Below, piece after piece: positions 1-37,596 of a stretch of 37,596 nucleotides of DNA. Position 1 is the stretch's first letter, and each line of letters starts with the position of its first letter. Source of the stretch: Gordonia sp. (in: high G+C Gram-positive bacteria). GTDB taxonomy: Bacteria > Actinomycetota > Actinomycetes > Mycobacteriales > Mycobacteriaceae. Under the pieces are notes generated by a model. The model saw only the letters and a list, made by a program, of their open reading frames with translations, made no database searches and had not been told where the DNA came from. The position numbers and the translations under genes were made by a program. Location: contig NZ_JAGQTN010000316.1 in assembly GCF_020438995.1 (NCBI RefSeq), forward strand, positions 1-37,596, in the 5' to 3' direction.

Positions 1-3
1 CTT

Positions 4-59
4 CTTGATCCCTGAGGCCGTTGCGAGGAACGAGCGAGGGCCGCGTTGGGTCCGGTGAG
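4..59 (+). repeat. Intergenic repeat, forward copy, at 3' end of thioesterase gene
   Basis: This copy begins with TTGATCCCTGAGGC and ends with GGGTCCGGTGA. The same element is at 6285-6340 and 13132-13187, and inverted at 6101-6160 and 12719-12774. As in the other copies, the GGTGA end faces the stop codon of the neighbouring gene, here the minus-strand thioesterase ending at 73. It differs from the other copies at several bases in the middle. Its left edge lies at the window boundary, so a partner copy may exist just outside. It contains no coding sequence. Confidence 0.8.
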
Positions 60-72
60 ATGACGGCCTGGC

Positions 73-684
73 TTACGCCGAACCCGGCCGCAAGACCACG
101 AACAGCCCGTGTGCCTCGGCGCACAGACGCTCGCCGTGCCGGATCTCGCCGGTGAGGTACCGTTTGCGGCCCTCCTCGCGGTCGAACCGCACGATCACGT
201 CCAGGTCGGTGTCGACGGGGGTGACGCTGCGGTAGTCGACGTGCAGATATGCGGTGCGGGCGATGGGCCGCCCGTGCGAGTTGGCGAACCGGCCGAGCGC
301 GTCGTCGAACAGCAGCGGGATGGCGCCGCCGTGTGCGGCGTTGTTTCCGCCGAGGTAGTGCCGGCCGAATCGGACGGTGCCCCGTGACTGAGTCTCGGTC
401 TCGGATTCGACATGCACCACGGGCACGAGCGTCTGCCCACGCCCGGGCGCATTGAGCCTGCCCGACAACTGCGACCATTCGTCGGTCTCGGCAGGTGCCA
501 GCACGTCGATGAGCTGGGCGACCAGCCCCGCCGCGGTGCGGGTCTGCTCGGCGTCGGGTGCGGCGGCGGTGAGCACGTCCTGCAGAACCCGGAACTGCTC
601 AACGAATTCGGCGTAGCCCTCGGGCACCGTGACGGGCGCGGGCTTGTCCCACCAGTTGGGCATGTGCTTGGGCAGTGCTTCCAT
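73..684 (-). CDS. PaaI-type hotdog-fold acyl-CoA thioesterase
   Basis: This 203-aa protein has a single hotdog domain in its C-terminal half (about residues 85-200). The signature NNAAHGGAIPLLFDD (residues 115-128) matches the HGG-x-hydrophobic-x(3)-D pattern of PaaI/YbgC-like thioesterases that hydrolyse acyl- or aryl-CoA thioesters. The first 80 residues form a helical extension that is longer than in minimal PaaI proteins. No signal peptide or membrane segment is visible, so it should be cytosolic. It is the last gene of a minus-strand operon, with its ATG 4 bp beyond the stop of the synthetase-like gene. A thioesterase there could release free CoA from dead-end intermediates or end the pathway. 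The family is clear; the substrate is unknown. Confidence 0.85.
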   Translation of the reverse strand: MEALPKHMPNWWDKPAPVTVPEGYAEFVEQFRVLQDVLTAAAPDAEQTRTAAGLVAQLIDVLAPAETDEWSQLSGRLNAPGRGQTLVPVVHVESETETQSRGTVRFGRHYLGGNNAAHGGAIPLLFDDALGRFANSHGRPIARTAYLHVDYRSVTPVDTDLDVIVRFDREEGRKRYLTGEIRHGERLCAEAHGLFVVLRPGSA

Positions 685-688
685 GGCT

Positions 689-2245
689 CTAGTGCGCTCC
701 TACCTTGGTGATGTCAGCCTTCCCAGGGTATCCACCACCGCCGAACGCGGCGTCGAGGGCGTCGTAGTCGGTCTGCCCGCCCACCGTCGGAAGCGCGTCG
801 ACGAACTCGACGAAGCGCGGCTTCTTGTACGAGGCGATGCGTTCCTTGCAGTAGTCGCGCAGCTCGTCCTCCGATACTGATCCGCCGTCCTCGAGCACGA
901 CGATCGCCTTCACCGACTGCACGAACGCGGGATCGGGAACCCCGATGATCGCTGCGGCCTTGACCGCCGGATGGCTGGTCAGGGCGCCCTCGACCTCCGG
1001 CGGGTAGATGTTCTCGGCTGCCGACTTGATCATCCGCGTCATGGTGCCCAGGAATGCGACGGTCCCGTCGGCTTCCCGGCGACCGGCATCGGTGGTGCGC
1101 CACCACCCGCCGTCGAGGAATCGGGCCTCATTGACCGCCGGCCGGTTCCAGTAGCCCTGGTGCACGGTGTCACCACGCAGCGCGATCTCGCCGATCTCGC
1201 CGTCGGCCACCTCCACGCCGTCGGTATCGACGATCTTGACCTGGGTGAACGGCGACGGCCGCCCCCCGTTGCCGATGCCGGTGGGACCGAACGCCTTGAG
1301 CAGCGCGAGTCCGGTGACCTCGGTCTGCCCGAATCCGCCCGGCCGTTGCGCCCACGCGGAGGTGTCGGCGGGCAGCGCGTCGCCCCACACCGGGCCGAAC
1401 GCGCCGGCTCGCAGCGACGAAAGGTCATGGGCGCCATCGGCGTTGATCGCCCTGATCTCCATGATGGTCGGCGGCATCAGGAACGCCGAGGTGACCTTCT
1501 CCGCGGCCAGGATGCGCAGCACCTCGGGCGCTTCGACGCGGCGCAGGTACACGTTGGTGCCGCCGTGGATGAACACCGGCAGCGAATCGAACTGGAAGTT
1601 CCCGATGTGGAACAGCGGCCCGGAATTGAGGAACACGCACGTCTCGTCGATATCGGTGGCCGCCGAGGTGGCGATCGCCATCGAGATGAGGTTGTGATTG
1701 CTGAGCATCGACCCGCCGGGCTTGTCGATGATGGCCGCCGTGTAGATCACCAGCAGCGCGTCGTCGGCCGAACCCTGTTCCGGCACAGCCTCTGTCGACG
1801 CTACGGCCACCAGCGCGTCGTAGCCGTCGGCGGCGTCGGTGTCGAGCTGGATCCAGGTGCCGGCCGAACTCGCCTGTTCCCGGGCGGCGGCCACGGCGGT
1901 GCCGATCTCCTCGTCCTGCCACACGGTCAGTGCGGGCGCGAGATCGTCGATGACGAACGCCATTTCGTCGCCGGACTGGCGCCAGTTGACCGGGCAGATC
2001 ATCGCGCCCACCCGGCTGGCGGCGATCATCAGCTCCAGGAAGCGGTACGACGACTGCGCCAGCCACAGGATCCGATCGCCGCGCCCCACACCGGAATCGG
2101 CGAGGACGTGCGCCACCTGATTTACTCGGGACTCGAATTGTGGCCAGCTGAACCGGATCTCGCCGTCGACGACGGCCGTGCCGCCGGGATATCGGCGACT
2201 GTTCTCGGTGCAGATGCCGGACAGGGTGAGGTGGGTGCTGGTCAC
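689..2245 (-). CDS. Acyl-CoA synthetase-like protein with altered ATP-binding and catalytic motifs
   Basis: This 518-aa protein has the fold and length of class I adenylate-forming acyl-CoA synthetases (FadD-like). Conserved later motifs include WWRTTDAGR and a SAAENIYPPEVE segment. The phosphate-binding loop, normally YTSGTTGxPKG, reads YTAAIIDKPGG at residues 168-178, so the Ser/Thr and Lys positions are lost. The C-terminal catalytic Lys, normally in a PRTxxGK context, is Gln491 (ALPTVGGQTDYD). Both changes sit in otherwise well-conserved surroundings, so sequencing error is unlikely. It may be a poor ligase, a CoA-ester binding protein or a pseudoenzyme. The GTG start at 2243-2245 overlaps the stop of the DUF35 gene as GTGA. 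Position in a thiolase-like/DUF35/thioesterase operon ties it to CoA-ester metabolism. Confidence 0.85.
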   Translation of the reverse strand: MTSTHLTLSGICTENSRRYPGGTAVVDGEIRFSWPQFESRVNQVAHVLADSGVGRGDRILWLAQSSYRFLELMIAASRVGAMICPVNWRQSGDEMAFVIDDLAPALTVWQDEEIGTAVAAAREQASSAGTWIQLDTDAADGYDALVAVASTEAVPEQGSADDALLVIYTAAIIDKPGGSMLSNHNLISMAIATSAATDIDETCVFLNSGPLFHIGNFQFDSLPVFIHGGTNVYLRRVEAPEVLRILAAEKVTSAFLMPPTIMEIRAINADGAHDLSSLRAGAFGPVWGDALPADTSAWAQRPGGFGQTEVTGLALLKAFGPTGIGNGGRPSPFTQVKIVDTDGVEVADGEIGEIALRGDTVHQGYWNRPAVNEARFLDGGWWRTTDAGRREADGTVAFLGTMTRMIKSAAENIYPPEVEGALTSHPAVKAAAIIGVPDPAFVQSVKAIVVLEDGGSVSEDELRDYCKERIASYKKPRFVEFVDALPTVGGQTDYDALDAAFGGGGYPGKADITKVGAH

Positions 2246-2652
2246 GATGAGGGCTCCGTTTTGCTGGTGGGGGTGAAGGCGGGCAGGGTTGCGTTCTCGA
2301 TGTCGATGAAGTTCACCTGCACGCGCATGCCGATGTGGACGTCGGCCGGGTCGCAGCCGACGATGTTGGTCAGGTAGTTCCAGCCCTCGTCGACGGCGAC
2401 GACGGCCAGCAGGTACGGGTTGTCAAAGTCGGCCGACGGCGGCCGGTGCACCACGGTGAACGTGACGACGGTGCCCAGACCACTGCTCGGTGCGTACGAC
2501 CAGTCGGTGGAAGTCGTTCCGGGAACGCATCGTTCGGGCGGAAAGAAGTATGTTCCGGTGGTATTGCAGCGGGGCACCATCAGCCGGTGTTCGCGGGCGG
2601 AGTCCCAGAACTCCTGGGACAGTACGGTCGGTCGTGCGTCGAGTCTGCGCAT
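2242..2652 (-). CDS. DUF35 OB-fold acyl-CoA-associated protein
   Basis: This 136-aa protein matches the DUF35 family: an N-terminal zinc-ribbon-like segment followed by an OB fold. The core TVVTFTVVHRPP and the later VQVNFIDIE segment are typical. Family members usually have four ribbon cysteines; only Cys29 and Cys42 remain, so metal binding is doubtful. In actinobacteria DUF35 proteins act as partners of thiolase-like (lipid-transfer) proteins, as in the ChsH2-Ltp2 steroid side-chain aldolase complex, where they help position the acyl-CoA. It lies 3 bp after the thiolase-like gene and overlaps the synthetase-like gene by 4 bp, which supports translation in step and a complex with the upstream product. 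The family call is firm; the partner is inferred from position. Confidence 0.88.
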   Translation of the reverse strand: MRRLDARPTVLSQEFWDSAREHRLMVPRCNTTGTYFFPPERCVPGTTSTDWSYAPSSGLGTVVTFTVVHRPPSADFDNPYLLAVVAVDEGWNYLTNIVGCDPADVHIGMRVQVNFIDIENATLPAFTPTSKTEPSS

Positions 2653-2655
2653 GGC

Positions 2656-3822
2656 TCAGCCCTTTCCGAGGACGGCGATCTCGTAGTGACCGGCGGCCGA
2701 GCCGGCATTGGCGGCCAGCGTGATCTGTGGGTCGGCGATCTGGTGGACGGCGGTGCCGCGGAGCTGGCGGACGCATTCGATCACCTTGAGCGTCATCTGC
2801 TGGGTGCCGTTCCACGCGTACGACAGGCAACCGCCATCGGGGTTGACCGGGTGCGGCCCGTCGAGCCCGATGGAGTGGTCGGTCACGTACTGACCGCCCT
2901 CGCCTTCGGTGCAGTAGCCGAGAACCTCCAACTGCCGGATGATCTCGAACGAGTTGGGGTCGTACAGGCTCAGCACGTCGACGTCGGTGGGGGCGATCCC
3001 GGCCAACCGGAAGGCGCGGGCAGCGGCCCGTTCCCCGAGCCTGCCCACCTCGCTGTACGACGGCGGCAGCACATACGCCCCGCCGGCGGCCTCCATCGCG
3101 CCGCCGAGGATCGACACCGGTACGTGTGGCAGGTCGCGGGCCCGTTCCAGGCTGGTCAGCACGACCGCGGCGCCCCCCTCGCCGGTCAGGCAGACGTCCA
3201 GGCGGTGCAGTGGGCTGGCCAGCATCGGCGAGGCCAGGATGTCCGCGGCGGTGTAGGGCCCTTTGCCGAACATCACCGCCTCGGGGTTGGTGCTGCCGTT
3301 GTTGCGGATGGTGGCTGCGACGGTGGCCAACTGCTCCGGTGTGGTGCCGAAGCGGTGCATGTGTTCGGCGGCGACGAGTGCGAACAGGGGCACCACGTAT
3401 CCGCCCCAGACGTCGGTGAACTCGCACGGCTCCATTCCGGGGCCGACGCTCGCGCCGGGACCGAACATCCCGGCCATGCCGCCGCCGACGACGGCCACAT
3501 CGCACAGTCCGGCGTCGATCGCCGAGGCCGCCTTGAGAACGCCGCGCGCGCCGGAGGTGTCGAGCAGTGAATCGCTGACCCAGCTGACGGGGCCGCCGAG
3601 GGCACGCGCCCACGAGGCGCCTTCACCGGGTTCGCCGCCGGGACCGGGCCAGTCGGCGGCCACGCCGTCGACATCGGACGATTGCAGGCCGGCGTCGGCG
3701 ATCGCGCCGAAGACGGCCTCCTGTGCCAGGTCGAGCGACGTGCGGTGGGGAAGACTCCGGCCTTGTTCGGTCGCGTACACGCCGACGATGGCCACATCTC
3801 GCAGGCTCACAGTGGGGGACAC
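2656..3822 (-). CDS. Thiolase-fold lipid-transfer-type protein, Ltp2-like candidate aldolase
   Basis: This 388-aa protein has the thiolase fold of the SCP2-thiolase/lipid-transfer family. The nucleophilic Cys expected in a CxSG context is replaced (DTSG, residues 88-91). The usual HDCF motif reads YDPNSF (287-292), and the GHPxGATG loop reads SYAWNGTQ (334-341). Loss of the Cys and His residues with tyrosines at these loops resembles Ltp2, which works as a retro-aldolase with a DUF35 partner rather than as a thiolase. The next gene is DUF35. A retro-aldol C-C cleavage of a 3-hydroxyacyl-CoA is therefore the best guess. The GTG start at 3820-3822 follows GAGAGGGT with unusually short spacing. 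It is the first gene of its operon, divergent from the PaaK-like gene. Confidence 0.85.
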   Translation of the reverse strand: MSPTVSLRDVAIVGVYATEQGRSLPHRTSLDLAQEAVFGAIADAGLQSSDVDGVAADWPGPGGEPGEGASWARALGGPVSWVSDSLLDTSGARGVLKAASAIDAGLCDVAVVGGGMAGMFGPGASVGPGMEPCEFTDVWGGYVVPLFALVAAEHMHRFGTTPEQLATVAATIRNNGSTNPEAVMFGKGPYTAADILASPMLASPLHRLDVCLTGEGGAAVVLTSLERARDLPHVPVSILGGAMEAAGGAYVLPPSYSEVGRLGERAAARAFRLAGIAPTDVDVLSLYDPNSFEIIRQLEVLGYCTEGEGGQYVTDHSIGLDGPHPVNPDGGCLSYAWNGTQQMTLKVIECVRQLRGTAVHQIADPQITLAANAGSAAGHYEIAVLGKG

Positions 3823-3835
3823 CCTCTCAGGAAGT

Positions 3836-3843
3836 CAATCAGT
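3836..3843. promoter_or_regulatory. CAATCAGT element upstream of the thiolase-like operon
   Basis: CAATCAGT lies 14 bp upstream of the GTG start of the minus-strand operon, in an AT-rich patch that is unusual in this GC-rich window. The same core occurs at 3910-3916, and (as its complement ACTGATTG) at 27307-27314 and 28186-28193; a variant CAATCAAT is at 21554-21561. It is a candidate operator half-site. No promoter hexamers are convincing enough to call here. Confidence 0.4.
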
Positions 3844-3910
3844 ACAAACAACTTAACAATTAACACACGTGGGCGCCACGGGTCGTTTTTGTCCGGTTCT
3901 ATACAGTTTA

Positions 3911-3924
3911 ATCAGTTTACTGAT
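3911..3924. promoter_or_regulatory. Palindromic operator candidate in divergent promoter region
   Basis: ATCAGT-TT-ACTGAT is a perfect inverted repeat with 6-bp arms, in the 182-bp region between the divergent genes starting at 3822 and 4005. It is the most symmetrical of five related elements in the window, the others carrying one clear half-site. TATACAG lies just upstream at 3900-3906 and could be a weak -10. A regulator bound here could control both operons. The GntR/FadR-type protein at 27390-28139 is the leading candidate because the same half-site flanks its own gene. Confidence 0.5.
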
Positions 3925-4004
3925 AGAGTGTGCGCCAGGTCACGACGAGACGGCCGCCGCCCGGCCCGGGCGGTGCCCCGTGAACAGGTCCCACGACCGG
4001 CCCT

Positions 4005-5384
4005 ATGACCAGTCAAACCTCAACAACCGGAGGAAGATTGACCATCCAGAGTGGGCTCGAAGCCGCGAGCCCGGTACCAGATACCGAAGCGCATGAACTG
4101 CTGGAGCCGGAGATCGAACGCGCCCCACGCGACAAGATCGAGGCCGGCCAGGAGGCCGCGGTGCTCGACCTGGTCCGCTACGCCTGGGACAACTCACCGC
4201 TCTATCGCGAGCTGTGGGCCGCCGCCGGCGTCACGCCCGACGACATCACCTCGATCGAGGACTTCACCACCAAGATCCCCACCCTCAGCAAGGCCGACAT
4301 CATCGCCTACCGCGAGCGCACCGGCGACCCCTACGGCGGCCTGCTGTGCGTGCCCGCGACGGAATTGACCTCGCTGACAACCACTTCCGGAACGACCTCG
4401 GCACCAGAGCCGCTGCCGGAGATCTGGACGCAGGCCCCGCCGCTGCCCGCCGCGTCCACGCGCGATCTGTACGGGCACGGACTGCGGCCCGGCGACCGCG
4501 TGCTGGTGCCGGTCGGCAGCTTCCGCAACTACTGGGACGACTTCTACCAGGCGCTCGGTTGCACCCCGGTGTTCGCCGACAGCTGGCTCGGCCAGGGCGA
4601 AGGTCTGCTGCGCGCCATCAAGAAGCACAAGGTCGCCTACCTGCAGACCCACCTGCCGGCGATCATGGAATTCGAGAGGCTCGAGGACAAATACGACCTG
4701 CGCGACTACTTCTCGTCGGTCAAGTTCTTCTCCTACGCGGGCATGCCGATGGGCGAGGCCCTGCGGCGCAAGGTCACCGAGGAGTGGGGCGTCAAGGTGG
4801 TCACTTACACCAGCGCCGGCGACACCGGAACCGCGTGGGAAGGGCCGGGATTCGACGGCTATCAGCTGTGGGAGGACACCATGTTCCCCGAGGTGGTGGA
4901 TCCGGTCACCGACGCCCCCACCCCCGAGGGCGAGATCGGCGAACTGATCGCCACCGACCTCGACAACCGGGCCGCCCCCTACATCCGCTTCCGCTCGGGT
5001 GACCTGGTGCGCGTGAGCCGCGAACCGGATCCGGTGGGCCGCACCCACACCCGCATGTGGGTCCTGGGCCGTCAGGGCGACGAGACGATGATCGACGGCA
5101 AGGCCATCCTCGTCAACGATGTGTGGCGCATCGTCGAAGCCGAACCCGAGCTCAGCGACGGCATGTTCCAGATCATCCGTTCGTCGGGTCCGATGACGCG
5201 GTTGCGGCTGCGGATCGGCTACGCACCCGAACGCACCACCGACGTCGGCGACGTGGAAAGCCGGGTCGTGGCCGCCCTCGAAGCCGGTCTCGGCGTCGGT
5301 GTCGACGCCGCCATGATGACCACCGAAGACATCCTGCAGTACAGCTCCAGCGTCGCCAAGTTCCCCAGGACGGTGAAGGAATGA
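4005..5384 (+). CDS. PaaK-like (phenylacetate-CoA ligase family) adenylate-forming ligase
   Basis: This protein of up to 459 aa belongs to the PaaK branch of AMP-forming ligases, which make aryl- or acyl-CoA from a carboxylate, ATP and CoA. Visible landmarks are YAWDNSPLYRELW near residue 60, the phosphate loop TTTSGTTSAPEPLP near residue 125, SYAGMPMGEALRRK, YTSAGDTGTAWEG and the C-terminal GRQGDETMIDGK region. The length is normal for PaaK. The ATG at 4005 has no obvious ribosome site. A TTG at 4038, in frame, follows GGAGG (4029-4033) by 4 bp and would give 448 aa, so the start is uncertain. The stop overlaps the ATG of the next gene (ATGA), indicating a two-gene operon. The substrate is unknown; an aromatic or cyclic acid would fit the family. 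Confidence 0.88.
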   Translation: MTSQTSTTGGRLTIQSGLEAASPVPDTEAHELLEPEIERAPRDKIEAGQEAAVLDLVRYAWDNSPLYRELWAAAGVTPDDITSIEDFTTKIPTLSKADIIAYRERTGDPYGGLLCVPATELTSLTTTSGTTSAPEPLPEIWTQAPPLPAASTRDLYGHGLRPGDRVLVPVGSFRNYWDDFYQALGCTPVFADSWLGQGEGLLRAIKKHKVAYLQTHLPAIMEFERLEDKYDLRDYFSSVKFFSYAGMPMGEALRRKVTEEWGVKVVTYTSAGDTGTAWEGPGFDGYQLWEDTMFPEVVDPVTDAPTPEGEIGELIATDLDNRAAPYIRFRSGDLVRVSREPDPVGRTHTRMWVLGRQGDETMIDGKAILVNDVWRIVEAEPELSDGMFQIIRSSGPMTRLRLRIGYAPERTTDVGDVESRVVAALEAGLGVGVDAAMMTTEDILQYSSSVAKFPRTVKE

Positions 5385-6091
5385 CACGTCAGACAATGCT
5401 CGAGGCCGCCGCCCGGCTGCCGCGCTCACCCCTCTACGGCATCGGCGTCGCCCGCTCCGGCGACGACTACATCGACTACGAGATCGGCTGGGACGACTTC
5501 GCCCGCGACACCGACTGGGCCCACGCCCAACTGGTGGCGGCTGGGGTGACCGGTGACGACCACGTACTCGTCACGACCCCCAATCACGAAGCGCCGCAGA
5601 TGAGTCCGATCGTGCACGCGCTGCGTCGCATCGGGGCCACCTACACGCCCACTGAGACCTACGGTTGGGACGTCAACCGGTTCCTGTCGATCCTGCGCAG
5701 CTTCCCGGTCACCGTCGTCATCGGTCTCGGCGAGGAGACCCTTGGCGCCATTTCGTCCCAGGTCGACGACCTACGGGCCGAATTCGCCAAGGTGCGTCTG
5801 CTATGGGCCCGCAGTGGCCCGCACGCCACCCTCACCAATGCCGGCATCCCGTCCATCGGACTCGAATTGCTCGGTCCCGCACTGGGTCTGGCCGTCCCCT
5901 CGGCCCCTCACGACCTCCAGGTCAATGCCGCCGAATGGCAGGTCACCGCCGCCGACGACGGCTCCCTGTCGGTCGCCGGCACCCACGCCCGCCACGACCC
6001 CGTCCCCGCCATCCCCACCGGCCTGACAGGCACCCTCACCCAACAGGACGAGAACACCACCCTCGTCCGCATCGGGGGCGCCCCTGCGTGA
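5381..6091 (+). CDS. Half-ligase-like partner of the PaaK-like enzyme, function unknown
   Basis: This 236-aa protein is not one I can name. Residues 57-122 (GVTGDDHVLVTTPNHEAP, then ALRRIGATYTPTETYGWD, then VIGLGEETLGAI) read like the N-terminal subdomain of an adenylate-forming ligase, where a substrate-binding Rossmann-like layer sits. There is no ATP loop, no A8-type hinge and no catalytic Lys. The C-terminal 60 residues are Thr/Pro/Asp-rich without a recognisable motif. The start overlaps the PaaK-like stop as ATGA, so the two are probably made in equal amounts and may form a complex. No signal peptide is visible. It may be a regulatory or substrate-presenting subunit. The reading frame and codon use look genuine; function is unassigned. 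Confidence 0.75.
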   Translation: MTRQTMLEAAARLPRSPLYGIGVARSGDDYIDYEIGWDDFARDTDWAHAQLVAAGVTGDDHVLVTTPNHEAPQMSPIVHALRRIGATYTPTETYGWDVNRFLSILRSFPVTVVIGLGEETLGAISSQVDDLRAEFAKVRLLWARSGPHATLTNAGIPSIGLELLGPALGLAVPSAPHDLQVNAAEWQVTAADDGSLSVAGTHARHDPVPAIPTGLTGTLTQQDENTTLVRIGGAPA

Positions 6092-6100
6092 GAGCCTGGC

Positions 6101-6160
6101 GTCACCTGATCCTTCGTGACCCTCGCTCCTCCGTCGCTTCAGCCTCAGGGATCAAGAAGC
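6101..6160 (-). repeat. Intergenic repeat, inverted copy, after the PaaK-like operon
   Basis: This copy lies 9 bp after the stop at 6091 and reads as the reverse complement of the elements at 4-59, 6285-6340 and 13132-13187. Its gene-proximal side carries GTCACCTGATCCTTCG and its distal side GCCTCAGGGATCAAG. With the forward copy at 6285-6340 it makes a head-to-head pair around the 35-bp array between two convergent genes. Such a pair could form a large hairpin in RNA. Confidence 0.8.
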
Positions 6161-6193
6161 CTGGTCGCGACAGACCACCTTGATTCCTGAGGC

Positions 6194-6298
6194 TGATTGT
6201 TCGTGACCGTCATCTTGATTGCTGGGGTTGATTGTTCGTGACCGTCATCTTGGTTGCTGGGGCTGATTGTTCGTGACCAATCATCTTGATCCCTGAGG
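6194..6298 (+). repeat. Tandem repeat, about 35-bp unit, three copies
   Basis: TGATTGTTCGTGACC begins at 6194, 6229 and 6264, a period of 35 bp. The first two copies end in GCTGGGG; the third runs into the ATCCCTGAGG of the intergenic repeat at 6285-6340. The unit thus looks like a decayed fusion of the repeat's distal end with a short spacer. No open reading frame or spacer diversity is present, so this is not a CRISPR array. It lies in the 282-bp gap between convergent genes. Confidence 0.85.
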
Positions 6299-6340
6299 CC
6301 GTTGCGACGAAGGAGCGAGGGTCGCGAAGGGTCCGGTGAC
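6285..6340 (+). repeat. Intergenic repeat, forward copy, at 3' end of the TetR gene
   Basis: This copy runs from CTTGATCCCTGAGGC to GAAGGGTCCGGTGAC and is nearly identical to the one at 13132-13187. Its GGTGA end faces the stop codon of the minus-strand TetR gene, which ends at 6374. It pairs with the inverted copy at 6101-6160. Confidence 0.85.
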
Positions 6341-6373
6341 CTTTCGCCACCTGACTCCACCGAGGAGCCGCAC

Positions 6374-7057
6374 TCAGCGGGAGTTGTTCTCCGCGACCCG
6401 GACCCGCAGTCCGTCGATGAGGGTTTCGATGCCGAAGTTGTAGTAGTCGGCGCCGTGCAGTTCGTCGAGGTGGGTGACCATCCGGGCCAGGGTCTCGGGC
6501 AACTCCCCGTCGTCGGCCGGCCGCGACACCAGCGTCACCTGGTATCGCCCGAACAGGTACGTGTGAATCATCGAGTATGCCAACAAAACCTGACGCTCCG
6601 AGAGCCCCGCGTCCACCATGATCTCCATGAACGCGTTGACCAACCGCCGGTCGGTCTGCAACATCCGCTGCAGCAATAATCCGGCGATCCCGGGATGCCG
6701 CCGCAGATGGGTGTCGATACCGTCGATCAGCTTGCGCAGCCGCATCTCCCAGGGCCCGCTGTCCGCCGTCGGAATCGCCACGTCCGCGAGCGTTTTCCGG
6801 GCCACCAGGTCGAGTAGTTCCTGCTTGTCGGCGACGTACGAGTACGCTGCCATCTGCGACCGCCCCAACTCCTTCGACAGCCGCCGCATCGACAGCGCGT
6901 CGAGCCCGTCGGACCGGATGACCCGCAGTGCGGCGTCGACGATCTGATCCTCGGTCAGCGTCGCCGGACGCCCCCTGCTCTTCTTTCCGACTGGTTCAGC
7001 GGGCACAGCGGGCAGTGTAGTTGCCTCAGATGCCAAGACGCTCCAGCATCCGTTCAT
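6374..7057 (-). CDS. TetR-family transcriptional regulator
   Basis: The N-terminal helix-turn-helix is clear: LTEDQIVDAALRVIRSDG followed by LSMRRLSKELGRSQMAAYSY and KQELLDLVARK. The C-terminal all-helical domain would bind an effector, likely an acyl-CoA by context. The ATG at 7057 gives 227 aa but overlaps the upstream dehydrogenase gene by 32 bp; a TTG at 7036 preceded by GGAG (220 aa) or a GTG at 7006 (210 aa) are alternatives. A basic stretch (KKSRGRP) precedes the HTH, as often seen in this family. Being co-transcribed with the dehydrogenase-like gene, it probably controls that operon and the divergent amidohydrolase operon through the large palindrome at 8421-8457. That link is inferred. 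Confidence 0.85.
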   Translation of the reverse strand: MNGCWSVLASEATTLPAVPAEPVGKKSRGRPATLTEDQIVDAALRVIRSDGLDALSMRRLSKELGRSQMAAYSYVADKQELLDLVARKTLADVAIPTADSGPWEMRLRKLIDGIDTHLRRHPGIAGLLLQRMLQTDRRLVNAFMEIMVDAGLSERQVLLAYSMIHTYLFGRYQVTLVSRPADDGELPETLARMVTHLDELHGADYYNFGIETLIDGLRVRVAENNSR

Positions 7058-8375
7058 GCGCCAACGCCGGTCCGCCGAGGAGCAGGTCGGTGGTCCGGGC
7101 CCGGTTGCGCAGCCCTGCCACGACCTCTCCGTCGATGCCCGAAGCCGCCGATCCCAACAGCAAGGCAACCCTGCGCACCGCCCGTGAGCAGCCGATATGG
7201 GCGATCGCCGCGGCCACCGACGCGGCATCGAGGTCGTCGTCGCCCTGTAGCGTCACCGCCCGGTACCAGAGCGCCGTGGCGGTGCAGCGGGCCACTTCGA
7301 GTCCGGCGATCAGCCGTGTGTAGCGGCGCCAGGCGGCGTCGTCGTCGCACGACGGCGGCACCTGCGAATAGTCGCCCAGGGCCCTGTCGACCAGACCCAT
7401 CTGCTCACCGGCCAGCACGGTCCCGGCCTTGTCGACGGTGCGGTTCATGATCCGCCCGCCCGCGCCGTCACGCCCGATGAGCCGACCTGGGGCGGCCTCG
7501 AAGGTAATGCGGGACAACTGATGTGCCTCGTCCAGGCCGTCGAGCGGTTCGACGGTGACCCCGGGCGCCGACCTTTCGACCGCGTACAGCGACGGCCCAC
7601 CGATCGTGCGGGCGATCACCAGCAGCGTCGCGGCATCGGATGCGCCTGGTACGTACCATTTCTCGCCGGTGATCTCCCACCCGTCGCCGACCGGGGTGGC
7701 GCGGGTCTTGACCAGCGCGGGATCCCAGGAACCGGTCTTCTCGGCGGCGGCGAGGGTGCAGGTATGCACGTCGACGGTGTCGTCGGTGGGCGAGCCGGCA
7801 ATCCAGAATGCTTGCGCCCCAAGGCCGGCCGCGCCGAAGTACGGTGTCGGCGACAGGGTGTACCCGGCCGAGTACGCGACCCGCGCCAGATGGATGGCCG
7901 AGCCGGTGAACGCCTTGTCGGGCCAGCGATCCTCGGGCAGGATCGCGGCCAGTTCCTCGGTCCGTTCGATGACCCGCCCGGTCACGTCCTGCGCGACGAC
8001 GTCGAGGGCGCGTTCGGCGTCTGCGGTGAGCGCGGCCGTCGCGGTGGTCAGCGTCAGCATCGCGGCGCGGAACGGATTGCCGGTGTCGATGAGCAGTCGC
8101 GGGCCGAGGACCTCGGCGATGAACTCGCCGGTCGCGGCCAGCACCCGGCTCTCGGCGGCGTGGATGACGGCGTCGGTGCAGACCACATCGCCGCGGCGCA
8201 GTTCGGCCACCGCGCTCAGGTCGACGATCAGGTCGCTGAGGGTGCGGCGCAGGGCGCGGTCGTCCCACGTCCAGGTGGACCGCATCAGCGCCGACAGGTT
8301 CTCGGGGGTCAGCAGGGCCAGGTATTCGGCGCGCTGCTCGGGGGTGAGGCCGGCGGTGTCGGTGGTCTGTGTCAT
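7026..8375 (-). CDS. Degenerate acyl-CoA dehydrogenase-like protein
   Basis: The 449-aa protein begins at an ATG with AGGAG 5 bp upstream. The middle (GWEITGEKWYVPGAS, then LLVIARTIGGPSLYAVER) is the beta domain of acyl-CoA dehydrogenases. The C-terminal part is helical but lacks the usual R-x-QFG-x-PI segment and the catalytic Glu; the region reads GTVLAGEQMGLVDRALGD. The N-terminal 130 residues are longer than normal. FAD-dependent oxidation by this chain alone is doubtful; it may be a non-catalytic partner in a heteromeric dehydrogenase or a CoA-ester sensor. It is first in a two-gene operon with a TetR regulator and is divergent from the amidohydrolase operon. The fold is clear and the activity uncertain. 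Confidence 0.78.
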   Translation of the reverse strand: MTQTTDTAGLTPEQRAEYLALLTPENLSALMRSTWTWDDRALRRTLSDLIVDLSAVAELRRGDVVCTDAVIHAAESRVLAATGEFIAEVLGPRLLIDTGNPFRAAMLTLTTATAALTADAERALDVVAQDVTGRVIERTEELAAILPEDRWPDKAFTGSAIHLARVAYSAGYTLSPTPYFGAAGLGAQAFWIAGSPTDDTVDVHTCTLAAAEKTGSWDPALVKTRATPVGDGWEITGEKWYVPGASDAATLLVIARTIGGPSLYAVERSAPGVTVEPLDGLDEAHQLSRITFEAAPGRLIGRDGAGGRIMNRTVDKAGTVLAGEQMGLVDRALGDYSQVPPSCDDDAAWRRYTRLIAGLEVARCTATALWYRAVTLQGDDDLDAASVAAAIAHIGCSRAVRRVALLLGSAASGIDGEVVAGLRNRARTTDLLLGGPALAHERMLERLGI

Positions 8376-8420
8376 GGAAGCTCCTGGAAACGGTATCGGG
8401 GCCGGGTGGGGGCTACTCAC

Positions 8421-8457
8421 GGCCACATCTTTACGTTACAGTGTAAAGTATGTGGCC
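8421..8457. promoter_or_regulatory. Large palindrome, likely operator in divergent promoter
   Basis: The left arm GGCCACATCTTTAC (8421-8434) matches the right arm GTAAAGTATGTGGCC (8443-8457) with one inserted base, around an 8-bp centre GTTACAGT. A second symmetry, TTACAGTGTAA, is nested in the centre. The site lies 45 bp upstream of the dehydrogenase-like ATG (8375) and 112 bp upstream of the amidohydrolase ATG (8570). Nested TTTAC/GTAAA symmetry is typical of TetR operators. The TetR encoded at 6374-7057 is the natural candidate to bind it. Confidence 0.65.
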
Positions 8458-8569
8458 GACAGGGTCACCTTTCTTCCATATCCGCCGCTCATGTCCCGCA
8501 CAGCCCCGGACACCGGATGTATGTCCGGAATCCACGACATGAACCGAAATCCCGACAGAGGAGAAATCC

Positions 8570-9658
8570 ATGACGCAAGCGATGTCCGCCCCGTCCGAAC
8601 AGGCCGGCGACGAAAAGATCTGGGCCCACTCGGGCGACTCGCACCTGATGGAACCCGAGGACCTGTGGACCTCGCGCCTGCCCAAGGCGCTCGCCGACCG
8701 GGCGCCCCGCTCCGAGCGCGGCGAGAAGTACGAGATCGTCTACATCGACGGGACGCAGATCGACCGGCAGCTCAACGACTTCATGGACGCGATGCGCCCG
8801 CCGGGTTTCAAGGATCTCACCATCCGGCTGCGTGACCTCGACCAGGAGGGTGTGCGCAATCAGCTCGCCTTCCCGTCGATGGGTTTCTGGGTGTGCAACA
8901 TCCGCGACCCCGAACTGGAGAACGCCGTCGCCCGCGCCTGGAACGACTGGGCGATGGAAGACATCATGGGTAAGCAGGACCGCATCTTCGCGCCCGCTAT
9001 CATTCCGCTGATGGACGTCGGCAACGCCGTCGCCGAGGCCGAGCGTGCCGCCGAAATGGGTTTCAAGGCACTGTATTTCCCGTGCGGCATCCCTGACGAC
9101 CGCGCGTGGGGCCTGGACATCTGGGAGCCGCTGTGGACCGCGGCCGAGCGGATGGGTCTGCCGCTGACCTTCCACATCGGCACCGGATCGGCCAACGTCG
9201 TCTACCGCGGCCCCGGTGGTGCGGTGGTCAACTACATGGAGACCACCTACCCGGGTATGCGCGTCGTCTCGCACATGGTGGCCGGCGGCGCACTCGACCG
9301 GCACCCCGACCTCAAGGTGCTCATCGCCGAGGGTGGTGCCGCGTGGGTGCCGGCGATCGGTGACCGCATGGACGAGGCCTACCGCCAGCACGGAATGTTC
9401 GTGCGGCCCAGGCTCTCCCGGCTGCCCAGCGAGATCATCCGTCAGCAGGTGTTCGCCTCCTTCCAGCACGACATCAGCGCCGTGCAGGTCATCGAGGACA
9501 CCCACTACGACAACGTGCTGTGGGGCGATGACTACCCGCACCTCGAAGGCACCTACGGACACACCCAGCAGACGCTGCACACCATCTTCGACGGCGTCGA
9601 CGACCGCATCCGCGACCGGGTGCTGCGCGGCGCGTTCGAGGAGCTTTTCGGGGCATGA
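8570..9658 (+). CDS. Amidohydrolase-family (ACMSD-like) metal-dependent hydrolase or decarboxylase
   Basis: This 362-aa protein is an amidohydrolase_2 TIM barrel. The N-terminal metal motif reads GDSHLMEP (residues 22-29), the DxHxxE variant of HxH common in actinobacteria. Further candidate ligands are His202 (FHIGTG), His235 (SHMVAGG) and Asp320/321 (WGDDYPH). Family members hydrolyse C-N or C-C bonds or decarboxylate, in the cytosol. The ATG follows GAGGAG with good spacing. The stop overlaps the DUF35 start (ATGA), so it heads a four-gene operon with DUF35, thiolase-like and acyl-CoA synthetase genes. A ring-opening or decarboxylation step in acid catabolism would fit, but the substrate is not readable. 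Confidence 0.85.
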   Translation: MTQAMSAPSEQAGDEKIWAHSGDSHLMEPEDLWTSRLPKALADRAPRSERGEKYEIVYIDGTQIDRQLNDFMDAMRPPGFKDLTIRLRDLDQEGVRNQLAFPSMGFWVCNIRDPELENAVARAWNDWAMEDIMGKQDRIFAPAIIPLMDVGNAVAEAERAAEMGFKALYFPCGIPDDRAWGLDIWEPLWTAAERMGLPLTFHIGTGSANVVYRGPGGAVVNYMETTYPGMRVVSHMVAGGALDRHPDLKVLIAEGGAAWVPAIGDRMDEAYRQHGMFVRPRLSRLPSEIIRQQVFASFQHDISAVQVIEDTHYDNVLWGDDYPHLEGTYGHTQQTLHTIFDGVDDRIRDRVLRGAFEELFGA

Positions 9659-10053
9659 GTTCAACGGACACAGCAACTTTCACCGCACCTGACGGCCTGT
9701 TCCGGGTCGGCGACGACGGTGTGCACCTGATCGCGTCCCGGTCGTCACGATCGGAGTTCCTGGTGTTCCCGGCCGAACCTGGTCAGGAGACGGTGGAACT
9801 GAGCACCTCGGGCACGTTGTACACCTGGACCAGCCAGGAGTTCGTACCGCCCGCACCGGCTATCACCGACGGTGAATTCCGTTCGTACGGAGTCGGATAC
9901 GTGGAGTTTCCCGAAGGAATCCTGGTGGAGGGCCGGCTCACCACGTGTGACCCGGCCGAACTGCCCATCGGCGGACCGATGCGCGTGATCACCATCCCCT
10001 TCGCCGGCGGCGAGACATTCGCCTTCACTCCGGCCCCCGGAAACGAGGACTGA
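9655..10053 (+). CDS. DUF35 OB-fold protein, no zinc ribbon
   Basis: This 132-aa protein contains the DUF35 OB fold: TSGTLYTWTSQEFVPP near residues 50-65, the acyl-CoA-contacting YGVGYVEFPEGILVEGRL, and ITIPFAGGETFAFTP at the end. The N-terminal zinc ribbon is missing; the only Cys is in TTCDPAE. It overlaps the amidohydrolase gene by 4 bp and ends 3 bp before the thiolase-like gene. The DUF35/thiolase-like arrangement is the same as at 2242-3822, but in reverse gene order. It probably binds the thiolase-like protein and helps hold the acyl-CoA. It differs much from the DUF35 protein at 2242, so the two are unlikely to be a recent duplication. Confidence 0.85.
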   Translation: MSSTDTATFTAPDGLFRVGDDGVHLIASRSSRSEFLVFPAEPGQETVELSTSGTLYTWTSQEFVPPAPAITDGEFRSYGVGYVEFPEGILVEGRLTTCDPAELPIGGPMRVITIPFAGGETFAFTPAPGNED

Positions 10054-10056
10054 ACC

Positions 10057-11202
10057 ATGACCGAAGTGTCCGTCATCGGCGTCGGGATGCACCCGTTCGG
10101 CCGGTTCCCCGGAAAGTCCGCCCTCGACATGGGTGCCGATGCGCTACGCGCCGCACTCACCGACGCGGGCATCTCCTGGTCCGATGTGCAGACCTGTTTC
10201 GCCGGCAGTCTTGAGGTGTCCAACCCGGATTCGGTGGTCGCCAAGATCGGGCTCACCGGCATCCCCGTGTACGGGGTGTTCAACGGCTGTGCCACCGCCA
10301 ACACCTCACTGTCGATGGCGGCCAGGGCGATTGAACACGGTGAGGCCGACATCGCGGTCGCCGTCGGTTTCGACAAGCATCCCCGCGGTGCGTTCTCGGC
10401 TGATCCGTCGGTGCTGGGTCTGCCCGCCTGGTACGCCGAAACCGGGATGTTTCTGACGACCCATTTCTTCGGCATGAAGATCAACCGGTACATGCACGAA
10501 TACGGCATCACCCCGATGACGTTGGCGCGGGTGGCGGCCAAGAACTTCCGTAACGGCGAGCTCAATGAACGCGCCTGGCGGCGGACCCCGATGAGCGAGG
10601 AGGATATCCTCGCCGCGCCGTACCTGAACTATCCGCTGACCCGATTCATGTACTGCGCCCCCGACGAGGGGGCGGCGGCGGTGGTGCTGTGCCGTGCCGA
10701 CAAGGCCCGCGAATACCAGAGCCAACCTATCCGGCTTGCGGCGTCGTTGCTGCGTACCCGCACCGACGGGGCGTTCGAGGTGCAGTGCCCGTCGCTGCCT
10801 GCCACCGGGGCACCGAGCCCTACCGTCGCCGCATCGCTCGCGGCGTACGAGCTGGCCGGGGTATCGCCATCGGATGTGGGGGTGGCGCAGTTGCAGGACA
10901 CCGACGCAGGCTCCGAGGTCATCCACATGGCGGAGAACGGATTCTGCGCCGACGGTGATCAGGAGAAGCTGATCGCGGACGGGCACACCGAGATCGGTGG
11001 GTCGTTGCCGGTGAACACCGACGGCGGTCTCATCGCCAACGGCGAGCCGATCGGGGCGTCGGGGCTGCGGCAGATCCACGAGGTGGTGCTGCAGATGCGT
11101 GGGCAGGCCGGAAACCGGCAGATCGCTGTGCCGCCTCGTGTCGGCTACACCCACCTGTACGGGTCGCCGGGTACCGGCGCGGTCTCCATCCTGATCCGGT
11201 GA
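10057..11202 (+). CDS. Thiolase-fold lipid-transfer-type protein with Cys but no catalytic His
   Basis: This 381-aa protein has the thiolase fold. The nucleophile region keeps a cysteine, Cys78 in FNGCATANTSL. The HDCF motif of SCP2-thiolases is replaced by QDTD (280-283), and the GHP of the GHPxGATG loop is GEP (329-331), although GASG follows. With both catalytic histidines gone, classical thiolysis is unlikely, yet the Cys could still carry an acyl group. With its DUF35 neighbour the protein may be an aldolase or a carrier-type condensing or cleaving enzyme. It starts 3 bp after DUF35 and its stop overlaps the synthetase GTG (GTGA). It is only distantly related to the protein at 2656-3822. 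Confidence 0.85.
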   Translation: MTEVSVIGVGMHPFGRFPGKSALDMGADALRAALTDAGISWSDVQTCFAGSLEVSNPDSVVAKIGLTGIPVYGVFNGCATANTSLSMAARAIEHGEADIAVAVGFDKHPRGAFSADPSVLGLPAWYAETGMFLTTHFFGMKINRYMHEYGITPMTLARVAAKNFRNGELNERAWRRTPMSEEDILAAPYLNYPLTRFMYCAPDEGAAAVVLCRADKAREYQSQPIRLAASLLRTRTDGAFEVQCPSLPATGAPSPTVAASLAAYELAGVSPSDVGVAQLQDTDAGSEVIHMAENGFCADGDQEKLIADGHTEIGGSLPVNTDGGLIANGEPIGASGLRQIHEVVLQMRGQAGNRQIAVPPRVGYTHLYGSPGTGAVSILIR

Positions 11203-12695
11203 GTACCGACACGGTGCCGCGGACGACGGTGTTCGAACCCGATTGGGCCGGCCGGACCGCGATCATCATCGAACCATCCGGTGATTCCATCACTTTCGGG
11301 GAACTGGAGGCCCGGTCCAACCGGGCCGCCCAGTTCTTCCGATCGGCCGGTCTGGCCACCGGCCGCACAGTGGCGATCGCGATGGAGAACCGGATCGACC
11401 TGCTGGTGCTGGCATTCGGTGCGCAGCGGGCCGGGTTGTACTACGTGGTGGTCAACACCCATCTCACCCCCGCCGAAGCCGGTTACATCATCGCCGATTC
11501 CGGTGCGGCGCTGGTGGTGTCGTCGGCGCAGTGTCGCAGTGCGGTCGGCGAACCCGCGGTGCCCGCGTACTCGGTGGATCCGATCGACGATCCGCTCTGG
11601 CGGGCACTGGATCTCGCCGACTACCCGGCCGAACCGATCGCCGACCAGGCCGAGGGCGACTTCCTGCTGTACTCGTCGGGTACCACCGGACGGCCCAAGG
11701 GGATCGAAAGGGCTTTGGGCGGTGGCGCATTCGGTACGTACCCCGATATCCCGGGCAAATGGCTGGCCGGGCTGCTCGGGTTCGGTGTCGGCGATGTGTA
11801 TCTGTGCCCGGCGCCGCTGTATCACGCGGCACCGCTGGGCTGGTCGATGGGTGCGCTGCGGCACGGCGGGACCGTCGTTGTGATGGAACATTTCGATGCC
11901 GCCGCCGCGCTCGAACTCATCGAGCGGCACCGGGTCACGCACAGTCAGTGGGTGCCGACGATGTTCGTTCGGATGCTCAAACTCGATGCCGCCGTTCGGG
12001 ATCGGCACGACTTGCGCAGTCACCGCGTCGCCGTACATGCCGCCGCCCCGTGCCCGGTGGCCGTGAAACACGCGATGATCGACTGGTGGGGACCGATCCT
12101 GTTCGAATTCTATTCGGCTACCGAAGGTGTCGGCGCCACCAGCATCTTCTCCGCCGACTGGCTGACCAAACCGGGGTCGGTGGGCAAGCCGATCATGGGC
12201 ACCCCGCATATTCTCGACGACGACCATCAGCCGCTCGGGCCGGGGGAGGTCGGCACCGTATGGTTCAGTGGCGGATCGCCTTTCACCTACCACGGCAATC
12301 CGGAGAAGACCGCGCAGGCCTACGACGACGCCGGCCGATCGACAGTCGGTGATATGGGCTGGCTCGACGAGGATGGCTACCTGTTCCTCGCCGACCGCCG
12401 CACCAACCTCATCATCTCCGGCGGTGTCAACATCTACCCCCGCGAGATCGAGGACGCTTTGATCCTGCACCCCGACGTCGACGACGTCGCGGTCGTCGGC
12501 GCCCCCGACGAGGAGATGGGTCAGCGGGTCGTCGCGCACGTCGCCCCACGCCCCGGCGCATCGCCATCTGCCGAGTCGCTCACGGAGTTCGCCCGGAAAA
12601 CCCTGGCAGGCTTCAAGATCCCCCGCGACTACCGTTTCGTCGACACCCTGCCCCGCACCCCCACCGGCAAACTCCGCAAACACCTGCTGGTGTGA
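11199..12695 (+). CDS. Acyl-CoA synthetase (AMP-forming, FadD-like)
   Basis: This 498-aa ligase has all family motifs: the phosphate loop YSSGTTGRPKG (about residue 158), YSATEG, the hinge region LFLADRRTNLIISGGVNIYP, and the C-terminal PRTPTGKLRKHL with the catalytic Lys. It should make an acyl-CoA from a carboxylate, ATP and CoA in the cytosol. This is the only synthetase in the window with both diagnostic motifs in textbook form, in contrast to the one at 689-2245. The GTG start overlaps the thiolase-like stop as GTGA. It is the last gene of the four-gene plus-strand operon and probably carries out activation of the substrate or of a side-chain acid. Confidence 0.92.
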   Translation: MSTDTVPRTTVFEPDWAGRTAIIIEPSGDSITFGELEARSNRAAQFFRSAGLATGRTVAIAMENRIDLLVLAFGAQRAGLYYVVVNTHLTPAEAGYIIADSGAALVVSSAQCRSAVGEPAVPAYSVDPIDDPLWRALDLADYPAEPIADQAEGDFLLYSSGTTGRPKGIERALGGGAFGTYPDIPGKWLAGLLGFGVGDVYLCPAPLYHAAPLGWSMGALRHGGTVVVMEHFDAAAALELIERHRVTHSQWVPTMFVRMLKLDAAVRDRHDLRSHRVAVHAAAPCPVAVKHAMIDWWGPILFEFYSATEGVGATSIFSADWLTKPGSVGKPIMGTPHILDDDHQPLGPGEVGTVWFSGGSPFTYHGNPEKTAQAYDDAGRSTVGDMGWLDEDGYLFLADRRTNLIISGGVNIYPREIEDALILHPDVDDVAVVGAPDEEMGQRVVAHVAPRPGASPSAESLTEFARKTLAGFKIPRDYRFVDTLPRTPTGKLRKHLLV

Positions 12696-12718
12696 GCGGG
12701 TTGCCTCAGGCGTGCATC

Positions 12719-12774
12719 TCACCGGACCCTTCGTGACCCTCGCTCCTTCGTCGCATCAGCCTCAGGGATCAAGA
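12719..12774 (-). repeat. Intergenic repeat, inverted copy, after the synthetase gene
   Basis: This copy begins 23 bp after the stop at 12695. The gene-proximal end reads TCACCGGACCCTTCG and the distal end GCCTCAGGGATCAAG, the reverse complement of the forward copies. It faces the tandem array that follows, repeating the head-to-head arrangement seen at 6101-6340. Confidence 0.85.
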
Positions 12775-12795
12775 TGCCTGGCCGCGACCATGCTT

Positions 12796-13131
12796 CTTGA
12801 TCCCTGAGGCCGCGGTGACGGAGGAGCGCGGGTTTGGGTTCTCACGTAACCACGAGGTGCTGTGGTGGTGACCCCGCTTCTTGATCCTTAAGGTCGTGGT
12901 GACGGAGGAGTGCGGGTTTTGGGCTCTCACGCAGCCACGAGGTGCTGTGGTGGTGACCCGACATCTTGATCCTTGAGGTCGTGGTGACGAAGGAGTGCGG
13001 GTTTTGGGTTCTCACGTAACCACGAGGTGCTGTGGTGGCGGCCCGACATCTTGATCCTTGAGGTCGTGGTGATGAAGGAGTGCGGGTTTTGGGTTCTCAC
13101 GTAACCACGAGGTGCTGTGGTGACCCCGCTT
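12796..13131 (+). repeat. Tandem array, about 84-bp unit, four copies
   Basis: TTGATCC begins at 12797, 12881, 12966 and 13051, and the terminal repeat copy at 13133, giving steps of 84, 85, 85 and 82 bp. Each unit starts with the distal part of the intergenic repeat, continues through GGAGTGCGGGTTTTGGG-like sequence, then has CACGAGGTGCTGTGG near its end. The copies differ by scattered substitutions and small indels, so the array is not a very recent expansion. The whole 12696-13219 gap (524 bp) lies between convergent genes and holds only this array and the two flanking repeat copies. Confidence 0.9.
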
Positions 13132-13187
13132 CTTGATCCCTGAGGCCGTTGCGACGAAGGAGCGAGGGTCTCGAAGGGTCCGGTGAC
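13132..13187 (+). repeat. Intergenic repeat, forward copy, at 3' end of an ACAD gene
   Basis: This copy starts TCTTGATCCCTGAGGC and ends CGAAGGGTCCGGTGAC, nearly the same as 6285-6340. Its GGTGA end faces the stop (13220) of the minus-strand dehydrogenase gene. It closes the tandem array at 12796-13131. Confidence 0.85.
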
Positions 13188-13219
13188 GCCGGGCTCCCAA
13201 CGCTTGTGGCTGTGAACCC

Positions 13220-14368
13220 TCAGAAGCCGAGTTTGCGGCCGATGAGGTCGAGCATGATCTCGTTGGTGCCGCCGTAGATGCGCTGTACACGGGCGTCACG
13301 CCACAGGCGGGCGATCTCGTACTCGTTCATGTAGCCGTAGCCGCCGTGCAGTTGCAGGCAGCGGTCGACGATCTTCCACTGCGTTTCCGTTGCCCACCAT
13401 TTGGCGCCGGCCGCTTCCTCGGCGGTCAGTTCGCCACTGTTGACGTCGAGGATGCATTGGTCGACGTAGGTCTGCATCACGTCCACCTCCACCCGCATCT
13501 GCGCCAGCGCGTGCCGATTGACCTGGAACTTGCCGATCTCCTGTCCGAAAGCCTTGCGCTCGTGCGCATACGAGGTGGCCAGATCGACGGCGCGCCGTGC
13601 CTGGGCGACGGCGTGAATGGCGATGCCCAGCCGTTCGGCCGGCAGATTGCGCATCAACTGGTAGAAGCCGCGGTTCTCCTCACCGAGCAGATTCTCCACC
13701 GGCACCCGCACATTGTCGAAGAACAGTTCCGCGGTGTCCGCCGACTTCTGCCCGATCTTGTCGAGTTTGCGTCCCCGCGTGAACCCCTCCATCCCGGTCT
13801 CGACGACGATGAGGCTGATGCCCTTGTGAGGCTTCTCCGCGTCGGGATCGGTGCGGCAGGCGACGACGACGAGGTCGGCGAGCAGTCCGTTGGAGATGAA
13901 TGTCTTGGCGCCGTTGATGACGTAGTGGTCGCCGTCGCGGCGCGCCGAGGTCTTCACATTCGCCAGATCCGATCCGGCACCCGGCTCCGACATGGCGATG
14001 GCCGTGATGTATTCGCCCGATACGTATTTCGGCAGCCAGCGCTTCTTCTGTTCCTCGGTGGTGAGGTCACGGAAGTAACCGGACAGGATGTCGTTCTGTA
14101 CCCCGAGCCCGATGCCGACGGCGCCGGTGGCGTGATACTCCTCGTTGAGGATGGCGTTGAACCGGAAATCCTGGATATCGGCGCCGCCGAACTCCTCCGG
14201 CATCTCCCAGCCGATCAGCCCCAGTTCCCCGGCTTTGAGCCAGACGTCGCGGTCGACATACCCCCGTTCCTCCCACTCGTCCGAATGCGGCACGCATTCG
14301 GTGAGAAAGAATGAACGTGCGGTGGCCCGGAAATCATCGTGTTCAGGTTCAAAGATCTTGCGGCGCAT
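13220..14368 (-). CDS. Acyl-CoA dehydrogenase, LCAD/IVD-like, catalytic
   Basis: This 382-aa protein starts at the ATG at 14368, preceded by GGGAGA with 7-bp spacing. It carries the full ACAD set: MSEPGAGSDLANVKT (126-140), the flavin-contacting GAKTFISNG, LPAERLGIA with the likely catalytic Glu245, an HERKAFG segment, and the C-terminal LHGGYGYMNEYEIARLWRDAR and YGGTNEIM. Gly in the IYGGT position shows that the base is not in the MCAD position but in the long-chain/isovaleryl type helix. It should oxidise an acyl-CoA to the 2-enoyl-CoA, passing electrons to ETF. It is the last gene of a seven-gene minus-strand run, 115 bp after the preceding ACAD gene, and ends at a repeat array. Confidence 0.93.
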   Translation of the reverse strand: MRRKIFEPEHDDFRATARSFFLTECVPHSDEWEERGYVDRDVWLKAGELGLIGWEMPEEFGGADIQDFRFNAILNEEYHATGAVGIGLGVQNDILSGYFRDLTTEEQKKRWLPKYVSGEYITAIAMSEPGAGSDLANVKTSARRDGDHYVINGAKTFISNGLLADLVVVACRTDPDAEKPHKGISLIVVETGMEGFTRGRKLDKIGQKSADTAELFFDNVRVPVENLLGEENRGFYQLMRNLPAERLGIAIHAVAQARRAVDLATSYAHERKAFGQEIGKFQVNRHALAQMRVEVDVMQTYVDQCILDVNSGELTAEEAAGAKWWATETQWKIVDRCLQLHGGYGYMNEYEIARLWRDARVQRIYGGTNEIMLDLIGRKLGF

Positions 14369-14483
14369 AGTGGTTCTCCCTATCTGAATGTTCTTTGGTT
14401 GCGAGGTTTCGAGGCTCGTCACCGGCTCTCCTCACACCTCAACCGCCAGGCGAGGAGCCCCGAAACCCGGTGAGCCGACGGTG

Positions 14484-15515
14484 TCAGTGAGTGGTCGCGA
14501 ACTCCCACACCGACACACCCGAGGCCAGGAACACCGACGCCAGTTCCCGTTCCCACACCGAGGGGCCGTCGAAGTCGCGGTTCCAGGCGAGCATGCGGGT
14601 AGTGAAGTGACGCAGCTGGTGGTCGAGGGTGAAGCCGATCGCGCCGTGTGCCTGATGTACGTCGCGAGAGACAGCCACAGCGGCCCGGCCGGCCTGGATC
14701 TTGGCCACCGCCACGGCGACCTGCGCCTCGGGACCCCCGAACCCATGCTCGTCGACGGCCGTAGCGGCATGCGAGGCGGCGGCCTTGGCGGCCACCAGAT
14801 ACCCGGCGGACCGGGCGATCAATTCCTGCACGGCCTGGAACTTGCCGATGGGACGGCCGAATTGGTGACGTTCACCGACGTGGACGGTCGCCAGGTCGAG
14901 GGCCCGTTCGGTGGCGCCGCAGATCTGCGCCGACCGCGCCCACGCACCCCTGATCCGGAACTCGGGCCGCAGGTCGGCGGTGGGCAGGGTCTGTAGCGCC
15001 GAGGCCGGAACCGTGACATTGCCCCGGTACTCGCCGGCCAGGTCACCGACCGGCGTGACCGAGCACTCGGCCAGGTCGGCGACCCCGACGAAGCCCGGCC
15101 CGGTGACGACGACAGCCGACGCGACCTGTGCCCACGGAACATGTTCCAGGACAACCAGGTCCGCATCGGCCGACAGCATGGTTGAAGCGGCGGTCAGCGG
15201 TCCGTCGGGCACGTCGGCCCCCGCGGCGACGAGCAGCCACGCCGCCAGCAGGTCTGACTCGGCGAGCGGTGCGGGCAGCGCGTGATACCCGGATCGGTCG
15301 AGAACGATTGCGGCCTCGGTGATTCCGGCGCCGCTACCGCCGGATGCCTCGGGTGTTGTCAGCAGCGACAACCCCGATTCACCCAGCAGTCGCCACGACT
15401 CGGCGCTGTACGGCAACGCGGTCTGCTGACTGTGCAGGTGCGGTTCGGTGATCGAACCGAACAGATCGTCGGCCAGCTCACGCAAGCCGGCGAGTTCGGT
15501 GGCGGTGGCGGTCAA
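14484..15515 (-). CDS. Acyl-CoA dehydrogenase subunit lacking the catalytic Glu
   Basis: This 343-aa protein is a short ACAD. The C-terminal half has HVGERHQFGRPIGKFQAVQ and a DVHQAHGAIGFTLDHQL segment, the form seen in the non-catalytic partner of heteromeric ACADs in steroid-degrading actinobacteria. The helix that should hold the Glu reads RGAWARSAQICGATE, with no acid at the expected place. The start is TTG at 15513-15515, overlapping the stop of the neighbouring ACAD gene as TTGA. Such coupled pairs usually form an alpha2beta2 enzyme, so this is probably the structural partner of the 386-aa protein encoded immediately upstream. Family is certain; the pairing is inferred. Confidence 0.88.
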   Translation of the reverse strand: MTATATELAGLRELADDLFGSITEPHLHSQQTALPYSAESWRLLGESGLSLLTTPEASGGSGAGITEAAIVLDRSGYHALPAPLAESDLLAAWLLVAAGADVPDGPLTAASTMLSADADLVVLEHVPWAQVASAVVVTGPGFVGVADLAECSVTPVGDLAGEYRGNVTVPASALQTLPTADLRPEFRIRGAWARSAQICGATERALDLATVHVGERHQFGRPIGKFQAVQELIARSAGYLVAAKAAASHAATAVDEHGFGGPEAQVAVAVAKIQAGRAAVAVSRDVHQAHGAIGFTLDHQLRHFTTRMLAWNRDFDGPSVWERELASVFLASGVSVWEFATTH

Positions 15516-16672
15516 CGCAACCCCAATCCCCGCGCGATCACGCCGCGCAGAATCTCATTGGTGCCGCCGCGCAGGGTGAATCCCGGTGCGTGCAGCAGAC
15601 CTTCGGCCAGCAGACGGGGCAACTCGACGGGCGAGTCCGGGTCTGCTGGCACCTCGGGGACCAGTTCCGCGCAGGCGGTGACGGCACGTTGTTCGAAACC
15701 GGTACCGATCTCCTTGACGACGGCGGCACTCAGGTCGGCAGGCTGCTTGTCCGACAGTGCCCGGGCCACGGATGCCGACAGATGGCGCAACGTGGTGAGG
15801 TCGGCGAGAAGCCCACCGAGGGTTCGCAGTTCGTCATCGTCGGCACCGCGCAGCCGCAACCGCGCGCCGACCGCGTCGAGAAGCGGTTGCGGCGACAGGA
15901 TACGTTCTGGCCCACTGCGTTCGAATGACAACTCGGCACCCACCTGCTGCCAGCCGTTGCCGACGGCGCCGACCACCATGTCGTCGGGCACGAACACCTT
16001 GTCCAGCACCACCTCGTTGAAATGGTGCTGACCGGTGAGCAACCGGATCGGCCGGATGTCGATGCCGGGCGAATCGAACGGGATCAGGAACTGGCTCAGC
16101 CCGTCGTGCCGGTGGGCCGGGTCGAGATCGGCAGTGCGGGCGAGGACGAAGAACGCCTCGCTGTGGTGCGCGCCGGAGGTCCACACCTTGGTGCCGGTGA
16201 CCTCCCACCCACCGTCGGTACGCACCCCTCGCGTGCGTACCGACGCCAGATCCGACCCGGATTCGGGTTCGCTCATCCCGATAGCGAAATAGCACTCACC
16301 GGAGGCGATCCGGGGAAGGTACTTCGCACGCTGGGCGGAGGTGCCGTGTGCGAGCAGGGCGGGCGCCACCTGCCGGTCGGCCACCCAGTGCGCGGCGACG
16401 GGTGCGCCGTGTGCGAGCAGTTCCTCGGTGACCACGAACCGGTCGAGGTAGCTGCGGCCGGGTCCGCCGTATTCGGCGGGCAGGGTCATCCCCAGCCAGC
16501 CCCGTTCTCCGAGGCGCCGGCTGAATCCGGGATCCCACGACGAGATCCACGAGTCGACCCGCGGCTGCCATCCGTGGGTGGCGCGGTCGGTGACGATGAA
16601 TTCGCGTACCGCGGCGCGCAGTTCGCCTGTTTCGGGTGGCAGCGGCGCCACCTCGGGGACCAGTCCGAGCAT
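15512..16672 (-). CDS. Acyl-CoA dehydrogenase, probable catalytic subunit of a heteromeric pair
   Basis: This 386-aa protein has MSEPESGSDLASVRTRG (flavin and substrate contact), GTKVWTSGAHHSEAFFVLAR, and FNEVVLDKVFVPDDMVVG. The catalytic Glu is probably in ELSFERSGPERIL, in the FadE class where the base sits in this helix. The C terminus keeps RGGTNEILRGVIARGLG. The length is usual for FadE proteins. The ATG at 16672 begins 4 bp after the amidohydrolase stop, and the gene overlaps the next ACAD by 4 bp. Catalytic and non-catalytic chains back to back suggest an alpha2beta2 dehydrogenase of the kind known for bulky CoA esters such as steroid side chains. The substrate is unknown. Confidence 0.9.
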   Translation of the reverse strand: MLGLVPEVAPLPPETGELRAAVREFIVTDRATHGWQPRVDSWISSWDPGFSRRLGERGWLGMTLPAEYGGPGRSYLDRFVVTEELLAHGAPVAAHWVADRQVAPALLAHGTSAQRAKYLPRIASGECYFAIGMSEPESGSDLASVRTRGVRTDGGWEVTGTKVWTSGAHHSEAFFVLARTADLDPAHRHDGLSQFLIPFDSPGIDIRPIRLLTGQHHFNEVVLDKVFVPDDMVVGAVGNGWQQVGAELSFERSGPERILSPQPLLDAVGARLRLRGADDDELRTLGGLLADLTTLRHLSASVARALSDKQPADLSAAVVKEIGTGFEQRAVTACAELVPEVPADPDSPVELPRLLAEGLLHAPGFTLRGGTNEILRGVIARGLGLR

Positions 16673-16676
16673 GCCG

Positions 16677-17885
16677 TCAGGTCCCGGCGATCAGGTTGAT
16701 GCCGTTCTCGCGCAAGAACAGTCGCCGATTCTCCTCACCCAGTCCTTCGACGCGGGTGTAGAAGTCGGCGGGTTCGCGCAGCCCTTCGGCGTGTGGCCAG
16801 TCCGAACCCATCAGCAGGCATTCGGTGGTGCCGAGCTTCTCGACCATGCCGATGGTGTCGTCTTCCGGGTAGGGCACCACCCGGATGTGCTTCTTGAACA
16901 CCGTACTCGGCCGTTCGGTGAGCTGCCCGCCGAGCCAGCGACCGTTGCGGGCCATGCCGCGGCTCTTGTCCATGTGCCGGATGAAATGCGGAATCCATTC
17001 GGCGCCGAATTCGCTCACCAACACCTTGATGTTGGGGAAACGGCCGAAGAGATTGTCGAAGATGAGCGCCGACAGAGTGTCGGTGACGGGCCGTTCGCCG
17101 TAGCTGTTCTGCCACTGCCACGCCGAGAACTGGAACGGCGGCACGAGGCCCCAGCCCCAGTCCGCAGCCACATTCGACTGGTAGTAGAACTCGGAGATGT
17201 GGTAGCAGACCACAGCTTTGGCCTCGTTGACACGGGCCCAGAACGGATCGAAGTACGGATCGCCGGGTGAGCGTCCGTACGCCGGGCCGGCGGGCAGCAG
17301 CAGGAAGCGGGCACCGGCGTCGAGCACTTTCTCCAATTCTTCGACGGACCGGTCGAGGTCACGCAGCGACAGCAGCGCGGGCGCGTAGATGGTGTCGTGG
17401 TAGGAGAATCCCCAGTCCTCGTCGATCCACCGGTTGAATGCGCGCAGGTTGTCGTACAGCGGGTCGATGCCGTCGAGGTAGGCCTCGGCGAGCAGCGCCC
17501 AGCCGCCCGGATACATGATCGCCTTCTCGATCTGCTGTTCCTTGAGCTGAACCAGACGCTTGTCCTTGTTGAGGTATTCCTCCTGGATCGGCTCGTAGAA
17601 CCGGTCGGAGTCGGAGTTGTCGCCCGATGCCCGCTGCTTGAGCATCTCCACCAGCGACCCCGGAACGTACGCCTGGTCGAGGTCGTTTTCGAGTGCGGTC
17701 ACGATCTTGTCGTTGGCCAGCAGCACTTTCCGGTCGTAGCCGGGTACCTTCACCGGCCGCACCGCGGTGTGCAGTTTGTTGGCCGGCATGAAGCGGGTGA
17801 ACGCGTCGGTGGCCTCGTAGCAGTGCTGGTCGAAGTCGGTCATCAGGTAGGGGAGGGTTCCCACCGAGTTCTCGATCAGTGCCAT
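16677..17885 (-). CDS. Amidohydrolase-family (ACMSD-like) metal-dependent enzyme
   Basis: This 402-aa protein is an amidohydrolase_2 TIM barrel. The metal motif at the N terminus is DFDQHCYE (residues 17-24), like the DxHxxE of the enzyme at 8570. Other candidate ligands are His229 (VCYHISEF) and Asp362 (MGSDWPHAEG). It is about 40 residues longer than that enzyme, partly through a charged insertion near residues 85-120. The ATG has a strong GGAGG 6 bp upstream. It sits between the unrecognised 343-aa gene and the paired ACADs. Hydrolytic ring opening, C-C hydrolysis or decarboxylation of a pathway intermediate is possible. The two family members with intact metal motifs (this one and 8570) are not close paralogues. 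Confidence 0.85.
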   Translation of the reverse strand: MALIENSVGTLPYLMTDFDQHCYEATDAFTRFMPANKLHTAVRPVKVPGYDRKVLLANDKIVTALENDLDQAYVPGSLVEMLKQRASGDNSDSDRFYEPIQEEYLNKDKRLVQLKEQQIEKAIMYPGGWALLAEAYLDGIDPLYDNLRAFNRWIDEDWGFSYHDTIYAPALLSLRDLDRSVEELEKVLDAGARFLLLPAGPAYGRSPGDPYFDPFWARVNEAKAVVCYHISEFYYQSNVAADWGWGLVPPFQFSAWQWQNSYGERPVTDTLSALIFDNLFGRFPNIKVLVSEFGAEWIPHFIRHMDKSRGMARNGRWLGGQLTERPSTVFKKHIRVVPYPEDDTIGMVEKLGTTECLLMGSDWPHAEGLREPADFYTRVEGLGEENRRLFLRENGINLIAGT

Positions 17886-17991
17886 GACAATCCTCCATGT
17901 GTTGTGTGGCAGTTATCGGTTCGGCACTTCGTGGTGAATAGTGTTGTGCCGCTGTTATTGTGGTTCGGACTTGTGGTGGTTGCCGGTGTGG

Positions 17992-19023
17992 CTACCAGCT
18001 GCGCCGATCGCCGGCCGCGGGAACTGTTTCGCCCCAGGCCATCCACACGTCGGGCACCCGATCGTCGTCGGCGCGGTGCATCCGGCCCTCCTGTTGCGGA
18101 TTGGGGATCTTGCCCAGGCCGGCCATCCGGCCGTGCAGGTCGGCCTCGCACACCCAGCGTTCGCCGTCGATGACGTAGTCGATGCGCTCGTGCCAGTAGC
18201 CGTCGGCGTTGCGGTGCACGGTCAGGTCCATGCTCTTGCCCACGGTGACGGTTCCGTCGCTGCTCGCGCGCACCGCGACATGGAAGTCGCCGTTGCCGAA
18301 CAGATAGTGGCCCACCTCGCAGGAACCGTCGGCGTAGTGATTGGCCCACGAATACCAGGACAGGTACTCGGCATCGTGCAGCGGATCCTTGTCGATGTAG
18401 AGCCGCCCGCCCTCGGGCATCCAGGCCTCCTCCCAGAACAGGAAGCCGCGCACCGGTTTACCGGCGATGTTGCCCTCGACGAACCACGTCTGGGTCAGAT
18501 ACAGCAGCGACGAGTCGGGGCCGGGCAGGAACCATTGCAGCGGCGGTGTGGCGAGCGTTCCCGTCGCCTCGATGACGTCGGTTTCGATGTAGTGGAAGGA
18601 GTCGGTGGTCAGGGCGAGCCGGGTGCTGCGGCCGTGCTCGTTCGGTCCGGCGGTGAACTCGACGGAATCGGCGGTGACGGTACGGGTGAGGTCGTTGCTG
18701 TCGATGGCGTAGCGCGGTTCGCGCCGCAGCATGAGCTGCGAGTCGGGGCTGCCGTCGCTGTGGGTGAGGATGAGTTTGCCACCGAGGGACAGGATTTCGT
18801 CGGGCTTGTGTTCGTCGTGGGCCGGTGGGATGCGCCGCATGATGGTGTACAGGCCGCCGTCGTCGTCCCGCAGGGTGCCCCAGATGTAACCGGCCTCGAC
18901 GCTCAGCCCGTGCAGCGTCGCGCCGGGGGCCAGAACCTGCGCCGGTTCGAACCGGCGGGCACTGGCCAGGGCTGCGTGCCGGAACGAGCCGGTGCGTGGG
19001 AGGTCAGTGAGAGTGATGGGCAT
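17992..19023 (-). CDS. Unrecognised 343-aa protein in catabolic operon, possibly lipocalin/CrtC-like beta fold
   Basis: The protein starts at the ATG at 19023, with AAAGG 7 bp upstream. I do not recognise a named family with confidence. It is rich in alternating beta-type segments and aromatic residues: GYIWGTLRDDDGG, PPLQWFLPG, GFLFWEEAW and YLSWYSWANHYAD. This pattern recalls the two-lobed beta structures of CrtC-type hydratases and lipocalin-like proteins that hold hydrophobic ligands. No signal peptide, membrane helix or Cys-based metal site is evident. It lies between the CoA-transferase and amidohydrolase genes, 52 and 106 bp away. It could bind or hydrate a hydrophobic intermediate. 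The coding call is firm; the function is a guess. Confidence 0.75.
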   Translation of the reverse strand: MPITLTDLPRTGSFRHAALASARRFEPAQVLAPGATLHGLSVEAGYIWGTLRDDDGGLYTIMRRIPPAHDEHKPDEILSLGGKLILTHSDGSPDSQLMLRREPRYAIDSNDLTRTVTADSVEFTAGPNEHGRSTRLALTTDSFHYIETDVIEATGTLATPPLQWFLPGPDSSLLYLTQTWFVEGNIAGKPVRGFLFWEEAWMPEGGRLYIDKDPLHDAEYLSWYSWANHYADGSCEVGHYLFGNGDFHVAVRASSDGTVTVGKSMDLTVHRNADGYWHERIDYVIDGERWVCEADLHGRMAGLGKIPNPQQEGRMHRADDDRVPDVWMAWGETVPAAGDRRSW

Positions 19024-19075
19024 CGAACGCCTTTCGGTCGGTTGCGCTGGTATGTGAGTCACAGTATGTGCAGGT

Positions 19076-20305
19076 TCAGATAGCGCCGGCGGCGCGGAGT
19101 TTGTCGATGTCGGAGGTGGTGGCGCCGAGAACGTCGGCGAGTACGTCGTCGGTGTCGGCGCCGAGTCGGGGCGGGCGGCGGTAGCCATGAATCGGCGTCT
19201 GCGACAACCGGATCGGATTGCGCAGCACCGGAACAGCTGAATCACGAACTGCGCCGGTATCGGTGTGCCGCAGCATCTCCCGGTGGACGATCTGCGGATT
19301 GGCGAACACCTGCGGCATCGAGTTGACCGGGCTGCACGGCACGTCCGCATCCTCGAGCCTGCGTACCCAGACTTCGCGTGGTTCCGTGGCGAAGATCGCC
19401 GAGAGCACCTCGAGCACGTGGTCGCGGTTGGCTATACGCGCCGACACCGTGGCGAACCGCGGGTCATCGGTGAGTTCGGGCCTGCCGAGCGCCCCGGCCA
19501 GACCCGCGAACTGCCGCGGCGTGCTGGCGACCACGAAGATGTCCTCGCCGTCGGCGCAGGTGAACGCCTGCGACGGGATGCCGCCGAAGCCGCCGTTGCC
19601 GCGCCGCGGTGCGGGCTCCCCGGACACCAGATAGTTCTGCACGTAGTGCGAGAGCGAGGCCAGCCCGCAGTCGAGCAACGACATGTCGATGTGCTGGCCC
19701 TCGCCGGTGGCATCCCGGTGCCGCAGGGCAGCGAGAATGGCTGTGGCAGTGTACAAGCCGGTGAGGATGTCGACCATCGACACACCCACCTTCATCGGTC
19801 CCGCGCCGGGTTCGCCGTCGGGTATCCCCGATACGCTCATCAACCCGCACATCGCCTGGAACACGCCGTCGTATCCGGCGCGATCGGCGTACGGCCCGTC
19901 CTGGCCGAAACCGGTGACCGAGCAGTACACCAGCCGCGGATTGATCTCACGCAGACTGTCGTGGTCGAGACCGTACTTGGCCAGCACACCGGTGCGGAAG
20001 TTCTCCACCAGCACATCCGATTTCGCAGCCAGATCCCGGATCAGCCGGGCCCCTTCGGGTGTCGAATGGTCGACGGTGATGGATCGCTTGTTGCGGTTGG
20101 TGCTCAGGTAGAAGCCGGAATCGCGGTTGTCGGGGTCGCCCAGAAACGGTGGGCCGTAGTCGCGGGCGTCGTCGCCGACTCCGGGGCGTTCCACCTTGAT
20201 GACGTCGGCACCCAGATCGCCGAGCAGCTGGGTTGCGAAGGGGGCGGCCAGGATTCGGCTCAGGTCGAGAATCCGGATGCCGGCCAGTGCACCGGGGGCG
20301 GTCAC
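19076..20305 (-). CDS. Family III (CaiB/BaiF) CoA-transferase
   Basis: This 409-aa protein begins with the family signature LAGIRILDLSRILAAPFATQLLGD and continues with ADVIKVERPG, STNRNKRSITVD and VENFRTGVLAKYGL. The catalytic Asp that forms a mixed anhydride is probably Asp179 in VGVSMVDILTG. Enzymes of this family move CoA between carboxylic acids without ATP, or racemise 2-methylacyl-CoA. The length is normal. The GTG start overlaps the upstream ACAD stop as GTGA. A CoA-transferase next to ligases suggests a second way to activate an acid or recycle CoA. If the substrate has a 2-methyl branch, an alpha-methylacyl-CoA racemase role is also possible. Confidence 0.92.
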   Translation of the reverse strand: MTAPGALAGIRILDLSRILAAPFATQLLGDLGADVIKVERPGVGDDARDYGPPFLGDPDNRDSGFYLSTNRNKRSITVDHSTPEGARLIRDLAAKSDVLVENFRTGVLAKYGLDHDSLREINPRLVYCSVTGFGQDGPYADRAGYDGVFQAMCGLMSVSGIPDGEPGAGPMKVGVSMVDILTGLYTATAILAALRHRDATGEGQHIDMSLLDCGLASLSHYVQNYLVSGEPAPRRGNGGFGGIPSQAFTCADGEDIFVVASTPRQFAGLAGALGRPELTDDPRFATVSARIANRDHVLEVLSAIFATEPREVWVRRLEDADVPCSPVNSMPQVFANPQIVHREMLRHTDTGAVRDSAVPVLRNPIRLSQTPIHGYRRPPRLGADTDDVLADVLGATTSDIDKLRAAGAI

Positions 20306-21540
20306 CTGCGGGCCTCCTTCGGCAGTTTCAGCACCCGTTCGGCGATGATGTTCTTCTGGATCTCACTGGCCCCGGCGTAGATGGTTTCAGCACGGCCCCG
20401 CACGAACGCCCGCCGCAGCGTGGTCGCCTCGTCGGTGGAACCTCGTTGCGGGGCGCCTGTTTCCGAAGACCACTCGGTGCCCAGCAGGGCGTCGGTGCCC
20501 ATCACGTCCATCGCGATCTCGGTGAAGTCCTGATGCCAGCGCGACCAGTAATACTTGCCGATCGACGCCTCCGGCCCGAACTCGCCATCGCGCAGCGCGG
20601 CCGACAGGGTGCGTAGGTTGTTGTACGCCATGATCTGTAAACCGATGTAGGAGTGGATGATCCGGTGCCGGATATCCGGATCCTCCAGCGGCGCCCGGCG
20701 CCGGGCCAATGCTGTGAGATGGTCCATTTCGCGGACGAATGAGAACTGGTAGTTCAGCACAGAGGTGGCGCGTTCGTGGCCGAGGGTGGTCATCGCGGCC
20801 CGCCAGCCCTCACCCGTCGCGCCCAGTACGTTGTCGGCGCTCGTGCGGGCGTCGTCGAAGAACACCTCGTTGAAGCCGCTGTCGCCGAGCATGGTCCGGA
20901 TGGGCCGCACCGTGACACCGGGCTGGTCGAGCGGGATGAGCATGTACGACAGGCCGGCGTGTTTCACACTGCCCGGCTCGGTGCGGACGATCGCGAAGAT
21001 CCAGTCGGCGTGGTGGGCGAAGGTGGTCCAGATCTTCTGCCCGTTGATCACCCAGTCGTCGCCCTCGCGGTACGCCCGGGTGGCCACATTCGCCAGATCC
21101 GATCCCGCTCCCGGTTCGGAATAGCCCTGACACCACACGACTTCACCACGCGCCATCGGCGGCAGCAGGCGCTGCTTCTGTTCGTCGGTGCCGTAGTGCA
21201 GTGCGGTGGGCGCCATCAGGGTCTCGCCGTGGAACGCCGCCCGTGGCGGAGCGCCCGCGCGGGCATATTCCATCGCGAAGATGATCTCCTGCGTCATGGT
21301 CGCGCCCCGGCCGCCCAACTCCACCGGCCACGACAGGCCTAGCCAGTTGCCGGCGCCCAGTTCGCGTTCCCACGCGCGGCGCAGCTCCCAGTTGTCATCG
21401 TCGTCGGGTCCGCCGCGATCGGCCTGTCCGGCGAACTCGCCCACGAGGTGTTCGGCGAGCCAGGTGCGCACCTCGTCACGAAAGGCGGTGTCGGCCGCCG
21501 ACAAGGGCAGTCCGGCCACGCCATCGACTGAAAGGTCCAT
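20302..21540 (-). CDS. Acyl-CoA dehydrogenase, FadE-like, catalytic
   Basis: This 412-aa protein has the standard ACAD order: an N-terminal helix bundle beginning DTAFRDEVRTWLAEHLVGEF, then CQGYSEPGAGSDLANVATR, NGQKIWTTFAHHADWIFA and FNEVFFDDARTSADNVLG. The likely catalytic Glu lies in MTTLGHERATSVL. The C terminus has YAGASEIQKNIIAERVLKLP. It resembles the plus-strand ACAD at 23316-24509, and the two are the most alike in the window. The chosen ATG at 21540 fits the homologue's start; it lies very close to a TACTAT-like -10 read on the minus strand, so the transcript may be leaderless. It is the first gene of the long minus-strand run. Confidence 0.92.
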   Translation of the reverse strand: MDLSVDGVAGLPLSAADTAFRDEVRTWLAEHLVGEFAGQADRGGPDDDDNWELRRAWERELGAGNWLGLSWPVELGGRGATMTQEIIFAMEYARAGAPPRAAFHGETLMAPTALHYGTDEQKQRLLPPMARGEVVWCQGYSEPGAGSDLANVATRAYREGDDWVINGQKIWTTFAHHADWIFAIVRTEPGSVKHAGLSYMLIPLDQPGVTVRPIRTMLGDSGFNEVFFDDARTSADNVLGATGEGWRAAMTTLGHERATSVLNYQFSFVREMDHLTALARRRAPLEDPDIRHRIIHSYIGLQIMAYNNLRTLSAALRDGEFGPEASIGKYYWSRWHQDFTEIAMDVMGTDALLGTEWSSETGAPQRGSTDEATTLRRAFVRGRAETIYAGASEIQKNIIAERVLKLPKEARR

Positions 21541-21547
21541 GGCTCGT

Positions 21548-21561
21548 ATAGTACAATCAAT
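21548..21561. promoter_or_regulatory. Divergent promoter with CAATCAAT operator variant
   Basis: TATAGT (21548-21553) could serve as a plus-strand -10, and its complement ACTATA overlaps a minus-strand -10 close to the ATG at 21540. CAATCAAT (21554-21561) followed by TAG is a variant of the CAATCAGTTAG element found at 27304-27314 and 28183-28193, in the opposite orientation. An AT-rich patch continues to about 21571. The site would control both large divergent operons of the cluster. Confidence 0.45.
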
Positions 21562-21635
21562 TAGCGAATTAACCCAGAGGGCGGGCGGTGGATCCGGCCA
21601 CGGGGGTTCGAGCGGAAGCATCGGAGGTCTGGTCC

Positions 21636-22427
21636 GTGCAGGACATCACCTGGACACTGTCCGACGGGATCGGGACGATCACCCTGAACCGGCCGCAGGT
21701 ACGCAACGCCTTCACCTTCCCGATGCTGCGCGAATGGGAACGGATGTTGCGCGAGGCCAGGGACGACGACGCCGTCAAGGTCGTCGTGCTGACCGGCGCC
21801 GGCGACAAGGCGTTCTGCTCGGGCGTCGACCTGGGCTCGATCTCCAACGCTAACCCCGACCTCACCCCGCTCGAACGCAAATCGCAACTGCACGACGAGG
21901 TGCACCGGGTGGCCCGTGCCGTCGCCGACCTCGACAAACCGATCATCGCCGCCATCAACGGCGTCGCGGTGGGGGCGGGCCTGGACATGGCGCTCATGTG
22001 CGACCTGCGGATCATGTCGACCTCGGCCCGGGTGCTCGAAGGCTATGTAAAGGTGGGCCTGACCCCCGGTGACGGCGGTGCCTATTACCTGCCCCGGATC
22101 GTCGGTACCGCCAAGGCGCTCGAGTTGCTGCTCACGGGGGATTCCGTCGACGCGGCTGAGGCGCACCGCATCGGTCTGGTCAACCGGATCGCCGAGCCGG
22201 CCGAGTTCGCCGGGGCCACCGAACAGTTCGCCCGGTCGATCGCCCAGCACGCACCGGTCACCGTCCGGATGATCAAGCGGCTCACCTACCAGTCGGTCGA
22301 CGCCGATCTGCGTACCGCGCTCGAACTCGCCTCCTCGCACTTCGCGGTGGCCTCGGCCACCGAGGACGCCGCCGAGGCGCTCGCCGCGATGAAGGACAAA
22401 CGTCAACCGCAGTACCGCGGACGCTGA
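21636..22427 (+). CDS. Crotonase-family protein with non-canonical active site
   Basis: This enoyl-CoA hydratase/isomerase-family protein has the core segments IGTITLNRPQVRNAF, VVLTGAGDKAFCSGVDL, and GVAVGAGLDMALMCDLRI, which supply the oxyanion hole. The first catalytic Glu of true hydratases is Asp117 and the second is Tyr137. It may be an isomerase, hydrolase or C-C lyase of the crotonase type. A GTG at 21636 with GGAGGT 7 bp upstream gives 263 aa, the usual length; an earlier GTG at 21588 would add 16 residues not seen in the family. It heads a plus-strand operon, with the amidohydrolase-fold gene 23 bp downstream. Confidence 0.87.
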   Translation: MQDITWTLSDGIGTITLNRPQVRNAFTFPMLREWERMLREARDDDAVKVVVLTGAGDKAFCSGVDLGSISNANPDLTPLERKSQLHDEVHRVARAVADLDKPIIAAINGVAVGAGLDMALMCDLRIMSTSARVLEGYVKVGLTPGDGGAYYLPRIVGTAKALELLLTGDSVDAAEAHRIGLVNRIAEPAEFAGATEQFARSIAQHAPVTVRMIKRLTYQSVDADLRTALELASSHFAVASATEDAAEALAAMKDKRQPQYRGR

Positions 22428-22450
22428 ACAACCTCAAGGGAGTATCTTCA

Positions 22451-23326
22451 ATGACCACAGCAGCGGAACCGGCCGTTTTCGACGCCTGGATCAACCTGCC
22501 GTATCTGCCCGGCGAGGTCACCCCCGACCCGTCGGTCGTGGCCCGTTTCAAACGCGGCAACAGCGCCTACGAGGGCGGCGAGACGATCGCCGACGTGGTC
22601 GCCGAGATGGATCGCCTCGGCGTGGAGGCGGGGGTGCTCACCAAGGTGCCCCGCGACATAACCCCGCCCTATGTGCACGGCACCAAATCCGGTGAGCAGG
22701 TGCTGCGCGATACCTGTGAACGTCTGGCGAAGATCGCCGCCGACCATCCGGGACGCTTCCTCACCTCCGTCGGCATCGACCCGCGCCTGGGTTACGAGGC
22801 GGCCAAGCACGTGCGGATCGCGGTGCGCGAGTACGGCATCACCTGCATCCGCATCATCCCGATGTTCACCGGCATCGCCATCGACGACAAACTTGCCTAT
22901 CCGCTGTACACCGCGGCCTGCGACGAGGGCGCGGTGGTGTCGATCAACGTGGGTGTGCCCGGTCCGATGAAACCGGCCAAACTGCAACGCACCATCCTCA
23001 TCGACGAAGTGGCACTGGCCTTTCCGGAGCTCAAACTGGTGATGAGCCATCTCGGTGATCCGTGGATCTCCGAAACCGTCGCGATGCTCATCAAACATCC
23101 CAACGTGTTCGCGATGACCGCCGGCTGGGCACCCAAATACATTCCCGAGGAGATCCTGCGGTTCGCCGAACGCCGCAATCCCGGGAAACTGATGTGGGCG
23201 TCGGACTATCCGATCCTGCCGATCGAACGGGCCGTCGTCGAGGGCCGGGCGGTTCCGTTGACCGGCGCCGCCCGGGAGGGCTATCTGGGAGCCAACGCGC
23301 GCAAGGTGTTCGGTCATGGACTTTGA
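22451..23326 (+). CDS. Amidohydrolase-fold protein lacking most metal ligands
   Basis: This 291-aa protein has the amidohydrolase_2 barrel: AEMDRLGVEAGVLT, RFLTSVGIDPRLGYEA, FPELKLVMSHLGDPW (His200) and LMWASDYPI (Asp252). The N-terminal HxH is DAWIN (11-15), and the middle HxG is INVG (166-168), so three of the usual metal ligands are gone. Either it works without metal, has a rebuilt site, or is a pseudoenzyme. The ATG follows AGGGAG with 8-bp spacing. It overlaps the next ACAD by 11 bp and is therefore tightly linked to dehydrogenation of a CoA ester. Proteins of this type do occur beside ACAD genes in actinobacteria, but I cannot name a characterised one. Confidence 0.82.
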   Translation: MTTAAEPAVFDAWINLPYLPGEVTPDPSVVARFKRGNSAYEGGETIADVVAEMDRLGVEAGVLTKVPRDITPPYVHGTKSGEQVLRDTCERLAKIAADHPGRFLTSVGIDPRLGYEAAKHVRIAVREYGITCIRIIPMFTGIAIDDKLAYPLYTAACDEGAVVSINVGVPGPMKPAKLQRTILIDEVALAFPELKLVMSHLGDPWISETVAMLIKHPNVFAMTAGWAPKYIPEEILRFAERRNPGKLMWASDYPILPIERAVVEGRAVPLTGAAREGYLGANARKVFGHGL

Positions 23327-24509
23327 TCTCGCGCCGGGTGTGGGTGAGTTCCGCGAGGAGATCCGCACCTGGCTCGACGAACATCTCGTCGGCGAGTTCG
23401 CCGCGCACCGCGGCGTGGGCAGCCCCACCGACGACACCGCCTGGGACGTGCGGGTGGCGTGGGAACGCGAACTGTCGGCCGGCGGCTGGCTGGGCGTGAC
23501 GTGGCCGCAGCGCTTCGGTGGCAGGGGGCTCGGGCTGGCCGAGGAGATCGTCTTCGAATACGAATACGCCCGTGCCGCCGCACCCGCCCGCGTCAATACC
23601 CAGGCCCTCGAACTGCTCGGGCCGACCCTGCTGGCGTGTGGCACCGAGGAGCAGTGCGCCCGGTTCCTGCCGAAGATCCTTGCGGTGGAACAGATGTGGG
23701 GCCAGGGGTTCAGCGAGCCCGGCGCCGGTTCCGACCTCGCCGACGTCCGCACCAAGGCCCGTCTGGACGGCGGGGTGTGGCATGTGGACGGGCAGAAGAT
23801 CTGGACCACCTTCGGCCATCACGCCGACTGGCTGTACGTGCTGTGCCGCACGAATCCCGATCTGTCGTTGCGGCACAAGGGATTGACGATGCTGCTGATC
23901 GACGCCGATCAACCCGGCGTCGACATCCGGCCCATCGAGAACATCAACCGTTCCACCGAATTCAGCGAATGCTTCTTCAGCGATGCGCAGACCCCCGAGG
24001 ACATGGTCGTCGGTGCGGTGGGCGGCGGCTGGTCGGTGGTGATGACCACGCTCGGCATGGAACGCGGCAGCGCCCTGATGCCGATGCAGCTGTCGATGCA
24101 ACGCGAACTCGACGGCATCATCGGCCTGGCCAAACGCAATGGCACGGCCGATGATCCGCAGATCCGCCGCCGACTGGTGGACGCCTACATCGGAATCCGG
24201 CTGATGCGGGCCACCAACCTGCGGGTGGTGGCCGACCTGCTGAACATCGACGCCCCCGATCCCGGCGCGGCCACCGCCGCCGCAGCCGCCACGACAAAGC
24301 TGTTCGCCTCCACTCATCACCAGCGGATGGGGGAGCTGGCGATGGATATCGTCGGCCCGGCAGCCTTGTGCGACAACGGCGATCACCTCGATGAGGTCAG
24401 CGTCATCCAGAAACTGTTCCTGTCCTCGCGCGCGGAGACCATCTACGGCGGAACCTCGGAGATCCAGCGCAACATCACCGCCGAACGCATCCTGGGCCTG
24501 CCCAGATAG
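23316..24509 (+). CDS. Acyl-CoA dehydrogenase, FadE-like, catalytic
   Basis: This 397-aa protein starts within the end of the amidohydrolase-fold gene. Motifs run in order: FREEIRTWLDEHLVGEF, GQGFSEPGAGSDLADVRTK, DGQKIWTTFGHHADWLY, MTTLGMERGSALM with the likely catalytic Glu, and YGGTSEIQRNITAERILGLP at the end. It parallels the minus-strand ACAD at 20302-21540, which suggests duplication with divergence to two successive substrates or to two partners. It should yield a 2-enoyl-CoA using FAD and ETF. An acid-poor, Ala-rich stretch (GAATAAAAATTK) sits in the last helical domain. The next gene is a crotonase 11 bp away, the usual following step. Confidence 0.92.
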   Translation: MDFDLAPGVGEFREEIRTWLDEHLVGEFAAHRGVGSPTDDTAWDVRVAWERELSAGGWLGVTWPQRFGGRGLGLAEEIVFEYEYARAAAPARVNTQALELLGPTLLACGTEEQCARFLPKILAVEQMWGQGFSEPGAGSDLADVRTKARLDGGVWHVDGQKIWTTFGHHADWLYVLCRTNPDLSLRHKGLTMLLIDADQPGVDIRPIENINRSTEFSECFFSDAQTPEDMVVGAVGGGWSVVMTTLGMERGSALMPMQLSMQRELDGIIGLAKRNGTADDPQIRRRLVDAYIGIRLMRATNLRVVADLLNIDAPDPGAATAAAAATTKLFASTHHQRMGELAMDIVGPAALCDNGDHLDEVSVIQKLFLSSRAETIYGGTSEIQRNITAERILGLPR

Positions 24510-24520
24510 GAGTTAGCACA

Positions 24521-25339
24521 ATGCCGAATCCGGATACATCCGACTGGGAAAGCCGATTCACCACGATGACGGTGACGGCCGACGGACCGGTGCGCATCGT
24601 GACGATGAACCGCCCGGACTTCCGCAACGCCGCCGACGCCGTGATGCACCGCGAACTCGGCGAGATCTGGGACGCCCTCGCCGTCGACCCGGGCTGCCGG
24701 GTCGTCGTGCTCACCGGTGCGGGCAAAGCATTCAGCGCCGGCGGGGACCTGCCGCGCATGGTGGAGACCCAGGAGAACCAGGACATCCAGGAGGAGGTGT
24801 TCAACGAGGCCCGGCGCACGGTCAATTCCATGATCGCGTTGCCGCAGCCGCTGATCGCCGCCGTCAACGGTGCCGCCGTGGGCCTGGGCGCCAGCCTGAT
24901 CTCATTGTGCGACCTCGCGATCGCCTCCGACCGGGCTTTCCTGGCCGACCCGCACCTCGGCGTAGGGCTGGTGCCCGCCGACGGTGCCGCGCTGCTGTGG
25001 CCGCTGGTCATGGGTGCGATGCGCGCCAAGGAGTACGTCTTCACCGGCGACCGCATCCCCGCCGACACCGCGCTGGCGTTGGGTCTGGTCAACCGGGTGG
25101 TGCCCGCCGACGAATTGATGCCCACCACACTGGAACTCGCGCACCGGATCGCCGAGGTACCGCAGCAGGCGTTGCGGCAGACCAAACGGCTGATGAACAC
25201 CCACCTGACCCGGGCACTGGCCGGTCTGCTCGACGACGCGCTGGCCACCGAACGGGTCAGCGTCAACTCGGCCGACCACAAGGAACTGACCCGGGCACTC
25301 GTCGAGGCCGCCGCCGCGCGTGCGGCGCAGCGGTCGTAA
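24521..25339 (+). CDS. Crotonase-family protein with both catalytic Glu replaced
   Basis: This 272-aa protein has RIVTMNRPDFRNAAD, VVVLTGAGKAFSAGGDL, and NGAAVGLGASLISLCDLAIAS. In place of the two hydratase glutamates are Ser125 and His145 (LADPHLGVGLVP). The oxyanion-hole backbone is retained, so an acyl-CoA reaction remains likely, perhaps isomerisation or C-C hydrolysis. The ATG has AGGAG 8 bp upstream, just after the ACAD stop. The C-terminal RAHQ-like helix ends EAAAARAAQRS. The gene order ACAD, crotonase, SDR follows beta-oxidation: dehydrogenation, then addition or rearrangement, then oxidation of an alcohol. Confidence 0.87.
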   Translation: MPNPDTSDWESRFTTMTVTADGPVRIVTMNRPDFRNAADAVMHRELGEIWDALAVDPGCRVVVLTGAGKAFSAGGDLPRMVETQENQDIQEEVFNEARRTVNSMIALPQPLIAAVNGAAVGLGASLISLCDLAIASDRAFLADPHLGVGLVPADGAALLWPLVMGAMRAKEYVFTGDRIPADTALALGLVNRVVPADELMPTTLELAHRIAEVPQQALRQTKRLMNTHLTRALAGLLDDALATERVSVNSADHKELTRALVEAAAARAAQRS

Positions 25340-25354
25340 AGGGGAAGGTGCGCA

Positions 25355-26113
25355 ATGATATCGGGTGAACTCGACGGCAGGGTCGCACTCGTCACCGCGG
25401 CCGCCGGCGCCGGCATCGGCAAGGCGATCGCGACCAGGCTCGCCGCCGACGGCGCGACGGTGATCGTCACCGACGTCCATCAGCGGCGCCTGGACGCCGC
25501 CGTTGCCGAAATAGGCGGCAACGCCGTCGGTTACCTGCTCGATGCCGGTGACCGCGACCAGATCGTCCAGGTCACCGACGCCGTGGCCGCCGCACACGGG
25601 CCCATCTCGATCCTGGTCAACAACGCCGCCCTCAACGTCCTCGGACCGATCTTCGACTACGACCCGGCAGACTGGGACCGGGTGATGGCGGTGAATCTGT
25701 CCGGGCCGTGGATGCTCAGCCGTCAGGTGATGCGGCAGCTGCGTGAAGCCGGACTGCCCGGGGTGATCCTGAACGTCTCCACCTACGCCCCCGACGTCGG
25801 CGGTGAAGGGATCGAGGCACCCTACGCGGTCAGCAAGGGCGGCCTGAACGTGCTCACCCGCAGCTGCGCCCACGAGGGCGGACCGTACGGCATCCGCGCC
25901 AACACACTGTCGATGGGCATGGTCACCGGCACCCGCTTCACCGACGCGCTGCACCCGGACATGCAGGACACCGAACGCGCCAAATCGCCGCTGGGCAGAC
26001 TCTCGCACGTCGACGACATCGTCGAGGCCGCCGCCTTCCTGATCTCCGACCGGTCCAGGAACATCACCGGGGAGACGCTGAACGTTGCCGCCGGAACCCA
26101 CATGCGCTGGTGA
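25355..26113 (+). CDS. Short-chain dehydrogenase/reductase (SDR)
   Basis: This 252-aa protein is a classical SDR. The cofactor motif reads TAAAGAGIGKAIA (14-26), with Asp40 after strand 2 favouring NAD over NADP. NNAALN is the structural motif, and Ser142, Tyr157 and Lys161 (YAVSK) form the catalytic set. It likely oxidises a hydroxy group to a ketone, such as a 3-hydroxyacyl-CoA or a ring alcohol. The ATG follows GGAAGG. The gene ends the five-gene plus-strand operon, 17 bp from the convergent ACAD stop. The C-terminal ITGETLNVAAGTHMRW replaces the common NVDGG. Function beyond alcohol/ketone conversion cannot be set. Confidence 0.92.
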   Translation: MISGELDGRVALVTAAAGAGIGKAIATRLAADGATVIVTDVHQRRLDAAVAEIGGNAVGYLLDAGDRDQIVQVTDAVAAAHGPISILVNNAALNVLGPIFDYDPADWDRVMAVNLSGPWMLSRQVMRQLREAGLPGVILNVSTYAPDVGGEGIEAPYAVSKGGLNVLTRSCAHEGGPYGIRANTLSMGMVTGTRFTDALHPDMQDTERAKSPLGRLSHVDDIVEAAAFLISDRSRNITGETLNVAAGTHMRW

Positions 26114-26130
26114 GCCTCCCCGAGATGGGA

Positions 26131-27243
26131 CTACAAACCGGCCAGCTGGGCGACCCGTTCGCGGTGGTGACCGGTGGAACCGAGGAGCGTCTGGGAGCTG
26201 CGGGCGCGTTTGAAGTACAGATGCGCGGGGTGTTCCCAGGTGAATCCGATGCCGCCATGGATCTGAATGCTCTCGGCGGCGATGTGATAGAAGGCGTCCG
26301 AGCAGTATGCCTTGGCGATGGAGGCAGCCAGCGGGAGATCATCGGCGCCGGATTCGGCTGCGCCACAGGCGTAGTACGCGGCGGACCGGGCGGATTCGAG
26401 TTCCACCAGCATGTCCGCGAGTTTGTGTTTGATGGCCTGGAACGAGCCGATCGGCCGCCCGAATTGTTCACGGACCTTGGCGTAGTCGACGGTCGTTTCC
26501 AGCACTCGGGCGGCGGCGCCGACCTGTTCGGCGGCCAGCCCCGCGGCCCCCAGATCGAGTACCGCCTCGATGTAGGACCAGCCGTCGCCGTCGGTACCGA
26601 CGAGGGTGGCCGGGGCGTCGTCGAAGGTGAGCGTCGCGAGGTTGCGGGTCTGGTCGAGCGTGGCGAGTGGCTCGGCGTGTACTCCGCCGGCCTGTGATTC
26701 GACGGCGAACAGTGCGACGCCGGCATCGGTGCGGGCGGGCACCAGGAGCAGGTGGGCGTCGGCGCCGTCGATGACGAACGTCTTGGTTCCGGTGATGGTG
26801 AAACCGTCTGCGGAACGCTGCGCACGGGTGTGCACGGCGTCGGCGGTCAGGCTGTCGGTGTCATCGAGGAGGGCGACGGTGGCGATGGTGGTGCCCTCGG
26901 CGATCCCGGGTAGGTAGGTACGGGCAGCAGACTCGTCACCGCTGATCAGGAGTGCGCCCGTCGCGAGTACACACGTCGACAGCAGTGGTACGCAGGCCAG
27001 GGCCCGGCCGGATTCCTCCATCACCACTGCCAGTTCGCCGAAGCCGAAGCCCGCGCCCCCGTATTCCTCGGGGATGGCAAGTGCGGCGATGCCGACCTGG
27101 TCGGTCATGACCTTCCAGGTGGCGGTGTCGAAGCCCTGCCGGGCGTCGAGAAAGCTGCGCACGGCGGCTTCCGGGGAATGCGTTGCGAGCAGGTCGCGAA
27201 CGACAGCGCGCAGTTCCTCGCGTTCGGGTGTCGGCGTCAGCAT
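26131..27243 (-). CDS. Acyl-CoA dehydrogenase subunit lacking the catalytic Glu
   Basis: The 370-aa protein starts at the ATG at 27243 with GGGGG 6 bp upstream; an ATG at 27279 would add 12 residues. It has IPEEYGGAGFGFGELAVVMEE, ITGTKTFVIDGADAHLLLVPA, and VREQFGRPIGSFQAIKHKLAD. The C terminus ends IHGGIGFTWEHPAHLYFKRA, the form found in non-catalytic halves of heteromeric or fused ACADs. The Glu helix reads DLGAAGLAAEQ, with Gly at the catalytic place. No catalytic partner is adjacent, since the convergent neighbour is an SDR; the ACAD at 23316 or 20302 is a plausible partner. It is transcribed alone and is divergent from the GntR regulator. Confidence 0.88.
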   Translation of the reverse strand: MLTPTPEREELRAVVRDLLATHSPEAAVRSFLDARQGFDTATWKVMTDQVGIAALAIPEEYGGAGFGFGELAVVMEESGRALACVPLLSTCVLATGALLISGDESAARTYLPGIAEGTTIATVALLDDTDSLTADAVHTRAQRSADGFTITGTKTFVIDGADAHLLLVPARTDAGVALFAVESQAGGVHAEPLATLDQTRNLATLTFDDAPATLVGTDGDGWSYIEAVLDLGAAGLAAEQVGAAARVLETTVDYAKVREQFGRPIGSFQAIKHKLADMLVELESARSAAYYACGAAESGADDLPLAASIAKAYCSDAFYHIAAESIQIHGGIGFTWEHPAHLYFKRARSSQTLLGSTGHHRERVAQLAGL

Positions 27244-27292
27244 CGATTGCCCCCATTCGGAATCGTCAGGTGATAGCACCGCATCCTTAAAC

Positions 27293-27314
27293 GGTATAAT
27301 GAACTAACTGATTG
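27293..27314 (+). promoter_or_regulatory. Promoter with overlapping operator upstream of gntR
   Basis: TATAAT (27295-27300) is an ideal -10 box, immediately followed by GAACTAACTGATTG (27301-27314), which would cover the transcription start. The whole 22-bp stretch recurs with one mismatch at 28172-28193, downstream of the same gene. This is a strong sign of a functional, shared operator. It would allow autoregulation of the GntR protein and may also affect the divergent ACAD at 27243. No good -35 box is visible. Confidence 0.65.
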
Positions 27315-27389
27315 CACAAGTTGTCCCGCTCGCCCACGGGCCCCGTTGTATAGTTCAAAGATTCGACTCGTTGGGTGAAAGGGCAGCTG

Positions 27390-28139
27390 GTGGCAGTGGG
27401 TACCGGATCGTCGGTGGTCAGAGTTCCCAAGGCGGGTGAGCTCGTCGCCGCGCAACTGCGCAAACAGATCGTCACCGGAGTGCTCAAGCCGGGCGATCCG
27501 CTGCCCGGCGAGACGGCGCTGATGGAACGCTACGGCGTGTCGCGGCCCACCATGCGCGAGGCGTTCCGGATTCTCGAATCGGAGTCCATTATCGTCGTCC
27601 TGCGCGGTGCGCACGGGGGTGCCAGGGTGCTCGCTCCCGACGAGTCCGTCGCGGCCCGGCATATGGGACTGCTCTTGCAGTACCAGGGTGTTCCGCTGGC
27701 CGACGTCTATCACGCCCGCACCGAGTTGGAGGTGGCGGCACTGCGCGCCTGGTCCGGCGCCGAGACGAGCCTGGATGCGCTCGCGGCCCTGATCGATGGC
27801 GCGGCGGCCGCGATCGACGACGCAGTGGAGTTCGCCGCGATCGACACCAGGATCCACGAGGCGGTGGTGGGTCTGGCCGGGGTGCAGACCATGTCGGTGC
27901 TCGCGGGCATGTTGCTGCAGATCATGGCCGCCCACAACGCGCAGTTCATCTCCAAGCATGGAGTCGAACACGAGCGCGATGCCGACGAGCTGGCGCTGCG
28001 CGCGTACCGGCGGCTGCTGAAACTGCTGGTCGCCGGCGACGTCGACGGTGCTGTCACGCACTGGCGGCGGCACCTGCGCAAGGTGGAGTCGTACATGGTC
28101 GAAGACCCCGACCTGACCCTCGTGGAGGTGCTCTCGTAG
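27390..28139 (+). CDS. GntR-family regulator, FadR subfamily (FCD domain)
   Basis: This protein of about 249 aa has an N-terminal winged helix: AGELVAAQLRKQIVTGVLKPGDPLPGE in part, then LMERYGVSRPTMREAFRILE, the recognition segment. The FCD ligand domain follows, with a D-x3-H pair in IDTRIHEAVVGLAG and an HWRRHL motif near the end; these usually hold a metal and the effector. A GTG at 27390 has AAAGGG 6 bp upstream; a GTG at 27375 would add five residues. FadR-type proteins sense organic acids or acyl-CoAs. The gene is flanked by two nearly identical promoter/operator copies, and half-sites of the same sequence occur before two other divergent operon pairs, so it is the likely cluster regulator. 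Confidence 0.88.
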   Translation: MAVGTGSSVVRVPKAGELVAAQLRKQIVTGVLKPGDPLPGETALMERYGVSRPTMREAFRILESESIIVVLRGAHGGARVLAPDESVAARHMGLLLQYQGVPLADVYHARTELEVAALRAWSGAETSLDALAALIDGAAAAIDDAVEFAAIDTRIHEAVVGLAGVQTMSVLAGMLLQIMAAHNAQFISKHGVEHERDADELALRAYRRLLKLLVAGDVDGAVTHWRRHLRKVESYMVEDPDLTLVEVLS

Positions 28140-28171
28140 GACTGCCCCGTGTCGCAACCACCCTCGCATAA

Positions 28172-28193
28172 GGTATAAAGAACTAACTGATTG
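28172..28193 (+). promoter_or_regulatory. Promoter with overlapping operator upstream of two crotonase genes
   Basis: TATAAA (28174-28179) is a -10 box followed directly by GAACTAACTGATTG (28180-28193), matching 27293-27314 at 21 of 22 positions. The next start codon with a good ribosome site is ATG 28221, so the leader would be about 35 bp. The repeat implies that the two crotonase genes and gntR are controlled by the same protein. Confidence 0.65.
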
Positions 28194-28220
28194 AGCGTGC
28201 GGGTGAGGCGAGGAGTGTCC

Positions 28221-29066
28221 ATGGGGCCGGTGAACGGGATCAGCGTGGAGCGCCGCGACCGGGTCGCGGTGGTGTGGCTCGACCGGCCCGAGCGCGGCAA
28301 CGGATTCATCTCCGACATGCAGATCGAGCTGCACGAGCGCCTGGCGGAACTGGACGCCGACAACGAGGTTCGCGCCATTGTCGTGACCGGGCGGGGCAGG
28401 TTCTTCTCCACCGGCGCCGACCTCGAACCGGGCGGTGCCAACTTCGCCTTCGACGACGAGCAACTGCGTGGCGCCCGCGACATGATGCGAGATCGGCCGC
28501 GTCCGTGGCGGATGCGTACCCCCATCATCGGCGCGATGAACGGCGCCGCCGTGGGGCTCGGACTCACCTTCGCATTGCAGTGGGACATCCGGGTCGTGAA
28601 CGAGAGCGCCAAGTACGGTTTCGTGTTCACCCGGCGCGGGCTGATCCCTGAGCAGAACTCGCTGTGGCTGCTGCCCAAACTCGTCGGGCTTGCCACGGCC
28701 ACCGAATTGCTGCTCACTGGACGGCTTTTCACCGGAGCGGAGGCCAAGGAGCTTGGAATCGCCGCCCACGCCGTACCCGGTGACGAGGTGCTCGACACCG
28801 CGCTGGAGATCGCGCGCGACATCGCCGACAACACCGCACCCGCGGCCGTCGGGCTCACCAAGGAACTGTTGTACGAGTTCCTGGAGGAATCCGATCGCGA
28901 ACCCGCATTTCATCGGGAATGGGAGATCTTCCGGGCCATCGGGCGGCAGCCGGATTCCGCCGAAGGAGTGGCGGCCTTCGTCGAAAAGCGTAGTCCGGCA
29001 TTCACTTCCGGAAAGGACTACGAGGTGACGGTGCACGGCTCGGCTGACTGGGAGGCACGGCAATGA
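28221..29066 (+). CDS. Crotonase-family protein, FTRRG-type active site
   Basis: The 281-aa protein begins at ATG 28221, with AGGAG 5 bp upstream. The core reads VAVVWLDRPERGNGF, FFSTGADLEPGG, and NGAAVGLGLTFALQWDIRV. The hydratase glutamates are replaced by Thr116 and Phe136, while a Glu remains at position 144 in FTRRGLIPEQNS. Crotonases with an RRGLxPE loop form a recurring actinobacterial group whose reactions are mostly untested. The gene overlaps the next crotonase by 4 bp (ATGA), and that protein shares the same loop type, so the two may form a heteromer or act in sequence. It follows a predicted promoter/operator directly. Confidence 0.88.
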   Translation: MGPVNGISVERRDRVAVVWLDRPERGNGFISDMQIELHERLAELDADNEVRAIVVTGRGRFFSTGADLEPGGANFAFDDEQLRGARDMMRDRPRPWRMRTPIIGAMNGAAVGLGLTFALQWDIRVVNESAKYGFVFTRRGLIPEQNSLWLLPKLVGLATATELLLTGRLFTGAEAKELGIAAHAVPGDEVLDTALEIARDIADNTAPAAVGLTKELLYEFLEESDREPAFHREWEIFRAIGRQPDSAEGVAAFVEKRSPAFTSGKDYEVTVHGSADWEARQ

Positions 29067-29857
29067 GCGAATCCGACGAGGTGCTCTACGACGTCGACGA
29101 CCATGGTGTGCTGGTCCTGACCCTGAACCGTCCCGAGCGTCGCAACATGTGGTCGCTGGGCATGGAGACCGCGTTCTACGGTGGATTGGCCCGTGGCGCA
29201 CAGGATCCGGACGTCCGCGTCATCGTCGTCACCGGCGCCGGGAACACTTTCTGTCCCGGCCTCGATCCGAACGTGCTCGACGAGATCAAGGGCGGCTCTA
29301 GGTACGCCACCAACCGGTTGCCGCAGACCTTCGCCACCACCATCCCCAAACTGGTCATCGGCGCGATCAACGGCTCCTGCGCGGGTATCGGTCTTGCCCA
29401 GGCGCTGTGCCTGGATTACCGATTCGCTTCCCGCGGAGCCAAATTCACCACCGCCTTTTCCAAACGCGGACTGCCCGCCGAGGATGCGTCGGCATGGATG
29501 CTGGGCCGGCTCACCGGACCCGCCCACGCCTTGGATCTGATCGTCTCGGGCCGGGTGTTCCTCGCCGAGGAGGCCGCCGAACTCGGCGTCGTGCAGCGGC
29601 TCAGCGAACCCGGCCAGGTGCTCGACGACGCCGTCGCCTACGCCCGCGCCGTGGCCGAGAACGTGTCGCCGGTGTCGATGGCGATGATGAAATCGCAGGT
29701 CTGGCACGACCTCGACTGCACCATGGACGCCGCCAGAATCCGGGCACAGCACCTGCTCACCCTCGCCAAAGGCCTGCCCGACTTCACCGAAGGCGTCAAC
29801 GCCCTGGTCGAAAAGCGCGCACCGAACTTCGAACCGTACTCGCGCGTCGTCTTCTGA
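29063..29857 (+). CDS. Crotonase-family protein, FSKRG-type active site
   Basis: This 264-aa protein has VLVLTLNRPERRNMWS, IIVVTGAGNTFCPGLDP, and NGSCAGIGLAQALCLDYRF. In place of the two classical glutamates are Ala112 and Phe132, and the active loop reads FSKRGLPAEDASAW with Glu140 retained, as in the protein encoded just upstream. The Cys at 64 in the substrate loop replaces the usual Ala. It overlaps that gene as ATGA. It is the last gene of the putative catabolic cluster before the echA9-echA8 unit. A hydratase, isomerase or hydrolase role on a CoA ester is possible. Confidence 0.88.
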   Translation: MSESDEVLYDVDDHGVLVLTLNRPERRNMWSLGMETAFYGGLARGAQDPDVRVIVVTGAGNTFCPGLDPNVLDEIKGGSRYATNRLPQTFATTIPKLVIGAINGSCAGIGLAQALCLDYRFASRGAKFTTAFSKRGLPAEDASAWMLGRLTGPAHALDLIVSGRVFLAEEAAELGVVQRLSEPGQVLDDAVAYARAVAENVSPVSMAMMKSQVWHDLDCTMDAARIRAQHLLTLAKGLPDFTEGVNALVEKRAPNFEPYSRVVF

Positions 29858-29904
29858 CGGTCGCCCGACGGCGGGTCCGATGCCGGTGTCGGCCACGCTG
29901 ATCA

Positions 29905-29926
29905 TTTACTAGGATGTCCAAGTAAA
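29905..29926. promoter_or_regulatory. Palindromic operator upstream of echA9
   Basis: TTTACTAGGA and TCCAAGTAAA form 10-bp arms around TG, with a single mismatch. TAGGAT (29910-29915) inside it can serve as a -10, so a bound protein would block transcription. The site is 25 bp upstream of the echA9 ATG at 29951. Symmetry and size fit a TetR-type repressor of branched-chain acyl-CoA genes, but no candidate gene is adjacent. Confidence 0.6.
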
Positions 29927-29950
29927 GCGTCAGTGTGGAAGGAGCCCCGG

Positions 29951-31057
29951 ATGGCGGAAGTAGACGGCGCAGGGACCGACAACCCGGCATCGGTGCTGGT
30001 GAAGGTGGACGGCAGCGTCGGGACGGTGACCCTCAACCGGCCCAAGGCGATCAACGCCCTCGATCACGAGATGGCTCTCGCGATGGAGCAGGCGTTGCTC
30101 GGCTGGGCGGTCGACTCCGAGATCAGCGCGGCCATCGTACGGGGCGCGGGGGATCGTGGCCTGTGTGCGGGCGGTGACATCGTCGCCATTCACCGCGACG
30201 CCGCGGTGCTGAGTGCGGGCGAAGCGACCGACGCCGAGGCGGCGGCCTCGCCGTCGGCCGCGTTCTGGCGCGACGAGTACCGGCTCAACACGCTCATCTC
30301 CCGGTATCCGAAACCGTATGTGGCGATCATGGACGGCATCGTGATGGGCGGTGGCGTCGGCATCTCCGCGCATGGCAACACGCGGGTGGTCACCGACCGC
30401 ACCAGGCTCGGCATGCCCGAGGTGGGCATCGGTTTCATCCCCGATGTCGGCGGAACCCATCTGCTGTCCAAGGTCCCCGACGAACTGGGCACCTACGTGG
30501 CGCTGACCGCCGGCACCATCCGGGCCGCCGACGCCATCGCGATCGGGCTGGCCGACCACTACATTCCCGCCGACGGACTGGCCGCCGCACTCGACTGGTG
30601 GAAGCCGGGTGAGGCGTTCCCCGGTGCGGATCCGGGTGAGTCGGCGCTCGCCGAGCAGCGTGGCTGGATCCGGGAGGCGTTCGCCGGAGATTCCGTCGCC
30701 GACATCATCGCCCGATGCCGTGAGCTCGGTACCCCCGAGGCAACCAAGGCGGCCGACATCATCGAGGCGAAAAGTCCACTGGCCGCGGCGGTTACGCTGC
30801 GGGCCCTGCGCGAGGCGGCATCCGTCGAGGATCTGGCGCAGTCGTTGCGCGTCGAGTACCGGCTCGCGCTGCGCTCGCTGTGCAATCCCGATATGGCAGA
30901 AGGGATTCGGGCTCAGGTCATCGACAAGGACCGCAATCCGACGTGGCGGCACAGTGCCCATGCGTCGGTTACCGCCGATGAGGTCGATGCCTTCTTCGAG
31001 CCGCTGCCGGTGGAACTGGAACTGCCGATCGAGGCATGGACCGCGCCGGGCGAATAG
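29951..31057 (+). CDS. echA9: 3-hydroxyisobutyryl-CoA hydrolase (EchA9-type)
   Basis: This 368-aa protein is a long crotonase of the HIBCH type. It has VTLNRPKAINALDHEM, GLCAGGDIVAIH, MDGIVMGGGVGISAHGN, and MPEVGIGFIPDVGGTH with Glu157 and Asp165, the residues expected of the hydrolase. It hydrolyses 3-hydroxyisobutyryl-CoA in valine breakdown. The ATG at 29951 follows GGAAGGAG by 6 bp; an upstream GTG at 29933 lies before that site and is unlikely. A canonical EchA8 follows, the same order as Rv1071c-Rv1070c in Mycobacterium tuberculosis, which supports the name. The palindrome at 29905-29926 probably controls it. Confidence 0.9.
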   Translation: MAEVDGAGTDNPASVLVKVDGSVGTVTLNRPKAINALDHEMALAMEQALLGWAVDSEISAAIVRGAGDRGLCAGGDIVAIHRDAAVLSAGEATDAEAAASPSAAFWRDEYRLNTLISRYPKPYVAIMDGIVMGGGVGISAHGNTRVVTDRTRLGMPEVGIGFIPDVGGTHLLSKVPDELGTYVALTAGTIRAADAIAIGLADHYIPADGLAAALDWWKPGEAFPGADPGESALAEQRGWIREAFAGDSVADIIARCRELGTPEATKAADIIEAKSPLAAAVTLRALREAASVEDLAQSLRVEYRLALRSLCNPDMAEGIRAQVIDKDRNPTWRHSAHASVTADEVDAFFEPLPVELELPIEAWTAPGE

Positions 31058-31144
31058 CCGGCGTCCCCCCGAACACGACCCGCCATATGCCGGCCGGCCC
31101 GGCCGCGCAACACTGGGCACCAACCGAACGAGAGGCTTGACCCT

Positions 31145-31921
31145 ATGACCGCATACGAGACCATCATCGTCGAGACCGAAGGCCGGGTGGGCGTCATCAC
31201 GCTGAACCGGCCCAAGGCACTCAACGCCCTCAATACCCAGCTGATGAACGAAGTCGTCAGCGCGGCAAAGGCTTTCGATATCGATCCGGGGATCGGCGCC
31301 ATTGTGCTGACCGGCTCGGAGAAGGCATTCGCCGCCGGTGCTGATATCAAGGAGATGTCGTCGAAGACCTACAGCGAGGTGGTGTCGGAGGCGTTCTTCG
31401 GTGCTTGGGACGACCTGTCGCGGGTACGCACACCGATCATCGCCGCGGTCACCGGCTACGCGCTCGGCGGCGGCTGCGAACTGGCGATGCTGGCCGACAC
31501 GATCATCGCCGGTGAGAACGCCCGCTTCGGTCAGCCCGAGATCAACCTGGGTGTGATCCCCGGCATCGGCGGCTCGCAGCGCCTGACCCGCGCCGTCGGG
31601 AAGGCCAAGGCGATGGATCTGGTGCTCACCGGCCGGCAGATGAAGGCCGACGAGGCCGAGCGCGCCGGACTGGTGTCGCGCGTGGTGCCCACCGAAGAGG
31701 CACTGGCCGTCGCCAAGGAGGCCGCCGCGACCATCGCGTCCAAGTCGCTGATCTCGGTGTATCTGGCCAAGGAGGCGGTGAACCGGGCGTTCGACACCAC
31801 GCTGACCGAGGGTGTGCGCGCCGAGCGGTCGCTGTTCTACTCGCTGTTCGCCACCGACGACCAGACGGAGGGGATGGCGGCGTTCGTCGAGAAGCGGGAG
31901 CCTGACTTCAAACACCGCTGA
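31145..31921 (+). CDS. echA8: Enoyl-CoA hydratase (EchA8-type)
   Basis: This 258-aa protein is a textbook enoyl-CoA hydratase. [14 protein letters not shown] and [11 protein letters not shown] lead to [15 protein letters not shown] with Glu112 and [16 protein letters not shown] with Glu132, the two catalytic acids that add water across the 2,3 double bond. It is a hexamer in known members and acts on short and medium chains. It lies 87 bp after echA9, as in mycobacteria. A strong hairpin terminator follows at 31959-32000. It is the only crotonase here with both glutamates, in contrast to the four at 21636, 24521, 28221 and 29063. Confidence 0.94.
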
Positions 31922-31958
31922 ACCCTCGCTCGCCGTTGGGGTGAAATTTAGACCGTTG

Positions 31959-32000
31959 ACCCGCAGGTCACCGCCGAAATGGCGCCGACCTGCGGGTTTT
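31959..32000 (+). terminator. Rho-independent-type terminator after echA8
   Basis: ACCCGCAGGTC (31959-31969) pairs perfectly with GACCTGCGGGT (31987-31997), an 11-bp stem with a 17-base loop, followed by a T run at 31997-32000. It lies 38 bp after the echA8 stop and before the separate esterase gene. Confidence 0.85.
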
Positions 32001-32121
32001 CTGGTCTGCGAAGTACCTCGGTCATGTCACAAATGGCTAACGGCATCCTGCCCCGACTTGGGATACGGCGAAACCAGAGTTACATTTGTTGCATCTGAGA
32101 CTGATGATGCTAAAGGGGTAC

Positions 32122-33336
32122 ATGGTGCGACGAGGTGTGATGCGCGGCCGGTTGGCCCGCGACGTGGCGGTGATCGCCGGGGCATTCAGCCTGGCGATCG
32201 CCGGTGGTGCGGTCACCGCCGTGGGGCCCGCCGCAGCGGCTCCCACGACTGTGACCAGCGACAATCAGGGGGGAACACCGTCGGGGGCGCCCACTCCGGC
32301 CGTCGGGACCACCGCACCTGCCAAGACGACCGCACCCGCGACGAAGGCCGTGCCGCCCAAGAAGACCGCACCGGCCACGACCACGGCTGCGAAAGACGAC
32401 ACGGGCGCCGATCCCGATCCCGCGATCTCCCGCATCGACACGATCATCACCGGTGCGGGCGGCCGGCGCGTCACCGCGATCGTGTACTCGGGAGCGATGC
32501 GCAAGATGATCCCGATCGAGGTCCTGCGCCCCAAGGATCGGTCGAAACCGGCGCCGACGCTGTACCTGCTCAACGGCGCGGGCGGAGGTGAGGACTCGGC
32601 CACCTGGTCTGCCCGTACAGACTACGAGAAGTTCTTCGCCGACAAGAACGTGAACGTGGTGACGCCCATCGGTGGCGCATTCTCGTATTACACGGACTGG
32701 CTGCGAGACGACCCGGTGCTGGGTCGCAACAAATGGACCACCTTCTTCACCAAGGAACTGCCGCCACTGATCGACAAGCAGTTCGGCACTACCAAGGTCA
32801 ACGCGATCGCCGGCATCTCGATGGCGGGTACTTCGGTGCTGAATCTGGCCATCAACGCGCCGAGGCTGTACAAGTCGGTCGCCGCCTTCAGCGGTTGTGC
32901 GCGTACCAGCGATCCGTTGGGACAGGCCTACATCCAGGCAGTCGTCGGAGGTCGTGGCGGCGGCAGCATCGTCAACATGTGGGGGCTGCCGGGTACTACT
33001 CTGTGGCGGCAGAACGACCCGTACATCAACGCGGCCAAACTCCGCCACACCAAGGTGTACATGACCTCCGGCAGCGGTCTGCCCGGACCGTACGACCGAC
33101 TCGGTGCGGCCGGCGTGGAGAACAACCTGGACACCCTGGCCAACCAGATCGTGCTCGGCGGTCTGATCGAGGCCGCCGTCAACCAGTGCACCAAGGACAT
33201 GGATCGCCGGATGAGCCGGCTCAAGGTGCCGCACGAGGTGATCACCCGCGCCACCGGTACCCACTCGTGGGAGTACTGGGCGCAGGACCTCAAGAAGGTG
33301 TGGCCCAAGATCGCCAAGGATCTCGGCGTCAAGTAG
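32122..33336 (+). CDS. Secreted antigen 85-like esterase / mycolyltransferase-like protein
   Basis: The 404-aa protein begins at ATG 32122 after AAAGGGG; earlier ATGs at 32104 and 32107 have no better site. A signal peptide (VRRGVMRGRLAR, then a hydrophobic core) probably ends at AAAA near residue 40. Residues 41-105 are a Pro/Thr/Ala/Lys-rich linker not present in ordinary Ag85 proteins. The alpha/beta hydrolase domain has KWTTFFTKELPPLI, the nucleophile Ser233 in GISMAG, and His381 in GTHSWEYW. Ag85-family enzymes transfer mycolic acids between trehalose and arabinogalactan in the cell envelope. The gene stands alone between two terminator-like hairpins. The exact acceptor is unknown. Confidence 0.88.
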   Translation: MVRRGVMRGRLARDVAVIAGAFSLAIAGGAVTAVGPAAAAPTTVTSDNQGGTPSGAPTPAVGTTAPAKTTAPATKAVPPKKTAPATTTAAKDDTGADPDPAISRIDTIITGAGGRRVTAIVYSGAMRKMIPIEVLRPKDRSKPAPTLYLLNGAGGGEDSATWSARTDYEKFFADKNVNVVTPIGGAFSYYTDWLRDDPVLGRNKWTTFFTKELPPLIDKQFGTTKVNAIAGISMAGTSVLNLAINAPRLYKSVAAFSGCARTSDPLGQAYIQAVVGGRGGGSIVNMWGLPGTTLWRQNDPYINAAKLRHTKVYMTSGSGLPGPYDRLGAAGVENNLDTLANQIVLGGLIEAAVNQCTKDMDRRMSRLKVPHEVITRATGTHSWEYWAQDLKKVWPKIAKDLGVK

Positions 33337-33360
33337 CGCGACCGGCACCGCCCGAACACA

Positions 33361-33395
33361 CAGCCCGGCAGATTCCCTGGGAACCTGCCGGGCTG
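33361..33395. terminator. Bidirectional terminator between esterase and kstR
   Basis: CAGCCCGGCAG (33361-33371) pairs with CTGCCGGGCTG (33385-33395), and the 13-base loop holds a second symmetry, TTCCC and GGGAA. A T/G-rich tract follows on the plus side. It lies between convergent genes ending at 33336 and 33429, so it may stop transcription from both. Confidence 0.75.
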
Positions 33396-33428
33396 TGTTG
33401 TTGGTGCTCCGTTTTGGTGGCGCCGGGT

Positions 33429-34094
33429 TCAGCGGTCCTTGAGCAGCAGTTTGACGGTGAGTTCGAGGCGGTTGGCGACGTCGGTGGCCGAGGCGCGGCG
33501 GGTGAGCCACTGCACGAGGTTGGACATCCAGACGTCGGCGATGACACGGGCGATGGCCAGGTCGTCGGCGGTCGGTTCACCGTCGTCGACCATCGCGCCG
33601 GCGAACAGCCGGTCGATGACGCCGGCCACCTGGTCGACCTCGGCGGAGGCCGAGGCGTCGGCGAACATGAAGGCGCGGGTCATGGCCTCGGTGAGCAGCG
33701 GGTCGCGCTGCATCGCGTAGGTGATCATGTCCAGCACGTGGCGCAGGCGGTCGACGGCGGTCTCGCCGCGCAGCTGGGAGCGATCCACCCGGCCCTCGAC
33801 GCGGCCCAGCTCGCGGGCCATCGCCGTCACCAGCAGGTGCACCTTCGACGGAAAGTAGCGGTACAGGGTGCCGACGGCGACGTCGGCCTTCTCGGCGACG
33901 GTGCGCATCTGCACGGCGTCGTAGCCGCCCTTGGAGGCCAGCGCCAGAGTGGCGTCGAGGATGCGCTTGCGTCGTTCCCGCTGGGCCGACGATCCCGAGT
34001 CGGCGCCGTTGGCGGTTGATTCGGTATCAGGTACGGGAATATCCTTGGTCGAGGTCAGGTCGACGGCTGCGTTGTCGGATGCGGAACGGGCCAT
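33429..34094 (-). CDS. kstR: KstR-type TetR repressor of cholesterol catabolism
   Basis: This 221-aa protein closely matches KstR (Rv3574) as I know it: AQRERRKRILDATLALASKGGYDAVQ, VAVGTLYRYFPSKVHLLV in the helix-turn-helix region, and MQRDPLLTEAMTRAFMFADAS and SNLVQWLTRRASATDV in the ligand domain. KstR represses genes for cholesterol uptake and side-chain and ring breakdown until a 3-oxo-cholestenoyl-CoA type ligand is bound. The first 35 residues are a non-conserved, acidic, disordered extension. The gene is divergent from fadE34, as in M. tuberculosis, and a perfect KstR-type palindrome is in between, so it should control itself and fadE34. Whether it also affects the cluster at 1-29.9 kb is not evident, as I saw no other such site. 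Confidence 0.93.
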   Translation of the reverse strand: MARSASDNAAVDLTSTKDIPVPDTESTANGADSGSSAQRERRKRILDATLALASKGGYDAVQMRTVAEKADVAVGTLYRYFPSKVHLLVTAMARELGRVEGRVDRSQLRGETAVDRLRHVLDMITYAMQRDPLLTEAMTRAFMFADASASAEVDQVAGVIDRLFAGAMVDDGEPTADDLAIARVIADVWMSNLVQWLTRRASATDVANRLELTVKLLLKDR

Positions 34095-34172
34095 CAGCTC
34101 TGGGTCCTCACGTGTCGGGTCCTCACGGGTCGGGCCGCCTTGCGGCTACCGGCTCCCACTATCTCATGGCAT

Positions 34173-34190
34173 ATTAGAACAGGTTCTAAT
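34173..34190. promoter_or_regulatory. KstR operator
   Basis: ATTAGAAC-AG-GTTCTAAT is a perfect palindrome with 8-bp arms and fits the known KstR consensus built on AAC-n2-GTT flanked by TAG/CTA. It lies 35 bp before the fadE34 GTG (34225) and 79 bp before the kstR ATG (34094). A direct repeat GGGTCCTCACG at 34102 and 34117 lies in the kstR leader. Confidence 0.92.
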
Positions 34191-34224
34191 TACGGGTCAC
34201 AACCCCAATATGCGCAGGAGTGTC

Positions 34225-36429
34225 GTGAGTCTGGTCACCAGTGAAGAACAGCGGGCCGTGTGCGAGGCGATCGCGGCGTGGGCGTCGGCTCAGGGCTTCG
34301 CCGACGCCGCCCGCGCCCGCCTGGACAAACCAGGGGACGAGAGCCGCGACTCCTGGTCGGTTCTGTTCGGTCAGCTCGCCGAGTTCGGCGTGTTCGGCGC
34401 GGCCGTCGCCGACGATCAGGGCGGGCTCGGGGCCACCTTCGCCGATGCCGCCGCGATGATCGAGCAATGCGGCCACGACCTGGTACCCGGACCGATCGGG
34501 GCCACGGTGGCCACCGCGATCGGCCTGGCCCGGTCGGCGGACCCGCGCGCGGCGTCGTTGCTGGAGTCGGTGCTGGCCGGTGAGGTGGTCGCGGCGGTGC
34601 CCGCGAGTGCGTACACCGGGGCCTCGGTCATCGACGGCGGCACCGTCGAGCTGGGGCTGGTTCCCGGCTACGTGGACGGTTGCGTGCTGACGATCCCGGT
34701 CGCAGGTGCCGACGGGGCGTTGTCGTGGCAGGCTCTCGCGCCGGGATCGGTAGCCGTCACCGCCGCAACGCAATCCGCGACCGACGGCGCTACGCCGGTC
34801 GCCCGCGTCTCGATCGCGGGCGTGGACGCCGACGATCTGCTCCCGCTCGGCGGCGATGCGATCGTCAGCGGAGTGCTACACGCCGCGCTGGCGGCATATC
34901 AGAGCGGTGTATGCAGATGGGCGCTGGACACTGCCGTCGGCTATGCCAAGGTGCGAACCCAATTCGGTTCTGCCATCGGCTCGTTCCAGGCCGTCAAACA
35001 TCTCTGCGCCGACATGCTATGTCGCAGTGAGCAGGTCACGTCGGTGGCATGGGATCTGGCGCGGGCCGTCGACGACGCGCTCGCGGGTGGCGACGATGCG
35101 CTCGCCGGTGGCGACGATGCGACGTCGCAGCTCGAATTGAGCGTACTGGCCACCGATGTCATTGTGGCGCAATCGACTCCGGGAGTCACCAAGGACTGCA
35201 TCCAGGTACTCGGCGGTATCGGGTTCACCTACGAGCATCCGGCGCATCTGTACCTGCGGTCGGCGCTGGCCGCCGCGGTGCTCCTCGGCCATGCCCACGA
35301 TCAGGCTGTCGCGCTGGCTGGGGCCGGATTGGCCGGTGCACGAAGAGCTTTCGATGTCGACCTGTCCGCTGTCGAGAATCAGCGGGACAAGGTCCGCGTC
35401 GACGTCGCCCACCTCGCGGAGGTGTCCGGCGACGAACGCCGGCACCGGCTGGCCGATTCCGGGTATCTGATGCCGCACTGGCCGCAGCCGTACGGGCTGG
35501 CGGCGTCGCCCGCGCTGCAATTGCTCATCGACACCGAACTCGATGCGGCCGGCGTCGTGCGTCCGGACCTGGTGATCGCAGGCTGGGCGATTCCGACGAT
35601 TCTGCAGCACGGCACCGATGCACAGCGCGAGCGCTTCGTCGCCCCCACTCTGGCCGGCGACATCGTCTGGTGCCAGATGTTCTCCGAACCCGAAGCCGGA
35701 TCCGACCTGGCGTCGCTGCGCACCAAGGCCGTTCGCGTCGACGGCGGTTGGAGCCTGACGGGCCAGAAGATCTGGACGTCGCAGGCACATAACGCGCAGT
35801 GGGCGATCTGCTTGGCGCGCACCGATTTCGACGTCGCCAAGCACAAGGGCATCACCTACTTCCTCGTCGACATGAGTTCGCCCGGGCTGGACGTGCGGCC
35901 CCTGCGGGAGGCGACCGGACACCCCAAGTTCAACGAGGTGTTCCTCGACGGGGTGTTCGTGCCCGACGACTGCGTGGTCGGCGACATCGGCGGCGGTTGG
36001 CGGCTGGCGCGCACCACCCTCGCCAACGAACGCGTCGCGATGGGCGGATCGGGTCTGGGTAAGGAGATGGACGCACTGCTGCGGCAGATCGACGGCCTCG
36101 GCCGCGACCTCACCACCGGCGAGCTACAGACCTTCGGCAGGCTGTTCGCCGACGCCCATGTGGGGCGGGTGCTCGATGCGCGGGCCGTCACCGCACAACT
36201 GGCCGGCCTCGATCCGGGAGCGGTGTCGAGCGTGCGCAAGCTGATCGGCGTCCAGCACCGCCAGTCGGTGCCCGACTTCGCGCTCGAACTGTCCGGTTTC
36301 AACGCCCTTGCCTGGCCGGAATCGACCGAGCAGGTCATCCAGAACCGGTGCCTGTCGATCGCCGGCGGTACCACTCAGATCCTGCGCACCGCGGCGGCCG
36401 AACGGATCCTGGGCCTGCCACGCGGGTAG
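34225..36429 (+). CDS. fadE34: Fused two-domain acyl-CoA dehydrogenase (FadE34/ChsE3-type)
   Basis: This 734-aa protein joins two ACAD domains. The N-terminal half (to about residue 380) has KVRTQFGSAIGSFQAVKHL and GGIGFTYEHPAHLYL but no catalytic Glu. The C-terminal half has MFSEPEAGSDLASLRTK, GQKIWTSQAHNAQWAI, FNEVFLDGVFVPDD, and TTLANERVAMGG with the probable Glu. This mirrors in one chain the heteromeric ACADs encoded elsewhere in the window. The KstR-controlled FadE34 of M. tuberculosis, which has the same layout and position, dehydrogenates steroid side-chain CoA esters. The GTG at 34225 follows AGGAG. A 21-bp tandem duplication at 35071-35112 encodes DDALAGG twice in a surface linker. 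Confidence 0.92.
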   Translation: MSLVTSEEQRAVCEAIAAWASAQGFADAARARLDKPGDESRDSWSVLFGQLAEFGVFGAAVADDQGGLGATFADAAAMIEQCGHDLVPGPIGATVATAIGLARSADPRAASLLESVLAGEVVAAVPASAYTGASVIDGGTVELGLVPGYVDGCVLTIPVAGADGALSWQALAPGSVAVTAATQSATDGATPVARVSIAGVDADDLLPLGGDAIVSGVLHAALAAYQSGVCRWALDTAVGYAKVRTQFGSAIGSFQAVKHLCADMLCRSEQVTSVAWDLARAVDDALAGGDDALAGGDDATSQLELSVLATDVIVAQSTPGVTKDCIQVLGGIGFTYEHPAHLYLRSALAAAVLLGHAHDQAVALAGAGLAGARRAFDVDLSAVENQRDKVRVDVAHLAEVSGDERRHRLADSGYLMPHWPQPYGLAASPALQLLIDTELDAAGVVRPDLVIAGWAIPTILQHGTDAQRERFVAPTLAGDIVWCQMFSEPEAGSDLASLRTKAVRVDGGWSLTGQKIWTSQAHNAQWAICLARTDFDVAKHKGITYFLVDMSSPGLDVRPLREATGHPKFNEVFLDGVFVPDDCVVGDIGGGWRLARTTLANERVAMGGSGLGKEMDALLRQIDGLGRDLTTGELQTFGRLFADAHVGRVLDARAVTAQLAGLDPGAVSSVRKLIGVQHRQSVPDFALELSGFNALAWPESTEQVIQNRCLSIAGGTTQILRTAAAERILGLPRG

Positions 36430-36453
36430 CCGCCGGGCCGGTGTTGCCCCTGC

Positions 36454-37212
36454 TCAGCCGGCGGGCAGGGGGTCGGATGTGCCGGGCGTGTCGGTGGATG
36501 CGACCATTCCCGCGGCGAAGGCCGCACCGGCATAGGTGACGCCGCCGAAGACGTACGCCAGGTGCAGCGGATTGGGCGGGCTGAACGGGCTGCCGTCACA
36601 GATGTTGTCGAACGGCAGGCAGTAGCGCATCGACTTGCCGGCGTATTCGGGGCCGAGACGGATCGGGGGAGCGCCGATGTCACCGAGCCAGTTGTCCGAC
36701 GGCGGGGAGAACAGAACCACCGCGACGATGTGATCGGCGATCGAGGCCGGCAACGGTTTGGGCATCGCCCGCTGCAGTATCGACAGATCCTTACGCAGGG
36801 TCAGATCGGAACTGATCGCATACCCGACGACCGCCGCACCCTGGGAGAACCCACCGAGGACGATCTTGGTGTTCGGGCATCGCCTGATGGTGTTGACGAT
36901 GCGTGTCTGGGTACCGAGCACGCCGTTGCGCACCGACATCACGTACGAGAGCGGCCTGGCATAGTTGCCGCTGGCCGCGTATCTGATTCCATGACCGGCG
37001 ACGAACTGCCCGGGGAGCTGGGCCTGCAGCGAACCGACGAACGACTGACCGGTGGCTCCGAGTGGCGCGGGCATCTCGGTGGTCCCCCGCGCATAGATCG
37101 CCTGCACGCTCGGGCAGGGTGCCGCCGACGCCTGTGGTGCCGCCACGATCGTCGCGGCAGCGGTCAGCGCCGTGCCGAGGCATGTGAGTAGCGCGGTGGG
37201 AACCATCTTCAT
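36454..37212 (-). CDS. Secreted cutinase-family serine esterase (Culp-like)
   Basis: The 252-aa protein starts at ATG 37212 and has a signal peptide ending near ASA at residue 30. It has the cutinase fold: CPSVQAIYARGTTE, the nucleophile Ser123 in GGFSQGAAVVG, Asp206 (NICDG) and His217 (PLHLAY) as the catalytic set. Cys33-Cys112 and Cys198-Cys205 are the likely disulfides. Actinobacterial members hydrolyse lipid esters at the cell surface. The 30 residues after His217 are small and hydrophobic (VFGGVTYAGAAFAAG), then end TDTPGTSDPLPAG, an unusual tail that could associate with the envelope. The gene is convergent with fadE34, 24 bp apart. The ribosome site is weak. Confidence 0.9.
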   Translation of the reverse strand: MKMVPTALLTCLGTALTAAATIVAAPQASAAPCPSVQAIYARGTTEMPAPLGATGQSFVGSLQAQLPGQFVAGHGIRYAASGNYARPLSYVMSVRNGVLGTQTRIVNTIRRCPNTKIVLGGFSQGAAVVGYAISSDLTLRKDLSILQRAMPKPLPASIADHIVAVVLFSPPSDNWLGDIGAPPIRLGPEYAGKSMRYCLPFDNICDGSPFSPPNPLHLAYVFGGVTYAGAAFAAGMVASTDTPGTSDPLPAG

Positions 37213-37378
37213 ACCGGCCGATACTAGCGCCGGTGGACCCGTGACGTCAGGTCCGAAGGTCGCATGAGTGCCTGATGACACACTCACCCGCCGGGATGGC
37301 CGAGTATGCCGGAAGTCCCGGAAACCGGGTTCAACCGCACGGTCAGCAGGCGGTCTGAAGTGTCACGGGTTTGATGGG

Positions 37379-37411
37379 GAGAACTGCCCATCGGTGGAGA
37401 GAACTACCCAT
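37379..37411 (+). repeat. Two direct copies of GAGAACTNCCCAT, 20 bp apart
   Basis: GAGAACTGCCCAT (37379-37391) and GAGAACTACCCAT (37399-37411) are direct repeats with a period of 20 bp, or about two helical turns, lying about 70-100 bp upstream of the small secreted-protein gene at 37482. They could bind an activator on one face of the DNA. The rest of the 269-bp gap (37213-37481) shows no gene. Confidence 0.5.
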
Positions 37412-37481
37412 GGTGTTGTCGTAGGTGGTCGGGCGATAGTTGTGATGTCCAGAAAAACACCTCCAAAAAGGGAGAAATACA

Positions 37482-37596
37482 ATGAACATCACCAAGACCT
37501 CCGCGACCGGTGCCCTGATCGCCGCCGCCGGCGCCGTTGCCCTCGGATTCGCCGCCCCGGCCGCCAATGCCGCTGTGTTCCCGAATAATCCGGTCA
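37482..37596 (+). CDS. Small secreted protein, partial at window end
   Basis: ATG 37482 follows AGGGAG by 7 bp. The visible 38 residues are a clear Sec signal peptide: MNITKTSATG, then the hydrophobic ALIAAAGAVALGFAA, then PAANA with likely cleavage before AVFPNN. The gene continues past 37596, so the mature protein cannot be described. Many mycolata encode short secreted proteins of this type. It is preceded by a 20-bp-period direct repeat. Confidence 0.8.
   Translation, partial: MNITKTSATGALIAAAGAVALGFAAPAANAAVFPNNPV

What the first reader, a model, noticed from the sequence alone, without database searches (positions are those of the whole stretch)
73..29857. Probable undescribed CoA-dependent catabolic system with atypical enzymes throughout
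Seen: about 24 catabolic genes in compact operons with two local regulators. Several members of normally catalytic families have lost textbook residues: one ligase, two thiolase-like proteins, four crotonases, one amidohydrolase and three ACADs. Known: heteromeric ACADs, DUF35-Ltp aldolases and crotonase hydrolases are used in actinobacterial steroid catabolism. Inferred: this is a parallel pathway for another bulky or cyclic acid. It is adjacent to, but apparently not directly under, kstR.
Basis: partly seen in the sequence, partly recalled or inferred. Interest (0 to 1): 0.7.

Follow-up and report, generated by a model that had tools for sequence, protein, structure and literature searches.

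The report
Gordonia terpenoid-ring breakdown gene cluster
This stretch of a soil bacterium's genome looks like a set of genes for eating a bulky ring-shaped terpenoid, opening its first ring with the same unusual kinds of enzyme that an antibiotic producer uses to trim a diterpenoid, which points to a breakdown route in actinobacteria that we did not find described.

Summary
Window 73-29857 of a Gordonia contig carries 28 genes, two of them regulators. All 11 proteins with lost textbook residues were confirmed, and the losses are shared by the orthologues examined, so they are maintained rather than decay.

Most losses fit known non-canonical families. The "broken" ligase g2 matches PtmA2, the non-adenylating ligase of platensimycin biosynthesis (534 bits). 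Amidohydrolase g8 matches PtmU3, a diiron beta-hydroxylase on CoA-linked diterpenoids (423 bits), with all seven metal-site residues. ACADs lacking the catalytic Glu complement others lacking the FAD motif.

A run of thiolase-like, DUF35, PaaK-like ligase, small ANL-like and PtmA2-like genes recurs even in two proteobacteria; larger parts recur in Gordonia, Rhodococcus, Mycobacterium and Kitasatospora, some beside Mce importers. No PF19086 terpene synthase was found in six of six Gordonia genomes. Against: five of 15 g2-type loci carry no other island gene, and the two modules can occur apart.

Best reading: CoA-dependent catabolism of a C4-carboxylated cyclic terpenoid, most likely a diterpenoid, by split ligation, beta-hydroxylation and retro-aldol ring opening. 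kstR adjacency looks incidental. Substrate, reactions and the roles of g5b, g10, g15 and g20 are inferred.

The parts
73..684 (-). g1 hotdog (4HBT) thioesterase
   Evidence: Pfam PF03061
689..2245 (-). g2 PtmA2-like non-adenylating acyl-CoA ligase; P-loop lost
   Evidence: PDB 5e7q/5upq E=2.7e-159, 534 bits; SGTTG loop absent in 13 of 13 orthologues
2242..2652 (-). g3 DUF35/OB-fold partner of g4
   Evidence: PF01796/PF12172
2656..3822 (-). g4 thiolase-fold aldolase-like (Ltp2 type): no catalytic Cys, Tyr of the YDxx motif kept
   Evidence: PDB 6ok1 E=1.8e-40; Tyr in 8 of 8 orthologues
4005..5384 (+). g5 PaaK-like ligase, SGTT loop and a C-terminal Lys kept: candidate adenylating partner of g2
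   Evidence: PDB 2y4o E=1.9e-34
5396..6091 (+). g5b small ANL-N-like protein next to g5
   Evidence: no Pfam family; hhalign 75.5% to the g2 family, 58.5% to the g5 family, 4.1% to g11 alone, 0.3% to a control; model pLDDT 91; adjacent to g5 in 15 of 15 loci with a full-length g5
6374..6970 (-). g6 TetR regulator (MftR2-like, below the family cut-off)
   Evidence: NF038211 240 of 285 bits
7026..8426 (-). g7 divergent ACAD, no catalytic Glu
   Evidence: PF02770
8570..9658 (+). g8 (AH1) PtmU3-like dinuclear monooxygenase
   Evidence: PDB 6omp E=1.3e-125; 7 of 7 site residues D23 H25 H202 E254 D321 H324 E326
9655..10053 (+). g9 DUF35/OB-fold partner of g10
   Evidence: PF01796
10057..11202 (+). 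g10 thiolase-like: Cys kept, both His replaced by Gln and Glu
11199..12695 (+). g11 canonical CoA ligase (FadD4-like, below the family cut-off)
   Evidence: NF038341 563 of 850 bits; P-loop and Lys intact
13220..14422 (-). g12 complete ACAD
   Evidence: Glu and FAD motif both present
14484..15515 (-). g13 ACAD subunit: FAD motif, no Glu
15512..16672 (-). g14 ACAD subunit: Glu, no FAD motif; overlaps g13 by 4 nt
16677..17885 (-). g15 (AH2) amidohydrolase-fold, predicted dinuclear oxygenase
   Evidence: 7 of 7 site residues; also 10 of 10 orthologues readable at all seven
17992..19029 (-). g16 beta-rich protein without a family
   Evidence: no family; model pLDDT 72.5
19076..20305 (-). g17 family III CoA-transferase
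   Evidence: PF02515 433 bits
20302..21621 (-). g18 ACAD (pimC-like): Glu, no FAD motif
21588..22427 (+). g19 crotonase without the two hydratase Glu (one is Asp)
22451..23326 (+). g20 (AH3) amidohydrolase-fold protein that lost the dinuclear site
   Evidence: PF04909
23316..24509 (+). g21 ACAD (pimC-like): Glu, no FAD motif
24521..25339 (+). g22 crotonase without the two hydratase Glu
25355..26113 (+). g23 SDR dehydrogenase
   Evidence: PF13561
26131..27279 (-). g24 ACAD (IpdE2-like, below the family cut-off): FAD motif, no Glu
   Evidence: NF050027 249 of 450 bits, PDB 6wy8
27375..28139 (+). g25 GntR/FCD regulator
   Evidence: PF00392/PF07729
28191..29066 (+). g26 crotonase without the two hydratase Glu
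29063..29857 (+). g27 crotonase without the two hydratase Glu

Best explanation
The island encodes most of a CoA-dependent route for degrading a cyclic terpenoid, most likely a diterpenoid, through a carboxyl group on the quaternary C4 of ring A. Proposed steps: (0) uptake by an Mce-type importer and oxidation of a methyl group to a carboxyl by a P450, an SDR and an aldehyde dehydrogenase; these genes lie on another contig, C117. (1) Split CoA ligation: g5, perhaps with g5b, adenylates the acid and g2 makes the thioester. (2) g8, a PtmU3-type dinuclear-metal oxygenase, hydroxylates the carbon beta to the thioester (C5; the position in platensimycin is recalled). (3) g4+g3 cleave the C4-C5 bond by retro-aldol reaction and open ring A. 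(4) Thiolysis releases the three-carbon C4 unit as propionyl-CoA. (5) Module B continues: g17 or g11 re-activates acids, heteromeric ACADs oxidise them, g9/g10, the SDR and non-canonical crotonases process or cleave the remaining rings, and g15 adds a second oxygenation. Shown by sequence here: family membership, residue patterns, synteny. Inferred: every reaction, their order and the substrate.
For: g8 to PtmU3 423 bits and the next chain 115; g2 to PtmA2 534 bits and the next molecule 238. The seven metal-site residues taken from the AibH2/PtmU3 description in PMC7782822 are present in g8, g15 and orthologues. Thiolase-like, DUF35, PaaK-like, g5b and PtmA2-like genes form one run in Massilia, and in Sphingomonas with one hydrolase gene between, with a PtmU3-like gene 64 kb and 3.5 kb away on the same plasmid; the Massilia plasmid also has 2-methylcitrate genes, which fits propionyl-CoA release. 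In R. jostii RHA1 an annotated P450 piece, ferredoxin and aldehyde dehydrogenase adjoin g5, g5b and g2 homologues. Mce permease genes (MlaE family) lie within the 21-kb g2 locus of 3 of 4 mycobacteria; own contig C117 carries a P450, SDR, ALDH and an Mce operon and a thiolase 81% identical to one in the DMU1 cluster. Complementary ACAD halves. PMC10391625 (passages): going from ent-kaurenoic acid to platensimycin loses C4, C18 and C19. No PF19086 terpene synthase in 6 of 6 Gordonia genomes.
Against: No growth, expression or enzyme data. Roughly half-identical enzymes need not share a substrate. Five of 15 loci fetched by g2 (44-48% identical, another family) hold no other island gene, so g2-type ligases also serve elsewhere. 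Modules A and B can occur apart. g4 keeps the Tyr base but not the second Tyr of Ltp2, and g10 has neither. The C117 P450 is not closest to a known diterpenoid P450, and its Mce subunit is closest to a family named for cholesterol uptake. The 26-nt overlap of C117 with this contig lies inside a repeat. DitZ, the one chain whose name suggests a diterpene pathway, is a distant match (115 bits). The five non-Gordonia genomes checked do have terpene synthases, the nearest about 46 kb from the stretch read in G378.
Confidence: 0.6

Rival explanations
1. Same chemistry, other terpenoid: the substrate is a triterpenoid, hopanoid, labdane or sesquiterpenoid with a gem-dimethyl ring, not a tri- or tetracyclic diterpenoid.
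For: Mce importers and P450s suit any bulky isoprenoid; large accessory islands with many extra CoA enzymes suggest long pathways.
Against: The two closest characterised enzymes act in a diterpenoid pathway (roles from PMC7782822 passages and a title).
Confidence: 0.25
2. Extension of steroid (sterol or bile acid) catabolism next to kstR.
For: kstR lies 3.6 kb downstream; DUF35-thiolase and ACAD relatives are steroid-type; the C117 Mce subunit matches Mce4_CUP1, named for cholesterol uptake.
Against: No exact KstR site in the island; the EchA8-like neighbour of kstR is elsewhere in 4 of 4 relatives; g2 and g8 are far closer to platensimycin enzymes than to any other solved structure.
Confidence: 0.07
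3. A patchwork: modules A and B act on different substrates and are merely neighbours here.
For: G. rhizosphera has A without g20, G027 has B without g8.
Against: A and B genes adjoin in Mycobacterium URHB0044, Kitasatospora and G287/G338/G378 and lie within about 90 kb in Rhodococcus DMU1; g12 and g15 accompany both.
Confidence: 0.2
4. A biosynthetic cluster for a platensimycin-like product.
For: g2 and g8 homology.
Against: No PF19086 terpene synthase in 6 of 6 Gordonia genomes; many beta-oxidation genes, FCD/TetR regulators, Mce import and plasmid carriage look catabolic.
Confidence: 0.03

Closest known systems
Platensimycin/platencin ring-A steps (PtmA2, PtmU3; Streptomyces platensis)
   Same: g2 and g8 are full-length homologues; the same order of CoA ligation then beta-hydroxylation is implied.
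   Different: No PF19086 terpene synthase in Gordonia; embedded in many degradation genes. Whether PtmA1 resembles g5/g5b was not tested.
Proteobacterial dit clusters (abietane resin acid catabolism)
   Same: Diterpenoid degradation; PDB entry DitZ is a distant relative of g8 (its link to dit is by name only).
   Different: No ring-hydroxylating or extradiol dioxygenase family among the window proteins scanned; the dit steps assigned are oxidation at C7 and of the C ring (PMC13063091 passages).
Actinobacterial steroid side-chain catabolism (Ltp2-ChsH2 DUF35, heteromeric ACADs)
   Same: DUF35 plus thiolase-fold pairs; complementary ACAD subunits; g24 nearest to Tcur3481.
   Different: No exact KstR site in the island; g4 lacks the second Tyr of Ltp2; ligase g2 and oxygenase g8 belong to other families.
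AibH1H2 (2-aminoisobutyrate hydroxylase, amidohydrolase fold)
   Same: Dinuclear site residues shared with g8 and g15.
   Different: Small substrate and an AibH1 partner subunit; g20 does not keep the AibH1 mononuclear set either, as far as it aligns.

Membership tests
PtmU3-type dinuclear monooxygenase (g8) | Full-length homology to PtmU3 | tested here: met
   423 bits over residues 15-360, next chain 115 bits
PtmU3-type dinuclear monooxygenase (g8, g15) | Seven metal-site residues D-x-H, H, E, D-x-x-H-x-E | tested here: met
   g8 and 11 of 11 orthologues (10; DMU1, truncated there); g15 and 10 of 11, the eleventh cut by the edge of the stretch
PtmU3-type dinuclear monooxygenase (g20) | Same seven residues | tested here: not met
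   of the five positions that align reliably only one Asp is kept; 5 of 5 orthologues alike; the first-strand pair aligns poorly
PtmU3-type dinuclear monooxygenase | O2-dependent beta-hydroxylation of a diterpenoyl-CoA | not testable with these tools
   needs enzyme assay
PtmA2-type non-adenylating ligase (g2) | Homology to PtmA2 and loss of the P-loop | tested here: met
   534 bits; SGTTG absent in g2 and 13 of 13 orthologues; A10 Lys absent in g2 and 12 of 13
PtmA2-type non-adenylating ligase (g2) | Separate adenylating partner | tested here: inconclusive
   g5 accompanies g2 in 11 of 13 actinobacterial loci aligned and in 3 of 3 of RHA1, Massilia, Sphingomonas, but in 0 of 5 further loci with a divergent g2; no activity test
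Heteromeric steroid-type ACADs | Catalytic Glu on one subunit, FAD-binding motif on the other | tested here: met
   g14, g18, g21 against g13, g24 and orthologues; complex formation not tested
Ltp2-type DUF35 aldolase (g4) | Tyr pair (YDHF Tyr plus Tyr344) and DUF35 partner | tested here: inconclusive
   DUF35 adjacent; first Tyr kept, YDPN instead of YDHF, second Tyr is Trp; the second residue varies among these aldolases (PMC12329534 passages)
Ltp2-type DUF35 aldolase (g10) | Tyr base of the YDHF motif | tested here: not met
   Gln in g10 and 10 of 10 orthologues; Cys kept
KstR regulon | KstR operator in the promoter regions | tested here: not met
   only exact site 34175-34188, outside the island; three one-mismatch matches inside it, and 5 matches in all against 3.1 expected; consensus recalled
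dit resin-acid cluster | Ring-hydroxylating and ring-cleaving dioxygenases | tested here: not met
   none among window proteins scanned
Platensimycin biosynthetic cluster | Diterpene synthases | tested here: not met
   PF19086 absent in 6 of 6 Gordonia genomes; other cyclase families not searched

The most novel reading that the evidence does not exclude
Actinobacteria, and some proteobacteria, share an undescribed terpenoid ring-A opening module: a three-component split CoA ligase (PaaK-like g5, ANL fragment g5b, PtmA2-like g2), an amidohydrolase-fold dinuclear-metal beta-hydroxylase (g8) and a DUF35/thiolase-fold retro-aldolase (g3-g4). It is an old, often plasmid-borne catabolic module from which platensimycin producers took their ring-A enzymes.
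Probability: 0.45. Interest if true: 0.75.

Novelty: new variant of a known kind. Interest (0 to 1): 0.6.

Why it matters
How actinobacteria degrade cyclic diterpenoids is, in the papers we could search, genetically unassigned. The cluster gives a concrete, testable route, an oxygenase class at its centre that annotation calls a hydrolase, and a catabolic setting for platensimycin-type enzymes. It also shows that 'lost catalytic residues' in such clusters can mark a different mechanism rather than decay. R. jostii RHA1 carries relatives of the key genes on pRHL2, so it can be tested in a laboratory strain.

Tried and rejected
First idea that g8/g15 were thioesterases (note): rejected after PMC7782822 passages showed that PtmU3 is an oxygenase. 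Idea that g15 and g20 form an AibH1H2-like pair: a g20-like and a g15-like gene are neighbours in G060, G047, G031 and G036, but g20 does not keep the mononuclear set; left open. Rfam search of the window: nothing at gathering score. Search of the two genomes of the G137 genus for g8: nothing, and the tool calls that uninformative. Inverted-repeat search of eight intergenic stretches: short repeats and the genome-wide repeat, no operator proposed. Rows dropped before counts: ten unnamed loci with a g2-like gene were fetched and only five entered the orthologue table; the other five were counted later (no other island gene). Six more of the 16 foreign hits were not fetched. Literature: ten searches of an open-licence library listed no paper on an actinobacterial diterpenoid catabolic cluster of this kind; listings only for most papers, passages for eight. 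The S. platensis cluster was not identified (the genomes searched are unnamed), so PtmA1 and the platensimycin aldolase could not be compared.
Full report
WHERE IT IS. The window is the whole of contig C202 (37,596 bases) of a 4.81-Mb draft genome. Two genomes of its genus, G074 and G003, have contigs whose lengths and genes agree with named records, Gordonia sp. UBA7599 and Gordonia rhizosphera NBRC 16068, so the window is Gordonia. Positions 29933-37596 hold a hydroxyisobutyryl-CoA hydrolase-like gene, an EchA8-like hydratase, an esterase, kstR, a double-length FadE34-like gene (name recalled) and a cutinase. The EchA8-like gene is on another contig or about 110 kb to over 2 Mb from the island genes in 4 of 4 relatives tested, and no kstR orthologue at >=50% identity lies in the 20 loci compared. 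The only exact match to the recalled KstR consensus is 34175-34188, beside kstR; five matches with up to one mismatch were found against 3.1 expected, three of them one-mismatch matches inside the island. The kstR neighbourhood therefore looks incidental.

The island 73-29857 holds 28 genes. The new point is that the losses are shared by the orthologues aligned: g2 13 of 13 without the P-loop motif (one, Kitasatospora, has a Lys in the aligned A10 column), g10 10 of 10, g4 6 of 6 readable of 8 aligned, crotonases 16 of 16 (g19 and its orthologues have Asp for the first Glu), g20 5 of 5, and the Glu-less ACADs g7 (4 of 4), g13 (3 of 3) and g24 (5 of 5).

WHY THE ODD ENZYMES ARE ODD. g2 matches PtmA2 of platensimycin biosynthesis over nearly its whole length (534 bits; the next molecule 238). 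[quoted passage not shown] paper not held). g8 matches PtmU3 (423 bits; next 115). PMC7782822 (passages) describes PtmU3 as a beta-hydroxylase of diterpenoid biosynthesis with a non-heme diiron centre in a TIM-barrel amidohydrolase-superfamily fold that accepts CoA-ligated substrates, lists the AibH2 ligands and names Glu313 of PtmU3 as a further one; PMC10401708 (passages) calls PtmU3 a dinuclear hydroxylase and shows that AibH2 uses Mn/Fe. All seven positions are conserved in g8 and 11 of 11 orthologues and in g15 and 10 of 11 (the eleventh is cut by the edge of the stretch); g20 keeps only one Asp among those that align. The ACADs split into halves: g14, g18 and g21 have the catalytic Glu but not the FGxxIGxF-type motif, g13 and g24 have the motif but no Glu, the pattern known (recalled) from heteromeric steroid ACADs; g24 is nearest in the PDB to Tcur3481. 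g4 has the Tyr of the YDHF base motif of Ltp2 (YDPN here) but Trp at the second Tyr position; PMC12329534 (passages) shows that the second residue differs between such aldolases. g10 keeps the thiolase Cys but has Gln and Glu for the two His; its reaction is not predicted with confidence.

THE CONSERVED MODULES. Module A (g2-g8) and module B (g9-g11, g13-g14, g17-g27) are both present in Gordonia UBA7599 on two contigs (25 of 28 island genes at >=50% identity) and on a plasmid of Rhodococcus sp. DMU1 within about 90 kb (21 of 28). Loci fetched by g2 alone outside Gordonia give a fair test: 10 of 15 hold other island genes at >=50% (1 to 11 each) and none of those 10 holds a backbone gene; the remaining 5, all of one other family with g2 at 44-48%, hold no other island gene, so g2-type ligases are not confined to this system. 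Class-wide, 17 of 394 genomes, the window's included, have a g2-like gene at E<=1e-120. Against unity, G. rhizosphera has A but no g20 orthologue, and G027 has B but no g8 orthologue; g15 and g12 accompany both. In two proteobacterial plasmids a thiolase-like, a DUF35, a PaaK-like, a g5b-like and a PtmA2-like gene follow each other (Massilia putida 268309-273486; Sphingomonas paeninsulae 821609-827650 with one hydrolase gene between), with a PtmU3-like gene bearing all seven residues on the same plasmid. The Massilia plasmid also carries 2-methylcitrate-cycle genes. R. jostii RHA1 pRHL2 has homologues of g2, g5, g5b, g8 and g15 (47, 43, 29, 52 and 74%), with a short ORF annotated as a P450, a ferredoxin and an aldehyde dehydrogenase beside g5.

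THE SMALL ORF g5b. The ORF at 5396-6091 has no Pfam family; it is adjacent to g5 in 15 of 15 loci with a full-length g5 (window, G003, G074, DMU1, four mycobacteria, G287, G338, G378, G251, RHA1, Massilia, Sphingomonas); G028 has only a g5 fragment. Its profile resembles the N-terminal part of adenylate-forming enzymes weakly (75.5% to the g2 family, 58.5% to the g5 family, but only 4.1% to g11 alone and 0.3% to an unrelated control). Its AlphaFold model is confident (pLDDT 91) but could not be compared with solved folds. A third component of the split ligase is the simplest guess.

THE UPSTREAM PART. Contig C117 of the same genome ends with an aldehyde dehydrogenase and an SDR (both 83% to the G. 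rhizosphera cluster), a P450 (73% to G028), an Mce-type operon (41-65% to Mce genes beside the g2 locus in mycobacteria; MlaE permeases and an Mce4_CUP1-type subunit), a ligase and a thiolase 81% identical to one in the DMU1 cluster. Its end shares 26 nt with the start of this contig, but inside a repeat with 82 near-copies in the genome, so the join is only suggested. The nearest solved P450s include CYP143, CYP101D and CYP125-like entries, not diagnostic.

HOW IT MOST LIKELY WORKS. Importer; P450, SDR and ALDH turn a C4 methyl into a carboxyl; g5/g5b and g2 make the CoA ester; g8 puts a hydroxyl on C5; g4/g3 cleave C4-C5 by retro-aldol, opening ring A; thiolysis then frees C4 with its two substituents as propionyl-CoA. 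PMC10391625 (passages) notes that going from ent-kaurenoic acid to platensimycin requires the loss of C4, C18 and C19. Module B then handles the remainder. Each reaction is inference from homology; the order is chemical reasoning.

KNOWN OR NEW. The families are known; the combination as a catabolic route in actinobacteria was not found in ten searches of an open-licence library, which misses most subscription papers. Passages on proteobacterial resin-acid degradation (PMC13063091; PMC10710418) and on a Rhodococcus diterpenoid biotransformer (PMC12294881) show other genes or none of these. I file it as a new variant of a known kind: CoA-dependent polycyclic isoprenoid catabolism with a ring-A chemistry that, to my knowledge, is documented in antibiotic biosynthesis.

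Noticed in passing
window 6143-6164, 6277-6298, 12760-12781, 12788-12809, 12957-13145: Palindromic repeat CCTCAGGGATCAAGANGCCTGG: 7 near-copies (up to 3 mismatches) in the window (0.01 expected) and 82 in the genome at up to 2 mismatches (control 0); it also sits at contig ends and probably breaks the assembly.
   Followed up: partly
window 5396-6091: ORF without a family, conserved next to a PaaK-like ligase across phyla.
   Followed up: yes
L147/L148 (own contig C46, 10568-35275): A second CoA island in the same genome with g8-like (25%), g20-like (31%), g10-like (61%) and g9-like (44%) genes.
   Followed up: no
L150 (R. jostii RHA1 pRHL2) 6100-9843: Two amidohydrolase genes flanking a Rieske protein with a PDR/VanB reductase next to them, like the AibH1H2GF set; one has all seven metal-site positions filled (Asp at the last), the other not.
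   Followed up: no
L014, L015, L064, L065 and neighbours: In G060, G047, G031 and G036 a g20-like and a g15-like amidohydrolase gene are adjacent, suggesting that they work together.
   Followed up: partly
L094 15587-18052 and L048 2088-4553: 821-aa gene, an acetyltransferase fused to CoA-binding and ATP-grasp domains (Pfam on the first), next to the g15 orthologue in two Gordonia; not seen in the window.
   Followed up: partly
L089 (G028) 2334114-2335323 and 2341843-2343052: Four short ORFs of equal lengths recur in the same order, probably a duplicated mobile element inside a disrupted module A.
   Followed up: no
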